Shown piece after piece: positions 1-64,000 of a stretch of DNA of 64,000 nt. How positions within the stretch are numbered: position 1 is the stretch's first letter; every line of letters starts with the position of its first letter. Below the pieces are notes generated by a model. It was not told the DNA's origin. It saw only the letters and a list, made by a program, of their open reading frames with translations, and searched no databases. Made by a program: the position numbers and the translations under genes. The stretch is from Maribacter huludaoensis (GTDB taxonomy: Bacteria > Bacteroidota > Bacteroidia > Flavobacteriales > Flavobacteriaceae), in assembly GCF_029350945.1 (NCBI RefSeq), contig NZ_JARKMS010000001.1, positions 188,375 through 252,374 of the forward strand, in the 5' to 3' direction.

Positions 1-1252
1 GAACAGTATCTTTTTCTTTAGTAGGGCTCTTCCAATCAAAAACGGTCATTTCGGTCTTTTTATCAAACGATTCACGAATCTCTTTTTCAGATTTTCCTGC
101 GGCTTTCATAATTTTCCAACGCTCAGAATTCTTCATGGCACGTTCCATTATACTCTTGGTTTCCTCTGGGGTAATATCTAAGAAAGGTGCTGTTTTATTC
201 CTGTCTGGTGTATTTTGATGAAAAAACTCGGCTTGCAGTTTTGTCATATGCTCATTGACCGCCTCTTCTGCATTAGCTTGCATTTTAGAGTCAATAGTCG
301 TGTAGATTTTTAGTCCGTCTAAATACAGATTATACTTATCTGGTTCATCACCTATTGCTGGTTTTGGATTTTTATCTATCCAATCTTTCATAAAGCGCTG
401 TAGATACATTCTAAAATAAGTAGCCAAACCTACACTGTGTGTTTCTGGATTATAGTTAATATCCATCTTCAATGCCTGTAGCGAATCTTTCTCTGTTTCG
501 GTGATGTACTCATATTTTGCCATTTGGGCGAGTACTACATCTCTACGGTCCTTAACCATTTCTTCCCTACGCATAGGGTTGAATAGGGATGAATTTTTGA
601 ACATACCAACTAGCATGGCAGATTCTTCAATTTTAAGGTCTTTAGGTTCTTTACCAAAATAAATACGGGCAGCAGAACGAATACCATCGGCATTATTACC
701 AAAATCATAAATATTAAAATACATACTAATGATTTCTTCTTTGGTATAACTACGCTCAAGTCTAATGGCTAACACCCACTCTTTTATCTTTTGTTTTACA
801 GCATCGAATTTACTTCTTGAGCGTACACCCACAAAAAGTTGACGTGCCAATTGCTGAGAAATGGTACTTGCTCCACCTTTACTACCTAAGTAAGCAAATG
901 CCCTTAAAGTACCTCTAGCATCAATACCGGAGTGATCTTGAAAACGTGCATCTTCAGTCGCAATCAAGGCATTTACCAAGTTATCTGGCAACTCATCAAA
1001 CTTTACATCTGTACGGTTATCGTCTAAATAGAACTTACCCAACAAATTACCATCAGAAGAGATGATTTGTGAAGCCAAGTTTGTCTGCGGATTTTCTAAA
1101 TATTCATAAGGCGGTAATTCACCGAACAATCCCCATGAGGCCGATAAAAATATCAAAGCCACAATAGCAATACCCGATGCAAACAAAATCCAAAACCATA
1201 ATATAAATTTCGAAAAATTATTCGTTGTTTTTTTCTTTACCTGCTTTGCCAT
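1..1252 (-). CDS. Penicillin-binding protein 1A, N-terminal part (runs off the window)
   Basis: Bifunctional peptidoglycan synthase (glycosyltransferase family 51 plus transpeptidase). Only the first ~417 residues lie in the window; the transpeptidase domain is off the left edge. Reading from the ATG at 1252, a basic start (MAKQVKKKTTNNF) leads into one membrane anchor at about residues 15-37. The transglycosylase domain follows, with the glutamate motif ATEDARFQDHSGID and the block GGASTISQQLARQLF. The start lies three bases after the gldH stop codon, so PSP1, gldH and this gene probably form one transcript. The family assignment is firm; which PBP1 paralog it is cannot be decided from this part. 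Confidence 0.93.
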   Translation of the reverse strand, partial: MAKQVKKKTTNNFSKFILWFWILFASGIAIVALIFLSASWGLFGELPPYEYLENPQTNLASQIISSDGNLLGKFYLDDNRTDVKFDELPDNLVNALIATEDARFQDHSGIDARGTLRAFAYLGSKGGASTISQQLARQLFVGVRSRSKFDAVKQKIKEWVLAIRLERSYTKEEIISMYFNIYDFGNNADGIRSAARIYFGKEPKDLKIEESAMLVGMFKNSSLFNPMRREEMVKDRRDVVLAQMAKYEYITETEKDSLQALKMDINYNPETHSVGLATYFRMYLQRFMKDWIDKNPKPAIGDEPDKYNLYLDGLKIYTTIDSKMQANAEEAVNEHMTKLQAEFFHQNTPDRNKTAPFLDITPEETKSIMERAMKNSERWKIMKAAGKSEKEIRESFDKKTEMTVFDWKSPTKEKDTV

Positions 1253-1255
1253 TGT

Positions 1256-1741
1256 TTACGGGGTGCTTTTTGTTACTTCTATACCTACATCTGTAATGCC
1301 CTCTAGACCAATAATTCCAGAAACATTACCATTTTTACGCATCGCCTGGGATACCTCAATAGTATATACGCCAGAAGATGAAAAAACGATGTTTTCTTTA
1401 TACCATAATTTATTTTCCTTGATACTGCCACTGCCCTTACCAAGCCAAGTACCATCTGGCAAAGACATTGCATATTCTAAAGTGTCCGTAGTTACTTCAC
1501 CTTCAGGAGTGGTCAAAGCTGCAATAATGAATAAATTGCTATACGGAAAAGAATTATCGTTACGTACATTGATAAAGATATCATGAGGTGCAACGGTATC
1601 CATTTTAGACAATGAGAATTCAAGAACATTGTCTTTGTTCCAAACCCCATCTTCTAAGGTTTGGTATTCTGTTTTAATAATATTGCTGTCACAAGAAGCA
1701 AAGAGCACAAGTGCTAAAAAACAACAAAATATACTACGCAT
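1256..1741 (-). CDS. gldH: GldH gliding motility lipoprotein
   Basis: Predicted lipoprotein of 161 residues, with signal peptide MRSIFCCFLALVLFASC and acylated Cys17. GldH is a component required for gliding motility in Flavobacterium and widespread in the class. The reading frame stays open further upstream, but that stretch is antisense-like translation of the low-complexity tail of the preceding gene. The ATG at 1741 is chosen because the signal peptide starts there and it overlaps the PSP1 stop codon by 8 bases, suggesting translational coupling. Gene order (PSP1, gldH, PBP1A) supports the name. The precise function of GldH is unclear even in model species. Confidence 0.88.
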   Translation of the reverse strand: MRSIFCCFLALVLFASCDSNIIKTEYQTLEDGVWNKDNVLEFSLSKMDTVAPHDIFINVRNDNSFPYSNLFIIAALTTPEGEVTTDTLEYAMSLPDGTWLGKGSGSIKENKLWYKENIVFSSSGVYTIEVSQAMRKNGNVSGIIGLEGITDVGIEVTKSTP

Positions 1742-2930
1742 TCTTCTTTTGATTTCTATTACGATTTCTGTTCTTGTTCTTATTGCGGTTTCTATTCTTG
1801 TTCTTGTTTCTGTTTTTATTTCTGTTACCTCCGCCTTTAGGCTTGTCAAAACGGGTAAGGCTATCTTGACCAACTACATTTTCAAAAACAACTTTTTCTT
1901 CTACTACAACTTCCATTGCGTACATCTCCAAGCTAGAAACTTTTTCTTTTTTCTTGTTCTTCGCTAAAATTTCAATTACCTGATCTTTAGAAAGAACATG
2001 CCAGTTACCTGGATCCTCTTTATATGAAAACCAGAGCATTTCTTTAAAAATATCTGTTTTCTGACAAAAAGCGAGTCCTTTCTCGGTAAACAATTTTGTG
2101 TCTTGGGAAGGAAAATCTTTAAGTGCATCTAAATACACATCCAGCTCATAATTTAAACAACACTTTAACTTACCGCATTGACCAGCAAGTTTCTGTGGAT
2201 TTAATGACAGTTGTTGGTAACGTGCCGCCGAAGTACTTACCGATCTAAAATCCGTAAGCCAGGTAGAGCAACACAATTCCCTACCACAAGAACCAATACC
2301 ACCAAGTCGTTGAGCTTCTTGACGATACCCAATTTGACGCATTTCAATACGAATACCGAAAGCTTTTGCCATGTCTTTTATCAACTGACGAAAATCTACA
2401 CGTTCATCTGCCGTATAATAGAACGTAGCTTTAGAGCCATCTCCTTGAAATTCCACATCAGAAATTTTCATCTGAAGCTTCAAGATAATAGCAATTTCAC
2501 GGGCTCTTTTCTTAATTTCTTCTTCCCTGTCCCTACATTTCTGCCAAATATCAATGTCTTTCTGGCTAGCTTTTCGGTAAACCTTAGGCGCTTCTTCATC
2601 TGTGAAAGAAACTTTTTTTCTTTTCATTTGAACACGAACAAGTTCACCGGTCAAGGTAACCATACCAATGTCATGACCAGATTGTGCCTGTGTAGCAACT
2701 ATATCGCCTATGGAAAGTGAGAGATTCTCTGTATTTCTAAAAAACTCTTTTCTACTATTTTTAAATCTTACTTCAACAAAATCGAATGGTCGTTCCCCGT
2801 TGGGGAGCGACATATTTGAAAGCCAGTCAAAAACTGTCAGTTTATTGCAACCATCTGTACCGCAAGTACCGTTATTCTTGCATCCCTTTGGTTGTCCATC
2901 CTTACCGGTAGAACAACTACTACAACTCAT
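1734..2930 (-). CDS. PSP1-domain protein, RicT (YaaT) homolog
   Basis: 398-residue cytoplasmic protein with a Cys-rich N-terminus (CSSCSTGKDGQPKGCKNNGTC) and a central PSP1 domain. That domain carries the cysteine clusters GSCGRELCCSTWL and CGKLKCCLNYELD typical of RicT/YaaT proteins, which in Bacillus subtilis form an iron-sulfur complex affecting RNase Y. The role in Bacteroidota is inferred only. The last ~37 residues are almost purely alternating Asn with Arg or Lys, probably disordered and perhaps RNA-binding. The gene overlaps gldH by 8 bases. Upstream, 2931-3173 holds no gene. Confidence 0.88.
   Translation of the reverse strand: MSCSSCSTGKDGQPKGCKNNGTCGTDGCNKLTVFDWLSNMSLPNGERPFDFVEVRFKNSRKEFFRNTENLSLSIGDIVATQAQSGHDIGMVTLTGELVRVQMKRKKVSFTDEEAPKVYRKASQKDIDIWQKCRDREEEIKKRAREIAIILKLQMKISDVEFQGDGSKATFYYTADERVDFRQLIKDMAKAFGIRIEMRQIGYRQEAQRLGGIGSCGRELCCSTWLTDFRSVSTSAARYQQLSLNPQKLAGQCGKLKCCLNYELDVYLDALKDFPSQDTKLFTEKGLAFCQKTDIFKEMLWFSYKEDPGNWHVLSKDQVIEILAKNKKKEKVSSLEMYAMEVVVEEKVVFENVVGQDSLTRFDKPKGGGNRNKNRNKNKNRNRNKNKNRNRNRNQKKNA
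1744..1845. repeat. Coding low-complexity hexamer-like repeat (Asn-Arg/Lys tail of the PSP1 protein)
   Basis: Imperfect repeats of about six bases (variants of TTCTTG, TTCTAT, TTCTGT on the + strand) encode the alternating N-R/N-K tail of the PSP1 protein. The repeat ends a few bases before the gldH start codon. Unit gain or loss in steps of six would keep the PSP1 frame and change tail length. Confidence 0.75.
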
Positions 2931-3095
2931 ATTTTATATATTGGTTTGGTCGAATTATATAAAATTCACCAAAAAAGGTTCATAAAAAACTTATAGGTAA
3001 AGATACAGTTTTTTTAATGTGAAATAAAAGTGAAATTGGCGGTGATGGTTTTAAATAGAGACATCAGCAAAAAACAAGGACCATTTCTATAACAT

Positions 3096-3124
3096 AAAAA
3101 AACGGCATAAATAGCCATTTTTTT
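3096..3124 (-). terminator. Rho-independent terminator after trhO
   Basis: On the minus strand a short stem, A-run plus TGGC pairing with GCCG plus T-run through one G-U pair, has a 7-base loop and ends in seven T. It lies about 50 bases after the trhO stop codon. The rest of 2931-3173 shows nothing I can name. Confidence 0.6.
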
Positions 3125-3173
3125 ATACTTAATTGTTCTGTTTAAGCTCTTAAATCTATTTATACCAAGTAGT

Positions 3174-4205
3174 TTATTTTTTAAATTTCAATACTTCTGA
3201 TCGTCCTTTTTTAAATATTTTGTTACTGACCACTTTTCCCTTTCTCAAAGCTTTTTGCTCTTCATAGGGCAGCTCATGTACTTCTTTACAGTCATCTGAA
3301 CAGCAGTTGTTCATTTTTTCCGCACAAGATTTACATTGAATAAATAATAGGTGGCAAGCTTCGTTAGCACAATTTACATGATCGTCGCACGGCTGGCCAC
3401 ATTGATGACAATTGGCAATTATATCATCACTAATACGTTCTCCCCTTCTATGGTCAAATACAAAGTTTTTACCTCTAAATTTATTTTCAAGATTATTTTT
3501 TTCTACCTGTCTTGTATATTCTATTATTCCACCTTCTAACTGATATACCTGCTCAAAACCTTTATGCTTATAATATGCACTAGCTTTTTCACATCGAATA
3601 CCACCGGTACAGTACATCACAAGTTTCTTATCTTTCTTATGATCGGCCAAATCACGTTCAATAATATCAAGGGAATCTCTAAATGTATCAACATCGGGAG
3701 TTATGGCATTCTTAAAGTGTCCTATTTCACTTTCGTAATGGTTACGCATATCTACCAAAACAGTATCCGGATCTTCTATAAGCTCATTGAACTTCTCTGC
3801 ACCAACATGAATACCTTTATTGGTTACATCAAATGAATTATCCTCAAGACCGTCTGCCACAATTTTATTTCTAACTTTCACTTTCAACTTCAAGAAAGAA
3901 AGATTGTCTTGTTCTATGGCAATATTAAGTCTCACATTCTTTAAAAAAGAAATACTATCTAAATGCTCTTTAAAAACATTGAAATTTTCGGCAGGAACGG
4001 AAAGCTGGGCATTTATGCCCTCATGAGCCACGTAAATTCGCCCAAGAACGTCCATCTCGTTCCAATTAATAAAAAGGTGATTTCTGAATATATTGGTATT
4101 ACCAATGTGTGCATAGGTATAAAAAGAGATTGTAAGGCGCTCTTTGCCCGCTTCTTCAATTAAAGCCGCTCTTTCTATTGCACTTAACGTATTGTACAGT
4201 TGCAT
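3174..4205 (-). CDS. trhO: Rhodanese-family tRNA uridine 5-hydroxylase TrhO (YceA-like)
   Basis: 343-residue cytoplasmic protein matching the UPF0176/TrhO family, which catalyses oxygen-dependent 5-hydroxylation of uridine 34 in some tRNAs. An N-terminal acylphosphatase-like domain (about 20-120) is followed by a rhodanese domain (about 135-235) with active-site loop CTGGIRC, catalytic Cys199. A Cys-rich zinc-ribbon-like tail follows (about 266-306, CHQCGQPCDDHVNC and later Cys pairs), as in family members. It is transcribed divergently from recA across a 373-base gap and has a terminator candidate downstream. Confidence 0.9.
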   Translation of the reverse strand: MQLYNTLSAIERAALIEEAGKERLTISFYTYAHIGNTNIFRNHLFINWNEMDVLGRIYVAHEGINAQLSVPAENFNVFKEHLDSISFLKNVRLNIAIEQDNLSFLKLKVKVRNKIVADGLEDNSFDVTNKGIHVGAEKFNELIEDPDTVLVDMRNHYESEIGHFKNAITPDVDTFRDSLDIIERDLADHKKDKKLVMYCTGGIRCEKASAYYKHKGFEQVYQLEGGIIEYTRQVEKNNLENKFRGKNFVFDHRRGERISDDIIANCHQCGQPCDDHVNCANEACHLLFIQCKSCAEKMNNCCSDDCKEVHELPYEEQKALRKGKVVSNKIFKKGRSEVLKFKK

Positions 4206-4330
4206 GCTATACTAATAATTTAAGCTGCCATTAGGCAGAAGATTTATAGAAAATTTTTGAATGGCAAAAATAGGTATAATAATGAAAAAAGCACCTTTTT
4301 TGATTAAGGTTAACCATCTTTAAATTAAAA

Positions 4331-4360
4331 AAAGAGCCTTGTATGTTAACAAGACTCTTT
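4331..4360. terminator. Hairpin with terminator character in the trhO-recA gap
   Basis: AAAGAGCCTTGT and ACAAGACTCTTT pair over 12 positions with one mismatch/wobble around a 6-base loop. The hairpin sits between two divergent genes, so it ends neither. It might end an unseen short RNA or act as a transcription barrier. Confidence 0.45.
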
Positions 4361-4527
4361 ATTGGTTATTCCATTCTTCTCTTTTTCATAGCTTTCTTGA
4401 AAAACATACATGAAGGAGATAACCACCTATAATCACTTACTCTAAAAAGTGATTGATAACCAATTAAGTAACTTATATTTAATAAAAGATGATGTTTATT
4501 AAAATTGGTTGCGTAATCATTTCAATA

Positions 4528-4559
4528 TTGTTCAATTCAAAAAAGATTTGGTAATTTAG
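4528..4559 (+). promoter_or_regulatory. Candidate recA promoter
   Basis: TTG at 4528-4530, a 21-base spacer, then TAATTTAG at 4552-4559. This approximates the Bacteroidota -33 TTG and -7 TAnnTTTG pattern. It lies 20 bases before the recA ATG. The -7 match is imperfect. Confidence 0.35.
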
Positions 4560-4578
4560 CTTTCCAAAAAAATAGAGA

Positions 4579-5586
4579 ATGAGTTCTGAAAAAGAAGCAA
4601 AATTAAAAGCGTTAAAGTTGACCCTTGACAAGATGGATAAAACCTACGGTAAGGGCGCTGTAATGAAATTAGGAGATAGTGTTGTTGCAGATGTGGAAGT
4701 AATACCTTCTGGTTCTTTAGGTTTAGATATAGCATTAGGCGTAGGTGGTTACCCAAGGGGTCGTGTAATAGAAATTTACGGTCCGGAATCTTCAGGTAAA
4801 ACCACCCTTACCTTACACGCAATTGCCGAAGCACAAAAAAATGGAGGGATTGCAGCGTTTATAGATGCGGAACATGCCTTTGATCGTTTTTACGCTCAAA
4901 AACTAGGTGTAGATATTGACAACTTGATTATTTCTCAGCCAGATAATGGGGAGCAAGCTTTAGAAATTGCAGATAACCTAATTAGATCTGGAGCTATAGA
5001 TATCGTTGTAGTCGATTCTGTTGCCGCTTTAACGCCAAAGAGTGAGATTGAAGGCGAGATGGGAGATTCTAAAATGGGTCTTCATGCTCGTTTAATGTCA
5101 CAGGCACTTAGAAAACTTACCGGTTCTATCAGTAAAACAAACTGTACCGTAATATTCATAAACCAGTTACGTGAAAAAATTGGCGTTATGTTCGGTAACC
5201 CAGAAACAACTACCGGTGGCAATGCACTTAAATTTTACGCATCTGTTCGTTTAGACATTAGAAGGTCAACACAAATAAAAGATACCGATGGAAATGTTCA
5301 AGGTAACAAGACCAGGGTTAAAGTCGTAAAAAATAAAGTAGCCCCCCCTTTCCGTACAACCGAGTTCGACATAATGTATGGTGAAGGTATTTCAAAAGTT
5401 GGGGAAGTGATCGACTTAGGTGTTGAATACGAAATAGTTAAAAAGAGTGGTTCATGGTTTAGCTATGGAGATACAAAATTAGGGCAAGGGCGTGATGCAG
5501 TTAAAAATCTACTTTTAGACAATCCAGAATTGTTCGAGGAATTAGATGGTAAGATCAGAGAAGCCATTGCAGCTTTAAATGCTTAA
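4579..5586 (+). CDS. recA: Recombinase RecA
   Basis: 335-residue DNA strand-exchange ATPase for homologous recombination. Walker A GPESSGKT lies at residues 68-75. The MAW motif region ([44 protein letters not shown], shown here only as a position near 185-230) and the C-terminal domain are intact. The length is slightly shorter than E. coli RecA and the usual acidic C-terminal tail is nearly absent, ending [11 protein letters not shown]. The gene stands alone, with a divergent trhO upstream and a small lipoprotein gene downstream. Confidence 0.98.
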
Positions 5587-5664
5587 TTTAATTTGAATTA
5601 AGCAAACATAATTTAGTTTACGCAACCATTGCGTCTAATTTTCATCTTACTACAAAATAGTTGT

Positions 5665-6090
5665 ATGATGAAAATTAAGTTGATGTTATTGACATTGGTC
5701 TTAGCATCTTTATGCAATGGTTGTTCTATTGATGATGATGATGCCAATTTCCATTTCACGGCATTGGAGATTGTTGATGCAGAAGTACCGGAATCTTTTG
5801 ACCTTAACGAGGTTTATACGATTTCTGTAAATTATTTAAAACCCGATAGTTGTACGTACTATGAAGGTTTTGACGTTGTTAAAGATTCCCTGACCGTTAG
5901 AAGTGTTGTTGCCATTGGGGCAGTAAGAACTGATTTTGATGATTGTATGGAAGAAATAATTCAAGAAACAGCGTCTTTCAACTTCCAAGTAATTTATAAA
6001 GAACCTTATACATTTAAATTTTATAAAGGCGATAATAGTGACGGAGAGGCAGAATATATGGAAATTGTAGTTCCAGTAAACAACCCTTAA
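5665..6090 (+). CDS. Small putative lipoprotein of unknown function
   Basis: 141-residue protein I do not recognise. Starting at the ATG at 5665 (ATGATGAAA, so 5668 is possible) it has a clean lipoprotein signal, MMKIKLMLLTLVLASLCNGC, with Cys20 followed by an acidic stretch SIDDDDANF. The rest is predicted beta-rich with a few cysteines. An upstream in-frame ATG at 5629 would spoil the signal peptide. It lies 16 bases before the ECF sigma gene and could share its transcript or be its target. Confidence 0.7.
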   Translation: MMKIKLMLLTLVLASLCNGCSIDDDDANFHFTALEIVDAEVPESFDLNEVYTISVNYLKPDSCTYYEGFDVVKDSLTVRSVVAIGAVRTDFDDCMEEIIQETASFNFQVIYKEPYTFKFYKGDNSDGEAEYMEIVVPVNNP

Positions 6091-6105
6091 AACAACCAAC
6101 CATTT

Positions 6106-6672
6106 GTGAGTCTAGAAGAACTCATACATAATTGCAAAAAAGGTGACCGTAAAGCACAGGAACTATTATATAGAGCCTATGCCACTACGCTATTTGGTAT
6201 ATGCCTTAAATACTCCAAATCCAAATCTCAGGCAGAAGATACCCTACATGACAGCTTTATGACCATTTATGATAAAATTGGCCAATTTAAAAATAAAGGG
6301 TCTTTTGAAGGGTGGATGAAAAGAATTACGGTAAACACGGCGCTACAAAAATATAGAAAACAAGAATATTTAAACGTAGTTACGGACAATACGGAAGAAG
6401 AGGTAACAGTAGATAATGATTTTTGCGACATTAGCTTACAAACACTTTTAAGCTACATACAGGAATTACCCGATAAATATCGGGCTACATTCAACCTTTA
6501 TGTTATGGACGGGTACACACACAAAGAAATTAGCGAAATGATGGGAACAACAGTTGGCACATCTAAATCTAATCTTGCCAGGGCCCGTGCATTGTTAAAA
6601 GAAAAAATAGAAACTAAGATTACAAAATCTATTGTAAGTATCTTAATTATAATATCAACACACTTTTTATAG
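6106..6672 (+). CDS. ECF-type RNA polymerase sigma factor
   Basis: 188-residue sigma-70 family factor with GTG start. Region 2 (ARATTLFGICLKY through HDSFMTIYDKIGQFKNKGSFEGWMKRI, around residues 22-72) and region 4 helix-turn-helix (LPDKYRATFNLYVMDGYTHKEISEMMG, around 120-150) are clear. The last 14 residues are hydrophobic (SIVSILIIISTHFL), which is unusual for this class. The next gene encodes a membrane protein with a small cytoplasmic N-terminus that is a plausible anti-sigma partner. Confidence 0.9.
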   Translation: MSLEELIHNCKKGDRKAQELLYRAYATTLFGICLKYSKSKSQAEDTLHDSFMTIYDKIGQFKNKGSFEGWMKRITVNTALQKYRKQEYLNVVTDNTEEEVTVDNDFCDISLQTLLSYIQELPDKYRATFNLYVMDGYTHKEISEMMGTTVGTSKSNLARARALLKEKIETKITKSIVSILIIISTHFL

Positions 6673-6704
6673 TTCAATTTAACTATAAATAGAAACAGTA
6701 CTAG

Positions 6705-8225
6705 ATGCAGAAGAAAAATATAGACGAACTTTTCCGAGATAAGTTATCGGATTTCAAGCAAACCCCTGACAATAAAGTTTGGCGTGCGATTGATGCGTCA
6801 CTGGACAAACGTAAAAAGAAAAGAATTATACCCTTATGGTGGTCATTTGGTGGTATAGCTGCCGCTATAGTGATCGGTCTATTAGTATTTAATCCTTTTA
6901 CAGAAGAACACACTACCAATGAGATTTTGGTAGATACAGATAATAAATCTGAAATAATAGAAGACATTCAACCCACTACAGAAGCTAATGCTCATGTTGA
7001 TACTATAAACAAAAACACTGACCAAATAGTTGAACAAACTACCAGGGTCAATGAAAAACAGTCTTCAGGTAACGAGAATTTTTTGTCTAACACTGAAAAC
7101 GAATCTAACAATGCTGCGGTAACCATTAGAAAAACTGACACGTATAAGAACTCAGGTATTGCAAATGCTGTAGCCGAACAGAAGAAAAACAGTCCGGAAA
7201 ACAATGTTTTGGCCCAAGAAGATTTGATTACTAAAAATACTTTGAGCACTGCAATGAACGAGAGTGATAGCAAAAATTCATTTTCCAATATTCAACATAC
7301 AAATGAAACAGTAGCTATTAACAAGGCGGATGCTGTTATTCAGTCAGACCCAAATATTATAAGTAAAGAAAACGATATTGCTGCAAATACTTCTACTGAA
7401 GATACTGCCAAAAAACTTGAACCTGAAAAGAAATCTATTTTTGAAGAAATAGAGGACCAAAAAGAATTGAAAAAGGAAAAAGTTGCCAATAACAGATGGT
7501 CTGCAGGACCTAATGTTGCACCGGTATATTTTAATGCACTTGGCGAAGGTTCACCGGTAAACTCTATTTTTAGTCCCAATGCAAAATCAGGTAATGTAAA
7601 TATGAGCTACGGTGTATCGGTAGCTTATGCAGTAACTAAAAAACTGACGATACGTTCAGGTATCAATAAAGTTGATTACGGTTATGACACCGAAGATGTA
7701 GCTTTTTCATCTACGGCCGGTCTAGATTCAAATGAAGGCCAACTGACAACAATTAATTATGCAGAAACATCTAGCACCTTAAAAATTTCTAGTAATAGGG
7801 TTGCTTCAGATAAATTCAACACTATGAATTCTGCCCAAGATATTACCGCAAAAAGCCCTACAAGAGAAGGTTATATGTCCCAACAATTCGGTTATGTTGA
7901 ACTACCTGTAGAATTAAATTATGCCTTAATCGATAAAAAGTTAGGTGTAAATCTTATTGGTGGTGTAAGCTCGCTATTTTTAATTGATAATACGGTATCC
8001 TTGACCTCTGGAGATTTAACTACAGAAATTGGAGAGGCAAATAATATAAACGACCTAAACTTTAGTGCAAATATGGGCCTAGGACTTAACTATAGTTTCT
8101 CACAGAAAATTAGGTTAAATATAGAACCAATATTTAAATATCAATTAAATACCTTTTCTGATGTAAACGGAACGTTTAGACCATATTCGGTTGGAGTTTA
8201 CAGCGGACTCACCTTTCAATTTTAA
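6705..8225 (+). CDS. Trans-envelope protein: anti-sigma-like N-terminus, one membrane helix, periplasmic linker, C-terminal outer-membrane beta-barrel
   Basis: 506 residues. About 42 charged cytoplasmic residues (MQKKNIDELFRDKLSDF, VWRAID) precede a single membrane helix at roughly 44-63 (LWWSFGGIAAAIVIGLLVF). Next comes a low-complexity, Asn/Glu/Lys-rich linker to about 265. The final ~235 residues look like a PorT-like beta-barrel and end in aromatic Phe (GVYSGLTFQF), an outer-membrane signature. Position directly after the ECF sigma gene suggests it is the sigma regulator. Reaching from inner to outer membrane in one chain is inference from the topology. Confidence 0.75.
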   Translation: MQKKNIDELFRDKLSDFKQTPDNKVWRAIDASLDKRKKKRIIPLWWSFGGIAAAIVIGLLVFNPFTEEHTTNEILVDTDNKSEIIEDIQPTTEANAHVDTINKNTDQIVEQTTRVNEKQSSGNENFLSNTENESNNAAVTIRKTDTYKNSGIANAVAEQKKNSPENNVLAQEDLITKNTLSTAMNESDSKNSFSNIQHTNETVAINKADAVIQSDPNIISKENDIAANTSTEDTAKKLEPEKKSIFEEIEDQKELKKEKVANNRWSAGPNVAPVYFNALGEGSPVNSIFSPNAKSGNVNMSYGVSVAYAVTKKLTIRSGINKVDYGYDTEDVAFSSTAGLDSNEGQLTTINYAETSSTLKISSNRVASDKFNTMNSAQDITAKSPTREGYMSQQFGYVELPVELNYALIDKKLGVNLIGGVSSLFLIDNTVSLTSGDLTTEIGEANNINDLNFSANMGLGLNYSFSQKIRLNIEPIFKYQLNTFSDVNGTFRPYSVGVYSGLTFQF

Positions 8226-8234
8226 AGAATACAT

Positions 8235-8789
8235 ATGAAAAAATATATTTTGAGCTGTCTTTGTCTTTTTACTGTTTTTGCCTACTCTCAAGACCAAGAT
8301 AATGAGTACGCCACATCACAAGAACGTCACGAATTAAAAGTAAACGGCCTTTTTTTAATCTTGGGCGCCATTGAAGTAGATTATCAATATTTACTTAATG
8401 AAGAGTCTGCCATAGGCCTAGATGTTTTATTTGCTTTTGATGACGAAACTATTGATATCAACTACTATGTTTCCCCTTACTACCGTCAATATTTTGGTAA
8501 GAAGTATGCAACAGGATTTTTTGTGGAAGCCTTTGGAATGCTTAATTCCGTGGATGATTACACCTACGACTCCTATTATGACGAACTAACTGACACCTAT
8601 TATTCAAATTCCGGTTATGATGACAACGTTGTAGATGTTGCCCTGGGTATTGGCACGGGTGTAAAATTAATTACCAAGAGAGGTTTTATTGTAGAAATAG
8701 ATTTGGGCATAGGCCGTAACCTATTTAAAAACGATAGGGACTTTACTATCATTGGAAAAGGTGGAATAAATTTAGGTTATAGATTTTAG
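8235..8789 (+). CDS. Putative outer-membrane beta-barrel protein
   Basis: 184 residues with a signal peptide (MKKYILSCLCLFTVFAYSQ). Alternating amphipathic strands rich in Tyr and Asp follow, and the chain ends in Phe (GINLGYRF), all consistent with a small outer-membrane barrel of the DUF3575 or related type. Tyr/Asp-rich loop YDSYYDELTDTYYSNSGYDD is probably surface-exposed. It starts 9 bases after the beta-barrel anti-sigma gene and is likely cotranscribed, perhaps as part of the same envelope-sensing unit. Its end overlaps the convergent acyltransferase stop by 4 bases. Confidence 0.7.
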   Translation: MKKYILSCLCLFTVFAYSQDQDNEYATSQERHELKVNGLFLILGAIEVDYQYLLNEESAIGLDVLFAFDDETIDINYYVSPYYRQYFGKKYATGFFVEAFGMLNSVDDYTYDSYYDELTDTYYSNSGYDDNVVDVALGIGTGVKLITKRGFIVEIDLGIGRNLFKNDRDFTIIGKGGINLGYRF

Positions 8790-9526
8790 CCATTAGCGGT
8801 TAAATCTTTCAGTATTGTTTCCCTAACGTTATTTCTAAGCTCTGCCGTATCTTCTGGGCGTATAGAGTGCGTCTCAACAAAGGAATGTACCCTTGCCCTA
8901 CATTTACCCGGACCACCGCTAAAAAATGTAAATGAAAACCTTTGCTTATTATCATAAAAGGTCATGGGTACTACGGGTATTTTATGGGCAATAGCCATTT
9001 TAAAGGCTCCATCTTTAAATTTATCTAACAGCACATGCTCCTCTGGCACACCTCCTTCAGGAAAAATACAGATACTTAAACCCTGTTGTAATCTTTTTTG
9101 AGCACGTCTATAAACCGCGGTTCTACTTTGGGTATTATCACGATCTACCATAATACATACACGTTTATAGAAAAAGCCGAATAAAGGTATTTTAACCAAT
9201 TCCTTTTTTCCAACGAAAACAAAGGGGTTTCTACTTACTATTAACATCAGCATAATATCAAGCATACTGGTATGATTGGCAACTAGCATATAGCTCTTAT
9301 TTTTAATCAACTTCTGCTCGTAGGTTACTTTTGGAAAGCAAAACATACCATATAGTATAAATCTGGCCCATAGATTTCTGGCCATCCAAAAAAATTGTGG
9401 ATACCACGCTTCTCTAGAAGCGAATATGACAAGAAACGGGAAAAAGATCAGGATAGGAATGGCCACAAGAATATAAAACCAAATTCGATATATTGTTTGA
9501 CCGGCGTGTTTTACCAATTTAAGCAT
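8786..9526 (-). CDS. 1-acyl-sn-glycerol-3-phosphate acyltransferase (PlsC family)
   Basis: 246-residue membrane-associated acyltransferase of phospholipid synthesis, converting lysophosphatidate to phosphatidate. An N-terminal hydrophobic segment (about 17-38) precedes the catalytic NHTSMLD (residues 84-90, the NHx4D motif). The substrate-binding FPEGG lies near residue 155. The gene is divergent from trpS with a 71-base gap and convergent with the barrel gene. Related PlsC-like enzymes acylate other lipids (for example ornithine lipid), so substrate is not fixed by sequence. Confidence 0.88.
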   Translation of the reverse strand: MLKLVKHAGQTIYRIWFYILVAIPILIFFPFLVIFASREAWYPQFFWMARNLWARFILYGMFCFPKVTYEQKLIKNKSYMLVANHTSMLDIMLMLIVSRNPFVFVGKKELVKIPLFGFFYKRVCIMVDRDNTQSRTAVYRRAQKRLQQGLSICIFPEGGVPEEHVLLDKFKDGAFKMAIAHKIPVVPMTFYDNKQRFSFTFFSGGPGKCRARVHSFVETHSIRPEDTAELRNNVRETILKDLTANG

Positions 9527-9597
9527 AAATCAAAAGTAGGTATTTACGATAGTTTTTTTGTATTTGTTTTTACCTTTGCTTTTTTAGAATAAAGAAA

Positions 9598-10566
9598 ATG
9601 GCAAGAATTTTAACAGGCATACAAAGTACAGGAACTCCGCATTTAGGTAACATTCTTGGGGCGATCAAACCGGCAATTGAAATGGCAAATGACCCTTCTA
9701 ACGAATCTTTTCTATTTATAGCGGATATGCACTCATTGACCCAGATCAAAAATGGCGCGGAATTACGCCATAACACCTATGCCGTTGCCGCAACTTGGCT
9801 AGCTTTTGGGTTAGATATAGAAAATACTGTCTTCTATAGACAGAGCGATGTACCACAGACTACCGAGTTATCTTGGTACCTAAGCTGTTTTTTTCCATAC
9901 CAACGTTTAACACTTGCCCATTCCTTTAAAGACAAGGCAGATAGATTGGACGACGTAAATGCCGGACTATTTACCTACCCAATGTTAATGGCTGCGGATA
10001 TATTGTTGTATGATGCAAATATTGTACCTGTAGGTAAGGATCAAATGCAACACATAGAAATGACCAGGGATGTTGCTTCTCGTTTTCATGCTCAATTGGG
10101 AGAAACATTTGTTTTACCGGAAGGCAAGGTACAAGAAGAAACCATGTATATACCTGGTACGGATGGCGCCAAAATGAGTAAGAGCAAGGGTAATCTGATC
10201 AGTCTGTTTCAATCGGATAAAAAACTACGCAAACAGATTATGGGCATACAAACGGATAGTACCCCAATGGAAGATCCAAAAGACCCAACGAACGATAATG
10301 TATTCGCCCTTTATAAAATATTGGCCAGTCAACCCCAAATAGAAGAAATGAGCGCCAATTATTTAGCAGGAAACTATGGGTATGGGCATGCAAAACAAGC
10401 ACTGTACGAAGTCATCGTCAATAAATTTGAAGAACCTCGCGAGAAGTTTGAGTACTATATGAATCACTTAGAAGAACTGGACGATGCTTTAGCCTTAGGT
10501 GCGGAAAAAGCAAGAAAAGTTGCTGATGGAGTACTGGAAAGAGTTCGTGAAAAGTTAGGTTATTGA
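9598..10566 (+). CDS. trpS: Tryptophan-tRNA ligase
   Basis: 322-residue class I aminoacyl-tRNA synthetase that charges tRNA-Trp. The HIGH-equivalent TPHLGNILG is near residue 13 and KMSKSKGN near 193. The fold signature MLMAADILLYDANIVPVGKDQMQH (given as a position near 130-150) is typical. Length matches the family. It is monocistronic, followed by a strong terminator. Confidence 0.97.
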   Translation: MARILTGIQSTGTPHLGNILGAIKPAIEMANDPSNESFLFIADMHSLTQIKNGAELRHNTYAVAATWLAFGLDIENTVFYRQSDVPQTTELSWYLSCFFPYQRLTLAHSFKDKADRLDDVNAGLFTYPMLMAADILLYDANIVPVGKDQMQHIEMTRDVASRFHAQLGETFVLPEGKVQEETMYIPGTDGAKMSKSKGNLISLFQSDKKLRKQIMGIQTDSTPMEDPKDPTNDNVFALYKILASQPQIEEMSANYLAGNYGYGHAKQALYEVIVNKFEEPREKFEYYMNHLEELDDALALGAEKARKVADGVLERVREKLGY

Positions 10567-10592
10567 TAGATACTTCAAAAAACATCATATTG

Positions 10593-10620
10593 AAAAAACC
10601 GACCTAGTGGTCGGTTTTTT
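10593..10620 (+). terminator. Rho-independent terminator after trpS
   Basis: Perfect 12-base stem AAAAAACCGACC / GGTCGGTTTTTT with TAGT loop, ending in a T-run, 27 bases after the trpS stop. Almost the same hairpin recurs at 35490-35513. The remainder up to 10747 has nothing recognisable. Confidence 0.9.
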
Positions 10621-10747
10621 GTTTCAATGACACTTGAGTGTTCTTCTAGTTTTCTGATATAAAACAGCATTTTATCGACAAAGTGCTGAATTAGTTCCTG
10701 CTGTTCTTTTAAAATTCAAAAAACAAACTGAGTGGTTTGTAAAATTT

Positions 10748-11872
10748 TTAAATAGCCTCGAACAATTTACCAGGCAGCGGTCGTACTACGCCCTTCATTT
10801 CCATGGTCAACAAGGTAGAAGATGTTCTAAAAATTGGCAGCTTACAATCTAGGGCGATACTGTCTAAAATTTGCTTGCCGTTATTCTGTAAGTAGGTATA
10901 AATATTCTGTTCTATATCATCCAATTCAATGAACAATTGTTTTTGAATGCTCTTGCTCTTATTCTGTTTCTCCTCAATATCCCAATCCAACAAATAAATT
11001 AAATCTGCAGCCGATGTCATTACATGAGCTTTTTGCTGCTTGATCAGGTTATTACAGCCCAGACTATATTTATCCGTTGTTCTGCCTGGTACGGCAAAAA
11101 CATCTCTATTATAACTGTTGGCAATATCGGCAGTAACCAAGCTTCCGCCTTTTTCTGCAGATTCCACTACCACGGTAGCTTCGCTTATCCCGGCAATTAT
11201 TCGGTTACGCTTTAAAAAATTTTCACGTTCAGGATTACTTGTACTCCAAAATTCGGTATAAAAACCGCCGTTTCTTAAAACATCTGCCTGATATTTGGCA
11301 TGTACCTTTGGGTAGATTTGATTTAAGCCGTGGGCCAGACATCCTACGGTTTGCAGACCATGCTTTATGGCCTCTCTCTGAATGCAAATATCAACGCCGT
11401 ATGCAAAACCACTAATGATTACAGGATTCAATGGCGCCACCTCCTCAATAAACTTTTCGCAAAAAGACGTTCCGTAACTGGTAATCTTACGTGTGCCTAC
11501 TACGCTTATAAGTTTACGGTTCTGTAAATCAATATTTCCTTTTTTGAATAACAAAATAGGACCGTCTATACAATGCTTTAAATACTTAGGATAGTCATCA
11601 TCTAAAAAATACGTGCAACTTATATCGTCCTTTAAAATATAATTGTATTCAGACTCCGCGGCCTCTACATGCTCCACATCAAATAAATGCTTGATCGTAT
11701 GTGTACCTATACCATCAATTTTAAGTAGATTTTGCTTTTTATCTTCGAAAATTGCGGATGGACTACCGCAATGCGAAATTAATTTCTTTGCAAGTACATC
11801 TCCAATATTTGGTACATGTTGCAAACGAAGAATTGCAACAAGTTCATCAGCAGTATGTTGTGTAGTTTTCAT
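10748..11872 (-). CDS. dprA: DNA-processing protein DprA (Smf)
   Basis: 374-residue protein that binds incoming single-stranded DNA and loads RecA during natural transformation. It has an N-terminal helix-hairpin-helix region (PNIGDVLAKKLI, IDGIGTHTIK) and a Rossmann-like core with SVVGTRKITSYG near residue 125. GGSLVTADIANSYNRDVFAVPG follows around 240-265, and the chain ends in a winged-helix-like C-terminal domain. It is divergent from the HU/SPOR gene across 92 bases. Its presence suggests, but does not prove, natural competence. Confidence 0.95.
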   Translation of the reverse strand: MKTTQHTADELVAILRLQHVPNIGDVLAKKLISHCGSPSAIFEDKKQNLLKIDGIGTHTIKHLFDVEHVEAAESEYNYILKDDISCTYFLDDDYPKYLKHCIDGPILLFKKGNIDLQNRKLISVVGTRKITSYGTSFCEKFIEEVAPLNPVIISGFAYGVDICIQREAIKHGLQTVGCLAHGLNQIYPKVHAKYQADVLRNGGFYTEFWSTSNPERENFLKRNRIIAGISEATVVVESAEKGGSLVTADIANSYNRDVFAVPGRTTDKYSLGCNNLIKQQKAHVMTSAADLIYLLDWDIEEKQNKSKSIQKQLFIELDDIEQNIYTYLQNNGKQILDSIALDCKLPIFRTSSTLLTMEMKGVVRPLPGKLFEAI

Positions 11873-11964
11873 TTCTTGTTCACAAATAAGCGAAAAAAAT
11901 ATGTTAATAAAAAGTTACCAAAGGGGTTTTTATACCTCTTTATTTTTTTCATATTTGTGATCCT

Positions 11965-12936
11965 ATGGTTTTAGAACACTATATAAGCGATTTACTTTAT
12001 AGGTACAACTGTGTTGTTGTTCCTGGTTTTGGAGCATTCCTTACTCAAAAAAATTCAGCCCAATTAAATGTGGTTACAAACACGTTTAGCGCGCCAAATA
12101 AATCTATTGTTTTTAATAGACAACTCATCTCTAATGACGGGCTTTTGGTTTCTTATGTGTCAAATGCAGAGAAGGTTTCTTATGAAACTGCATTGGTTGA
12201 AATTGAAAAACAGGTAAAATCTTGGCAAGAGGTTTTAATTAAAGAAACTTCTTTACACCTAAAGAATATTGGTTCTCTAACCAGAAATGAAGAAGATAAA
12301 ATATTGTTTCAACCTGCTAACGAAACAAACTACTTAACATCATCATTTGGTCTTTCTAACTTTAATTCTATACCTGTAACCAGAGAAGTTTTAAAGGTTG
12401 AAGTAGAAGAAATTGAAGAAAAAATACCGTTCGTTATCAGTCCTGAGCGCAGAGAAACAAAAGGTTTTAGACCTTATTTAAAATATGCCGCTATTTTAAT
12501 GTTGGCATTTTCTACTGGCATAACCGGTTACCGTGCTTACCAACAGCAGCATACAAACGAACAAGTAGCAAGACAGGATGCTGAAGAGTTTGTAAACAAA
12601 CAAATTCAAGAAGCAACCTTTTTTGATTTATCTCCTTTAGAATTGCCAACGGTTACTGTTGATGCCACAACAACTTCAGCAACAAGACCTGCTACAAACA
12701 AAGGTGAAGCAACACATTTTATAGTTGCAGGTGCATTTAGGGTTAAGGGCAATGCAGATAGAAAAATAGAACAACTTAAAGCAAATGGATTTAATGCCGG
12801 TTATTATGGCACTAATGCATATGGTCTTCATATGGTAACTTTTGATAGTTATACCAATGCAAACGATGCTTTAAATGCCTTGCGTGAAATTAAACGTACG
12901 CAGTCTAAAGATGCTTGGTTATTAACCGAAAAATAA
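11965..12936 (+). CDS. HU-CCDC81 domain and SPOR domain membrane protein
   Basis: 323 residues. Two N-terminal HU-like (CCDC81-type) modules lie at about 1-125 (ISDLLYRYNCVVVPGFGAFL is characteristic). One membrane helix follows near 171-189. A periplasmic linker then leads to a C-terminal SPOR domain (about 247-320) that would bind denuded septal glycan. This architecture is common in Bacteroidota and suggests a link between a cytoplasmic partner, possibly DNA, and the division-site cell wall. It lies 60 bases before the thioesterase gene. Confidence 0.85.
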   Translation: MVLEHYISDLLYRYNCVVVPGFGAFLTQKNSAQLNVVTNTFSAPNKSIVFNRQLISNDGLLVSYVSNAEKVSYETALVEIEKQVKSWQEVLIKETSLHLKNIGSLTRNEEDKILFQPANETNYLTSSFGLSNFNSIPVTREVLKVEVEEIEEKIPFVISPERRETKGFRPYLKYAAILMLAFSTGITGYRAYQQQHTNEQVARQDAEEFVNKQIQEATFFDLSPLELPTVTVDATTTSATRPATNKGEATHFIVAGAFRVKGNADRKIEQLKANGFNAGYYGTNAYGLHMVTFDSYTNANDALNALREIKRTQSKDAWLLTEK

Positions 12937-12996
12937 ACACGTACACATTTTATAAGTAGTATTGATGCCCGTATCTTTGCGGAAAATTTCAGATTA

Positions 12997-13509
12997 ATGG
13001 AAGCAAAGACTCCTGCAGCATCACGTACAACAATGACCGATTTGGTTCTCCCAAGTGAAACCAATGCACTTCAAAATTTATTTGGTGGAGAATTATTAGC
13101 GCGAATGGATCGTGCCGCCAGTATTGCCGCCGGAAGACATAGCCGTAGAATTACCGTGACCGCATCCGTAAACCATGTAGCTTTTAATTTAGCCATTCCA
13201 CTTGGTAGTGTCGTTACCGTAGAAGCAGCGGTTTCTAGAGCATATAACACCTCTATGGAGGTATATATTGATGTTTGGATAGAAGATCGCTACAGCGGAA
13301 AGAGAACAAAGGCAAATGAAGCTATCTATACTTTTGTTGCCGTTGATGAAACAGGAAAACCAACTGAAGTACCTGAACTGACACCAGAAACCCCTCTAGA
13401 AATTACCCGTTTTGAAGGTGCACTACGTAGAAAGCAATTAAGTTTAGTATTGGCAGGTAAAATGAAACCGGATAATGCTACCGAACTTAAAGCTTTGTTT
13501 ACGAAGTAA
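12997..13509 (+). CDS. Acyl-CoA thioesterase, hotdog fold (YciA/BACH type)
   Basis: 170-residue cytoplasmic enzyme hydrolysing acyl-CoA. The hotdog signature TNALQNLFGGELLARMDRAA with the N-x-x-G-x-x-F/L-G-G-x-L-x-x-x-D pattern is near residues 24-43, followed by SVNHVAFNLAIPLGSVV. One domain, as in YciA. Natural chain-length preference is not readable. A 167-base gap to lgt downstream shows no feature beyond AT-rich sequence. Confidence 0.88.
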   Translation: MEAKTPAASRTTMTDLVLPSETNALQNLFGGELLARMDRAASIAAGRHSRRITVTASVNHVAFNLAIPLGSVVTVEAAVSRAYNTSMEVYIDVWIEDRYSGKRTKANEAIYTFVAVDETGKPTEVPELTPETPLEITRFEGALRRKQLSLVLAGKMKPDNATELKALFTK

Positions 13510-13676
13510 ATAGCGCTCTGTTTTATTTTTATAATTTCGGTTGTTAGTTTAGTTTTAGCAGTAATAATTGACTGATAAAGTTCTAAATTCGTGTTTTTAC
13601 TTAATTTGATTTTTCATTTGAAGATAAATCATGTGAAGAAGAATTTCTCGTCCAGACTATTACAAATAAAATTATA

Positions 13677-14510
13677 ATGAAAGACAGGATTATAAACTGG
13701 AATGTTGACCCTGAAATCTTTACGTTATTCAACACGTTTCCTATTAGGTACTACAGTTTATCCTGGGCACTAGGCTGCGCCTTATGTTATTTCATTGTCA
13801 AACAAATTTATCGAAAAGAAAATATACCTCTTGAAAATTTAGAACAACTGACAATGTATATAATCGCAGGTGCATTTTTAGGAGCACGACTTGGGCATTG
13901 CTTTTTCTATGAGCCACAATACTATTTTGAAAATCCACTTGAAATTCTATTACCAATTCGAAAAATTGGAGAGTCTTTCGAATTTACCGGATTTCAAGGA
14001 CTTGCAAGCCATGGCGGATTAATAGGAATCGTTACGGCAATAATCTTATATGCTAGAAAAAGCAGAACAAATATATTATGGATAATGGACAGAATAGCTC
14101 TTGGAACTTCTGTCACAGCTGCATGTATTCGGATAGGTAATTTCATGAATTCAGAAGTTTATGGAAAACCAACAAACGGTAATTGGGGCGTAATTTTCGA
14201 AAGAGATGACCTAATTCCAAGGCACCCAACACAACTCTATGAAGCTGCATCTTATTTGTTTATTTTTTGTGTTCTTTTATTTATCTATAACTCCAAAAAA
14301 ATTAAAAAGCAAAATGGTCTTATGGTCGGTGTTCTTTTTATCTTAATGTTTACAGCACGGTTTATGATTGAATTTGTTAAAGAGAATCAAGTTGAATTTG
14401 AAGATTCTTTAACTTTAAATATGGGTCAAATTCTAAGTATTCCACTTATCCTTTTAGGAATATCGATTACTATCTACAGCAAAAAATATAAAAATGCTTA
14501 TTCCCATTAA
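13677..14510 (+). CDS. lgt: Prolipoprotein diacylglyceryl transferase
   Basis: 277-residue inner-membrane enzyme that transfers diacylglycerol from phosphatidylglycerol to the lipobox cysteine, the first step of lipoprotein maturation. Seven membrane segments are expected. The family signature GLASHGGLIGI lies near 115-125 and RIGNFMNSEVYGKPT near 155-170, with HPTQLYEA near 185. The many lipoproteins in this window would be its substrates. Some Bacteroidota carry two copies, so I cannot say this is the only one. Confidence 0.95.
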   Translation: MKDRIINWNVDPEIFTLFNTFPIRYYSLSWALGCALCYFIVKQIYRKENIPLENLEQLTMYIIAGAFLGARLGHCFFYEPQYYFENPLEILLPIRKIGESFEFTGFQGLASHGGLIGIVTAIILYARKSRTNILWIMDRIALGTSVTAACIRIGNFMNSEVYGKPTNGNWGVIFERDDLIPRHPTQLYEAASYLFIFCVLLFIYNSKKIKKQNGLMVGVLFILMFTARFMIEFVKENQVEFEDSLTLNMGQILSIPLILLGISITIYSKKYKNAYSH

Positions 14511-14615
14511 AATTTAATTTTAAGAGTAAATCAAAAAGGGTTGCAGAAAGCCGTTTATTTAAGTTTATCAACTAATTTAAATTAAAACGTGGTAAATGTA
14601 TTAAACAGGGTATCC

Positions 14616-15539
14616 ATGAAAAAAATTGTCGGAATCATATTAGCAATTATTATTTTAATTTCTTGTGAAAACATCCTTAAAAAGAAAGAAAAACCTATTG
14701 CAAATACAGGATATCAAGAAATAAATACAGACTTATATCAACTAATTAAACCAACTGAAAACTTAAAAAAAGTATTGATTCTTTTTCCAGGTTATCTTCA
14801 CAAAGCGGAAGACACTAAAAAAGAATTCAAAATACTTAAATATACGGAAGAGAGTAACCTTGCAGTTATTTTCATGAACTACAATCAAAAACTGTGGCTA
14901 GAAGAAAATGAAAAGATTGCACTGGCAGAGCAACTAAAAAACATATTTACTGAAAACAACTTGCCTACAAATGATGTTTATATTGGTGGATATTCAAGCG
15001 GTGGAAACGTTTCTTTATTAATAAGTTCATATTTAAATCAACAAAAGCGCTTTCAACTAGCACCTAAAGGAGTTTTTATAGTGGACTCACCAATTGATTT
15101 GTTAGCGCTATATAAAAGCTCTCAAAAGTATTTAGAACGAAAATTTTCTGAAGTGTCTGTTGCAGAAAGTACCTGGATTATTGAAAATCTAGAAAATAAA
15201 TTAGGTAATCCTAAAGACAATATTATAACATATCAGCAATATGCAGTCTATACTTCTGAAACTAATACCATCAATAATCTAATGGGCTTGAAAAACACGA
15301 AAATTCGACTTTATACTGAACCAGATACCATTTGGTGGAAAAAGAACAGAATGGCAGATTATGACCAATTGAACAGTTATTACATCAAAAGCCTTTCTAA
15401 AGACTTAGAAGAAGCAGGGTTTAACCCAATAGAATACATCCCAACACAGAATAAGGGGTATCGAGCTAACGGAGAAAGGCATCCGCATAGTTGGTCTATA
15501 ATTGATAAACATGAGTTGATGAACTGGATAAACGACTGA
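14616..15539 (+). CDS. Putative lipoprotein with alpha/beta-hydrolase-like fold
   Basis: 307 residues from the ATG at 14616, chosen over an upstream GTG (14589) because a lipoprotein signal starts here (MKKIVGIILAIIILISC). The segment LILFPGYLHKAEDTKKEF, a nucleophile-elbow GYSSGG and a late histidine (RHPHSWSIID) suggest a serine hydrolase of the alpha/beta type, probably acting in the periplasm. No specific family was recognised. It lies about 100 bases after lgt on the same strand. Catalytic activity is inferred from the motif only. Confidence 0.65.
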   Translation: MKKIVGIILAIIILISCENILKKKEKPIANTGYQEINTDLYQLIKPTENLKKVLILFPGYLHKAEDTKKEFKILKYTEESNLAVIFMNYNQKLWLEENEKIALAEQLKNIFTENNLPTNDVYIGGYSSGGNVSLLISSYLNQQKRFQLAPKGVFIVDSPIDLLALYKSSQKYLERKFSEVSVAESTWIIENLENKLGNPKDNIITYQQYAVYTSETNTINNLMGLKNTKIRLYTEPDTIWWKKNRMADYDQLNSYYIKSLSKDLEEAGFNPIEYIPTQNKGYRANGERHPHSWSIIDKHELMNWIND

Positions 15540-15602
15540 GACTATAACCGAACTTTGTTCGGTAAAATCAAACTACATAATCCAATCTTCAACCATTACA
15601 GA

Positions 15603-15914
15603 CTAAATAGCCTCTCTGTACAAATCTTTTTCCAATTCTGACTGCTCTAAATCAACCTTAAAGGAAAGGTCCATTTCCATTTTTGTTGCATTGTCCCAGA
15701 TATAAAGTGCAGCCAAACCTATGCTCCCTATTATGAAAAAGGCAATAGAAAAAGCAACTAGTCCGCCAAAAGCCAAAGTTAAACATGTTGCTAAGAAAAC
15801 AACATAAACTACTATTGGTCTAAGCGACCAGCTTAAATTAAAACTAGGTGATTTCGTATTTTTATCTAATTGATTTTGAGTAGACTCTGAATTTAAAGTG
15901 ATCGTGTTGCCCAT
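15603..15914 (-). CDS. Small membrane protein of unknown function
   Basis: 103 residues, not recognised. Two adjacent membrane segments lie at roughly 28-55 and 58-75 (VVYVVFLATCLTLAFGGLVA, FSIAFFIIGSIGLAALYIW), with polar ends and an acidic C-terminus. The gene is isolated, convergent with the hydrolase-like gene. The 151 bases to the next leftward gene hold only AT-rich sequence. Confidence 0.6.
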   Translation of the reverse strand: MGNTITLNSESTQNQLDKNTKSPSFNLSWSLRPIVVYVVFLATCLTLAFGGLVAFSIAFFIIGSIGLAALYIWDNATKMEMDLSFKVDLEQSELEKDLYREAI

Positions 15915-16065
15915 GATAGTTCCGTTTTACTGATTAATACTGTAAAATTCGGAAAAATTAATCAACCCACAACCACATAATCCAATGAAAATCAATATGA
16001 TAACACTAATTTAAAGAATTGATATTATTCAAATACCAAAAAAATAATACTGATAAAATTACCTG

Positions 16066-16911
16066 CTAAAAATTGAAGTTATCGGGATCCGGACCTGTAC
16101 GTTCGCCAGTTTCCATTCCATCTAAAAAGGCAATATCTTCATTAGAAAGCTCAAAATCAAAAATATCTGCGTTAGAAGCAATACGTTTTGCATGTACAGA
16201 TTTGGGAATAGCAACAACACCTTTTTGTAGATTGTAGCGTAAAATAATCTGTGCTACGCTCTTATTATATTTTTCGGCTAAATCTGAACAAATATCCAAT
16301 TTAAAGACCTTGCCCTGCATAAAAGGAGACCAAGATTCGTATTGAATTCCGTTATCGACACAAAAATCTATTAGGTCTTGTTGTACTAAATGCGGATGAA
16401 ACTCCATTTGGTTTACCATAGGCACTACCTTACAATCACTCATGACATCCTCTAAATGATGTTTTAGAAAATTACTGACACCAATAGCCTTAATTTTTTT
16501 TTGCGCGTACAAATGCTCTAAAGCTCTCCAAGTATCTTTGTATTTACCTTTAACCGGCCAGTGAATTAAATAAAGATCCAAGTAATCTACACCCAAACGT
16601 TCTAAACTAGCATCAAAAGCCTTTAGTGTTTCTTCATATCCCTGATCATCGTTCCAGACTTTGGATACCAGGAAAATATCATTTCTATCTACTCCGCTCT
16701 CACGTATACCTTTACCTACGCCCTCTTCATTCTTATAAGCTGCGGCGGTATCTATATGACTATAGCCTAACTGAAGTGCACTTTTAACGGCATCTACAAC
16801 TTCTTGATCATTATTTGATAAGTACGTACCTAAACCTAGATATGGCATTTGAACCCCGTTACGCAGTTCAAAGCTTCCTTTAATATCTGTAATCTTGAGT
16901 TCGTTTTTCAT
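16066..16911 (-). CDS. Aldo/keto reductase
   Basis: 281-residue NADPH-dependent oxidoreductase with TIM-barrel fold. The catalytic tetrad is visible: Asp in GYSHIDTA, Tyr in AAAYKNEEGVG, Lys in LVSKVW and His in YLIHWPVKG. The cofactor-binding region IPKSVHAKRI is near the C-terminus. The ATG at 16911 is preferred; a GTG at 16941 in frame would overlap the EnvC-like gene by 19 bases. It resembles the 2,5-diketo-gluconate reductase branch, but the substrate is not predictable. Confidence 0.9.
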   Translation of the reverse strand: MKNELKITDIKGSFELRNGVQMPYLGLGTYLSNNDQEVVDAVKSALQLGYSHIDTAAAYKNEEGVGKGIRESGVDRNDIFLVSKVWNDDQGYEETLKAFDASLERLGVDYLDLYLIHWPVKGKYKDTWRALEHLYAQKKIKAIGVSNFLKHHLEDVMSDCKVVPMVNQMEFHPHLVQQDLIDFCVDNGIQYESWSPFMQGKVFKLDICSDLAEKYNKSVAQIILRYNLQKGVVAIPKSVHAKRIASNADIFDFELSNEDIAFLDGMETGERTGPDPDNFNF

Positions 16912-16922
16912 CGTAGTATTTT

Positions 16923-18146
16923 TTAAAGGCGATACACCCACTCTTCTGGGTTAAGACGAGATGTATCTTGATATAGATAGAATTTTAATCTGGTCTGACC
17001 ATTGTTCTTATTGGTATAAACGATACCAAGTTCTTCTTTACTGGCTACTTTATCTCCCTTTTTAACATATAGCTCAGAAAGGTTATAGTAGGTGCTAATA
17101 AAGTTACCATGTTTGATCTGAACACCCTTATTACCACCTGGTACGGCCAAAATAGCAATGACTTCTCCTTCAAATATAGCGCGAGCTTTAGAACCCTCAT
17201 CGGTAGCAATGATAACTCCGTTACTTTGGTGCTTAATTCCCGGATAGACCGGATCGGCATATACTCCAAAACCTTGACTTTTTACACCTTTCTCAACCGG
17301 CCAGATCAATTTACCCTTGTTGGCAGAAAAATTATTTGCAATTACGGTAGCTTCAGGAGTTAATACGAACTTGCTAGAATTTTTGGTAGAACTACCCGAC
17401 TTTTTGTTTGATGCGGCAATGGCGCTTCTAATCAACTTTTCTATCTGTTGATCGATCTTTCTAGCTTCCTTCTTTTTCTTATCAATGGCACTTGTATACT
17501 TGCTCTCGTTCTTGCGAATAGCACCTAACAAAGCTTTCTGGGCCTGAATTTCAGCAAATAATTGGTTTTTTGCCTTTTTGTTTTGAGCCAACAAAACCTC
17601 TTTCACTTTTCGCTCTTCGTTCAAATCTGAATTTAAACGCGAAAGTTCCTCGGTTTTAGCTAATATTTGAGCTCCTTGCTCTTTTCTATAATCTGTATAT
17701 TGCTTCATATACTGAAGCCTTTTAAATGCCTGAAAAAAGCTTTCTGAAGATAACAAGAACATTAATCTATTCTGTTTGGATTTGTTCTGATATGATTTCT
17801 GAATCATTTTAGCGTACTCGTCCTTTACTTCTTGCAGTTCTGTTTTTAACTTGCCAATGTTTCTGATATTGGTATTTATCTGCCTGTTCAACAAATTAGA
17901 TTGTTGATTGGTAACCCGAATTAGTTGTTGACGTACGGTAATTTTTTTATCCAATGCCTCCATTTGATCCAAGACATTTCCTTTTTCCTTTTTCTCGGCA
18001 AAGAGCAACCGGTTAATATCACGTATTTCTGATTGAAGTTGCGCTCGTTTTTCCTCCAAAGCTTTTTGCTCACTGGTCTGCGCAAAAGCAGATACAGTAG
18101 TGAACAGGACCAATAGAAAAGAAACAAACTTTATTTTGAACAACAT
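16923..18146 (-). CDS. EnvC-like murein hydrolase activator (degenerate M23/LytM domain)
   Basis: 407-residue secreted protein with signal peptide ending at AFAQ. A long coiled coil runs from about residue 25 to 250 (EKRAQLQSEIRDINRLL and onwards). The C-terminal LytM fold spans about 280-407. The zinc-ligand motifs of active M23 peptidases are not intact: the usual HLHFE-like site reads TRLKFYLY and the YYNHL-type site reads YYNLSEL. This matches EnvC-type proteins, which switch on amidases at the division site rather than cut peptidoglycan. It follows the DUF4292 gene by 4 bases. Confidence 0.88.
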   Translation of the reverse strand: MLFKIKFVSFLLVLFTTVSAFAQTSEQKALEEKRAQLQSEIRDINRLLFAEKKEKGNVLDQMEALDKKITVRQQLIRVTNQQSNLLNRQINTNIRNIGKLKTELQEVKDEYAKMIQKSYQNKSKQNRLMFLLSSESFFQAFKRLQYMKQYTDYRKEQGAQILAKTEELSRLNSDLNEERKVKEVLLAQNKKAKNQLFAEIQAQKALLGAIRKNESKYTSAIDKKKKEARKIDQQIEKLIRSAIAASNKKSGSSTKNSSKFVLTPEATVIANNFSANKGKLIWPVEKGVKSQGFGVYADPVYPGIKHQSNGVIIATDEGSKARAIFEGEVIAILAVPGGNKGVQIKHGNFISTYYNLSELYVKKGDKVASKEELGIVYTNKNNGQTRLKFYLYQDTSRLNPEEWVYRL

Positions 18147-18150
18147 TCTC

Positions 18151-18915
18151 TTACAACTCTATTTCATTAAACCCTTTTGGAATTGAATATGGAAAGTTAA
18201 CTTTTCCGTTCAATTCTAAATTCTTAAACTCAAGGTCTATCGTATTATCCTTATCCTTACTAATAGCCTTTACCATAATCTCATTTGGCAAAATTTCTTT
18301 ATCTATACTTTGATAATTTTTATAGGCTATTTTCAACAATCGCTTATCGGCGGGTTGAGAAAGCTGTTGCAATGCCATTTTAAAATTTTTAGGCTCTATT
18401 TGAAACAAGGTTTTGTACAAAGTACCTTGCTGCTTTGGGGTAAGCTTATAGGCATCTTCAGAAATACCAATATTATATTTTTCTTCTCTTAAATCTACTA
18501 TTGCCTGTCCGGTCAATAGATTTTGTAAAATTGAAAAGTCTACCTCGGTCCCTAACAAATCACTTAAATAGGAAAAATCGCCATCAAAATATTCGTTTTC
18601 CAATTTGTTGTAAAACGATACCCTATCTGGAGTAATATATGCCTTAACAATACCTAAGGGTGCGCTCATCCAAATAGCTTTATCCTTTTCCATTCGTAAA
18701 CTGACGGAAACACCTTGAGAAGATTCACCATCAGAATAGTTAATTTTTACCCTCCCTGCCAATGTTTTAAAACCGGCTTCATTTTGGTAATGCGCTTTTA
18801 TAACCGATTTAGAGGACAATTTAGCATCTACTGTACCACCGGAAATTACCTTTGTACTTTTACAAGATGCGGTAAAAACAATAACTACCAGCAGTAAAAC
18901 ATATTTTATCTTCAT
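18151..18915 (-). CDS. DUF4292 family lipoprotein
   Basis: 254 residues from the ATG at 18915 (a start at 18924 adds three residues). The lipoprotein signal is MKIKYVLLLVVIVFTASC. The body matches DUF4292 as I recall it, a periplasmic family with a LolA/LolB-like beta-rich fold seen in Bacteroidota. Supporting segments are RVKINYSDGESSQGVSVSLR, WMSAPLGIVKAYITPDRVSF and the hydrophobic end NFPYSIPKGFNEIEL. It sits between the TPR protein and the EnvC-like protein in a tight leftward run, so an outer-membrane biogenesis role is plausible but unproven. Confidence 0.75.
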   Translation of the reverse strand: MKIKYVLLLVVIVFTASCKSTKVISGGTVDAKLSSKSVIKAHYQNEAGFKTLAGRVKINYSDGESSQGVSVSLRMEKDKAIWMSAPLGIVKAYITPDRVSFYNKLENEYFDGDFSYLSDLLGTEVDFSILQNLLTGQAIVDLREEKYNIGISEDAYKLTPKQQGTLYKTLFQIEPKNFKMALQQLSQPADKRLLKIAYKNYQSIDKEILPNEIMVKAISKDKDNTIDLEFKNLELNGKVNFPYSIPKGFNEIEL

Positions 18916-18945
18916 TGTATCCAAAAACTTCGTTATCTAAAATGC

Positions 18946-19878
18946 CTATTTAATTTTACTAAGGTACATATTTGCTTTAGAGGTATTATTGATTGCCGTA
19001 AATGCATTTGCCAATTCTATATAAATGGCATTCTCTAAAGGCCTATCATCAATAAGATAATCTAAAGCTGCTTCTAAAATTTCTATAGCGTCATTATGCT
19101 TTAAGTTTTTATTTAATGCTGTACCGTTTGCATAATAAAAATAAGGCTGAGAGGGAAAACGTTCTATAGCCTCTTCAGTTGTAGCAAGCAATTTAACATT
19201 GTCACTGGCTGATGCCAACAGACTTTCAATTTTAGCTGTATAGCCCTCTACATTATTTAATTCTTTTGAAGCAATAACATTGTTGGGCTTTATACCGGGA
19301 ACCAACTTCTTTTGTTGATGCGCAATGGAGTCATTTATTTTACGCTCAAGGTATTCCTGTTTTTTGGAAGTTTTAATTCCCTTCAACATTGCCTTAGCGG
19401 TAAGGTAATCTTCATTTAGATAATAGATTTCCGCCAAATTTCCTCTAAGTGCAACATTACTCCACGGTAAATTTCCCTTTACCTCTTCAATGGCAGATTT
19501 ATTGGCATCTACTACATCAACCAAAGTTTCTGCATACCAATAATTCTCTGGCTCACCATTAAGCGCCTCCAGTGCATACTCTTGAGCAAGTATCAGTTGC
19601 TTATCATATAAATGAAATTTGGCAAGTTCAAAAGAAACAACGGTATTTTGAGGCTGCAGACGTTTGCATTCTAAAAAATAGGTGATGGCACGGTCATAAT
19701 TTCTAATGCCCATTTGCTTTAAGCCCTCAAAAAAATTTTCTTGAAAAGCATCTGAGTATTCTTCCAGAAAAACCTCTGAGCTTTGTTCAACTTCCAATTC
19801 TTGATTTTCTTGCGCATGTATGAATTTCGGTGTAACTAAAACACCGAAAAGAAAGCCCAAAAAAGTCAATTTATTCAT
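18946..19878 (-). CDS. Secreted tetratricopeptide-repeat protein
   Basis: 310 residues with a signal peptide (MNKLTFLGFLFGVLVTPKFIHAQ). Several TPR-like helical pairs are visible (FFEGLKQMGIRNYDRAITYF, YYANGTALNKNLKHNDAIE). It is a probable periplasmic scaffold. It lies between dut and the DUF4292 gene in a consistent leftward order, a context common in Flavobacteriia. Partners are unknown. Confidence 0.75.
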   Translation of the reverse strand: MNKLTFLGFLFGVLVTPKFIHAQENQELEVEQSSEVFLEEYSDAFQENFFEGLKQMGIRNYDRAITYFLECKRLQPQNTVVSFELAKFHLYDKQLILAQEYALEALNGEPENYWYAETLVDVVDANKSAIEEVKGNLPWSNVALRGNLAEIYYLNEDYLTAKAMLKGIKTSKKQEYLERKINDSIAHQQKKLVPGIKPNNVIASKELNNVEGYTAKIESLLASASDNVKLLATTEEAIERFPSQPYFYYANGTALNKNLKHNDAIEILEAALDYLIDDRPLENAIYIELANAFTAINNTSKANMYLSKIK

Positions 19879-19893
19879 CTTTTAACTATAAAA

Positions 19894-20328
19894 CTACTTG
19901 ACACCCGTACTACCAAAACCGCCTTCGCCCCTGGCAGTTTCAGACAAACTATCAACTGGGTTCCACTCCGCACGCTCATGTTTTGCAATAACTAATTGCG
20001 CTATACGTTCACCATTTTCCACTATAAAATCTTCACTACCCAGGTTGATTAAAATTACACCCACTTCACCTCTATAATCAGCATCTACTGTACCGGGAGC
20101 ATTAAGTACGGTTACTCCTTTCTTTGCGGCCAGACCGCTTCTTGGTCTTACTTGAGCTTCAACACCTACGGGTAATTCAATGAAAAGACCCGTTGGTATT
20201 ATTGCTCTGCCCATAGGCTGAAGAACTATAGGTTCCGTAAGGTTTGCCCTCAAATCCATACCAGCAGATGCATTTGTTTCGTAATGCGGCAAATCATGGG
20301 CTGACTTATTAATAATTTTTATGTTCAT
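19894..20328 (-). CDS. dut: dUTP diphosphatase
   Basis: 144-residue trimeric enzyme converting dUTP to dUMP and pyrophosphate, which keeps uracil out of DNA and supplies dTMP synthesis. All five motifs are present, including [34 protein letters not shown] and the Gly-rich C-terminal arm GEGGFGSTG. Its ATG overlaps the stop of the flippase gene by four bases, implying translational coupling. Confidence 0.97.
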
Positions 20329-21782
20329 CTGTTTAAAAATAGTTTTTTAAGATTCTCAAACTCCAGTTTATAGACCAAGCCCAAGAACAAAATTAATAAC
20401 GGTATACCAACAAATAGGTTTCTATCAAAAATGTAAAATGAAAGAATAGAAAACAAGACGGAAATTCCTAAATAAAAGATAATTTTTCTAAAGTTATATG
20501 GAATAGGATAATACATACGCCCAAAATAAAAGGAAAGCAACATCATGGTTCCGTAAGCCATTAACGTGGCTACTGCCGATGCCATGTACCCAAAATACGG
20601 AATGAAAATTAAATTGACAATGATGGTCAAAACGGCACCGATCATTGATATATAGGCTCCAAATTTGGTGCGATCCGTAACTTTATACCAAACGGAAAGG
20701 TTATGGTAAATTCCTAAGAAGAAAGCGGCCAACAAAATTAACGGTACTACTGGCATGGCCTCCCAATAAGCTTCATCGCGCACAAAGAGCACTTTTAAGA
20801 CATCAGAAAAAACAATTACCGCTAGTAAAATAATACTTCCCAGTACCACAAAATAATTCGTTATTTGGGCATATGCCTTTTGAGGGTACTTGGTATCCGA
20901 GTGGCTAAAAAAGAAAGGTTCAATACCCATTCTAAACGCAGTAATAAACAATGTCATGAACACTGCCAACTTTACGCAAGCACCATATTTACCCACTTCT
21001 TCACTAGCTATTTCAACTGGTAAAATTTTCTCGAGCAAGATTTTATCCAATACTTCATTAACGGTAAATGCAATACCTGCCACCATTACCGGCATGGCGT
21101 ATTTTATCATACGTTTCCAAATATCGACATCAAAGACATAAGGTCTTCTTAGATATACCCGTAACATTAGCATAAGGGTAACGGCACTTGATACAAGATT
21201 TGAAATTAAAATATACAAAATCTCATAATCCGGTTTATATATTGAAGCTAGAAAACCATCACTGTCCATTGCAATTTTTGGCAGTAATAGTAAGAAAAAG
21301 GAGTTGAGCCCTAAGTTCAAAACTACATTGATCAATTTAATTATGGCAAAGCGCATAGGTCTTTCATTGGCCCTTAACCATGCAAAAGGTATGATGACCA
21401 AAGCATCCAAAGCTAAAATCCAAAAGACATAACCAATATATTCTATTGATATTTCCAGAAAATTTGATAGTGGAGACTTAAACAAAAATCCAACAATCAT
21501 AAATATCAATGTGGAGCCTAAAATGGACAATAAAGAAGTGGAAACAACCCTTTTCTTATTTTCAGAATCCTTGTAAAATCTAAAAAAAGCAGTTTCCATA
21601 CCATATGCCAAAAAAATATTGAATATGGCAAAATATGCATAAATCACCACCACCTGCCCATAAGAACTTGGCAACATAACACCCGTATAAATGGGCACTA
21701 GTATGACATTAAGCATCCTAGGCAAGACAGTTGCCAAGCCATAGATCGCAGTTTGTTTAAAAAGTTTTTTGAGTGGATTCAA
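20325..21782 (-). CDS. Polysaccharide/oligosaccharide flippase (Wzx-like, MOP superfamily)
   Basis: 485-residue inner-membrane protein with about 14 predicted helices, beginning [21 protein letters not shown], typical of polysaccharide biosynthesis exporters. It presumably flips a lipid-linked oligosaccharide across the inner membrane. No glycan gene cluster adjoins it; it is the first gene of a run with dut and the TPR protein, an order often seen in Flavobacteriia. The exact lipid-linked substrate cannot be inferred. Confidence 0.88.
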
Positions 21783-21896
21783 GCACTATACGTTCAAGTG
21801 ATAAAAGTACCTATTAAAAGCCTAGTTACAAAGTTAGTTTTTGGGTGCGCCCTTATAAATTAATGGTTGCTTTTGTTTTATACCCTCTACCTTGGT

Positions 21897-22274
21897 TTAT
21901 TTTGTTTCACCATTTTCAAGATAACTAACAATTGCTTCATCGATTTTTAATGAAAAACTCTTTGTTTCCGACGATTCTGGACTATTATCGGGCATTCTAA
22001 CAACGATCACCTTGTTATCTTCAATAGTATCCATAAAAGCTTTTACTTGTTTACCCCTAAAATAAACTTCACCTACCTTAATCTCAGAATTATCCATTAA
22101 GGATACGGGAATTCTTAATTCAATACCGGAACCACTTTCCTCTCTTCCACCAATGTACTGTTGGTAAGTAGCTTTCCCTATTTCAAAAGGTATTTCTGTC
22201 TGTAAATTTTTCTGAGAAGTACAGCTTGTTAGACAAAGGCAAAAAAGTAAAAAACAACTATTTAAATATTTCAT
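21897..22274 (-). CDS. Putative lipoprotein of unknown function
   Basis: 125 residues starting MKYLNSCFLLFCLCLTSC, a clear lipoprotein signal. In-frame ATGs at 22283 and 22328 would place it behind extra residues. The short beta-rich body is not a family I recognise. It ends the leftward unit of hydrolase, ECF sigma factor and membrane protein, and so may belong to that regulon. Confidence 0.6.
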   Translation of the reverse strand: MKYLNSCFLLFCLCLTSCTSQKNLQTEIPFEIGKATYQQYIGGREESGSGIELRIPVSLMDNSEIKVGEVYFRGKQVKAFMDTIEDNKVIVVRMPDNSPESSETKSFSLKIDEAIVSYLENGETK

Positions 22275-22353
22275 TGAAACCATATTATTCTTATAAAGAT
22301 ATGAAGTAATATGGGTATAATTGGTCATTTAACATTGCTATCATAAATAACCA

Positions 22354-22914
22354 TTAATCCTGTATTTGTAATTGTTTCAATTTACCAAGTTCGTTTTTAA
22401 CTTGTTTATACATAAAAAAACAAAAAATTATTAGTAACACAATTGCCGAGAACAATATATAAAGATAAAATCCATGAGATAACGTAGCTTTAAATTGCGG
22501 TAATAAAATTACAAATCCAATAACGTAGGTTACCAATGCTATAGGGGTAATTAAATAATGGGTATATTTTCTGAAACTATAATAGTTGGTTAAATCACTT
22601 TTAAAAGTACTGGAATCCTTATTAAAATTTATTCTCCTCAATTTCTTTAAACTAAATAATTCAACAGCAATTCTTATTACTAAACTACCGATCATTAAGC
22701 CGATACCAAGCATGAATGTAGCACTCTTATATCCTGATACGTATATTAAGAAAGAAACCAATATTATAATAGTAAGCGTTAAAACTATATTACCGGTTTT
22801 TTGCTTGTTCTCTATAGATTTTACATTTTTTAAAAGCGTTTGAAACCCATCTTCGGTTGCAGATACCTTTGTTTGGTTCTGCCATTTATTTTGCAATTCC
22901 TTAAAATTATCCAT
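22354..22914 (-). CDS. Four-helix membrane protein, candidate regulator of the adjacent ECF sigma factor
   Basis: 186 residues: a soluble N-terminus of about 40 (FKELQNKWQNQTKV), then about four membrane helices in two pairs separated by a polar loop (near 42-85 and 118-175), and a charged C-terminal end. It overlaps the sigma gene by 8 bases. Soluble head plus membrane body and coupling to the sigma gene suggest an anti-sigma role; no known anti-sigma domain was recognised. Confidence 0.6.
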   Translation of the reverse strand: MDNFKELQNKWQNQTKVSATEDGFQTLLKNVKSIENKQKTGNIVLTLTIIILVSFLIYVSGYKSATFMLGIGLMIGSLVIRIAVELFSLKKLRRINFNKDSSTFKSDLTNYYSFRKYTHYLITPIALVTYVIGFVILLPQFKATLSHGFYLYILFSAIVLLIIFCFFMYKQVKNELGKLKQLQIQD

Positions 22915-23401
22915 TGTTTACACATTTTGTAAGTTGTTGTTTTATTCTATGTACCCTAGTCCTGATAGCTTCATGCTTAATCCCGATTATTTCCGAAATT
23001 TCCAGTTGAGGCAATCCTTCCAGTTCCAATAAAATAATTGCCTTATTAGTACTGTTCAAGCTATTGATACATGAATACAATTGAATTAACATTTCTTCTT
23101 TCTCAACAGAAATATCATCACTATTACTAACCTGAAGACTTTCAATTTGAAGTTCCCTGTCCTTTTTACGTTCCCGCTTTATTTCGGCTAAGCAAGTATT
23201 TACACAAATACGGTATATCCAAGTACCTATTGCGCTTTCATTTCTAAATTGGTCTAAATTTTGCCAAATTTTTATAAAAGTTTCCTGAACCAAATCTTTA
23301 GCTAGAGACTCGTTACCCCCAGTATACCCCATGCATAATCGCATTACTTTAGGGTAATTTTCATCATATATCTTCTGATATGTGTTTTCTTTGTTACCCA
23401 T
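22907..23401 (-). CDS. ECF-type RNA polymerase sigma factor
   Basis: 164 residues with sigma region 2 (KVMRLCMGYTGGNESLAKDL, VQETFIKIWQNLDQFRNES) and region 4 (LLELEGLPQLEISEIIGI, HEAIRTRVHRIKQQL). It shares one base with the stop codon of the upstream hydrolase gene (TAATG) and overlaps the next gene by 8 bases, so three genes are translationally coupled. The signal it answers is unknown. Confidence 0.9.
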   Translation of the reverse strand: MGNKENTYQKIYDENYPKVMRLCMGYTGGNESLAKDLVQETFIKIWQNLDQFRNESAIGTWIYRICVNTCLAEIKRERKKDRELQIESLQVSNSDDISVEKEEMLIQLYSCINSLNSTNKAIILLELEGLPQLEISEIIGIKHEAIRTRVHRIKQQLTKCVNNG

Positions 23402-24243
23402 TAGTCGTTCAACGCAGTTTTAACATTCTCAATAAACCATTGTGGTTGGTCATACATGATAAAGTGAGATGCCCCATTAGCAAATTCAATGCTATATTCA
23501 TTAAGCGCTTTATATTGTAGTTCATAAGTAGATTTGGCCATTTCTAAACCATGAGGTTCCGTAGCGGCAAGTATTGTAACCGGCGTATTAATCTCAGCCA
23601 AATCTTCTCTTAAATCTAACTTTAACAAATCGGTATAACCATAAACATAAGTTTCTCGGTCAGCTATTGTCATCCAATCTTTAATTTTTTCTTGATGTAC
23701 CTTTTCTTTGGTCATACCATTAGCCATTTGAGTTGCCATAGCTTCAAAATCGTTTGCATTCATTGCCAGTACTTGTTTGTTATATGGCGAATCATATACT
23801 ATATAATCACTTTTAAAGTTAGGCATCATCAATGCACCCGTTGACGGTAATGCATCTGCAATAATCAATTCCTTATAAAATTCACTTTCAGTAGCCATCC
23901 AAAGTGCTAGTGCGCCACCTAGACTATGACCCAGTAAAGTAGGGTTCTCTAATTTATTTTCTGATATATATTTCACAACTCCTTCTTTTATTTTGGGAAG
24001 CCAAGGTTTTTCAATAGCAGGTACATCTCCAAAGCCGGCAAATGTAAATACATGACATTCGTAATCTTTTGCTAGCTCTGCAACTGTAGCGTCCCAAACA
24101 TCACCTGTACATGCAAAGCCTGGAAATAAAAGTATTGGTTCGCCTTTACCAATTACTATAACTTTAAAAGGATAGTCTTGTGCAGTTGTTGAAAGAGAGG
24201 AAATAATAAATAATGAGAATACTAAAAGTTGAATTGTTTTCAT
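23401..24243 (-). CDS. Secreted alpha/beta hydrolase
   Basis: 280 residues from the ATG at 24243 (an upstream GTG at 24267 is less likely). It starts with signal peptide MKTIQLLVFSLFIISSLSTTAQ. The oxyanion region ILLFPGFACTGDVWD, nucleophile elbow GHSLGGALALW and late histidine GASHFIMYDQP define the triad fold. A periplasmic esterase or similar is likely; the substrate is unknown. It is the first gene of the coupled sigma-factor unit. Confidence 0.85.
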   Translation of the reverse strand: MKTIQLLVFSLFIISSLSTTAQDYPFKVIVIGKGEPILLFPGFACTGDVWDATVAELAKDYECHVFTFAGFGDVPAIEKPWLPKIKEGVVKYISENKLENPTLLGHSLGGALALWMATESEFYKELIIADALPSTGALMMPNFKSDYIVYDSPYNKQVLAMNANDFEAMATQMANGMTKEKVHQEKIKDWMTIADRETYVYGYTDLLKLDLREDLAEINTPVTILAATEPHGLEMAKSTYELQYKALNEYSIEFANGASHFIMYDQPQWFIENVKTALND

Positions 24244-24317
24244 CGAAAGAGTTTTTTGTTTGTTCACCCTTTAGATTCAAATTTTAAAAAATGTTACCTT
24301 TTTATTTGAAAAAAATA

Positions 24318-25538
24318 TTATTCCGGCTCTACATCCATTCTTTTTATGGCTGTGGATGCTAAAATAAAAGCCGCTAAAAGAAATAAAGCTGCCAAAGCAT
24401 ATGGTGCGCCAGGAAAGTAAATGGACGCCTCTGGGCGGATAAAATAATAAAATACGGGTGCGAAGATAAACTGACCCAAAATTGCCGTTATACTTACCAA
24501 ACCGGTTATAGATCCTTGCAATATTCCCTGCTCTTTTTCAGAAACCTGATTAGAAATAACCCCTTGTACGGTTGGACCAGCAATTCCTCCCAATGCGTAC
24601 GGGATCAAAAATGCATAAAGCATCCAAGGTTCTTTGGCAAATGCAAATAGAAACATACCCACTGTCCAAAGTAAAAAACCAAATGTAATTACTTTACGCT
24701 TTCCAAATTTCGTTACAATTTTCCCAACTAGATAGCCCTGTACAATAGCAACAAGTAGACCAACTACCATAAGAGATAATCCTATTTGTTTCGGATTCCA
24801 ATCATAACGTTCAATGCCATAATACGACCATGTAGATGGCAAAGCTTGCCCTGCAAGGTTTGCCAAAAAGAATGCAGAAATCAGTAATAAGATACCCTTA
24901 TAATTACGCAAAGCGAATAAAGAAACCCCAGGAATCATCTTTGAAAAGTTGATTTGCCTTCTATTCTCCGGAGTCAAAGATTCAGGCACAAAGAAATAAC
25001 CAAAAAGGAAATTTGCAAATGTTAGGCCTGCAGCAATATAAAATGGGAGTCTAATATCTATCTCTCCGAAAAATCCACCAATACCGGGACCTATTATAAA
25101 TCCTATTCCGAATGCGGCTCCTATTAAACCAAAGTTCTTTGCCTTATTCTCTTTGGTGCTTACATCAGCTATATATGCAGAAGCAACGGTAAAACTAGCT
25201 CCGGTTATTCCCGCTAAAAAACGACCTAGAAACAACCAGGTGATTGTGGGTGCCCAGGCATGAATTAAGTAATCTATACTTAAACCTAAAAGCGCCAAAA
25301 GTAATATAGGTCTTCTACCATATCTGTCCGAAATTTCACCCAATACCGGTGAAAATAGAAATTGCATACCCGCAAAAGCGGTCGTTAGCCACATACCGTA
25401 GATAATTGCCATGTGATTGCCCTCGCCTGTTAACTCCATAATCAAATCGGGAATTATCGGTAAGATGATACCTATACCTATAACATCCACTAAGATGGTA
25501 ATGAAAATAAAAAGTAACGCGGTTTTCTTAGATTTCAT
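24318..25538 (-). CDS. MFS drug exporter of the TetA (TCR) type
   Basis: 406-residue inner-membrane transporter with about 12 helices. ATG at 25538 (MKSKKTALLFIFITILVDVIG) is chosen over an upstream in-frame start that gives an odd hydrophobic leader. The MFS motif A GEISDRYGRRPILLL lies near residue 67 and the motif C-like GPGIGGFFGEIDIRLPFY near 145. It resembles TetA-like tetracycline:proton antiporters, a group that is common in Bacteroidota and often not linked to resistance. Confidence 0.85.
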   Translation of the reverse strand: MKSKKTALLFIFITILVDVIGIGIILPIIPDLIMELTGEGNHMAIIYGMWLTTAFAGMQFLFSPVLGEISDRYGRRPILLLALLGLSIDYLIHAWAPTITWLFLGRFLAGITGASFTVASAYIADVSTKENKAKNFGLIGAAFGIGFIIGPGIGGFFGEIDIRLPFYIAAGLTFANFLFGYFFVPESLTPENRRQINFSKMIPGVSLFALRNYKGILLLISAFFLANLAGQALPSTWSYYGIERYDWNPKQIGLSLMVVGLLVAIVQGYLVGKIVTKFGKRKVITFGFLLWTVGMFLFAFAKEPWMLYAFLIPYALGGIAGPTVQGVISNQVSEKEQGILQGSITGLVSITAILGQFIFAPVFYYFIRPEASIYFPGAPYALAALFLLAAFILASTAIKRMDVEPE

Positions 25539-25587
25539 GGTCAAGACAAAAGTCGGGTAAAAAAAGGAAAATAAATGGAATAAAAAC

Positions 25588-25615
25588 AAAAACCCCACTG
25601 GAGAGTGGGGTTTTT
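25588..25615 (-). terminator. Terminator of the porW-atp run, after atpG
   Basis: Perfect 12-base stem AAAAACCCCACT / AGTGGGGTTTTT around a GGAG loop, 60 bases past the atpG stop. It has T-runs on both strands and lies before the MFS gene start, so it separates the two units. Confidence 0.9.
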
Positions 25616-25675
25616 ATATATAGTTAAAAGCGTATTAAGCTTAGACAACAAGAAGTCATCTATATATGAACATTT

Positions 25676-26536
25676 TTAATTGTTCAATGCCTCTGCACCA
25701 CCAACGATTTCTAAAATTTCATTGGTAATAGCTGCCTGTCTAGCTTTGTTATATGTTAATTTTAATTGATCGCGCATTTCTGTTGCGTTATCAGTTGCTT
25801 TGTGCATTGCCGTCATACGTGCACCGTGTTCACTAGCAAAAGAATCTCTAATACCTTTGTACAATTGTGTTTTTAAGGACTTAGGAATCAACTGTTCTAT
25901 GATTTCAACTTTTGATGGTTCAAAAGTATAATCGGCACTCGCAGTTTCTTCAACTTCTAACGGAACAATTGGCAAAAACTGTTCTGTCATAACAATTTGA
26001 GTAGCCGCATTTTTGAACTTATTGTAAACAATTTCAATACGATCATATTCACCATCGGTAAAAAGGGCCATTAAACTTTCAGCAATTTCAGCAACATTGT
26101 CAAAAGTTAAATCGTCATAAACCTCACTATAATTAGCAATCACCTTATAACGCTTCTCCAAATAATCATTGGCTTTTTTACCAACTGCAACGAAATCTAC
26201 TTGTTTACCAGCGTAAACATTTTCGACCAGATGAGTTGACTGCTTTAAAATATTGGTATTAAAAGCACCACAAAGACCTCTATTAGAAGTAACTGAAACG
26301 ACCAACACTTTATTGACCACACGATTATCTGCATAAACGCTACCAGAATCACCTTCCAAACTAGCGCTCAAATTCTGCAATAGTTCAGTAAGCTTATCGG
26401 CATAAGGTCTCATAGCAGTAATAGCATCTTGTGCTTTTTTCAATTTTGCAGCAGATACCATTTTCATAGCACTGGTAATCTGCATCGTTGAAGAAACCGA
26501 TGAAATCCTATTACGTATTTCCTTTAAATTTGCCAT
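25676..26536 (-). CDS. atpG: ATP synthase F1 subunit gamma
   Basis: 286-residue central-stalk subunit that rotates inside the alpha3-beta3 ring. The N-terminal helix MANLKEIRNRISSVSSTMQI and C-terminal helix TDNATEMRDQLKLTYNKARQ are conserved. It ends the operon; atpD and atpC do not follow, in line with a separate atpDC locus in Bacteroidota. A 16-base-pair inverted repeat and a heptamer array lie between atpA and this gene. Confidence 0.97.
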   Translation of the reverse strand: MANLKEIRNRISSVSSTMQITSAMKMVSAAKLKKAQDAITAMRPYADKLTELLQNLSASLEGDSGSVYADNRVVNKVLVVSVTSNRGLCGAFNTNILKQSTHLVENVYAGKQVDFVAVGKKANDYLEKRYKVIANYSEVYDDLTFDNVAEIAESLMALFTDGEYDRIEIVYNKFKNAATQIVMTEQFLPIVPLEVEETASADYTFEPSKVEIIEQLIPKSLKTQLYKGIRDSFASEHGARMTAMHKATDNATEMRDQLKLTYNKARQAAITNEILEIVGGAEALNN

Positions 26537-26550
26537 TTTTTTCGGTATTT

Positions 26551-26589
26551 AGTAAATAGTACAAAGCAATAATCTTTGTACTATTTACT
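26551..26589 (-). repeat. Perfect 16-bp inverted repeat between atpA and atpG
   Basis: AGTAAATAGTACAAAG at 26551-26566 and CTTTGTACTATTTACT at 26574-26589 pair without mismatch around a 7-base loop. The stem includes the distal part of the heptamer array. It has no G-C-rich core followed by a T-run beyond the weak AT-rich flanks, so a processing or stability element is as likely as a terminator. Confidence 0.85.
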
Positions 26590-26606
26590 CAGTACTCAGT
26601 ACTTTT
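26579..26606. repeat. Heptamer array, four TACTNNN units, after atpA
   Basis: Units TACTATT, TACTCAG, TACTCAG, TACTTTT on the + strand, preceded by CTTTG. The array starts 5 bases after the atpA stop codon when read on the coding strand. The same layout occurs at 36517-36544. Confidence 0.8.
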
Positions 26607-26611
26607 TAAAC

Positions 26612-28189
26612 TTATTTATATTTCGCTGAAAGCTCTTTACAAACAGAAGTCAACGTATCTGTAACCTCATCGGTTAATTTACCAGACTTCAATGTATCCA
26701 GAACACCTCTATGCTTAGCATTCAAGAACTCTAGGTAATCACGTTCAAATTCTTTTACTTTTTCAACCGGCACGTCTCTTAACAAGTTCTTAGAACCTGC
26801 ATAGATAATGGCAACTTGATCTTCAACAGTATAAGGATCGTTCTGTGCTTGCTTTAATATCTCAACATTTCTACGTCCTTTTTCAATTACGTTCAACGTA
26901 GCCGCATCCAAATCTGAACCGAATTTAGCAAAGGCTTCCAATTCACGGAACTGAGCTTGATCTAATTTCAATGTACCAGATACTTTCTTCATTGATTTAA
27001 TCTGAGCGTTACCACCAACACGAGATACAGAAATACCAACGTTAATTGCAGGTCTTACACCTTGGTTGAATAAATCTTGCTCTAAGAATATCTGTCCGTC
27101 AGTAATAGAAATTACGTTGGTTGGGATATAAGCAGAAACGTCACCCGCTTGTGTTTCAATAATAGGTAATGCCGTTAAAGAACCTCCACCTTTCACCATT
27201 GGTTTTAACACCTCTGGCAAATCGTTCATTTCTTTTGCGATATCATCATCATTGATAACTTTTGCAGCACGCTCCAATAATCTAGAGTGTAGGTAGAAAA
27301 CGTCACCTGGGTAAGCCTCACGTCCTGGTGGTCTTCTTAACAAAAGAGACACCTCACGGTAAGCAACCGCTTGTTTAGATAAATCATCATATATAATTAA
27401 TGCAGGACGACCTGTATCACGGAAATATTCTCCAATAGATGCTCCGGTAAACGGTGCATATACTTGCATTGGCGCAGGATCAGATGCATTTGCAGCTACA
27501 ATGGTAGTATATGCCATTGCACCTTTATCTTCCAATACTTGAGCGATACCGGCAACGGTAGATGCTTTCTGACCTATGGCAACATAGATACAGTAAACAG
27601 GCTCACCAGCATCATAAAACTCTTTTTGATTCAAAATGGTATCGATACAAACTGTAGTCTTACCAGTTTGACGGTCACCAATAACAAGTTCTCTCTGCCC
27701 TCTACCAACTGGAATCATCGCATCAATTGCTTTAATACCTGATTGCATTGGCTCAGTTACAGGTTCTCTGTAGATTACCCCTGGAGCTTTACGCTCTAAA
27801 GGCATTTCATAAGTATCACCAGAAATAGGTCCTTTACCGTCAATAGGGTTACCTAAAGTATCCACTACACGACCAACAATACCTTCACCAACTTTTACAG
27901 AAGCAATACGTTGTGTACGTTTAACCGTATCACCTTCACCAACTGATTTAGAAGGTCCTAAAAGAACGACACCAACGTTATCTTCTTCAAGGTTAAGAAC
28001 GATACCCTCAAGTCCGCCTTCGAACTCAACCAATTCTCCATATTGAGCGTTCGCTAATCCGTAGATTCTTGCGATACCATCACCAACTTGTAATACAGTA
28101 CCTACTTCGTCTAAAGTAGCGGTAGCATCAAATCCTGATAATTGTTTCTTTAAAATTGCTGATACTTCAGCGGCTTTTACTCCTGCCAT
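26612..28189 (-). CDS. atpA: ATP synthase F1 subunit alpha
   Basis: 525-residue nucleotide-binding, non-catalytic F1 subunit. Walker [11 protein letters not shown] is near residue 172 and the signature [14 protein letters not shown] lies around 380. It starts 29 bases after the stop of an unknown secreted-protein gene that interrupts the usual atpH-atpA junction. Full length and intact. Confidence 0.98.
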
Positions 28190-28218
28190 ATCTTACTTAT
28201 TATTTTACTGTAATATTT

Positions 28219-29028
28219 TTACCAAGGACTATTACCTTTTTTAATCAACTCTCCAATTAACTCGGTCAAAAACTCTTGTTTGGTCACCTTACTTAATTGT
28301 CTTTTTGCTTTATATTCAAAACTAGACCCATCTTGCAATGAAACTTTTACTGGTGATTGAATATCTGTTGTTGCTGTTGCAATTAAGTTTCCGTCAACAT
28401 CATACACTTTAATAGGCGTTGATCTTGTACCAGAATATTCATCAGGTGAGGTAACTTTTCCAATTACGTCAGTTCCCATTCTACCACCTTTAGTAATACT
28501 TAAATCATTTTGTACAAATGGATTAATCGCTGCAACCTTTGCATCTAGTTCCTTGTCTTGATTTTTAACTTTGTTAACCTTCTCTTTTGCGGTACTTTCA
28601 GTTTTAGTATCAAGGAAAGTAGAAATTTTTTCGGCATTTACATTTCCCGACAAATCAAAAAACTGAAGCTTCTCAATTAAAAAACTTATAATTTTCTTTT
28701 TACCAGTCCCATAATCAGGATCGATATCTATAGCATTAGTTTTGGAAAAATCCGCATTTGAAATCTCTAACCAGCTCTCTTTAGCCCCATTTGGAACCAA
28801 CATTCTTCCTATACTATTTACTTGAAGAAACAATTCTGATGAATTTGAATTCGTAAATGAATACAAAATATCATAATCCCCCATAGTCTTTGTAGCTCTA
28901 TGCTCAGTTTCCATCTTTATAGGAATGGCAACCTTGTCCACTAATATAGCACCTTTTTTAAAGCCTATTTTTTGAGCACTAATAGACACACTAAAAAATA
29001 AAACCAGTCCAAAAACTATTCTATTCAT
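28219..29028 (-). CDS. Secreted protein of unknown function inside the atp operon
   Basis: 269 residues with signal peptide MNRIVFGLVLFFSVSISAQ. I do not recognise the family. The N-terminal half is beta-rich (GAILVDKVAIPIKMETEHRA, YDILYSFTNSNSSELFLQVN). A Lys-rich segment lies around 145-165, and the C-terminal part holds IKVYDVDGNLIATATTDIQS and ends ELIGELIKKGNSPW. It begins one base after the atpH stop codon, so translation is probably coupled. Codon use looks like its neighbours. A periplasmic or surface protein has no obvious role in ATP synthase. Confidence 0.75.
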   Translation of the reverse strand: MNRIVFGLVLFFSVSISAQKIGFKKGAILVDKVAIPIKMETEHRATKTMGDYDILYSFTNSNSSELFLQVNSIGRMLVPNGAKESWLEISNADFSKTNAIDIDPDYGTGKKKIISFLIEKLQFFDLSGNVNAEKISTFLDTKTESTAKEKVNKVKNQDKELDAKVAAINPFVQNDLSITKGGRMGTDVIGKVTSPDEYSGTRSTPIKVYDVDGNLIATATTDIQSPVKVSLQDGSSFEYKAKRQLSKVTKQEFLTELIGELIKKGNSPW

Positions 29029-29029
29029 A

Positions 29030-29569
29030 TTATAGACTATTTGAAAATTCTCTTTTTAAATTATTAAGCTTGTTGCTTACGCTAGCATCATACTGTAAAT
29101 CTCCAACTCTTAATATGAAGCCTCCAATAATACTTTCGTCCACTTTACTTTCTAGGGTAACTTCATTACCGGTAAGTGCAGCAACTTTCAATAATATTTT
29201 CTTTTCCATTGCGGCATCTAAAGGTACTGCAGTGGTAACATAAGCCACATCTTTACCTTTTTGTTGCTCATTAAGAATAATGTATTTTAAGGCAACTTCG
29301 TTTAGCATTCCCAAACGCTTGTTGTCTACCAACATATTAATAGTGCCTTCCGTGATCGAATGACTACCCTTAAAAATCTCAAGTAGAGCATTCTTTTTCA
29401 TAGTACCGGATACAACCGGACTAGCCAATACATCTTTAAGTTCCTTACTATCTGAAATAGTAGCGGCGATTGAACGCATATCTTTTTCAACAGCATCCAA
29501 GGCCTTGTTTTCCTTGGCCATATCCAATATTGCCTTTGCGTAACGTAATGCAGCTCTAGATTCGCTCAT
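29030..29569 (-). CDS. atpH: ATP synthase F1 subunit delta
   Basis: 179-residue peripheral-stalk cap protein (OSCP type) linking subunit b to the alpha3-beta3 head. Start ESRAALRYAKAILDMAKENK and the C-terminal VDESIIGGFILRVGDLQYDA are characteristic. It is separated by 8 bases from atpF and by a single base from the following unknown gene. Confidence 0.95.
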   Translation of the reverse strand: MSESRAALRYAKAILDMAKENKALDAVEKDMRSIAATISDSKELKDVLASPVVSGTMKKNALLEIFKGSHSITEGTINMLVDNKRLGMLNEVALKYIILNEQQKGKDVAYVTTAVPLDAAMEKKILLKVAALTGNEVTLESKVDESIIGGFILRVGDLQYDASVSNKLNNLKREFSNSL

Positions 29570-29577
29570 TATTTCTT

Positions 29578-30078
29578 TTAGTTAAGTTTTATATCGCTCA
29601 ACATTGTATCTACCAATTTCAATTGCTTGTCATTGTTAGATAAATCCTCTTTCAATACTTTTTCTGCTATAGCAACAGACAATTCTGCAACCTGACTTTT
29701 AATGTCGGCAACAGCAGCTTTTTTCTCACTTTCGATTGCAGTCTGTGCTTGCTTCAACATTTTATCACCTTCAAGCTTTGCTTGTTCTTTAGAGTCAGAA
29801 ATCATTTTTTCTTTGATTTCACGAGCTTCTTTCAACATAGCCTCACGTTCTGCACGTGCTTCTTGAAGCATCTTTTCGTTATCGGCCTGTAAGTTCTGCA
29901 TATCTGCCTTTGCTTTCTCAGCTGCGGCCAATGCTTCCTCAATACCCGTTTCTCTTTCGTTCAAAGAGTTTAAAATTGGTTTCCAAGCAAATTTTACCAT
30001 CAAGAATATTAATCCTAATAATAATATTGTTTGAACTATAAACAAACCTGGTGAAAAATCGTTCAATAAAACTTCCAT
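29578..30078 (-). CDS. atpF: ATP synthase F0 subunit b
   Basis: 166-residue peripheral-stalk subunit: one membrane helix near residues 10-30 (LFIVQTILLLGLIFLMVKFA) and a long charged helix, Glu/Lys/Ala-rich, from about 40 to 150. An 89-base gap with a hairpin separates it from atpE, wider than most gaps in this operon. Confidence 0.95.
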   Translation of the reverse strand: MEVLLNDFSPGLFIVQTILLLGLIFLMVKFAWKPILNSLNERETGIEEALAAAEKAKADMQNLQADNEKMLQEARAEREAMLKEAREIKEKMISDSKEQAKLEGDKMLKQAQTAIESEKKAAVADIKSQVAELSVAIAEKVLKEDLSNNDKQLKLVDTMLSDIKLN

Positions 30079-30119
30079 ATCCTAATCTTTAAAATCTAAA
30101 TCAAATAATTAAAAAACAT

Positions 30120-30144
30120 TTCCTGTAACCAACCGTTACAGGAA
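30120..30144 (-). terminator. Hairpin between atpE and atpF (attenuator or RNA stabiliser)
   Basis: Perfect 10-base stem TTCCTGTAAC / GTTACAGGAA around CAACC. On the coding (minus) strand it is followed by ATGTTTTTT, a short T-run. It sits 24 bases after the atpE stop codon inside the operon. A partial terminator or 3-prime end protector would raise atpE over downstream genes, which fits the need for many c subunits. That role is inferred. Confidence 0.6.
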
Positions 30145-30167
30145 GATGTCTTTGGGTTTTCGTGTTC

Positions 30168-30380
<213 letters not shown>

Positions 30381-30400
30381 TTAAATTAAAAAAACTCTTA

Positions 30401-31579
30401 TTAAATGAAGTCCGCCCTTACATCTTCCGTATCGGCTACCTCGTGACCCGCCTCATCGTGTTCATGATCATGGTCATGCTCTGCAACTGCCATACCTATA
30501 AATAAAGCAGAAAGTGCAGTAAAAATATATGCTTGCAAAAAGGCTACTAAAACCTCAATAAGCGTAATAAAAAATGATAATACCAATGATAAACCTGTAG
30601 CACCCGCTACCCCCAAACTCTCTTTTAAGGTAAACATGATCGCAATTAAGCTCATTACCACAATGTGCCCCGCAGATATGTTTGCGAACAAACGTACTAG
30701 CAATGAAAATGGCTTAATGATAAATGCACCAGCTAATTCTATAATAGCCAAAATAGGCTTTACAAATACAGGTACACCCGGCATCCATAAAATGTGCATC
30801 CAGTAATCTTTATTTCCACTAACCGTATAAATAACTAAAGTGAAAATTGCCAAACAAGCCGTTACCGCTATTTGTCCAGTAACATTAAACCCAAATGGGG
30901 TAAGTCCCAACAAGTTTAACACCCAGATAAAGAAGAACACGGTTAACAAGTAACCCGTAAATCTTCTATAATGCTTTTCACCAATATTTGGTCTTGCAAT
31001 CTCATCTCTTACATAAAGCACCAATGGCTCTAACACTCTACCGAAACCAGTAGGTATATTTTTCTTACCATATTGTTTCGCCAAAGAAGAAAAGGCCAAC
31101 AACATCAACAAACCTACCAACAACACACCAACAACACTTTTAGTAATTGAAAAATCTAAAACTTTATGCGCATTTGTTGCATGATGCTCTTCATCAAAAC
31201 TAACCGATGAAGCGCCTGCTTCCAACTCATAAATTTTACTGTGAAGTTTTACAAATTTAGAACCGTTCTTTTCAACAATTACTTGCCCGTTATCATCATG
31301 GTGAAATTCTGAGGACATAAAAGTCACTAATCCATTGCTTGACCAAAGAATAACCGGAAGGGGAAAACCAACATGTTTTCTTTCACCTGAATCACTAGTA
31401 TATGAGAATAAATGAAAATCGTGAGAATCTTTAAGGTGATGTAAAATATAGGCGTCAACCTGTTCCTTTCCACTTACCACTCCTTCTGGCTCAGTATCAG
31501 ATATAGCAAAACTTTGTAATGAAAAACAAAGTATTAGAAGTTGTAATAAGGTTTTAATCGTATTTGAAACTTGCATCAT
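30401..31579 (-). CDS. atpB: ATP synthase F0 subunit a, with long N-terminal extension and His/Asp-rich tail
   Basis: 392 residues, longer than the usual ~240-280. The core, from about residue 150, has the membrane helices and the critical arginine region (VRLFANISAGHIVV). Ahead of it lie a signal-like segment (LLQLLILCFSLQSFAISD) and about 120 extra residues (for example FHLFSYTSDSGERKHVGFPL), likely on the periplasmic side. Such extensions are known in Bacteroidota. The C-terminus EHDHDHEHDEAGHE could bind metal. An ATG one codon downstream is an alternative start. Confidence 0.95.
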   Translation of the reverse strand: MMQVSNTIKTLLQLLILCFSLQSFAISDTEPEGVVSGKEQVDAYILHHLKDSHDFHLFSYTSDSGERKHVGFPLPVILWSSNGLVTFMSSEFHHDDNGQVIVEKNGSKFVKLHSKIYELEAGASSVSFDEEHHATNAHKVLDFSITKSVVGVLLVGLLMLLAFSSLAKQYGKKNIPTGFGRVLEPLVLYVRDEIARPNIGEKHYRRFTGYLLTVFFFIWVLNLLGLTPFGFNVTGQIAVTACLAIFTLVIYTVSGNKDYWMHILWMPGVPVFVKPILAIIELAGAFIIKPFSLLVRLFANISAGHIVVMSLIAIMFTLKESLGVAGATGLSLVLSFFITLIEVLVAFLQAYIFTALSALFIGMAVAEHDHDHEHDEAGHEVADTEDVRADFI

Positions 31580-31669
31580 TAGTTCTTTATCAAAAAATTT
31601 AGCTCCTAGAAATTTTGCGCAAAAGTAGTTAATTATTGCATAAACTACCCAATTTTAAAGCTTTAAAAT

Positions 31670-32062
31670 TTAGAGTCTTTTTTTGCGCATAATTTTCGAA
31701 ATAAAAAACACTTCTAGAAACAAAAAAATAATCACCGGTATAAGTAGCCCACCCCTATATATTTGAGGCATAATCAGTTCTCCTAAAAGGTAAGGATAGA
31801 ATAGTGCCGCAAAAATTGTAATCTTAAAAACAAGTACACCCATATAGATAAAACCTAATTGTTCAAAAAAGGAATTGTTTTTAGAGGCAATTAAGAAAAT
31901 GATGACCAGTGTAAGGGAAAACAAAAAATGAAATGTATAGGCCTTGATCAATAGCGGACCTAAATAGGTTGGCGGATCTAATAAGGCAAGATTTTGTAGA
32001 AAATAAGAAGTCGCGCCCACAACAGTGAACACGACTATATATAAAGTGATATTTTTTAGCAA
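31670..32062 (-). CDS. DUF6168 family membrane protein in the atp operon
   Basis: 130 residues with four membrane helices, matching DUF6168 as I recall it. It sits between atpZ and atpB, the position AtpI-type assembly factors take in other phyla, so a role in F0 assembly or ion supply is a reasonable inference. Its C-terminus is basic (ISKIMRKKRL). It starts 3 bases after the atpZ stop. Confidence 0.8.
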   Translation of the reverse strand: MLKNITLYIVVFTVVGATSYFLQNLALLDPPTYLGPLLIKAYTFHFLFSLTLVIIFLIASKNNSFFEQLGFIYMGVLVFKITIFAALFYPYLLGELIMPQIYRGGLLIPVIIFLFLEVFFISKIMRKKRL

Positions 32063-32065
32063 CGT

Positions 32066-32293
32066 TTATTTATTTAGCGCCATAACTTTTTTTATGACTA
32101 AATAGATAGACAAAAATACAGCAAGTAATGTAAATGTATCCTCTAAAAACGTTTTTTCAAACTTTTGATCTAACCACTCTCCTAAAAGATTGCCCAAGTA
32201 TATAGTGACACCCATTTGTATGGCAACACCAGATAAGCTTGCGGCATTTCTTAAGAGTTCAGAATTATCATTACGAGGCTTTTGCGGCTCCAT
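32066..32293 (-). CDS. atpZ: AtpZ/AtpI family protein
   Basis: 75 residues with two membrane helices (LSGVAIQMGVTIYLGNLLGE; FTLLAVFLSIYLVIKKVM) and the Gly and charge pattern of AtpZ-type accessory proteins of F0. In other bacteria AtpZ/AtpI help c-ring assembly or magnesium uptake. ATG at 32293 is chosen; the frame is open further upstream only within the bactofilin gene. It overlaps bactofilin by 23 bases. Confidence 0.82.
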   Translation of the reverse strand: MEPQKPRNDNSELLRNAASLSGVAIQMGVTIYLGNLLGEWLDQKFEKTFLEDTFTLLAVFLSIYLVIKKVMALNK

Positions 32294-32687
32294 TATTTGA
32301 AGATTTAAAACCTGTACCCGCAGCTTTACCACCACCCATGGTACAAGATGCGTTAAATGTAGCACCCGGTTCAACAGCCAATTTACTTACAGAAACGGTA
32401 CCTTCTATAACTGCAGATGATTTTAAGGATAATAGATCGGATACTAAAAGTTCTCCATTAAAACTGCCTTCTATATCTGCATTTACACATTCTACTTTTC
32501 CATGAATGTAGCCATCTTTACCGATCACCACTTTACCGGAAGTTTTTACATTACCATCTAGCTTACCATCTATACGAAAATCCGCTTCAGATATAATATC
32601 TCCTTTAATTTTGGTGTTCTTCTCTATTCTATTAGGCTGGCCTCCTACTTCATTCATAGCTCTAGGTTTTTGTTTGTCTGAAAACAT
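32271..32687 (-). CDS. Bactofilin (polymer-forming cytoskeletal protein)
   Basis: 138 residues. The central domain, about 20-115, is a right-handed beta-helix with the repeating pattern typical of bactofilins (TKIKGDIISEADFRIDGKLD, GNVKTSGKVVIGKDGYIHGK, VECVNADIEGSFNGELLV). Flanking ends are disordered. Bactofilins polymerise without nucleotides and place cell-wall or envelope machinery. It lies 3 bases after the porW stop and overlaps atpZ, so all three are probably cotranscribed. Confidence 0.93.
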   Translation of the reverse strand: MFSDKQKPRAMNEVGGQPNRIEKNTKIKGDIISEADFRIDGKLDGNVKTSGKVVIGKDGYIHGKVECVNADIEGSFNGELLVSDLLSLKSSAVIEGTVSVSKLAVEPGATFNASCTMGGGKAAGTGFKSSNNGAAKAS

Positions 32688-32690
32688 TGT

Positions 32691-35246
32691 TCACGGTTTT
32701 GGGGTTAAAAGCGTACTTCTATATTCGTTTAAATTTTTATGAACTTGTACAATCTTATAGTTCTCTGATAAAACTACAAAATTCTCATCAGCCACACGGT
32801 AATCCTTATTATTTTTTAGCAGCTCGGCATACCCAAGGGCAAAATCTTTAGATTTAAATCCGTGTACGACTACAAATTGATCTTCTAGGTTATAAATATC
32901 CCTAGAAACAATATTTTTATATTTCAAGTCTATAATAGATTGCTCTAACAATTCCATCAATTTTATAGCTTGTTCCGTTTTACTTCTTTTAAACGGAAAG
33001 ACTACTTTCCAGTTCGATGTTCCTTTAGAATCTGTCTCTGGTGAAAACTCTTTCTGTTCCAACTTCGGTAGTTGCTCTGCAATCATTTGCTCGGCTTTTT
33101 TTCCTTCAGGATTATTAGGATACGTCAACGCCACATAATTCAATGCTTCTTTAAAGGGCTTAAAACCTTGCAGCCTACCAATGGCATTTGCCTTCAACAT
33201 TTCAAACTTTGGAACAATTGGATCACCTGTAAATTTATTGATATTTTCTTCTGCGCCAGTAATTACCTGTAAGTACTGCTGTTCATTATATTGTTTAAAT
33301 AAACTTTCATAGCGTTTCTCTGGACTATCTGAACTATCTGCAAGAACCGCTTGAGGGTTTAACAGTATTTCAGCGTATCTAGAATCTGAATGATTGGCAA
33401 TAATATCTGCCTTCATCGTCTCTTTCAAAGGACTATCTACTTCTTCGTATATTTTATAAAGATTATATTTTGAAGGAAGAATTAAACGCTCTTCTGCATT
33501 GCTTGCCAATACGTTTTCTAATTTGGCAGCAGCCAAAAGATTCTCATTGAACTTCTCCTTATATATCAACCCCAATTGATAATTGGCAAAATTACGTTCT
33601 GTCTTTAAGCTATCAATTATAGCAACATCTGTAGGTAAACGATCCATGTAATAGTCTAACGAGAATTTCTCATCCTCACTAACCACACTTAAACTATCGT
33701 TAACACCGGATGCATTCTGTAGTGCGATATTCTCACTATTGATAACCGATTTATCAGACCATCGCCAATCATCTGTCAATTCTCTATTGCCCCAACGGTT
33801 TTTGAAGTCGTTTTGACCATAGCCCAAACTAGTAATGTTATAGAAATAGAATTTACCCTTATTCTCTTTACCGCCCTTGCTGTTGTTAAAAGCAGCAAAA
33901 CCATCTGTAATTCTTTCCTTCTCTTTTTTCTGCGCAGCTTCCTTAGCTTTTTGTAGCTCTTCAATATGTTTACCAAAATATGCCAATTGCTCATCTTTTG
34001 GCATTTGGTAAACCGTAATTACACTATCAGTATAATGCACAATGTCTTCGTACTTAATAACATCTTCAAGGTTATCCCTTTTTTTCTTGATTGCCCTAAA
34101 TTTCTTGGTATTCTCGTCAAGGTTGGTCAATACGCTATCATAATAGGCACCTGCGGGCTTATAGATACTTTCATCAAAATTATATTCTGCTAAATTCTCA
34201 TAGTTGAGCGCATTCAATTTTGGCTTGTTTTGCGATGCTCTGAGCGATTTGTTGAAATACAATATTGCCAAACTATCGGATTCTTGTTCTAAGTAAAACT
34301 CTGCCAATTGCCTATAAATGCCATCTAAGTAAGGTCTGTTCTCCCTATTTAGCTCCATCTTGGTTAAATATTCCAAGATTTCTTCTTTATTCTCACCAGT
34401 GACCTGGGTATTCTTTAATTTTTCGATTTTGGCGTTGATCATATAAATCCTAGGGGACTTTCTATTCAACTCGATCACCTTATCAAAAGCATAATTGGCA
34501 CTGTCCCTATAACCCAACTGATTGTACAACTGACCAATAATATAATAGTACCTTCCTTTTTCAGGATTCTTTTTTGTGTAATGCGATGCAATTTTTAGGT
34601 TTTGAACCGCAGTATCCGGAGCATTAAGATTTATATAGGCTTGTGCCAACATTGCCCTTGCATCTGCATATTCTTGATCTTTTAAACGCTCATATTTCAT
34701 TAAGCGTTTTAAATTTTTTATCGCTAAATCATCATTCTCTAACCTAATATTTACCTTTTCTCGCCAAATACTTGCTTCATTAAGCTTATCACTTTCCGAA
34801 TATTTATTGAGAATGTAATTGAAGGATTCCAATGCAGGAATGTAGCGTTCATCAAAATAACGAGCTTTACCTAACAATAGAAAAGCCTCATCTATTTGAG
34901 GGTTGCGTTCTTCATCCTTAATATCCATACTATGCTTTTGAATAGCCTTTGTAGCTTTTTCTTCTGCAATAAGAAAATTAGGATTGTTGTCTTCTGAATC
35001 TAATTTTATTTCGCCGCTAACTTCTAAACGTTCTATGGGCAAAACTTCAAAATAATCATCTTGATAAGTATCGTTCAACGTTTCTCGCCCTTGTTCAAAA
35101 GCAATGTTACCATTATACAAGGTGTTGTATTTGGTATTGAGCGCGTGCCAATTTCGGTTTACGAACTTGTCTTTCTTAACGGAACATGCATTAAAAAGCA
35201 TACTCGTTAAAACACCGGATAAAATAAGTTTGTTTCTAAGATTCAA
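32691..35246 (-). CDS. porW: PorW/SprE type IX secretion system lipoprotein
   Basis: 851-residue lipoprotein (MNLRNKLILSGVLTSMLFNAC) rich in TPR helices from about 50 to 400. A basic, disordered stretch near 420-460 (KEAAQKKEKERITDG) is followed by a C-terminal domain with VVHGFKSKDFALGYAELL. This matches SprE of Flavobacterium johnsoniae and PorW of Porphyromonas gingivalis, needed for type IX secretion and gliding. It is the first gene of the leftward run that continues with bactofilin and the atp genes. A TetR-type operator-like sequence lies 124 bases upstream of the start. Confidence 0.88.
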   Translation of the reverse strand: MNLRNKLILSGVLTSMLFNACSVKKDKFVNRNWHALNTKYNTLYNGNIAFEQGRETLNDTYQDDYFEVLPIERLEVSGEIKLDSEDNNPNFLIAEEKATKAIQKHSMDIKDEERNPQIDEAFLLLGKARYFDERYIPALESFNYILNKYSESDKLNEASIWREKVNIRLENDDLAIKNLKRLMKYERLKDQEYADARAMLAQAYINLNAPDTAVQNLKIASHYTKKNPEKGRYYYIIGQLYNQLGYRDSANYAFDKVIELNRKSPRIYMINAKIEKLKNTQVTGENKEEILEYLTKMELNRENRPYLDGIYRQLAEFYLEQESDSLAILYFNKSLRASQNKPKLNALNYENLAEYNFDESIYKPAGAYYDSVLTNLDENTKKFRAIKKKRDNLEDVIKYEDIVHYTDSVITVYQMPKDEQLAYFGKHIEELQKAKEAAQKKEKERITDGFAAFNNSKGGKENKGKFYFYNITSLGYGQNDFKNRWGNRELTDDWRWSDKSVINSENIALQNASGVNDSLSVVSEDEKFSLDYYMDRLPTDVAIIDSLKTERNFANYQLGLIYKEKFNENLLAAAKLENVLASNAEERLILPSKYNLYKIYEEVDSPLKETMKADIIANHSDSRYAEILLNPQAVLADSSDSPEKRYESLFKQYNEQQYLQVITGAEENINKFTGDPIVPKFEMLKANAIGRLQGFKPFKEALNYVALTYPNNPEGKKAEQMIAEQLPKLEQKEFSPETDSKGTSNWKVVFPFKRSKTEQAIKLMELLEQSIIDLKYKNIVSRDIYNLEDQFVVVHGFKSKDFALGYAELLKNNKDYRVADENFVVLSENYKIVQVHKNLNEYRSTLLTPKP

Positions 35247-35369
35247 AATAGATAATCTACGTATGTATGTTTAACTTAAAAACAACCAGATTATTATACC
35301 GTTTATCGGTAAACTGCATATTTATTTTTAAGTCGTGTCACCATTTATGAACCGCAAAACCAAATTTTT

Positions 35370-35391
35370 ACCGACCATATAGTTTGTTTTA
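35370..35391. promoter_or_regulatory. TetR-operator-like sequence upstream of porW
   Basis: The sequence ACCGACCATATAGTTTGT plus TTTA agrees at 19 of 22 positions with 57100-57121. It also shares CCGACCATAT with the reverse complement of the palindromic site before tetR (57229-57243). It lies 124 bases before the porW ATG, the same distance as the second site has to the M48 gene. Confidence 0.5.
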
Positions 35392-35489
35392 TATTAAAAT
35401 GATCACGAGCTTTTGAGTTTACTGCAGATAATCTGATCAAATGCAACTTCGTCGGATTTTATCTTACTTGGGTTAAAACTTAGAAAAGA

Positions 35490-35513
35490 AAAACCGACCT
35501 AATGGTCGGTTTT
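35490..35513 (-). terminator. Terminator after the ABC transporter ATPase gene
   Basis: Stem AAAACCGACC / GGTCGGTTTT with TAAT loop, followed on the minus strand by a T-rich tract, about 100 bases past the stop codon. Its core matches the trpS terminator. Confidence 0.85.
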
Positions 35514-35611
35514 AAGTTTTTACACTAACTATAGTACGTTTTATTTAAAACCAGTTAAATTATACCATATGTAGTTCTTAACTGCGCTCTAAACGGACAT
35601 ATATTTTTAAA

Positions 35612-36331
35612 TTATTCAACAACTACCTCAGTCTTTTCAGACCCAAAGAAAACTTCTAATTCTTTTAAAGTCTCGGCAGATGTTTCAATGTCTTTGACCA
35701 CCTCACCTTTGCTAAGTACAACAATACGCTCACATACTTCGGTTACATGAATTAGATCATGACTAGAAACCAATACCGTTACATCTTGCTGTGCAGCCAG
35801 ATCTTTAATAATCTGCTTAAGGCGAATCTGCGTTGTTGGATCTAAATTGGCAAAAGGTTCATCTAGAATCACCACTTTGGGGTTGCCAATAAAAGAGGCC
35901 ACTATACCTGCTTTCTTCTGGTTTCCCTTAGATAAATCCCTCAAGTACTTTTTCTGACCTAATATTTCGCCATGGAAAAAGTCCTGATACTGTGCTAAAA
36001 GCGCGTCTACATCGGCTTTATTTTGCCCACGTAGGTCCCCTATGAAATAAAAATATTCTTCGGGAGTCAAATACCCGATCAAAAAGGTTTCATCAATAAA
36101 GGAAGATGTAAACGGTTTCCAATTTTCACTGGTGTTTACTTGAACTTCATTATTGATAATATGACCTGTAGTTGGTTGTATTAAGTCTAGCAACAAACTA
36201 AACAGCGTAGTTTTACCCGCGCCGTTATTTCCTACCAATCCAAAGCTTTGTCCTGTTGGTATTTCTAGGTTCTCTATATTCAATACTTGTTGTGCACCGT
36301 ATATTTTTGATAAATTTTCTATTGTAATCAT
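35612..36331 (-). CDS. ABC transporter ATP-binding protein
   Basis: 239-residue ATPase subunit. Walker A GLVGNNGAGKTTLFSLL near residue 32; signature region LRDLSKGNQKKAGIVASFIG near 135; Walker B KVVILDEPFANLDPTTQ near 155; switch histidine VLVSSHDL. It belongs to the export-type class used with DUF5687/ABC-2-like permeases, and the upstream gene is such a permease. The substrate is unknown. Confidence 0.93.
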   Translation of the reverse strand: MITIENLSKIYGAQQVLNIENLEIPTGQSFGLVGNNGAGKTTLFSLLLDLIQPTTGHIINNEVQVNTSENWKPFTSSFIDETFLIGYLTPEEYFYFIGDLRGQNKADVDALLAQYQDFFHGEILGQKKYLRDLSKGNQKKAGIVASFIGNPKVVILDEPFANLDPTTQIRLKQIIKDLAAQQDVTVLVSSHDLIHVTEVCERIVVLSKGEVVKDIETSAETLKELEVFFGSEKTEVVVE

Positions 36332-36516
36332 AATCGTGTTATTTACTTTGGCTATGCTCAGCAGCCTTTTAGTTCGTTATTGGTTAAAAGAAATAAATCC
36401 AATTTATCTGTCTGAATAGCTTATTAACAATTAGCCGACATTTAATTTACTTATTCCTGCAACTTTATATTCCTTACTGAATTCTTTAAGTTTTCCTAAA
36501 TAAGCTTTTTTCTTTG

Positions 36517-36544
36517 TACTTATTACTTAATACTCGGTACTTAT
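36517..36544. repeat. Heptamer array, four TACTNNN units, after the DUF5687 gene
   Basis: Units TACTTAT, TACTTAA, TACTCGG, TACTTAT on the + strand, preceded by CTTTG. Layout and orientation equal the array at 26579-26606. It starts 3 bases after the stop codon of the permease gene on the coding strand. The rest of the 216-base gap shows nothing else. Confidence 0.8.
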
Positions 36545-36547
36545 CAA

Positions 36548-38017
36548 TCAACTCGCCTTTTCTTTAAAACCTGCAATCATTCCATATTTCTTTTTCTTGT
36601 ATTGCTCCGTAATTAAACCTAACAAGTGATTCTTCATGGCAAAACCGATGATGCCTAGAACAGATAATACTCCTACTGCCACTTCTAAACTAAAGATGTA
36701 GTAAAAGATGGAGAATATAATGATCGGTACAATTAATACCGGAAGCATAACCAAAAACTGGGTAGCACTTGCACCCTGCATATTACCAAACGGACTTTGA
36801 TCTAACTCGATCCTTTTCTTATTAAATGAACCAAAATATAATATGACGGGTATGTTTACACCCAAGTTGTATAAGGCACATCCAAAATTAATTGCCAAGG
36901 CATCCCAACCAAAGTAAACGTAGGGTATCGTCAATAAAAACATAGCTACAATGCTCACTGTAATTAGTGAAACCTTTGACTCCAGATACTTTCGCATAGG
37001 TATGTTTTGCGACATCATCATACTATAGTAACTACTATCCCAAGCCGGAATAAACTGACCAAAATTACTTAAGAAAATACCTGTCATAAATATACCCACA
37101 AAGGCTTTCATAGGCATCATGCTACTATATATCTCCTGGGTATAGAATACCAGACCGTAAAAGACAAACAATAACGAAATATACACTTGTGACTTGGTTC
37201 TTTTATTTCTCCAAATCATTTTAAGATCTAACTGAAGAAAAGAGCCCATTTCGCCAAAGCGTTTGGTCCAAGCTAAATCTGAGGTATTTGCCTGTACCGA
37301 TTTTGCTTTGAGCTTTGCATCTAGGTAAATTTTATTTTTTAAGTATTTATAATTTACATAGTACATAGCGACTGCAAACGCAATAGGTATCAAAACCGTA
37401 ATTGGATATGCGTAAAGTGCATGAAAAACAGGAGCAAAAAACTCTTTTATAGAGAACACTCCAAAATAGTCCAATCCGTAACCTAAGACAAGAATACTAC
37501 CTATTCCAATAAGGACCTTATCATTCTTATTTACTAACAAGTTTACGTAATTTATACTCAAAACAATACCTATAATACCCACTATCCAAAGTAAAACATT
37601 GAGTACAGGGTAGCCATTAAATAGTAACACTATTGCAAACGGAACTATAAAAAATAGCGTCAATAAATTATATATAGATGCGGCAGATCTACCTAAGATA
37701 TAATGTGCAATGGTGCTTTTCTTTACCGGTGTGGTCAAGAATGGTTTTATATCCATCACCGGTAATTTCTGCATGAAATACCTTAAGAATAATTCCATTA
37801 AAATCCAGTAAATGAAATACTGGCTTATAGTCCACATAGGGCTTTGATCTGGGAATATTTCTTTTAAAAGAAAGTACATTCCACCACCGGCAACAGCGAG
37901 TGAAAGTAGCATGTAAACTCCGAAAAATCCCATTACTATTTTTATTCCTAGACTTTTACCAAGATTAGAGGATCTAAAAAAAGATTTCCATTGTAAGGAA
38001 GAAAATCGTTTAAACAT
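36548..38017 (-). CDS. DUF5687 family ABC-type permease
   Basis: 489 residues with about 12 membrane helices, starting FKRFSSLQWKSFFRSSNLGK. This matches DUF5687, a Bacteroidota permease family related to ABC-2 exporters. It pairs with the ATPase gene downstream (216-base gap). What is exported is unknown. Upstream, 246 bases to the next gene hold only AT-rich sequence. Confidence 0.85.
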   Translation of the reverse strand: MFKRFSSLQWKSFFRSSNLGKSLGIKIVMGFFGVYMLLSLAVAGGGMYFLLKEIFPDQSPMWTISQYFIYWILMELFLRYFMQKLPVMDIKPFLTTPVKKSTIAHYILGRSAASIYNLLTLFFIVPFAIVLLFNGYPVLNVLLWIVGIIGIVLSINYVNLLVNKNDKVLIGIGSILVLGYGLDYFGVFSIKEFFAPVFHALYAYPITVLIPIAFAVAMYYVNYKYLKNKIYLDAKLKAKSVQANTSDLAWTKRFGEMGSFLQLDLKMIWRNKRTKSQVYISLLFVFYGLVFYTQEIYSSMMPMKAFVGIFMTGIFLSNFGQFIPAWDSSYYSMMMSQNIPMRKYLESKVSLITVSIVAMFLLTIPYVYFGWDALAINFGCALYNLGVNIPVILYFGSFNKKRIELDQSPFGNMQGASATQFLVMLPVLIVPIIIFSIFYYIFSLEVAVGVLSVLGIIGFAMKNHLLGLITEQYKKKKYGMIAGFKEKAS

Positions 38018-38263
38018 TCGGTTGGTTTTAGGATTCAGGATATAAGTAAGAAAAATCTTGAATTTGTTACAAGATGTTTTACATATATTCTTAAACTATT
38101 TAAATTCCATAAGAAATATTGTCTTTTTATTATAAAATTAGATAGAAATACTTAATAGTAATGTACTAAATCTTATGCCGATGAAATTTTAGAGCTACCT
38201 AAATGCATGATGGATTTATCTATAAATCTGCAATTTTAAGGTGGCTAAATTTTTCTAATACTC

Positions 38264-38905
38264 TTAAATGTTCCTTATAAATAAAGAAATAAATAGGAGA
38301 AAAAATAGCATTGCATTGTAAATCAAAAACGAAATATATGTAAAATTTCCATTCTTAAATAGACCAAGTATATCTAAAAAAAGAGGATTATATATCAAGT
38401 AAAAAAAAGCAAACCCCACAGCTTGAGTTTTGTATAAAAAACTAAATGAGGATTTAATTTGCGTTTTTTTTATTGCGAAATGGATAATAACAATAACGGA
38501 TAATATTATGGTGAAAACACATCCATATAAATATCTTAAAAACTCAAAAACAATATTTGAATTTAAGTCCTTTAGAATAAAACCAAAAAATATTGTAAAG
38601 AATAAGGCTACTACAGAAGTATATAAATAAAAAAACTTAAGTTTTCTTGCACATTTATCAATCAACATTTTTGGTCCAGAGTATAAAAAACCGATGATTG
38701 GATTAGTACTATTTGAAAGTTCTCTTTCCCAAATTAGAGCCTCAGCGTTAAAAGCATCCGAAAAAGTATCGCCATATGTTTCAATTCTTTTTTCAATTGA
38801 ATTAGCCATATGATCTAAAACCTCCATTTTTAAATCAATTTGAACCAATTCTTTTTTACATAAGTAACTACTAATAAAGTCCAATTGTTCTTGTGCTAAC
38901 TTCAT
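38264..38905 (-). CDS. Membrane protein paired with a PadR regulator (HAAS-like N-terminus)
   Basis: 213 residues. The N-terminal ~80 residues form a helical domain (LAQEQLDFISSYLCKKELVQ; LKMEVLDHMANSIEKRIETY) of the kind seen in DUF1700/HAAS proteins, which accompany PadR regulators. It is followed by four to five membrane helices. It starts 5 bases after the padR stop, so the two are cotranscribed. PadR-HAAS pairs are thought to act as regulator and membrane sensor; here this is inference. Confidence 0.7.
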   Translation of the reverse strand: MKLAQEQLDFISSYLCKKELVQIDLKMEVLDHMANSIEKRIETYGDTFSDAFNAEALIWERELSNSTNPIIGFLYSGPKMLIDKCARKLKFFYLYTSVVALFFTIFFGFILKDLNSNIVFEFLRYLYGCVFTIILSVIVIIHFAIKKTQIKSSFSFLYKTQAVGFAFFYLIYNPLFLDILGLFKNGNFTYISFLIYNAMLFFLLFISLFIRNI

Positions 38906-38910
38906 AAAAA

Positions 38911-39249
38911 TTAATTAATACTCCATTTAGGGTTGACTAATTGTTCCATATTTCTAATGAACTCTTCAAGTTCTGCTAATCGATTGGTCTTTTCTCTAAC
39001 ACCTTGATCCGTAAGTTTGTAATACTTGCGCAACCTATTATCAACCTTTTTAACCTCAACATCTAATAAACCTTCTGCTTCTAATTTGTGCAGTGCAGGA
39101 TAAAGAGCACCTTCGGTAATTTTTAATTCCCCTTTTGTTATCTCTTTTACCTTTTGGGTAATTTCGTAACCATACATTTTTTCGCCTTCATCTAATAATT
39201 TAAGAATGATGGTATTTAAACTGCCTTTATATAATTTGGAATTTGCCAT
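38911..39249 (-). CDS. PadR family transcriptional regulator
   Basis: 112-residue winged-helix regulator. It has the PadR signature LNTIILKLLDEGEKMYGYEI, ELKITEGALYPALHKLEAEG in the recognition helix and a dimerisation helix at the C-terminus (NRLAELEEFIRNMEQLV). A 16-base perfect palindrome lies 35 bases upstream and is a candidate autoregulatory site. The ligand is unknown. Confidence 0.92.
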   Translation of the reverse strand: MANSKLYKGSLNTIILKLLDEGEKMYGYEITQKVKEITKGELKITEGALYPALHKLEAEGLLDVEVKKVDNRLRKYYKLTDQGVREKTNRLAELEEFIRNMEQLVNPKWSIN

Positions 39250-39283
39250 TGTTGTTTAAACTAAAGCAGAAATATACATAATT

Positions 39284-39299
39284 TTCTTATGCATAAGAA
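39284..39299. promoter_or_regulatory. Perfect palindrome, candidate PadR operator
   Basis: TTCTTATGCATAAGAA reads the same on both strands. It lies 35-50 bases before the padR start codon, where binding would block transcription. Confidence 0.55.
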
Positions 39300-39555
39300 T
39301 ATTATATATAAGTATTCTATTTGTTTTTTAGAAAAAAGTATCTTTCTTACCCGTCAAAAAAATCCTTTCTAAGGTATTTGAAGTTTCTAAAAGTGCTTTA
39401 TCTAAAAAAGAAATTGCTAGTTCTTTATCCCCACTCCCTTCAGTTTGGAACTACTGACCTCCACTGTATGTCATTAGTTAGTTAACGCTAGAATGGGTTC
39501 AGTGTGGAAATTATATTTTATTGATATTGTATACTTGTACTTAATTGGTACGGTA

Positions 39556-39570
39556 CTCGTCACAGACGAG
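39556..39570. repeat. REP-like short hairpin
   Basis: CTCGTC ACA GACGAG forms a compact six-base stem with 3-base loop, G-C richer than its surroundings and embedded in GGTACGGTACTCGTC...GAGCACTAGC. It resembles repetitive extragenic palindromes or an element remnant. No transposase is nearby. Confidence 0.4.
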
Positions 39571-39636
39571 CACTAGCAAAATAAAACCAATTATATAATC
39601 TTAAAAGTTAAACAAAAATTAACAAAACCTACTTTT

Positions 39637-39679
39637 TTGACAAATGTCATATGATATCGCAAAAGCATGCTTAATTTTG
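39637..39679 (+). promoter_or_regulatory. Crp/Fnr-like box and promoter of the ferredoxin reductase gene
   Basis: TTGACAAATGTCA (39637-39649) matches the TTGAC-N4-GTCA half-site pattern of Crp/Fnr-family regulators. TAATTTTG at 39672-39679 fits the Bacteroidota -7 element TAnnTTTG. With a start about 7 bases later, the box centre lies near -42, the usual place for an activator. Confidence 0.5.
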
Positions 39680-39704
39680 TAGATCGATTTAAAGAAATGA
39701 ACAT

Positions 39705-40754
39705 ATGTCGCAATTTCACCCATTAACGGTAAAACATATTAAGAAATTAACGCCAACATCTGTTGCCGTTACATTTTCAATTCCTAAAGAATTGGCACAG
39801 ACTTTCACCTTTACGGCGGGTCAGTATATCACCATAAAAAAAGAAATAAAGGGCAAAGAACTTAGAAGAGCATATTCTATTAGTTCATCTACGGACAAGG
39901 ATGGTATCACCATTGGAATTAAAAAAGTAGACAATGGCGGATTCTCCAATTACGCCAACTCACAATTAAAGGTAGGCGATACTTTAGAGGTTATGGAACC
40001 AGAAGGTCGTTTTGTTTTTAAAAGAACAAAAGAGGTACAGAACATTGCCGCATTTGCAGCAGGTAGTGGTATAACCCCTATTATGAGTATTGTAAAGTCT
40101 GTTTTAGACAGTAACCCAAAGAATACATTTGTTTTGGTTTACGGAAACAAATCTTACGAAGAGACTATGTTCTATACAGATTTGGTGAAATTGGAATTAG
40201 AATATGCCAATCGGTTTTTTGTGTACTTTACCAATAGTCAAACTCGTGAAGACAAGGCTTTATTTGGTAGAATAGATACCTCAACCGTAAATTATGCACT
40301 ATTGAACAAGCATAAGGACGTTGATTTTGATGGATACTATTTATGTGGACCAGAGGAGATGATCCGTTTGGTACAAGATACTTTAATAGATAATGAAGTT
40401 GATAAGGATAAAATCCGTTTTGAACTTTTTACACCCACTGAAATAAAAGAGGAACTACCTATACAGGCCGATGGTCAAACAGCAGTTACCGTACTTGTTG
40501 ATGATGAAGAATTTCAGTTTACGATGGACAAAAAAACCATAATTCTTGATGCTGTTCTTAAAGAAAATATTGATGCACCATATTCTTGCCAAGGCGGAGT
40601 ATGTAGCAGCTGTATAGCCAAAGTAACCGAAGGAAATGCTGAAATGGTCATGAACCAAATTTTGACCGATAAAGAAATTGCGGACGGATTTATTTTAACC
40701 TGTCAAGCGCATGCCACCACACCTACAATAAAGGTAGATTTTGATGATGTATAA
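39705..40754 (+). CDS. Ferredoxin-NAD(P)H reductase with C-terminal 2Fe-2S domain (PaaE/Hcr type)
   Basis: 349 residues. The FAD-binding domain has RAYSIS at about 55-60; the NAD(P)H domain has AAGSGITPIMSI at about 118-129 and YLCGPEEMI at 212-220. The C-terminal plant-type ferredoxin domain has ligands Cys295, Cys300, Cys303 and Cys333 (CQGGVCSSC then LTCQAH). It shuttles electrons from NAD(P)H to a partner oxygenase or reductase. No phenylacetate genes adjoin, so the partner is unknown. A Crp/Fnr-like box upstream hints at redox or nitric-oxide control. Confidence 0.9.
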   Translation: MSQFHPLTVKHIKKLTPTSVAVTFSIPKELAQTFTFTAGQYITIKKEIKGKELRRAYSISSSTDKDGITIGIKKVDNGGFSNYANSQLKVGDTLEVMEPEGRFVFKRTKEVQNIAAFAAGSGITPIMSIVKSVLDSNPKNTFVLVYGNKSYEETMFYTDLVKLELEYANRFFVYFTNSQTREDKALFGRIDTSTVNYALLNKHKDVDFDGYYLCGPEEMIRLVQDTLIDNEVDKDKIRFELFTPTEIKEELPIQADGQTAVTVLVDDEEFQFTMDKKTIILDAVLKENIDAPYSCQGGVCSSCIAKVTEGNAEMVMNQILTDKEIADGFILTCQAHATTPTIKVDFDDV

Positions 40755-40774
40755 ATCTATATTAGTATAATTAT

Positions 40775-40812
40775 AAAACGCCATTATTATAATATAGTAA
40801 TGGCGTTTTTTT
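40775..40812 (+). terminator. Terminator after the ferredoxin reductase gene
   Basis: Stem AAAACGCCATTA / TAATGGCGTTTT (core AACGCCATTA at 40777-40786 with TAATGGCGTT at 40798-40807), 11-base loop, followed by a T-run. Confidence 0.85.
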
Positions 40813-40913
40813 ATTTCCCGGTCTACCTTTTCAAAGGCAAAATTAAATTGGATTGCGTTATTGTTTTTAAGGGGTTGAAATATCTTTAATAGTATTTTCA
40901 ATTCGCTAAAGGT

Positions 40914-42761
40914 ATGTCTATAGAAATCATTGGTGTTTTTATCATCATTGCGGTAGTTATAATTTTATTTGCTTTTGAGGTTTTTCCGATGGATAAAATC
41001 GCTTTCTGCATTATTGCCGCATTACTATTGACCGGCTTGGTTTCACCCCAAGAAGCCGTCAGCGGATTTTCTAACAAAGCCGTAATCACCATTCTTTGTC
41101 TAATGATCTTAGCAATCGGACTTGAAGAAAATGGAGCCATATCTTATCTCGCAAAAGGCTTAAAGGTGCTTAAGAACTGGCCGGTTGTCCTGGCCATGGT
41201 CGCTATTATGCTGATTGCGGGAAGTATTTCTGCCTTTGTAAGCTCTACTGCCGTGGTCATTGTGTTTATTAAAATTGTTGCAGAACTGCGCGAAAAATAT
41301 CAGTTACCCCCAGGCAAATTGTTATTACCTATTTCTTTTGCAAGTATTTTAGGGGGCAGTTGTACCCTAATGGGAACATCTACCAACCTTTTGGTAAGCA
41401 ATATAGCCGCAAGGTATACCGGTGAAAAATTGGGTTTCTTTGAATTTACATTGACCGGCATTGTTTTTTTAGGAATTTCAATGGGAATTATTGCCCTTTT
41501 TTATCGGTTTTTGCCAAAAGACACTGGTAAACTTTCAGATAATTATGACCTTGATCGATATCTCTTGACGGTGACGGTAGAAAGTGATTCTCCTTTGGTA
41601 AATAAACCAATAGGTGAAAGTTTCATGTTCAAAGAAATTGACATTACCGTTTTGCGACTAACACGAAAAGGCTTTGACCAAAACTTATTGAATCATGATT
41701 TGTTAATTCAACCTAATGATGTAATTCTTCTGCACTGTAGTTTGGAAAACCTTCAAAAAATGCGTGCCGAAGGTTATTTTGAAGTGGATTCGGAAGACAA
41801 AGACCATTTTACATCCACTAAAAATACCCAAATCAAAAAAGTTAGTGATGCCCAAGTAAAGAATGATGAAAATAATGAGGAAGATGATGAAAGCCTTTTG
41901 TTAGAATTATTGCTGTTACCCGGTTCTAAATTTTTAGGCAGAAACTTATCTGAATTAAAAACCATGTTGATACCAAGGGCAATCCCTTTAGCGGTAAACA
42001 AGCGAAAGAAGCTACGTATTCTTCAGAACCGCTTACATCAAAGCAATCATGAGTTTACAAAGCTTCATGTAGGAGATCGATTATTGATACAAACCAAGCC
42101 CGAGTACGTATCTAATTTTGAAAACAGCAATAATCTAGCGGTATTAAACCAATATGAAGGTCGTGCACCTGCCACGCCGTTTAAAAGAAACTTATCCATC
42201 CTTATATTAATTGCCACCATTGCCATGGCAGCTACCGGAGTTTTTGAAGTAATGACAAGTGTAATTACAGGAACCTTAGCTATGCTCCTTTTTAAGTGCG
42301 TAGAGTTAAATCGTATTTATGAGAAGATCAATTGGCAAATTATTTTCTTATTGGCAGGTATGATACCACTAGGTATAGCAATGAGCAATGCCAAGGCAGA
42401 TACATGGATCACGGAAGAACTGTTGGCATTAATGTCCGGTGAGCAACCTATATTCATTATCGGATTGTTGTTTTTAACGACCATGATACTAAGTAGTGTA
42501 GTATCAAACAATGCTACGGCAATTATAATGGCACCTATTGGGATTTCATTGGCCAGCGGATTAAGTCTTGATCCCAAGCCATTTATTCTTTGTGTAATGT
42601 TTGCGGCAAATTTCAGTTTCTTTACTCCCTTAGGATATCAAACAAATGCGCTTATCTACAGTATGGGAATTTATAAATTCAAACACTTTTTAGTAATCGG
42701 CGGGGTTATATCCGTAGTGCTTTGGATCGTGGGCACCTTACTTTTAAGTGCAATGTTGTAA
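40914..42761 (+). CDS. SLC13-family permease with two RCK_C (TrkA-C) domains
   Basis: 615-residue inner-membrane transporter: about six helices, then a cytoplasmic insert (around 210-410) holding two TrkA-C-like domains (LLTVTVESDSPLVNKPIGES; LLELLLLPGSKFLGRNLSEL), then about six more helices. The motif SILGGSCTLMGTSTNLLVSN and the matching SSVVSNNATAIIMAPIGISL are the paired transport signatures. Members move anions such as sulfate or dicarboxylates with sodium. The substrate is not determinable. An acidic linker (ENNEEDDES) lies between the two insert domains. Confidence 0.9.
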   Translation: MSIEIIGVFIIIAVVIILFAFEVFPMDKIAFCIIAALLLTGLVSPQEAVSGFSNKAVITILCLMILAIGLEENGAISYLAKGLKVLKNWPVVLAMVAIMLIAGSISAFVSSTAVVIVFIKIVAELREKYQLPPGKLLLPISFASILGGSCTLMGTSTNLLVSNIAARYTGEKLGFFEFTLTGIVFLGISMGIIALFYRFLPKDTGKLSDNYDLDRYLLTVTVESDSPLVNKPIGESFMFKEIDITVLRLTRKGFDQNLLNHDLLIQPNDVILLHCSLENLQKMRAEGYFEVDSEDKDHFTSTKNTQIKKVSDAQVKNDENNEEDDESLLLELLLLPGSKFLGRNLSELKTMLIPRAIPLAVNKRKKLRILQNRLHQSNHEFTKLHVGDRLLIQTKPEYVSNFENSNNLAVLNQYEGRAPATPFKRNLSILILIATIAMAATGVFEVMTSVITGTLAMLLFKCVELNRIYEKINWQIIFLLAGMIPLGIAMSNAKADTWITEELLALMSGEQPIFIIGLLFLTTMILSSVVSNNATAIIMAPIGISLASGLSLDPKPFILCVMFAANFSFFTPLGYQTNALIYSMGIYKFKHFLVIGGVISVVLWIVGTLLLSAML

Positions 42762-42765
42762 TCAA

Positions 42766-43539
42766 CTATTTGGTAAATACCTCCTCGAACTTTTTAACAG
42801 CAGCTTCATAGCCAATGGCGTAGGCTTTTTCTATACCCCTTCTATCTAACAAGCCAATATGTTCCAATTCTTTAGATTCAAGCACCAAATGACAATTATT
42901 GATCTTTTGTCGGTTAATGGCGTAAATCATCAAACCGGTAACCCTGCCCGTTAATTGAAATGAGTTGTTTAAGTGCTTTTTCTCCAATTGAGATACGACG
43001 GATACATTACTTCCAATAACAAAATCTACCTTGGGCAAAACCGGTTCAGAAGGAAAGTTGTTCATGATCCCACCATCTGCATATAATTCTCCATTATATT
43101 CCACAGGACTGAAAACAGGTGGTAATGCAGCGGAGGCCAATAAGGGCTTTATAAGCTCCCCTTCATGAATAAACAACTCTTCACCTTTCTGTAAATTGGT
43201 TGCTACTACATGTAGTTCCCTATTTAAGGCCGCAAAACTATCATCTGGAAAGTACTGTTTAAAAGAAGTAATATAACTTTCACTATTGAGCAAACCGGGT
43301 TTGGCAACCGCAAAGTAATTATACTTAAAGAGTGGCGTTTCCTTAAAAAACCGAAGCATGTCTTCTACGGGCTTATCCGCAGCATACAAAGCACCTACCA
43401 AGGCACCTATACTACTACCTGAAACCACATTAGCCTCAAGACCGAATTCTTGCATTGCCTTGATCACACCTATATGCGCCATGCCTCTAATACCTCCGCC
43501 CGAAAGTACCAAACCTATGGACTTAGAACCTATTTGCAT
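42766..43539 (-). CDS. Patatin-like phospholipase (RssA type)
   Basis: 257-residue lipid acyl hydrolase. Oxyanion GGGIRGMAHIG at about 14-24, nucleophile Ser43 in GSSIG and catalytic Asp155 in DGGIMNNF form the Ser-Asp dyad. No signal peptide, so probably cytoplasmic or membrane-associated. It is convergent with the SLC13 gene (4-base gap) and lies after the DegP terminator. Confidence 0.9.
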   Translation of the reverse strand: MQIGSKSIGLVLSGGGIRGMAHIGVIKAMQEFGLEANVVSGSSIGALVGALYAADKPVEDMLRFFKETPLFKYNYFAVAKPGLLNSESYITSFKQYFPDDSFAALNRELHVVATNLQKGEELFIHEGELIKPLLASAALPPVFSPVEYNGELYADGGIMNNFPSEPVLPKVDFVIGSNVSVVSQLEKKHLNNSFQLTGRVTGLMIYAINRQKINNCHLVLESKELEHIGLLDRRGIEKAYAIGYEAAVKKFEEVFTK

Positions 43540-43564
43540 CTATCTAAAATTAATTTCAAAAAAA

Positions 43565-43596
43565 ATGCCAAGCGAATACTATTATTCGCTTGGCAT
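43565..43596 (-). terminator. Terminator after the DegP-type protease gene
   Basis: Perfect 14-base stem ATGCCAAGCGAATA / TATTCGCTTGGCAT with 4-base loop, followed on the minus strand by eight T. It lies 22 bases past the stop codon. Confidence 0.95.
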
Positions 43597-43617
43597 AAAA
43601 TTAATCATAAATACGGA

Positions 43618-45132
43618 CTAAGAATCCAATCCGAAGGCATAATAATATTTACTTCCGTCTTCATAAACGCCCTCTAACATTACTCCGCCTTTTTTGTTTT
43701 CCAAAACAGTGGCTACATCTTCAATATCATTGACACGCTTACCGTCTATATGTGTTATGATAAACCCTTCTCGCATTTGTGTTTCCTTCTTAATTTTACC
43801 CGGGTAAAGTTTAGAAACCTTAACACCGCCATCTATTTTCAGTTTTTTAGCGATTTCCTTATCCACATTCTCAAAATCCGCTCCTAAAAGGTTAAATACC
43901 TCTTTCTTTTCTTTCTTGATAAAATTGGTCCCACCTTGAGAATTATGTAACTCAACCTCAAACTCCTTTTCCTTTCCGTTTCTATTTACCACTATTGTAA
44001 CCTTATCACCTGGTCTTTTACCGGCAATAATTTCTTGAAGTCTAGGTGATGTTGCCGTTTCCTTTCCGTCAACGCTTACGATAATATCACCAGATTCCAT
44101 TCCTGCCAAATCTGCACCACTATCCTCACCAACTTGCTCTACCCAAACACCTTTGGTAAAATCAACATCTTTTTCTTTTGCCAAGTTGCTATCCATAGTT
44201 CTAATGGTTACCCCTAACATACCACGTTGCACATTACCGAATTTTAACAGGTCTTCTACTACTTTGGTAACAATATTACTAGGGACTGCAAATCCGTATC
44301 CTGTATACGTACCCGTAGTACTTGCAATGGCCGTATTGATCCCTACTAGGTTTCCGTCTAAATTTACTAATGCACCCCCACTGTTGCCTGGGTTAATGGC
44401 AGCATCTGTCTGAATAAAACTCTCTACCGCAAACTTATCGGTATTTATATGTATACTTCTTGCTTTGGCACTAACGATACCTGCAGTAACCGTAGAGTTC
44501 AACCCTAAAGGATTACCAACGGCCAATACCCACTCACCTACTTCAACATCATCGGAATTTACCAAAGACATGGTTTTTAAATTATCTGCTTTGATCTGTA
44601 ATAGCGCCAAATCTGTAGTAGGATCCGTACCTATTACCGTTGCCTTGTACGATTGATTATTATACAGGGTTACCTCAACTTCATCCGCATTGTCAATGAC
44701 GTGGTTATTGGTAACAATATATCCTTGATCATTGATGATCACGCCAGATCCCGTACCTACTCTAGGTCTAGATGAGGATCCTTGTGGAGACTGCCCCTTG
44801 AACATATCACCAAAAAACTCTTTGAACGGATCAGGCAGTTCACGAGCACCTTGATTTTGATATGATGATCCCGTTTGTGTAGATTTAATGTGTACAACGG
44901 CATCTAAAACTTTCTCTGAAGTTTCTGTAAAATCCAATGGTTTAATATTACCATCGTTGTCTTTGGTATATAATGCCTGTGCCCCGGGTATAGATTCTAC
45001 CACTGTTACACCGCTAGACTCTTTTACATCTTTTTTGTTGAAATGAATTACCCCGTAACTTACGGCAAGGGCAATAATAGCTGAGAAGAAGTAAACCTTC
45101 CAAGCTCCTCTAGAATTTGTGTTTGATTTCAT
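43618..45132 (-). CDS. DegP/HtrA-type periplasmic serine protease
   Basis: 504 residues. A membrane-anchor or signal helix lies near 12-28. The trypsin-like domain has His144 (TNNHVID), Asp174 (TDLALLQI) and Ser251 (GNSGGAL). A first PDZ domain follows near 300-395 and a degenerate second one up to the C-terminus. It degrades or refolds misfolded envelope proteins. It is monocistronic with a strong terminator. Family members are called DegP, DegQ or DegS; the two-PDZ form suggests DegP/DegQ. Confidence 0.93.
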   Translation of the reverse strand: MKSNTNSRGAWKVYFFSAIIALAVSYGVIHFNKKDVKESSGVTVVESIPGAQALYTKDNDGNIKPLDFTETSEKVLDAVVHIKSTQTGSSYQNQGARELPDPFKEFFGDMFKGQSPQGSSSRPRVGTGSGVIINDQGYIVTNNHVIDNADEVEVTLYNNQSYKATVIGTDPTTDLALLQIKADNLKTMSLVNSDDVEVGEWVLAVGNPLGLNSTVTAGIVSAKARSIHINTDKFAVESFIQTDAAINPGNSGGALVNLDGNLVGINTAIASTTGTYTGYGFAVPSNIVTKVVEDLLKFGNVQRGMLGVTIRTMDSNLAKEKDVDFTKGVWVEQVGEDSGADLAGMESGDIIVSVDGKETATSPRLQEIIAGKRPGDKVTIVVNRNGKEKEFEVELHNSQGGTNFIKKEKKEVFNLLGADFENVDKEIAKKLKIDGGVKVSKLYPGKIKKETQMREGFIITHIDGKRVNDIEDVATVLENKKGGVMLEGVYEDGSKYYYAFGLDS

Positions 45133-45460
45133 ATGTATATAATTTTTAATATTCTTCTAACTGCCTAGTGTCAATAGCTATGCCATGTATAGCCATGTCA
45201 TTGCTAAAAAAAATTTAAAAGTTTTTGAAATTTTAAGGGATTTTTTAGACTAAGTGGTCTGTAACCTTAAAATTATAGTACTTGAAGCATAAAAATTATG
45301 CTCATCAACTGATATTATAGCTTGTTTATAGGCTTTTGCAATTTGTAAACCCTAAAATGTTTTAGAGAAACAAACTGCTTGGTCTAAAACTGACATTTTG
45401 ACTTAAAGTAAGGCGATTCTTATATTTTAATGATACAATTTATGTATAGTTAAAAAACCT
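45133..45460. other. Divergent intergenic region before the arsenosugar-like cluster
   Basis: 328 AT-rich bases without a gene. A promoter candidate for the rightward cluster is at 45398-45428. Near 45165-45205 there are overlapping short inverted repeats (GCTAT / ATAGC around GCCATGT), possibly an operator for the protease gene. Nothing else recognised. Confidence 0.55.
45398..45428 (+). promoter_or_regulatory. Candidate promoter of the 45.4-54.8 kb cluster
   Basis: TTG at 45398-45400, a 20-base spacer, and TATATTTT at 45421-45428, seven of eight matching the -7 element TAnnTTTG. The start codon is 33 bases further on. Confidence 0.45.
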
Positions 45461-46195
45461 TTGCCATATTTTTACGTAAGTTTAACAACGAGAAAGAAAA
45501 TTGAATTGAATTCACTAGGTACTACTGCTATATTGGTATTTGCTAATTCCGCTAAGGAAGATTTAGCCAATAAGGGTATTGCCAAAGGTGAACAATTGTT
45601 TAACATTCTTACCACGGCCACACTTCGTAAAGCAAAAAATACAGGTTTGCCCGTTTTTCATTTTTCCGATGAAAACCAAATTGGCAACAGTTTTGGTGAA
45701 CGTTTCACGAATGCCATAGCTTCCGTTTTTGAAAAAGGTTTTACAAGTGTTATTACCATAGGGAACGATACTCCGCACTTAAAAACACAACAACTTAAAC
45801 ATACTGCCAAGCAATTGGCAAAGGGCAAGTCCGTTATAGGACCATCTATTGATGGGGGTTTTTACCTTTTAGGTTTACAAAAATCGAATTTTGAGGTAGG
45901 CGAATTTCAAGATTTACCTTGGCAACGCTTTGGCTTGTACCACAAAATTACCATGTGGCTACAAGAAGAATCAACGGCATTGGTAAAATTGCCCGTTTTA
46001 CAGGATCTGGATACTGAAAAAGATCTAAAGGCTATTTTATCATTCTCAAAAGACCTACCAACTACCCTGCTATTGGTGATAATAGCAATATTACGAGTAA
46101 ACAGAAGTCTATACTACACTAACCAGCACTTCTTTCGTCTATTTCCAAACAGTTTTCTATACAACAAGGGCTCGCCTTTGGTTTCATTTATCTAG
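45461..46195 (+). CDS. DUF2064 / TIGR04282-type glycosyltransferase-like protein
   Basis: 244 residues with a proposed TTG start; no ATG occurs early in the frame. The core (about 20-190) has TTAILVFANSAKEDLANKGI, ITIGNDTPHLKTQQLKHTAK and GPSIDGGFYLLGLQ, typical of the DUF2064 nucleotidyltransferase/glycosyltransferase-like fold. NCBI labels related proteins TIGR04282 arsenosugar biosynthesis glycosyltransferase. About 45 C-terminal residues after the conserved LQDLDTEKDL segment look unrelated and may be an unusual tail. It heads the cluster with SusC/D, symporter, fusion and ArsS. Confidence 0.75.
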   Translation: MPYFYVSLTTRKKIELNSLGTTAILVFANSAKEDLANKGIAKGEQLFNILTTATLRKAKNTGLPVFHFSDENQIGNSFGERFTNAIASVFEKGFTSVITIGNDTPHLKTQQLKHTAKQLAKGKSVIGPSIDGGFYLLGLQKSNFEVGEFQDLPWQRFGLYHKITMWLQEESTALVKLPVLQDLDTEKDLKAILSFSKDLPTTLLLVIIAILRVNRSLYYTNQHFFRLFPNSFLYNKGSPLVSFI

Positions 46196-46228
46196 ATCCC
46201 CCTTTATCCAATGGTTGGATAAATGAAA
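46182..46228. repeat. Inverted repeat between the DUF2064 gene and susC
   Basis: TTTCATTTATC (46182-46192) pairs with GATAAATGAAA (46218-46228). An alternative inner stem ATCCAA/TTGGAT (46206-46220) uses part of the right arm, so the two cannot form together. It covers the DUF2064 stop codon and ends 20 bases before the susC ATG. Confidence 0.55.
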
Positions 46229-46248
46229 AACCAGTCGAAAAACTATAT

Positions 46249-49200
46249 ATGAAACACTTATTACTAGTGTTGACCTTGTTTATATGTACTATGGTCAATG
46301 CTCAAGAAACAATTACCGGTACTGTAAAAGATACCGACGGAAATACCATACCTTATGTCAACATTGTTTTGTCTGGCACGCTAAATGGCACTACCACTAA
46401 CGAAAACGGCATATATACCATTGATGTGCCCAATCTTTCCGGTGCTCTTGAATTTTCCGTTTTAGGGTATGAAACCAAAATAATTACCATAAATAACAGA
46501 CGAACAATTGATATAGTCCTAGGCGACTCTTCCGAGGTCTTAGATGAAGTGGTATTAACGGCTTTAGGTCTAAAACGAGAAACCAAAGAATTAGGTTATG
46601 TAGTTCAAAGTTTGGATGCCAAAGGAGTTACCGAGGTAAAATCGGTCAATTTTCTTGACAACCTTTCAGGTAAATTGGCGGGGGTAACCATCAACCAAGG
46701 TGCTACGGGTGTAGGGTCTTCCTCTAAAATTACCATTCGTGGAGAAGCTTCTTTCTCTAACAACAATCCCTTATTTATTGTAGATGGCGTTCCTATCAAC
46801 AATAATTCGGTCTTTAATTTCACCAATGAAGCGGCAGCCGGATTTCAAGAAATCGATTTTGGAAACGGAGCCATGGAGGTAAACCCAGATGATATTGCAG
46901 AGGTTTCTGTTTTAAAAGGACCAAGTGCTGCGGCATTGTACGGTACTAGAGCTTCTAACGGAGTGATTATTATTGAAACAAAAAGCGGCAAGAATTCAAA
47001 AGGTTTGGGCGTTAGTTACAACACCAGCTTTTTTGTGGATTCGGCGTTTCAATTGCCCGATTTCCAGAATGAATACGGACAAGGAAATTCAGGAGAGTTC
47101 GCCTTTGTAGACGGATTAGGTGGTGGCACCAATGACCTAATTACGTACAGTTGGGGACCACGTTTAGATGTTGGTAACCTTATTCCGCAATATGATAGTC
47201 CGGTTACCTTGCCAGACGGTACCGTTGTAAGAGGTGGAGACACCGCTCTTTATAGTGGAATACCTATCACCCCTACAGAATTTAGATCACAACCGGACAA
47301 CTTAAAGAACTTCTATGAAACCGGTACTACATTAATTAATAATATTGCTATTTCCAACGGATTTGATACCGGTAGTTACCGACTTTCATTTACGGACTTA
47401 CGAAGCGAATCTATTATACCGGGTGTTGATTTAGACCGGCAAACGGTGAGTGCACGACTCAATTTTCAGCCAATAGATAAATTACGCATCAATTCATCTA
47501 TAAGTTATATCAATTCTAATTCTGACAACAGACCGTCTAACGGTTATGGTTCAGAAAACGCAAACTATTCTTTGGTTGCTTGGGGACCACGCTCGCTGAA
47601 TATAGAGAATCTAAAAAATTACTGGCAACCAGGTTTAGAGGGTATACAACAATACTCGTACAACTATACCTTTTTTGATAATCCATATTTCATTCTTAAT
47701 GAAAACAGAAACTCGTTCAATAGAGATAGGGTATTCGGAAATATTTCCGCTAGCTATGATATCACAGATCATTTAACAGCAACAGTTAGAACAGGGATGG
47801 ATTATTCCAGTGAACTACGCCAATTGCGAAGAGCCTATAGTTCTAATCGTTTCGCAAATGGTGGTTATGCGGAGCACGATGTATTCTATAGGGAGGTAAA
47901 CACTGATTTTTTAATAAATTATACCAATCAGTTCAATGATTTTAATATAGATGTCTCTTTAGGTGGAAACCGATTAGACCAAAAAGCATTTACCTCACAA
48001 TCGCAAACTACAAGTTTGGCACAACCGGGTATTTTTAGGTTATCTAACGCAGCATCACCTATTGAAGTTTTCGAATTTGAATCAAACAAGAGAATCAACA
48101 GCTTTTATGGCTTAGCAAAAATTGGATATAAGGATTTTCTATTTTTGGATGTCACCGGAAGAAACGATTGGTCTAGCGCATTGGCTACCCCTTTTTCAGT
48201 AGATAATACCTCTTTCTTTTATCCATCGGTATCCAGTAGTTTTATAGTATCCAAAGTGGTCAATTTACCTGAGGTAATTTCGTTTGCCAAGTTACGAGCA
48301 AGTTGGGCACAGGTTGGTAATGACACAGACCCATACCAAACTACAGGGGCATTTGTTGCACAAACGCCATTTAATGGGCAACCAACATTCAGCAATTCAA
48401 ACACTATTGCAAATGCCGATCTTGTTCCTGAATTGACATCCTCATTTGAGGTGGGTGCTGATCTACGCTTTTTCAATGATCAACTTCGCTTTGATGTTTC
48501 CTATTACAATGCATTGACGAAGGATCAAATTATCTCATTACCTATAGGCATTTCTTCAGGATATACACAACAAGTGGTCAATGGAGGCGAAGTTCGCTCT
48601 AAAGGGCTTGAGGTCATAGTAGGTGTTTCCCCTATAATAAGTCAAAATTTTAAATGGAACAGCACCTTAAATTTTAGTACCAATAGATCAACCGTAGAAA
48701 GTTTACCGCAAGATGAAGGGCGATTAACTTTGGCGTACTCTAGAATCTATGACAGTCAAAACCAAACGGTATTTTTACAAGCAGAAGAAGGTGGTCGCGT
48801 AGGAGATCTATATGGAACCGGATACTTAAAAAATGAAAATGGAGATTTCATTTTAACCGATGAGGGTAGATATATACCGGACAATGAACTACAAAAATTG
48901 GGTAATTATAATCCTGATTTTATGCTTGGTTTTAACAACCAATTCAATTATAAAAATTGGAATATGGGCTTTCTATTAGATTGGCGACAAGGTGGAATCA
49001 TAGTTTCTAGAACAAGGGCATTAGGAAATGTTGGTGGTCAGTTGGCTGAAACGGCCTTTAGACCAGAAACAGGTATTGTACCAGAGGGTTTAGTAAATAC
49101 AGGCACCGATGACAATCCGGTTTATGAAGCAAATACTGTAGCGGTTTCCGCAGAAAGTTACTATCGCCAGTTTTATGATAGAAATCATGAGGAAAACAAC

Positions 49201-49452
49201 ACCTATGATGCATCATTTTTAAAGCTACGCCAACTATCTATTGGTTATACGTTTAACAATCTTAGCCTGTTCAACCAAGATGCCACGTTGAGTTTATCAT
49301 TAATAGGAAAGAACTTATTTGCTATAACAGAGAATCCGCATTTTGACCCAGAGCAATTAGCAGTACAGGGACAAGGATTTATTAGTGGTGTTGAAGATAT
49401 GTCATATGCCACAACAAGAAGTATAGGTTTTAAAGCCGGATTTAATTTTTAA
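46249..49452 (+). CDS. SusC/RagA-family TonB-dependent outer-membrane transporter
   Basis: 1067 residues. Signal peptide MKHLLLVLTLFICTMVNAQ; carboxypeptidase-regulatory-like domain (GTVKDTDGNTIPYVNIVLSG) to about 100; plug domain with DNLSGKLAGVTINQG and VDGVPINNN; then a 22-strand barrel ending aromatic (SIGFKAGFNF). It imports a substrate into the periplasm with TonB energy, with the SusD-like protein as lid. No anti-sigma/ECF pair or glycoside hydrolase adjoins, so a polysaccharide substrate is not indicated. Confidence 0.95.
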   Translation: MKHLLLVLTLFICTMVNAQETITGTVKDTDGNTIPYVNIVLSGTLNGTTTNENGIYTIDVPNLSGALEFSVLGYETKIITINNRRTIDIVLGDSSEVLDEVVLTALGLKRETKELGYVVQSLDAKGVTEVKSVNFLDNLSGKLAGVTINQGATGVGSSSKITIRGEASFSNNNPLFIVDGVPINNNSVFNFTNEAAAGFQEIDFGNGAMEVNPDDIAEVSVLKGPSAAALYGTRASNGVIIIETKSGKNSKGLGVSYNTSFFVDSAFQLPDFQNEYGQGNSGEFAFVDGLGGGTNDLITYSWGPRLDVGNLIPQYDSPVTLPDGTVVRGGDTALYSGIPITPTEFRSQPDNLKNFYETGTTLINNIAISNGFDTGSYRLSFTDLRSESIIPGVDLDRQTVSARLNFQPIDKLRINSSISYINSNSDNRPSNGYGSENANYSLVAWGPRSLNIENLKNYWQPGLEGIQQYSYNYTFFDNPYFILNENRNSFNRDRVFGNISASYDITDHLTATVRTGMDYSSELRQLRRAYSSNRFANGGYAEHDVFYREVNTDFLINYTNQFNDFNIDVSLGGNRLDQKAFTSQSQTTSLAQPGIFRLSNAASPIEVFEFESNKRINSFYGLAKIGYKDFLFLDVTGRNDWSSALATPFSVDNTSFFYPSVSSSFIVSKVVNLPEVISFAKLRASWAQVGNDTDPYQTTGAFVAQTPFNGQPTFSNSNTIANADLVPELTSSFEVGADLRFFNDQLRFDVSYYNALTKDQIISLPIGISSGYTQQVVNGGEVRSKGLEVIVGVSPIISQNFKWNSTLNFSTNRSTVESLPQDEGRLTLAYSRIYDSQNQTVFLQAEEGGRVGDLYGTGYLKNENGDFILTDEGRYIPDNELQKLGNYNPDFMLGFNNQFNYKNWNMGFLLDWRQGGIIVSRTRALGNVGGQLAETAFRPETGIVPEGLVNTGTDDNPVYEANTVAVSAESYYRQFYDRNHEENNTYDASFLKLRQLSIGYTFNNLSLFNQDATLSLSLIGKNLFAITENPHFDPEQLAVQGQGFISGVEDMSYATTRSIGFKAGFNF

Positions 49453-49462
49453 GAAAGAAAAG

Positions 49463-50887
49463 ATGAAACATATATATAGCATTTTAGTCTTATTGTTGGT
49501 CATTGGCTGCACAAAAGATTTTGAGGAAATTAATACGAACACCAACGATCCCGTAACTGTACAACCTAGTCTTTTGTTAAGACAGGTAATTTATGACTAT
49601 GGGGAACAAATGTCATATGAAGGTTTTACTGCCGGTAACCTACTAGGACAATATAGTACCGCTCTAGACTTTAACTTATTTGACAGGCATGATTTAAAGT
49701 CGCCCCAATTAGGTGGTAATCCGTGGCCTATATTCTATCAAAACTTAAGGGATAATGAAATCATATTAAAATTGTCCCAAGAGAATGCTGCATATGCCGT
49801 TTATGAAGGTCCGGCAAGAATTATGAAGGCATACATGGCGGCCGGGTTAACAGATTTATTTGGTGATGCTCCCTATTTAGAAGCATTTCAAGGAGATACA
49901 GAAACGGTTACTCCGTCCTATGACACTCAGGAATCAATTTACATGGATGAAGGTGGTGTTTTTGATAATCTTGACAAAGGAATTTTAGCCATTCAGAATT
50001 ATTCAGGTACCATAGCTTTAGAGGGAGATATTCTCTTTAATGGTGAGTTAGATGGATGGATTCGTTTTGCAAATTCATTGAAGATAAAATACTTGATGAG
50101 GGTTTCTAATAAAATAGATGTTGCATCGCAATTACAGACCATAGTAAGTGAAGGTAATTTCATTGATGATAATGAAGAAAATGCCATTTTCAACTTTACC
50201 GATGGTGAACCTAATAGTTTTAGACTTGCGCAACTTAGGGTTGGAGACTTTAACAACTATGTACTTTCTGAAACTATGGATGAAATTTTGACCAACTTGA
50301 ACGATCCTCGTATTGGTCGTCTGTACCAAGCTTTTGCCAACAGTTCAGATGGTGAATACAATGGGCTTTTAAACGGTATAGACGCATCAGTTGGGGTATC
50401 ATTGGCAGATTACTCTTTATTAGGTACCATTTTTAGGGAGAACACCGGATTATTGGATGCGAATTTTATGACCAGTATGGAAACCCACTTTTTGTTGGCT
50501 GAAGCTGCCGAAAGAGAATTCATTTCTGCAGATACCCAAACTTTATACAATACCGGCGTAACACAGGCATTTGCCTATTGGCAGGTAGAACTACCTGAAA
50601 ATTACCTAACAGAAGATGCCCCGTTTGATAACGGCAATACTATAGAGAACATCATCACTCAAAAATGGATTGCAAATTCAATAAACGGTTATGAAGGTTG
50701 GATAGAGTATAGAAGAACGGGTTTTCCGCAATTGAAAACAATATCGGCTAGTTTAAACAATAATTTGATACCTACCCGTATGCCTTATCCATCTGAAGAA
50801 GAAGCATTAAATAATGCCAATTATACCCAAGCTTCAAATAACACGGATGGTAATAGTATTAATGTACCTGTGTGGTGGGATGAATAA
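49463..50887 (+). CDS. SusD/RagB-like outer-membrane lipoprotein (PF12771 type)
   Basis: 474 residues. Lipoprotein signal MKHIYSILVLLLVIGC, then the SusD-like start DFEEINTNTNDPVTVQPSLL. TPR-like helices and a typical end region (IITQKWIANSINGYEGWIEY) follow. It captures the substrate for the SusC partner encoded 10 bases upstream. An 80-base heptamer array starts two bases after the stop codon. Confidence 0.93.
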   Translation: MKHIYSILVLLLVIGCTKDFEEINTNTNDPVTVQPSLLLRQVIYDYGEQMSYEGFTAGNLLGQYSTALDFNLFDRHDLKSPQLGGNPWPIFYQNLRDNEIILKLSQENAAYAVYEGPARIMKAYMAAGLTDLFGDAPYLEAFQGDTETVTPSYDTQESIYMDEGGVFDNLDKGILAIQNYSGTIALEGDILFNGELDGWIRFANSLKIKYLMRVSNKIDVASQLQTIVSEGNFIDDNEENAIFNFTDGEPNSFRLAQLRVGDFNNYVLSETMDEILTNLNDPRIGRLYQAFANSSDGEYNGLLNGIDASVGVSLADYSLLGTIFRENTGLLDANFMTSMETHFLLAEAAEREFISADTQTLYNTGVTQAFAYWQVELPENYLTEDAPFDNGNTIENIITQKWIANSINGYEGWIEYRRTGFPQLKTISASLNNNLIPTRMPYPSEEEALNNANYTQASNNTDGNSINVPVWWDE

Positions 50888-50889
50888 CC

Positions 50890-50969
50890 GAGTTAGGAGT
50901 TAGGAGTTAGGAGTTAGGAGTTAGGAGTTAGGAGTTAGGAGTTAGGAGTTAGGAGTTAGGAGTTAGGAG
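50890..50969. repeat. Tandem heptamer array, 11.4 copies of GAGTTAG
   Basis: Eleven perfect GAGTTAG units plus three bases, with no mismatch. It fills nearly the whole gap between susD and the symporter gene. Each unit boundary creates AGGAG, a Shine-Dalgarno-like word; the last is 12 bases before the symporter ATG (50982). A variable-number tandem repeat is likely. Confidence 0.95.
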
Positions 50970-50981
50970 AAAAAACAAAAA

Positions 50982-52322
50982 ATGACTGAAGTACAAATTT
51001 GGCAATGGGGATTGGTGATCACATCTAGTTTGGTGTTGTTCTTACTGTCACCGTGGGCAAAAGATACCAATCAGTTTTTTAAAGCCGTGCAAAAGAAGAA
51101 AGCGCCCTATACCTTTATGTTAATGGGCAGCCTTATCATCTCATGGATATTTGCCAAAAGTATCACCAACGCTGCAAATTTAGGTCTGGATTTTGGTATT
51201 GTTGGTGGTGTAGCCTATGCAGGCTATTATTTATCATTTGCCGTGGCAGGTATTGTCATTTATAAAATGAGGCTGCACGGCAAGTATACTAGCATACATC
51301 ATTTTTTAACCTCAAAATTTGGTAAAACTGCCGTAACTATATTCTCCATATTGATTGCCTTTCGTTTGTTCAATGAAGTATGGAGCAATACCATGGTCAT
51401 AGGTTCTTACTTTGGTGATATGGGCACTACCGCCTACTATTGGTCCATTTTAGTATTTACAGGTTTAACCCTAGCCTATGTTCTAAAAGGCGGCATGAGC
51501 AGTTCCATTTTTACCGATGTTGTCCAAATGGGGCTATTTTCAATACTATTAGCGGTAATATTGTTCACCATCTTTGGTAAAGACAATGCTATAACCACAT
51601 CCGAAGTAATAAATTCTGGCATATGGTCCTTTGAAACCGGGCTGAATTTATTGTTCGCTGCCTTGTTGCAATCGTTCAGCTACCCTTTTCATGATCCCGT
51701 GTTGACCGATAGAGGTTTTATTAGCAGTCCTAAAGTAACATTGAAAAGTTTTCTGTGGGCAAGTGTACTTGGAGCTATTTGCATTGTTCTATTCAGCATT
51801 ATAGGTGTTTATGCGCAATCGCAGGGCATGCAGGGTCAGGCAGCTGTTCAAGTAGGTAAGGCGTTTGGTACGGTAATACTATTGGTCATCAATTTTATTA
51901 TGATCACTTCGGCAGCATCGACCTTGGACTCTACCTTTTCATCTTTTTCCAAATTATTGGCTCTTGACCTAAACCTTGGCAACACGGTTAAATTTGGTCG
52001 TTGGTCAATGGTCGCTGTAGCAGTATTGGGTACGGTTCCGGTCTTTTTAGATGCTGAAATATTATCTGCAACCACCATTAGCGGTACAATGGTAATCGGT
52101 TTAACCCCCGTTTTTTTATTTTGGAAAGGTAGTGCTCCTAAAATCAGTTTTCATTTAAGTGTTTTCTGCGGATTGTTATTCGGTTTTTTATTGATTTTCA
52201 ATTGGTTTCCAGATAGCTTAATATTTACCACTGGCAAGTATGCCAATTTATTATGGATTAATTTTTGGGGCATCTTATGCTGCCTTTTCGTTTATATGAT
52301 ACCTACATGGATAAAGAAATAA
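50982..52322 (+). CDS. Sodium:solute symporter (SSS family)
   Basis: 446 residues with about 13 membrane helices. SSS features include TSIHHFLTSKFGKTAVTIFS, a helix 5-6 region GGMSSSIFTDVVQMGLF and the conserved YPFHDPVLTDRGFIS. It moves a solute into the cytoplasm with sodium. It sits between susD and the phosphoesterase-like fusion and overlaps the latter by 16 bases, so it is probably the inner-membrane step for the substrate taken up by SusC/D. Confidence 0.88.
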   Translation: MTEVQIWQWGLVITSSLVLFLLSPWAKDTNQFFKAVQKKKAPYTFMLMGSLIISWIFAKSITNAANLGLDFGIVGGVAYAGYYLSFAVAGIVIYKMRLHGKYTSIHHFLTSKFGKTAVTIFSILIAFRLFNEVWSNTMVIGSYFGDMGTTAYYWSILVFTGLTLAYVLKGGMSSSIFTDVVQMGLFSILLAVILFTIFGKDNAITTSEVINSGIWSFETGLNLLFAALLQSFSYPFHDPVLTDRGFISSPKVTLKSFLWASVLGAICIVLFSIIGVYAQSQGMQGQAAVQVGKAFGTVILLVINFIMITSAASTLDSTFSSFSKLLALDLNLGNTVKFGRWSMVAVAVLGTVPVFLDAEILSATTISGTMVIGLTPVFLFWKGSAPKISFHLSVFCGLLFGFLLIFNWFPDSLIFTTGKYANLLWINFWGILCCLFVYMIPTWIKK

Positions 52323-53512
52323 AACATTTGGGCACTAAATCAGGAAAGCTGTTGCTTTTTGGAGGTGTGTACAGCAACCTACAAGCTTTGGAAAAACTAA
52401 TTTCCATAGCCAAAGATGCCGGTATTGCACCAGAAAACTGTATCAGCACCGGTGATATTACCGGTTATTGCGCACAACCGGAAGAAACGGTACAGTTGTT
52501 TCAAAAATGGGGCGCTTTAAGTATTGCGGGCAATGTAGAATTGCAATTGGCAAATGATAGTGAAAATTGTGGGTGCGATTTTAAAAGCGGTAGCCGATGC
52601 GACGATTTTTCAAAAATGTGGTTTCCGTATACCAAAGGGCATTTATCACAGCAATCATTAGAATGGATGCAAGAAATTCCTGAATACATCAGTTTTGATT
52701 ATGGTGGTAAAAAAGTAACCGTAGTCCATGGAAATTATGGAAATACCTCTGAATTCATTTTTAAGTCGAACGCCACGGAAAGTAAAGAAAACTGTTTTAA
52801 AGAGACTAAAAGTACTATTATCATAGCCGGTCATTGCGGGTTACCTTTTCATCAAACTTTAAAGGAAAATGTATGGCTAAACCCAGGCGTAATAGGTATG
52901 CCTGCAAATGATGGTACACCAAGGGTATGGTATATGATATTGGATATTATAGATGGTGAAGTTACTTATGCCCATCATTCATTTGAATATGATGCCGAAA
53001 CCGCTCAAAAATTAATGTACAAAAACCATTTACCTGAAGCATATGGAGACACGCTTACATCTGGTATATGGGACAACATGGAAATACTCCCTGAACTAGA
53101 AAAAATGGGACAGGGAATTCCAATATATTTTAACCAAGAACAAAAAGATACGATACAAACTAAAACTCAGAAAAAGATGGCAAATACGTACTATGACCCA
53201 GCAGATTTAAGAAAATTTGGAAAAATTTCAGAATGGAGCGAAGAGCTTGGTACCAAATTTTTTGACTATTATGGTAAGGTTTTCGAAGAAGGCGCACTAA
53301 GTGCTAGAGAAAAGTCTTTAATTGCATTGGCGGTATCTCATGTTGTCAAATGTCCATATTGTATAGACGCCTATACTAAAGACGGCTTACAAAAAGGCAT
53401 TACCAAAGAGGAAATGATGGAGGCGGTGCATGTAGGAGCAGCTATTGAAGGTGGTGCCACCTTGGTGCATGGAGTACAAATGATGAACAAGTATAACAAA
53501 TTGTCAATGTAA
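52307..53512 (+). CDS. Fusion: metallophosphoesterase-like domain (degenerate) plus AhpD-like CxxC domain (TIGR04169 type)
   Basis: 401 residues from the ATG at 52307. Residues 1-260 have a YfcE-like phosphoesterase fold, but several metal-ligand motifs are changed: GD-x-H reads GGVYSN (19-24), GNHD reads GNVE (75-78), GHTH reads GHCG (175-178). GDITGY (49-54) and HGN (141-143) remain. Residues 291-401 are a carboxymuconolactone decarboxylase/AhpD-like domain with redox Cys349 and Cys352 (KCPYCIDAYT). It matches the arsenosugar-associated peroxidase-like family, which often begins at the equivalent of Met291. That in-frame ATG (53177) could also start a shorter protein. Confidence 0.82.
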   Translation: MDKEIKHLGTKSGKLLLFGGVYSNLQALEKLISIAKDAGIAPENCISTGDITGYCAQPEETVQLFQKWGALSIAGNVELQLANDSENCGCDFKSGSRCDDFSKMWFPYTKGHLSQQSLEWMQEIPEYISFDYGGKKVTVVHGNYGNTSEFIFKSNATESKENCFKETKSTIIIAGHCGLPFHQTLKENVWLNPGVIGMPANDGTPRVWYMILDIIDGEVTYAHHSFEYDAETAQKLMYKNHLPEAYGDTLTSGIWDNMEILPELEKMGQGIPIYFNQEQKDTIQTKTQKKMANTYYDPADLRKFGKISEWSEELGTKFFDYYGKVFEEGALSAREKSLIALAVSHVVKCPYCIDAYTKDGLQKGITKEEMMEAVHVGAAIEGGATLVHGVQMMNKYNKLSM

Positions 53513-53517
53513 ATTTC

Positions 53518-53548
53518 GTTGTTGGTTGTTCGTTGATGGTTGTTCGTC
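53518..53548. repeat. Heptamer array GTTGTTG/GTTGTTC after the fusion gene
   Basis: Units GTTGTTG, GTTGTTC, GTTGATG, GTTGTTC plus GTC. It starts 5 bases after the stop codon and is the inverse of the array at 53691-53718. Confidence 0.8.
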
Positions 53549-53609
53549 GCATCCTTTTTTCAACAAACACTACATTGAAATTAAAGCAAGTTTAAAAAAA
53601 GTGCAAATG

Positions 53610-53630
53610 GAATATTCATTATGAATATTC
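53610..53630. promoter_or_regulatory. Perfect dyad upstream of arsS, candidate operator
   Basis: GAATATTCAT and ATGAATATTC flank a single central T (53620). It contains TGAATATTCA at 53622-53631, similar in type to ArsR/SmtB-family half-sites, though spacing differs. The dyad lies 95 bases before the arsS start. Confidence 0.5.
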
Positions 53631-53690
53631 ACGGGTAAGAATAAGAAATTAATTGTTGTCATCTTAAAGTTTGAAGCATTTACAAAATGC

Positions 53691-53718
53691 CAACAACGAA
53701 CAACGAACAACGAACAAC
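53691..53718. repeat. Heptamer array CAACAAC/GAACAAC before arsS
   Basis: CAACAAC followed by three GAACAAC units, ending 6 bases before the arsS ATG. It is inverted relative to 53518-53548, so the 212-base gap could fold into a long imperfect hairpin. Confidence 0.8.
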
Positions 53719-53724
53719 TAAAAA

Positions 53725-54780
53725 ATGGCTACAAAATCATTAAAAGCAAAAGGAAACGATTTAGCAGTTTCCAACAAGCAGTTAGAAATATTGAACGGAG
53801 GCATATTTGCTGATGGAGAGCTTCCTTATTTTAAAGACAAAATCGCAGATATTGGGCATTTTCCATTACGCCCCAAGAAACTTGAGATCCTACAGATTAA
53901 CGTAGGCTATATGTGCAACCAAGTCTGTGAGCACTGTCATGTAGATGCTGGTCCCGATCGTAAAGAAATCATGACCCGTGAAACCATGCAGCAATGTTTA
54001 GAGGTCATCAAAAATACTGGAGCACACACCTTAGATCTAACTGGTGGTGCACCAGAAATGAATCCTGATTTTGAGTGGTTCGTAGAAGAAGCTGCTAAAG
54101 CCGGTATTAAAGATTTTATTGTTCGTTCAAACTTGACAATAATTAGGGCTAACAAGAAATATTATCACCTACCAGATTTCTTTAAAAAGCACAACGTGCA
54201 TGTAATATCCTCTATGCCCCACTATACCCGTGGAAAAACGGATAAACAAAGAGGAGACGGTGTTTTTGACAAATCGATAAAAGCATTACAAGAATTGAAC
54301 GAAAGGGGTTATGGCATGCCTGGCAGTGATCTAAAATTAGATTTAGTCTACAATCCGTCTGGCGCATATTTACCAGGAGATCAAGCTGCCATGGAGAAAG
54401 ATTTCAAAAAAGCGCTTAAAGAAGATTTTAATATTGACTTTCACAATCTATTTGCCATTACCAATTTACCCATTGCACGTTTCTTGGATTATTTGATCGC
54501 ATCAGAAAATTATGAAGATTACATGTATGCATTGGTAGAAGCATACAATCCGTCTGCAGTGGCAAATGTAATGTGTACCAACACCATTTCCATTAGCTGG
54601 GACGGTTGGTTGTACGATTGCGACTTTAACCAAATGTTAGATTTAAAAGTAGCCAGTAAGGTAAAGCATATAAAAGATTATAATGAAGATATCTTAAACG
54701 ATAGAAACATTATAATATCACAACATTGCTATGGCTGTACAGCGGGTGCCGGTAGTAGCTGCCAAGGTACCGTTGCGTAA
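53725..54780 (+). CDS. arsS: ArsS-type radical SAM protein (arsenosugar biosynthesis family)
   Basis: 351 residues. The 4Fe-4S/SAM motif C-x3-C-x2-C is at Cys64, Cys68, Cys71 (CNQVCEHC). The C-terminus carries a Cys-rich motif, HCYGCTAGAGSSCQGTVA (334-351), typical of the family named arsenosugar biosynthesis radical SAM (seleno)protein ArsS; here Cys338 occupies the place sometimes taken by selenocysteine. The enzyme is thought to transfer a 5-prime-deoxyadenosyl group to methylated arsenite. No ArsM methyltransferase gene is in the window. A terminator follows. Confidence 0.85.
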   Translation: MATKSLKAKGNDLAVSNKQLEILNGGIFADGELPYFKDKIADIGHFPLRPKKLEILQINVGYMCNQVCEHCHVDAGPDRKEIMTRETMQQCLEVIKNTGAHTLDLTGGAPEMNPDFEWFVEEAAKAGIKDFIVRSNLTIIRANKKYYHLPDFFKKHNVHVISSMPHYTRGKTDKQRGDGVFDKSIKALQELNERGYGMPGSDLKLDLVYNPSGAYLPGDQAAMEKDFKKALKEDFNIDFHNLFAITNLPIARFLDYLIASENYEDYMYALVEAYNPSAVANVMCTNTISISWDGWLYDCDFNQMLDLKVASKVKHIKDYNEDILNDRNIIISQHCYGCTAGAGSSCQGTVA

Positions 54781-54807
54781 ACTTAGAAATTAGGTTCAAA
54801 TAAACAG

Positions 54808-54845
54808 AAAACACCAAACTGGTAAGATCAGTTTGGTGTTTTTTT
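54808..54845 (+). terminator. Terminator after arsS
   Basis: Stem AAAACACCAAACTG / CAGTTTGGTGTTTT with a 7-base loop, then a T-run, 27 bases past the stop. It closes the cluster. Confidence 0.92.
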
Positions 54846-54867
54846 AGTTATTAAATTTAGTATACTT

Positions 54868-56976
54868 CTACTCTTCCAATAACAATTCCAAATCTTTATG
54901 AAAAAGTAAAATACAACTGATACTTTTTTGGTCTATTCTTTGACAATTATAAATAGCAGTTTCCAGCTGCTGCATCATCTTATTGAAACCTCCATTTTCA
55001 AATATTAATCCATGTTCTTTTTTTAGCTCTGCGTTTTCTACCAACGCCTCTTTTAACTCTTGAATAGATTCAATATTTGGCATTTTTACAAACTCTAAAT
55101 TGTCCAAATTATTAAGCTCTTCGTTCAAAGAATCAAAAGATTTTTTTACGCTGGCAGTTAAAGAATGAATATGTTCTTTTGTTACTTCCGCCATATTCTG
55201 AACCTCCATAACGCGATTATAAATTGTATTCTTGGTTGCGGTCATACTTCTATAGAAAAAAGAGAGTGTTTCATGCTGCTTATAAAGTCGTTGCAATTGC
55301 TGTTCTTTACCATCTTTTCTAGCCAACAAAATGAAAAATGCACAGAAAGAATAATCCCAATTTTCAAAACTTTGGTTAAAATGCTCTTCTCTTTTATTGA
55401 GTAAAAAATTGTATCCGTTTTCTAAGGTTTTCTTATTGTACTCTACACCCTTAAAAGAAAATGTCTTTTCCTTTGTGGTACCCTGTGCAATATTCTGAGC
55501 TTTTACAATTAAAGTTTCAATCTCCTTAATTGGCATCATTAATTCTTTTAATTCTGACTTTAATCTAGTTAAAACCGACTTTGTTGGCATACCGATCTCT
55601 AGCATTGAAGCCGATAATTTTTCTGCGTTGGGAATTTGAAAAAACCTGTTAGAAAATGTATTCTCATATTCTTTTGACAATTCTGCCCCTTGAGATTCCG
55701 ACTTTATAAACTCTTCTAAAACATTGGACGGTTGCCATTCTTTTGGAACTTGGTTTAAATACATTTTATACAGCAACAACGTCATTTCCATCTGAATTTC
55801 TTCTCTATTTTCAAATAGTAACCAAGGAGATCTTTCATCAATTTCGCAATAAACGTAAGGTGATTTAGCACTGTTTTCACGTTTGTCATTTGGTGGGTGA
55901 CTGGTATACATACCAACTTTAGAATGTTCCGATGCAGAAAAATACTTCTTGCCACCCCTTATATCATTAGGCAATTCTGAAAGAGCTTTAGTCTGCCCTA
56001 CAGCGTTTCTTTTATTGGCCAAAGCATTATTAGTATACAAGTTTTTCACAAAAATGTTCTTTTTGCCTGCCAAAATACCATTGTTCACGGTTGTGCCCCA
56101 TGCTTCTGAACCGCCATCCAATTTCCAAAGAGCAGAAATAATAGCATCACTACCCGAAGTTTTAACGGCAACTTTATCGGCATTAAATTCCATTTCTCTT
56201 GACAATGAAGAATACATTAAATTTAAAAACTGATAAAACAAATTAAGTATTTGTCTTATAACCCATATCATTGGTGTAATTACCCAAGCTGCAGCAGACA
56301 GCCTAATATCAGATGCACGCCATTGATCAAGCGCATCATCCCACTTATCCCTTTCAAAAATCATATCATGAATAATGGTGTTGGCAGAAATAATATAACT
56401 ACCTATTTTCATGCTACGCTGTGCAAAATGACCGAATTCATGACTAATTACAGCTTTAAATTCAGAAAGGTTGAGGCAATCCGTGAGACCCATACCAATG
56501 GTCAATTCTTTTTTTATTGGAAGAAATAAACTTAACCACATATTACTATATGAAACGTAGGCGTTTACATCTGGATCCATATAAATGGCTTTAGGTTTTG
56601 GTGCGCCCGTTTCCTTACAAATCTGATCAATAAAACTCCATAATAATTTATTCTTTTCTTTAACCAGCTTAATTCGGTTATCGGGCTTATGGTTCTTGAG
56701 TTTAAATACAAACTTCAGTGTAAAAACAAAAAGCATTGCCGCACCGGCAATGGCACCAACCTTAAGAATAATGGTAAACTTGTTAATACGCCCCATATCA
56801 TAGATTACGGCATAATAAAGTAAATAGCCCAAGGCTACTACCATGGCTGCATATAAAGCAAAAAACAAAACAATGGCTAGAATAGCCAAAAACGATTTTA
56901 ATTGATAACTGCTCGTTAAACCAGTTAATTTTTTGGGAATTTCCAAAGGACTGGTAGGATAGAATTGGTTGGTCAT
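54868..56976 (-). CDS. M48-family membrane metallopeptidase
   Basis: 702 residues. Two membrane helices lie near 28-60 and 66-90. The zinc site HEFGH is at 179-183 with a third-ligand region EMEFNAD at 261-267. Hydrophobic helices lie near 228-256. A long C-terminal helical region (about 420-700) is unlike the small HtpX proteins and may recognise substrates. The gene faces leftward; a 22-mer operator-like sequence lies 124 bases upstream. Confidence 0.88.
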   Translation of the reverse strand: MTNQFYPTSPLEIPKKLTGLTSSYQLKSFLAILAIVLFFALYAAMVVALGYLLYYAVIYDMGRINKFTIILKVGAIAGAAMLFVFTLKFVFKLKNHKPDNRIKLVKEKNKLLWSFIDQICKETGAPKPKAIYMDPDVNAYVSYSNMWLSLFLPIKKELTIGMGLTDCLNLSEFKAVISHEFGHFAQRSMKIGSYIISANTIIHDMIFERDKWDDALDQWRASDIRLSAAAWVITPMIWVIRQILNLFYQFLNLMYSSLSREMEFNADKVAVKTSGSDAIISALWKLDGGSEAWGTTVNNGILAGKKNIFVKNLYTNNALANKRNAVGQTKALSELPNDIRGGKKYFSASEHSKVGMYTSHPPNDKRENSAKSPYVYCEIDERSPWLLFENREEIQMEMTLLLYKMYLNQVPKEWQPSNVLEEFIKSESQGAELSKEYENTFSNRFFQIPNAEKLSASMLEIGMPTKSVLTRLKSELKELMMPIKEIETLIVKAQNIAQGTTKEKTFSFKGVEYNKKTLENGYNFLLNKREEHFNQSFENWDYSFCAFFILLARKDGKEQQLQRLYKQHETLSFFYRSMTATKNTIYNRVMEVQNMAEVTKEHIHSLTASVKKSFDSLNEELNNLDNLEFVKMPNIESIQELKEALVENAELKKEHGLIFENGGFNKMMQQLETAIYNCQRIDQKSISCILLFHKDLELLLEE

Positions 56977-57099
56977 TTATGGTTGGTTTTTGGTTTTGGT
57001 ACTAACCTTAAACTTTTATATACAAGATTTATTTTAATCCTATTCCAGAAATATTACCAGGGTAAAAAGACGCTATTTAAGATTTGCAATGATTTGTAT

Positions 57100-57121
57100 A
57101 CCAACCCAATAGTTTGTTTTA
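57100..57121. promoter_or_regulatory. TetR-operator-like sequence upstream of the M48 gene
   Basis: The sequence ACCAACCCAATAGTTTGT plus TTTA is identical at 19 of 22 positions to 35370-35391 and lies 124 bases before the M48 ATG in the same orientation as that site to porW. Confidence 0.5.
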
Positions 57122-57228
57122 CTATTGAAATAGTGGCTCTTTGACAGATTTTTGGAAGTTCAACGAAAAAACAATACACTTTATCCAATTTTATAAATAA
57201 ACCTTAGAGGTAAACTGTTCTATAAAAA

Positions 57229-57243
57229 GACCATATGGTCGGA
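57229..57243. promoter_or_regulatory. Palindromic operator candidate upstream of tetR
   Basis: GACCATATGGTC at 57229-57240 is a perfect 12-base palindrome, extended to GGTCGGA on the right. It lies 23 bases before the TetR-family ATG, a usual place for autoregulation. Confidence 0.6.
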
Positions 57244-57263
57244 TTTACCCAAATCTTAATAAT

Positions 57264-57881
57264 ATGAACAAAAGCCTTAAGCGCATGGCAACCATGCAAC
57301 GTTTACAGAATACCGGATTAGAGTTATTTTATGCACAAGGGTATTATAACACCAGTGTAGACGATATTTTAAAAAAACTAGACCTGTCTAAAGGTGCTTT
57401 TTACTATCATTTTGATTCAAAAGAAGACTATTTTATCCAGATCATTCAAAATTTACTTGCACGTAAAATTTATAGCACTTTAATAGAACCAATTGAAGGG
57501 CATGATAATCCGCTATCATTAATAACAAAATGTTTTGATGACGCTATGGAAACTGCTGTACATAATGAAATGGATTATGGTTGTATTTTAAGCAATTTCT
57601 TGACAGAATTCAACGGAAAGAACGATGTAATTATGCGCCACCTGAACGAAATTGTTACCGTCTGGGAAGTTAACCTGGTAACAACATTACAAAAAGGAAA
57701 ATTCAATGGCTATTTGGACCGTCATGTTGATTGCGAAGCTGCTGCTACTTTTTTAATGAGCTCTTATTTTGGTGTTAGAACATTAATGACCAGTGAGGCG
57801 CCATCTGCGAAAAAATATAGATTTATGTCCCAACTACGTCAATACTTTAAAAGTATAGAAGCAAAGCCCGTTAATTTTTAA
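57264..57881 (+). CDS. TetR/AcrR family transcriptional regulator
   Basis: 205 residues. N-terminal helix-turn-helix near 10-57 (MQRLQNTGLELFYAQGYYNT, VDDILKKLDLSKGAFYYHFD), then a helical ligand-binding domain. The palindrome 23 bases upstream is a probable autoregulatory site; similar sequences near the M48 and porW starts are candidate further targets. It ends convergently with the glycosyltransferase gene, overlapping by 4 bases. The inducer is unknown. Confidence 0.92.
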   Translation: MNKSLKRMATMQRLQNTGLELFYAQGYYNTSVDDILKKLDLSKGAFYYHFDSKEDYFIQIIQNLLARKIYSTLIEPIEGHDNPLSLITKCFDDAMETAVHNEMDYGCILSNFLTEFNGKNDVIMRHLNEIVTVWEVNLVTTLQKGKFNGYLDRHVDCEAAATFLMSSYFGVRTLMTSEAPSAKKYRFMSQLRQYFKSIEAKPVNF

Positions 57882-58930
57882 ACCGTAGTACCTAAAATTT
57901 CCTTTATTTTCTGAACGATTGTCATAGGCTGAATAGTCTCCATGACCTTCTCATAACCATCTGGGTACTTGTTCCCATAGATAGAAGTTGGTATTGCAGG
58001 AAATTTTTCCCTGTTGGATAAAATAGCATTTTTCTCTGGCTGATTAAAAGGTGCAAAACCGGCATACGGATGCGTAACTCCCCAAACTGTTACGGTTGGC
58101 ACACCATACATGGCAGCTAAATGGGCATTGCCACTATCCATTGCCAACATTAACTGAAGATTAGAAATTAGTTTAAGTTCATCTGAAAAAGATAACTTTC
58201 CTGCAACATTTTGGCAATTGCTGAATTGCTGATCCCATGTATTCAGAATTTCTATTTCTTTTTCTCCTCCACCAAACAATATAATTTTATAGTTATTGGA
58301 AGAGTTTAATATGTTTAAAACCTCTTCCATTAACGCTTGCGGATACATTTTTCCGTTAAAAGCTGCAAAAGGAGCTATACCTATTACTAATAGACCGTTA
58401 ATTTCTTTAAAACTTGATACATGATCAGGAATGGGCTCTTTGGGCAAGGTTTTCATCTCTGAAACGGCAATAGGGTATCCTAACTTACCAAAAACCTCTG
58501 CATAACGCTCAAAAGTGGTTTTCAATGGAGTAAGCGTTGTTCTATTTGGATTAACAAGTGCTTTCTTAGCGGCCCTACCCTTATCAACTTGAATCCAAGG
58601 AATTGAAGAGAGTTTAAAATACTGTTTTAAAATTGTACTTCGTAATACGTTATGGATATCTGCTACAACATCAATCTGCATAGTTTTTAATTCCTTGTAT
58701 AATTTCCAAAGTCCCAAAACACCCTTATGCTTTCCTTTTACATCGGCTTTAAAAACCTTTACATTAGGTATATGTGCAAAAATAGGTGCAGTAAAGGCTT
58801 TTGTTAAAACAGTAATCTTTAGCTCCGGATATTTTTTAGTAAGTCCCAAAATAACTGGTGCCGACATTGCAACATCGCCCATTGCGGACAACCTTATGAC
58901 CAAAATATGTTTGTTCTTATTTATTGCCAC
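57878..58930 (-). CDS. Glycosyltransferase family 9 (heptosyltransferase-like)
   Basis: 350-residue cytoplasmic enzyme of lipopolysaccharide core synthesis. It begins ILVIRLSAMGDVAMSAPVIL, a GT9 start, and has GIAPFAAFNGKMYP and AMDSGNAHLAAMYGVPTVTV in the C-terminal nucleotide-sugar site. It follows the DUF4254 gene with a 14-base overlap, a pairing common in Bacteroidota. The sugar transferred is not certain. Confidence 0.9.
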   Translation of the reverse strand: MAINKNKHILVIRLSAMGDVAMSAPVILGLTKKYPELKITVLTKAFTAPIFAHIPNVKVFKADVKGKHKGVLGLWKLYKELKTMQIDVVADIHNVLRSTILKQYFKLSSIPWIQVDKGRAAKKALVNPNRTTLTPLKTTFERYAEVFGKLGYPIAVSEMKTLPKEPIPDHVSSFKEINGLLVIGIAPFAAFNGKMYPQALMEEVLNILNSSNNYKIILFGGGEKEIEILNTWDQQFSNCQNVAGKLSFSDELKLISNLQLMLAMDSGNAHLAAMYGVPTVTVWGVTHPYAGFAPFNQPEKNAILSNREKFPAIPTSIYGNKYPDGYEKVMETIQPMTIVQKIKEILGTTV

Positions 58931-59519
58931 GAAGGATGGGATTTAGTTCCTCATCATTGTACATCTTCATTTGCTTGTACACCTTCATATACTTTACACC
59001 GCTTTCAATATCTGAAAGTAATTGATCTATAGCCAGTGAAAGGTCATTTTTCTGTTCTAGTAAAACCTCTAATTTGGCTTGGCATTTTTCCCTATGTTCC
59101 AAAGTAGCATCTGCCCTTGTGGCCTCTTCGGCCATGTGATAAATTTTCAATGCCAATATTGATAAACGGTCAATGGCCCAAGCAGGGCTTTCTGTATTTA
59201 TGGTCGCATTGGCCTTAACTTCTACCGATCGGTATTTGCTAAGAAAGTAACTATCAATAAACTCTACCAAGTCCGTTCTGTCCTGATTACTTGCATCAAT
59301 TTTACGTTTCAGTACCAATGCATCATCAGGTTTAATATCCGGATTTCTAATAATATCCTCATAATGCCATTGTACCGTATCTATCCAGTTCTTTCTATAT
59401 AGCAAATGTTCAATATCCTCTTTATCATAAGGATTGACAAAACTCTGATATACATCGTCCTTGATGTGGTACTTTTCTATACTGGTATTAAATATATTGA
59501 ATGCGAATTCGCTAAACAT
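58917..59519 (-). CDS. DUF4254 family protein
   Basis: 200-residue, mostly helical cytoplasmic protein (FNIFNTSIEKYHIKDDVYQS; INTESPAWAIDRLSILALKI). This agrees with DUF4254 as I recall it, a family found next to GT9 enzymes in Bacteroidota. No catalytic motif seen. Overlap with the glycosyltransferase suggests it helps that enzyme; the role is unknown. Confidence 0.78.
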   Translation of the reverse strand: MFSEFAFNIFNTSIEKYHIKDDVYQSFVNPYDKEDIEHLLYRKNWIDTVQWHYEDIIRNPDIKPDDALVLKRKIDASNQDRTDLVEFIDSYFLSKYRSVEVKANATINTESPAWAIDRLSILALKIYHMAEEATRADATLEHREKCQAKLEVLLEQKNDLSLAIDQLLSDIESGVKYMKVYKQMKMYNDEELNPILRGNK

Positions 59520-59558
59520 AAATAACTTTTTTACAAAGATAAAGTTTAATGACCTAAC

Positions 59559-60488
59559 CTACAGTTTAGTTACAAAAACTATAATAGGTACCATAATACC
59601 GGCAATTAGTAGCAACTCCAGTAACTTTGGCTTTTTAATGGATTCTAAGTAGTTGACTATAAAGATGACAGAAGGAAAAAAAGTAATAATAACGGCATTG
59701 TTGTTTTCAGAAGTCACGAGTATATTTACAATTAACCCTATTACGAATGAAAATGCTATTAAACGTAAGGTTATCACTTTACCCACCCCAGACTTACTAA
59801 GATTAATAAAGGCAGAAAATGCCAATGCCATATTGAACAAAGCATACAATGTCATTTTCAGACTTGTCCAAATTTTTATAGGAAATATTGCATTATAATC
59901 AATAGCAAAATCATAATGGTTTCCAATAAATTCTGGCTTTTCAAGCAATATTAAAATACCGTAGAGTATTATAAAAAAACAAAAACCTACGGATAGGAGT
60001 ACCAACCAATTTTTTTTGTTTTTTGGGTCATAAATATAAATTGCTGCGAAAACTACCAATAAATACAATAAGGCCCATTCATAAAAAATACTTGAAATAC
60101 AGATCCAAAGTCCGGCATCAAAAATTTTAAGTTTAATATTTTTTAATGATTTGATACTCAAAAGTCGCCTCATTGCCAAAAGAAGAAAAAAGCTAGTAAA
60201 AATGGCATTATTATCTCCTAAAGTATAAGGAAAAACCACAAATAGCAGCGTAAAAAATAAGATGGCAAATGAATTTGTTCCTGTGAGTTTATTACGTTTT
60301 ACAATGAAATCAACAATAAAAACACTAAATAAAAGAGTAGTCAAAATAGCTCCCGACTTCGCGATTTCTACCTCGCTCAATTCAATATCAAGTAAGTAAA
60401 ATTGAACCGACCAATAGAAAAGAAACAAAAAAACCAGAAGAATAATGAAATTCACCGGTTTTGTTTTCTCAAAAATGCTTGAAATCAT
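59559..60488 (-). CDS. DUF6427 family membrane protein
   Basis: 309 residues with about eight to nine membrane helices, starting MISSIFEKTKPVNFIILLVF, which matches DUF6427. The topology resembles polytopic glycan-related membrane proteins, but no function is known. It is divergent from the DUF6341 gene (40-base gap) and followed by the DUF4254 gene, an arrangement common in Flavobacteriia. Confidence 0.75.
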   Translation of the reverse strand: MISSIFEKTKPVNFIILLVFLFLFYWSVQFYLLDIELSEVEIAKSGAILTTLLFSVFIVDFIVKRNKLTGTNSFAILFFTLLFVVFPYTLGDNNAIFTSFFLLLAMRRLLSIKSLKNIKLKIFDAGLWICISSIFYEWALLYLLVVFAAIYIYDPKNKKNWLVLLSVGFCFFIILYGILILLEKPEFIGNHYDFAIDYNAIFPIKIWTSLKMTLYALFNMALAFSAFINLSKSGVGKVITLRLIAFSFVIGLIVNILVTSENNNAVIITFFPSVIFIVNYLESIKKPKLLELLLIAGIMVPIIVFVTKL

Positions 60489-60528
60489 CTAAGCTTTTTA
60501 TATTTTTGCTGGTAAATATAGTAATAAG

Positions 60529-60750
60529 ATGAAATCATTTTTTGAAGGTATCGCAGATTTGTTCGTAAATGTACTATTTGCACCGTTAGATTTTTTGCGT
60601 TTTACAGATAGCTGGGCATTATCAAATATCTTAAACTGGATATTTATGTTGATCGGTTCGGTTGCTTTTGTTTATTGGATGCTTGAATTAAAGAAGTATA
60701 ATGATAAAGGGGATGAAGATACATCAAGTACTTCTCACTCATACTTATAA
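60529..60750 (+). CDS. DUF6341 family small membrane protein
   Basis: 73 residues: an amphipathic N-terminus (MKSFFEGIADLFVNVLFAPL), one membrane helix near 33-53 and a polar tail. It matches DUF6341, sometimes mis-annotated as uracil phosphoribosyltransferase because of its genome context. It starts 40 bases from the divergent DUF6427 gene and is convergent with purD. Confidence 0.78.
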   Translation: MKSFFEGIADLFVNVLFAPLDFLRFTDSWALSNILNWIFMLIGSVAFVYWMLELKKYNDKGDEDTSSTSHSYL

Positions 60751-60758
60751 ATTAAAAT

Positions 60759-60803
60759 TTAATCATTTATCGGTTTCTAAATTAAAAACCGATAAATGAT
60801 TAA
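60759..60803. terminator. Bidirectional hairpin between the DUF6341 gene and purD
   Basis: TTAATCATTTATCGGTTT and AAACCGATAAATGATTAA pair over 18 bases without mismatch around a 9-base loop. It lies between two convergent stop codons. AT-rich flanks serve as weak T-tracts for purD; the rightward side has none. Confidence 0.75.
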
Positions 60804-60806
60804 CGT

Positions 60807-62078
60807 CTAAAGATCGAAACCAAGGTCTTTTCTATAGTTCATTCCTTCAAAGGAAAGTTTTTCTACATTTTCATACGATTTAGATAACGCCGTTTTAAAG
60901 TTATCTCCAAAAGAAGTAATTGCCATTACCCTACCTCCGTTAGTAACCACTTTACCATCTTTAAGCGTTGTACCTGCGTGAAAAACTAAAGATTCATCAA
61001 TTGCATCTATACCAGTGATTTCTTTTCCTTTTTCATAAGACCCAGGATAACCACCAGAAACGGTCATTACGGTGGTAGCAGTTCTATCATCTAATTTTAA
61101 TTCCATTTCAGATAATTTTTGACTAGCTACAGCTTGCAGTAATTCTACCATATCATTTTGAATACGTGGTAAAACAACTTCAGTCTCAGGATCACCCATT
61201 CTAACATTATACTCAATGACCTTTGGATCATCACCAACCTTAATAAGCCCGATAAAAATAAAACCCTTATAAGGCATATTGTCCTTTTTAAGCCCTTCTA
61301 CCGTAGGTTTTACAATTCTCTGTTCTATTTTGTCCATAAAAGCTTTATCAGCAAAAGGTACGGGTGAAATAGCGCCCATTCCGCCAGTATTGAGTCCGGT
61401 ATCCCCTTCTCCAATTCTTTTGTAGTCTTTAGCCGTTGGTAGTACTTTATAGCTATCACCATCGGTCAATACAAAAACACTTAGTTCAATACCGTCTAAA
61501 AATTCTTCAATAACAACGGTGGAACTAGCCGTACCGAACTTTTTATCTACCAACATTGATTTAAGTTCAATTTTGGCATCATTAAGGTCATTTAATATAA
61601 CCACACCCTTACCGGCAGCCAAACCATCGGCTTTTAAAACAAACGGAGGGTTCAGTTCTTCCAAAAACTTGAAGCCTTCCTCCACAGTTTCAGATGTGAA
61701 ACTTTTATACTGAGCGGTAGGAATTTGATGGCGCATCATAAATTCCTTAGCAAATTCTTTACTGCCTTCTAGTGTTGCTGCTAATTTCTCCGGACCTATA
61801 ACTGATACATTTTTCAGCTCAGCATCTTGCAAAAAGAAATCATGAATTCCATTAACCAAAGGATCTTCTGGTCCTACCATGACCAGTTCAATATTCTCCT
61901 TTAGAACCAATGTTTTAATGGCTTCAAAATCATTTACACCAATTGGTACATTAGTTGCGATTTCTTCCGTACCGGCATTTCCCGGTGCAACAAACAGTTG
62001 AGATATTTTTTTACTTTGAGCCAATTTCCAAGCAAAAGTATGCTCGCGACCTCCAGATCCTAGAATTAAAATGTTCAT
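60807..62078 (-). CDS. purD: Phosphoribosylamine-glycine ligase
   Basis: 423-residue ATP-grasp enzyme that joins glycine to phosphoribosylamine in purine synthesis. N-terminal MNILILGSGGREHTFAWKLA; ATP-grasp core with FVLKADGLAAGKGVVIL and GFIFIGLIKVGDDPKVIEYN; metal-binding RMGDPETEVVLPR near 292. Length and motifs are normal. It stands downstream of an epimerase gene (42-base gap). Confidence 0.97.
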   Translation of the reverse strand: MNILILGSGGREHTFAWKLAQSKKISQLFVAPGNAGTEEIATNVPIGVNDFEAIKTLVLKENIELVMVGPEDPLVNGIHDFFLQDAELKNVSVIGPEKLAATLEGSKEFAKEFMMRHQIPTAQYKSFTSETVEEGFKFLEELNPPFVLKADGLAAGKGVVILNDLNDAKIELKSMLVDKKFGTASSTVVIEEFLDGIELSVFVLTDGDSYKVLPTAKDYKRIGEGDTGLNTGGMGAISPVPFADKAFMDKIEQRIVKPTVEGLKKDNMPYKGFIFIGLIKVGDDPKVIEYNVRMGDPETEVVLPRIQNDMVELLQAVASQKLSEMELKLDDRTATTVMTVSGGYPGSYEKGKEITGIDAIDESLVFHAGTTLKDGKVVTNGGRVMAITSFGDNFKTALSKSYENVEKLSFEGMNYRKDLGFDL

Positions 62079-62120
62079 TATTTCAATTTTTGCAAACGTA
62101 ATGTTTGCCCTTTATATAAA

Positions 62121-63098
62121 TTATTTTGTAGAGAAATCTCTATGCTCTTTCTTTTGTAAGTCCTCTGGAGACAAGGATTTGAAATAATCGTATACGATTT
62201 TTAAACCCTCTGCTCTATGAACCTTTGGCTCCCAACCTAAAATTTCTTTCGCTTTTGTAATATCAGGCTGACGTTGGGTAGGATCATCTTGAGGAAGCGG
62301 TTTATAAATTACTTTTTGCTTCGTTCCCGTTAATGCAATAATCTCTTCTGCAAATTCTTTAATAGTGGTTTCGTGGGGATTTCCAATGTTAATGGGATCT
62401 GTATAATCACTAAATAATAATCGGTATATTCCTTCTACTTGGTCATCGATATAGCAAAATGAACGACTTTGAGAACCATCTCCAAAAACCGTTAAATCTT
62501 CTCCACGTAACGCTTGACCCATAAATGCTGGAACCACTCTACCATCGTTTAAACGCATTCTAGACCCATAGGTATTAAATATGCGAACAATACGAGTATC
62601 TAGTCCATGATGTCTATGATAAGCCATTGTAATGGCCTCCATGAAGCGTTTTGCTTCATCATAAACTCCACGTGGTCCTATTGGGCTAACATTACCATAA
62701 TACTCCTCGTTTTGTGGATGAACTAAAGGGTCTCCATAAACTTCGGAAGTCGATGCCACCAAAATTCTAGCGTCTTTCTCTTTAGCGAGCCCAAGTAAGT
62801 TTAATGTCCCCAGAGAACCTACTTTTAGAGTTTCAATCGGAATCTTCAAATAATCTATTGGACTTGCAGGTGATGCAAAGTGAAGAATATAATCAAGTTT
62901 CCCTTCTAAATGAACAAATGTTGAAACATCGTGATGATGAAACTCAAAATGTTCTAATGGAAAAAGATGGGCAATATTCTTTAAATCTCCTGTAATAAGA
63001 TTGTCCATTCCTATAACATGAAAGCCTTCAGCGATAAAACGATCGCATAGGTGAGAGCCTAAAAAGCCCGCAGCACCTGTAATTAGTATTTTTTTCAT
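62121..63098 (-). CDS. UDP-glucuronate decarboxylase (UXS-type NAD-dependent epimerase)
   Basis: 325-residue extended SDR enzyme giving UDP-xylose from UDP-glucuronate. NAD motif [10 protein letters not shown] at about 7-16, catalytic YDEAKR (YxxxK) near 147 and STSEVYG near 117. The conserved [16 protein letters not shown] block identifies the UXS branch. It follows the WecA-like gene without a gap, so both probably serve surface polysaccharide synthesis. Confidence 0.9.
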
Positions 63099-64000
63099 TT
63101 ACTTAGAATCTAATTCCTCTTTATCTCTTGAAACCTTTAATCTGTTTTTTTTAGGTTTTTCAATACTAGATTTAATCTTACCTACTTTTCTTTTCAATAA
63201 AATCTTTTGTTTTAAGGTTGTGAAATTATAATTATACTTAAAAAACACATACCCCAAAATTATAATAACGGATATCAAAAAAATCACCATCCCCAAATTC
63301 TCGGCCTTACTACCTAAAACTATAAATAACACAACAAAAACTAAGTTAAAGCAACCAATGATAAAACTAGCCTGCTTATGACTTAAACCCCAAAAATCTA
63401 TTAAAACATGATGCGTATGGTTTCTATCTGGTGAAAATGGACCCTTTTTATTCGCTATTCTTATGGTAAAAACTCTTGCAGTATCAAATAATGGTACTAT
63501 TAGAATACTTATTGCAATAAGCGGTGCATTTTCCAATAAAAATGGTAATCCAACATATGCATCGGGTGTTAATGCTAAAAATTTTAATGTTAGAATACTA
63601 ATAATATAACCAACAATAAGCGACCCGGTGTCACCCATAAAAATTTTTCTTTCTGAAGAAATATTAAATCCAAAAAATGCTAAAAGACATGCATTCAACG
63701 AAATACTTAACAATGCAAAAAAATGCTCTCCTGTTGTATAAAAGATAGTTGTGAATATCATTAAAATTACAATACCGACAATAGATGCAAGCCCGTCTAT
63801 ACCGTCAATTAAATTGTAAGAATTAATAATAGTAATCATTATAAAGCCTGCTATAGCAAGATATAAATAATACGGAATTTCAAATATGTTTAAAAATCCA
63901 TTGAACGAATGAATAGTAAAACTTGGATTAACTAAGATAAAAGCTACCGCAAAAACCTGAGCAATTAATTTAGCCCCAGGAGATATTACGATTAAATCAT
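63099..64000 (-). CDS. WecA/MraY-like undecaprenyl-phosphate sugar-1-phosphate transferase, 3-prime part (N-terminus beyond the window)
   Basis: About 300 residues are visible. The reading frame stays open from 63839 to the edge; the translation there reads DLIVISPGAKLIAQVF..., the D-rich motif region of GT4 enzymes, so the ATG at 63839 is not the start. SYNLIDGIDGL, FMGDTGSLIVGYIISI and the catalytic DRNHTHHVLIDFWG follow. Many membrane helices. The enzyme begins lipid-linked polysaccharide synthesis. The C-terminus is basic (KRKVGKIKSSIEKPKKNRLK). Confidence 0.93.
   Translation of the reverse strand, partial: DLIVISPGAKLIAQVFAVAFILVNPSFTIHSFNGFLNIFEIPYYLYLAIAGFIMITIINSYNLIDGIDGLASIVGIVILMIFTTIFYTTGEHFFALLSISLNACLLAFFGFNISSERKIFMGDTGSLIVGYIISILTLKFLALTPDAYVGLPFLLENAPLIAISILIVPLFDTARVFTIRIANKKGPFSPDRNHTHHVLIDFWGLSHKQASFIIGCFNLVFVVLFIVLGSKAENLGMVIFLISVIIILGYVFFKYNYNFTTLKQKILLKRKVGKIKSSIEKPKKNRLKVSRDKEELDSK

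What the first reader, a model, noticed from the sequence alone, without database searches (positions are those of the whole stretch)
26579..53718. A family of seven-base tandem arrays placed just after stop codons
Five arrays with a strict seven-base period are visible: TACTNNN x4 (26579-26606), TACTNNN x4 (36517-36544), GAGTTAG x11.4 (50890-50969), GTTGTTS x4 (53518-53548) and GAACAAC x4 (53691-53718). Four begin 3 to 6 bases after the stop codon of atpA, the DUF5687 permease gene, susD and the fusion gene, each read in the coding direction. The first two share both layout and a CTTTG end. Unit sequence differs but period and position do not. Seven is not a codon multiple, so coding selection does not explain it. 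They may be products of a common mechanism, such as replication slippage or a mobile array-forming element, or 3-prime-end signals.
Basis: partly seen in the sequence, partly recalled or inferred. Interest (0 to 1): 0.75.

Follow-up and report, generated by a model that had tools for sequence, protein, structure and literature searches.

The report
Heptamer arrays are mobile-element hairpin arms
Seven-letter DNA repeats that sit just after genes in this bacterium look like the arms of small hairpin elements which can carry a single gene and spread between species into the same gaps of the same operons, offering an origin for a class of bacterial repeats that had none.

Summary
The five arrays are real, and seven is a special period in this genome. 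They are not five separate things: arrays 4 and 5 are the two complementary arms of one stem-loop (53513-53724), and array 1 is one arm of a stem-loop filling the atpA-atpG spacer. Arrays 2 and 3 are solo. Relatives show what they belong to: two congeners carry in the atpA-atpG spacer, between heptad arms, a gene for a PF05635 protein (23S rRNA intervening sequence protein, IVP/S23); at the hisH site the window's own species has both a stem-only and an IVP-bearing form. Complementary arms flank 26 of 35 IVP loci tested in the genus and 24 of 30 outside it, with identity peaking at lag 7. The elements spread: at the metH site IVP synonymous divergence between two species is 0.016 against 1.2-1.7 in the flanking genes. 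An IVP-free congener has no heptad array in 400 kb. Most arrays, however, have no IVP gene beside them. I conclude that the arrays are arms or relics of IVS-like stem-loop elements; how these move and what IVP does is unproven.

The parts
26537..26611 (-). stem-only element filling the atpA-atpG spacer
   Evidence: RNA fold -22.5 kcal/mol, z -6.4; pair changes on both sides in 7 of 26 pairs over 15 congeners; same site holds an IVP gene in two congeners
26574..26603 (-).
26545..26566 (-).
   Evidence: 22 nt, 91% complementary
36517..36544 (-). solo 5'-arm-type array (array 2) after the DUF5687 gene, before an ABC transporter ATPase gene on the same strand
   Evidence: no inverted partner
50890..50969 (+). 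solo GAGTTAG array, 11.4 copies (array 3), between a SusD-like gene and the next gene on the same strand
   Evidence: no inverted partner; 0 to 12 copies at the same site in congeners
53513..53724 (+). stem-loop element filling the spacer between the CMD/metallophosphatase fusion gene and a radical SAM/DUF3641 gene
   Evidence: fold z -4.9; arms 87% complementary
53514..53544 (+). 5' arm (array 4, GTTGTTS)
53692..53722 (+). 3' arm (array 5, AACAACG), ends just before the start codon at 53725

Best explanation
The arrays are arms, or leftover arms, of small stem-loop elements that sit between co-directional genes. A full element reads: upstream stop codon, 5' arm of a few to about ten seven-base units, one gene for an IVP (PF05635) four-helix-bundle protein in the loop, a complementary 3' arm, downstream start codon. 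Stem-only and solo-array forms lack the gene; the window holds only such forms. Shown: the architecture, the polarity of the arms, pairing kept by changes on both sides, selection on the IVP protein in several lineages, and spread of single elements into the same site of other species with little flanking DNA. Inferred: that the structure acts as RNA in the operon transcript, as 23S intervening sequences do; that IVP binds and promotes copying of its own hairpin; that arms made of repeats tolerate slippage because any register still pairs, and so build up heptamer arrays; that solo arrays are relics.
For: Same site, different states: atpA-atpG in 30 congeneric loci, 22 with a stem (fold z at most -2), 2 with an IVP gene, 2 with a spacer of 27-28 nt, 4 other; hisH spacer with IVP in 6, stem-only in 10, 5-27 nt in 4, an ORF-less form with IVP-type ends in 1, other or not scorable in 9 of 30, with both states inside the window's own species. 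Arms: 26 of 35 genus IVP loci and 24 of 30 loci outside the genus pass the 99th shuffle percentile, against 2 of 35 and 6 of 30 for the same-strand control, 5.4% for mismatched pairs outside the genus and 2 of 100 small control ORFs; identity at lag 7 is 0.41-0.43 and 0.38-0.42, against about 0.29 in controls. Gene order: upstream gene on the same strand in 35 of 35, downstream in 33 of 33 scorable. Pairing: 7 of 26 pairs changed on both sides (shuffled mean 3.2, 0 of 500), G-U 32 cells against A-C 7. Spread: IVP dS 0.016-0.285 in five metH-site pairs against 1.0-1.7 in the flanks, and 0.116 against 1.44 in one hisH-site pair. Link: IVP-free G033 has 0 heptad arrays in 400 kb; rho 0.59 between IVP and AGTANNN counts in 36 congeners; 11 of 12 hand-picked genomes with GAGTTAG arrays have PF05635, 0 of 14 control genomes.
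Against: Only 2 of 80 named array loci hold an IVP gene, one of them at the array; only 5 of 15 arrays in the 800-kb sample have a true inverted partner (two more flagged are halves of one direct array). 9 of 35 and 6 of 30 IVP loci fail the arm test. Some arms have six-base units (L267). Three of six IVP genes here have stops, and in the most recently exchanged pairs dN/dS is 0.1-0.75 on few changes. Three of four hisH-site pairs show no recent exchange (IVP dS 0.62-0.78 against 0.81-1.19 and 1.40-2.38). No movement to a new site was seen (best 78% identity). The correlation is not corrected for relatedness.
Confidence: 0.7

Rival explanations
1. Plain polymerase slippage: short seeds in spacers grow in steps of seven because of polymerase geometry (Mrazek 2007, as cited in PMC4679880 and PMC4692102), and IVP genes have nothing to do with it.
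For: Copy number varies by whole units at the susD site and at the TTGCTAA array; most arrays are solo.
Against: Does not predict the polarity relative to stop and start codons, complementary arms around IVP genes, or the absence of arrays in IVP-free G033.
Confidence: 0.15
2. Heptad hairpins come first, as host RNA signals at gene ends, and IVP genes use them as landing sites.
For: At the hisH site G010 has an IVP form while its conspecific and near relatives have a stem-only form; 23S intervening sequences lie in helix 45 of the rRNA (PMC4990558, abstract and passages).
Against: IVP-free G033 and G020 lack the atpA stem, and G033 lacks heptad arrays in 400 kb; the IVP form at hisH brings its own arms and differs from the stem-only arms.
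Confidence: 0.2
3. The elements are moved by a reverse transcriptase (as in diversity-generating retroelements) or by a Y1 transposase (as REP elements).
For: Avd resembles PF05635 and is needed for retrohoming (passages of PMC10053308).
Against: G000 has no RVT_1 hit at 1e-10 and no Y1 hit at 1e-8; G008, G013, G015, G031 and G035 lack both too, while IVP-free G033 has one of each.
Confidence: 0.06
4. The apparent spread is ordinary homologous recombination of spacers between species, without any mobility of the element.
For: Exchange was seen only at the same site; about 20-40 nt of flank go along at the metH site.
Against: Tracts of 400-460 nt end within about 15-40 nt of the element on both sides although the flanks are homologous.
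Confidence: 0.3

Closest known systems
23S rRNA intervening sequences with S23/IVP gene, as in Coxiella (PMC4990558; abstract and passages seen)
   Same: PF05635 gene inside a stem of terminal inverted repeats (28 bp in Coxiella); described as a selfish element
   Different: Here between protein-coding genes, not in 23S rRNA; arms are tandem repeats mostly of seven bases; many copies lack the gene; RNase III cutting untested
Heptameric repeats GGGAATC and GGGGA(C/T)T of Xanthomonas and Nostoc (PMC4692102; passages and section 13 read)
   Same: Period seven with fixed and free positions, intergenic, close to stop codons on the coding strand and to start codons on the non-coding strand
   Different: Other units; the paper saw no link to mobile elements and does not mention IVP in what I read. 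A PF05635 structure, Xcc0516, is from X. campestris (reference listed in PMC10053308)
TAACTGA heptamers of Beggiatoaceae, Cyanobacteria and Bacteroidetes (PMC4679880; abstract, introduction and three sections read)
   Same: Intergenic heptamer arrays in scattered phyla, indels in steps of seven; the author suggested that a repeat-binding protein could be the mobile part
   Different: Mostly before start codons in the BOGUAY genome; the terms S23, four helix and intervening do not occur in the text
Diversity-generating retroelements with Avd (PMC10053308; passages seen)
   Same: Avd resembles PF05635
   Different: No reverse transcriptase hit in this genome

Membership tests
Heptanucleotide simple-sequence arrays of bacteria | Tandem units of seven bases, over-represented and intergenic | tested here: met
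Heptanucleotide simple-sequence arrays of bacteria | Coding-strand arrays next to stop codons, as reported for Xanthomonas | tested here: met
   7 of 15 in the own sample; 25 of 38 GAGTTAG arrays within 15 nt of an upstream stop
23S rRNA intervening sequence | PF05635 gene | tested here: not met
   None in the window; 6 elsewhere in the genome and at the atpA-atpG site of two congeners
23S rRNA intervening sequence | Terminal inverted repeats forming a stem | tested here: met
   Two of four window elements; 26 of 35 and 24 of 30 IVP loci
23S rRNA intervening sequence | Insertion in 23S rRNA | tested here: not met
   All four lie between protein-coding genes
23S rRNA intervening sequence | Excision from the transcript by RNase III | not testable with these tools
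   needs RNA
REP elements moved by Y1 transposase | Y1 transposase gene in the genome | tested here: not met
   0 in G000; 6 of 36 congeners
Diversity-generating retroelement | Reverse transcriptase gene | tested here: not met
   0 in G000; 18 of 36 congeners
Intrinsic terminator | G+C-bearing stem followed by a T run | tested here: not met
   None found at 26400-26700 and 53400-53800

The most novel reading that the evidence does not exclude
IVP elements are a distinct class of mobile element: one small protein gene inside a heptad-repeat RNA hairpin that homes into fixed gaps of operons without a recognisable transposase or reverse transcriptase. The five-fold IVP ring reads heptad units of its own hairpin; 23S intervening sequences and Avd-based retroelements are offshoots; the unexplained heptamer arrays of Xanthomonas, Nostoc, Beggiatoaceae and Bacteroidetes are its arms and relics.
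Probability: 0.3. Interest if true: 0.92.

Novelty: new variant of a known kind. Interest (0 to 1): 0.78.

Why it matters
Two unexplained things, heptamer arrays next to stop codons and S23/IVP genes of unknown purpose, would be one. It gives a very common protein family (225 of 299 genomes sampled in this taxonomic family) a setting and a mode of spread, and lets the old question of how intervening sequences move be tested in ordinary culturable bacteria.

Tried and rejected
Terminators: none found at the two stem-loops. Rfam: no credible match in 53400-53900 (one at E 0.41, far below its cut-off) and none in four homologous loci. Reverse transcriptase or Y1 transposase as mover: does not go with IVP presence. 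Recent movement between different sites: not seen among 35 different-site pairs, best 78%. Phages: no match in 50,697 records; 24 plasmid records carry a relative. An IVP gene next to most arrays: not so. The G002/G009 atpA spacer as a deleted IVP element: looked suggestive, but it has no stem (z -0.4 and 0.0) and is not used. G030 at hisH as a deletion derivative of the IVP form rests on matching ends in one case. Literature: nine answered searches listed no paper that joins heptamer arrays with IVP/S23; the library lacks most subscription journals and all bioRxiv preprints, so this is no proof. Weak points: ORFs were called by a simple script and starts are uncertain; the 100 control ORFs were not purged of IVP genes; the 12 genomes were hand-picked for spread; two loci are on short contigs (L273, L284); non-orthologous pairs (flank identity 1.00 over short overlaps) were not used.
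Full report
The observation. The five arrays are present. The window is G000:C7:188375-252374 of a 4.24-Mb genome in 15 contigs. In 800 kb of contig C7, taken without regard to arrays except that it holds the window, seven is the only period from 4 to 15 with perfect arrays of four or more copies (7 arrays, two of them halves of one array at an assembly gap). With degenerate arrays counted, 15 of 18 period-7 arrays are intergenic although about 9% of the sample is non-coding; other periods give 0-2 intergenic arrays each. 7 of 15 begin at most 12 nt after a stop (1.03 expected in any gap, 2.75 in the same gap); none is in a divergent gap.

What the arrays are, locally. Arrays 4 and 5 are complementary (31 nt, 87%, 147 nt between) and close the fold of the whole spacer 53513-53724 (z -4.9). 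Array 1 pairs with a further arm in the atpA-atpG spacer (22 nt, 91%; z -6.4). Arrays 2 and 3 have no partner. In the 800-kb sample flags 7 of 15 arrays as having an inverted partner within 250 nt; two are halves of one direct array whose unit nearly matches its own complement, which leaves 5. Of 12 further AGTANNN loci in the genome 5 have one.

The atpA-atpG site in relatives. One search matched atpA in 33 of 36 genomes of the genus; 30 loci were fetched. 22 of 30 spacers fold with z at most -2, 2 hold an ORF (G006, G011), G020 and G033 have 27-28 nt, G002, G009 and G022 have spacers without a stem, and in G026 no atpG was recognised. The ORF is PF05635, 23S_rRNA_IVP (E 9e-20); its only PDB relative by sequence is 2rld, with five chains. 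In 15 stem-only spacers 7 of 26 pairs show changes on both sides (shuffled mean 3.2, 0 of 500; slid controls at most 4) and 91.7% of cells pair. Departures favour G-U (32 cells) over A-C (7), which suggests pairing in RNA. On an atpA tree the two IVP-bearing genomes fall among stem-bearing ones.

IVP genes carry such arms. This genome has 6 PF05635 loci, 3 with stops, each between co-directional genes; 5 of the 6 pass the arm test, L266 does not. 34 of 36 congeners have the family, 0-11 matches each. For 35 genus loci the alignment of the upstream flank with the reverse complement of the downstream flank exceeds the 99th shuffle percentile in 26, the same-strand control in 2. Outside the genus, 12 genomes picked by hand for taxonomic spread from the GAGTTAG scan gave matches in 11 and 30 fetched loci: 24 of 30 pass (19 of 24 outside Bacteroidota, by the record names), the same-strand control passes in 6 of 30, mismatched pairs in 5.4%; identity at lag 7 is 0.43 and 0.42, against 0.30 and 0.29 in 100 small ORFs of the own genome, of which 2 reach the arm threshold. 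I read 18 of these 30 by eye: Neisseriaceae and Paludibacteraceae with GAGTTAG arms, Phycisphaeraceae with GGGTACA-like arms, Nostoc with GGGTAAA arms; L307 (Oscillospiraceae) shows none. In the genus the upstream gene is on the same strand in 35 of 35 loci and the downstream gene in 33 of 33 scorable; outside the genus 20 of 30 are flanked so on both sides.

Polarity. They hold 84 arrays: 12 at edges, 72 intergenic, none scored inside an ORF. Read in the GAGTTAG direction, 25 of 38 lie within 15 nt after an upstream stop and 1 of 31 within 15 nt before a sense start; read the other way, 6 of 31 lie within 15 nt before a start and 3 of 39 within 15 nt after a stop. The same rule was described for GGGAATC arrays of Xanthomonas (PMC4692102, section 13). 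Against a simple picture, only 2 of the 80 loci contain an IVP gene, one directly at the array, one 956 nt away.

Spread. At the hisH upstream spacer 30 loci were fetched: IVP in G010, G013, G024, G026, G032, G035; an ORF-less form with IVP-type ends in G030; stem-only by reading in G000, G004, G005, G008, G015, G018 (weak), G019, G021, G031, G034; 5-27 nt in G001, G014, G017, G027; other spacers in G003, G022, G029; not scorable by the script in G006, G007, G011, G012, G020, G033. G010 and G000 are one species by the tool's label, with hisH 96% identical, yet differ in state. The G010 element is 98.0% identical to that of G032, whose upstream gene is 86.8% and hisH 76.2% identical, and the change of pattern falls within about 15 nt of each end. 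At the metH site IVP dS is 0.016 (G030-G034), 0.082 (G031-G034), 0.064 (G031-G030), 0.048 (G034-G024) and 0.285 (G035-G006), against 1.0-1.7 in the genes on both sides; G000-G034 have IVP dN 0.218 against 0.033-0.035 in the flanks, so different element lineages occupy one site. The tract of high identity reaches about 20-40 nt beyond the element there. At hisH, three other pairs show no recent exchange (IVP dS 0.62-0.78, flanks 0.81-1.19 and 1.40-2.38). Movement to new sites was not seen (35 different-site pairs, best 78%). In five orthologous pairs, three from one site, dN/dS of IVP is 0.014-0.08; in the most recently exchanged pairs it is 0.1-0.75 on few changes.

Link at genome level. AGTANNN counts and IVP counts correlate over 36 congeners (rho 0.59; 0.63 in the 30 at least 90% complete; relatedness not corrected). 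G033, without IVP, has no heptad array in 400 kb, against 15 intergenic in 800 kb of G000 and 4 in 400 kb of G026; over its whole genome it has 2 AGTANNN matches and G020 none. 11 of the 12 genomes encode PF05635, 0 of 14 well-known control genomes do.

How it most likely works. Shown: architecture, pairing, polarity, exchange at fixed sites. Inferred: the unit acts as an RNA hairpin in the operon transcript, where the gap between stop and start is the least harmful place; tandem repeats in both arms let the stem survive slippage, since any register pairs, and so heptads persist and vary there (0 to 12 GAGTTAG copies at the susD site) after the gene is lost. Why seven is unexplained; a fit to the IVP ring is speculation. 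The mover is unknown: neither a reverse transcriptase nor a Y1 transposase goes with IVP presence, so IVP with host recombination is my leading guess, and plain recombination between species is not excluded.

Compared with the known. The arrays are members of the known class of bacterial heptanucleotide repeats. Kinship with intervening sequences rests on the protein family and the enclosing stem of the gene-bearing relatives; location in 23S rRNA is not met and RNase III cutting is untested, so I call them IVS-like and do not file them as IVS. Nine searches of the held library listed no paper that joins the two subjects.

Noticed in passing
G302:C1:563406-564516: Three PF05635 matches with equal scores at 398-base spacing, as if the element were tandemly triplicated.
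   Followed up: no
window 53560-53690; loci L338, L341, L342: The loop of the 53513-53724 element and its relatives shares a short hairpin followed by AAAGAAATTAAA across species; no Rfam family matched.
   Followed up: partly
L105 about 18306; L357 2616-3035: G010 has an extra gene of about 420 bases, acetyltransferase-like by eye, between hisH and the next IVP element, which G000 lacks.
   Followed up: no
G000:C7:462124-462389: A TTGCTAA array with an assembly gap inside; G010 has about 8 copies without a gap.
   Followed up: partly
L270-L276, start of the metH-like gene: The 3' arm appears to lie inside the first codons of the downstream gene, so the heptads may be translated (by eye).
   Followed up: no
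plasmid records H1-H15: IVP relatives lie on 24 plasmid records, mostly cyanobacterial plus Riemerella, 7 predicted conjugative: a possible route of spread.
   Followed up: no
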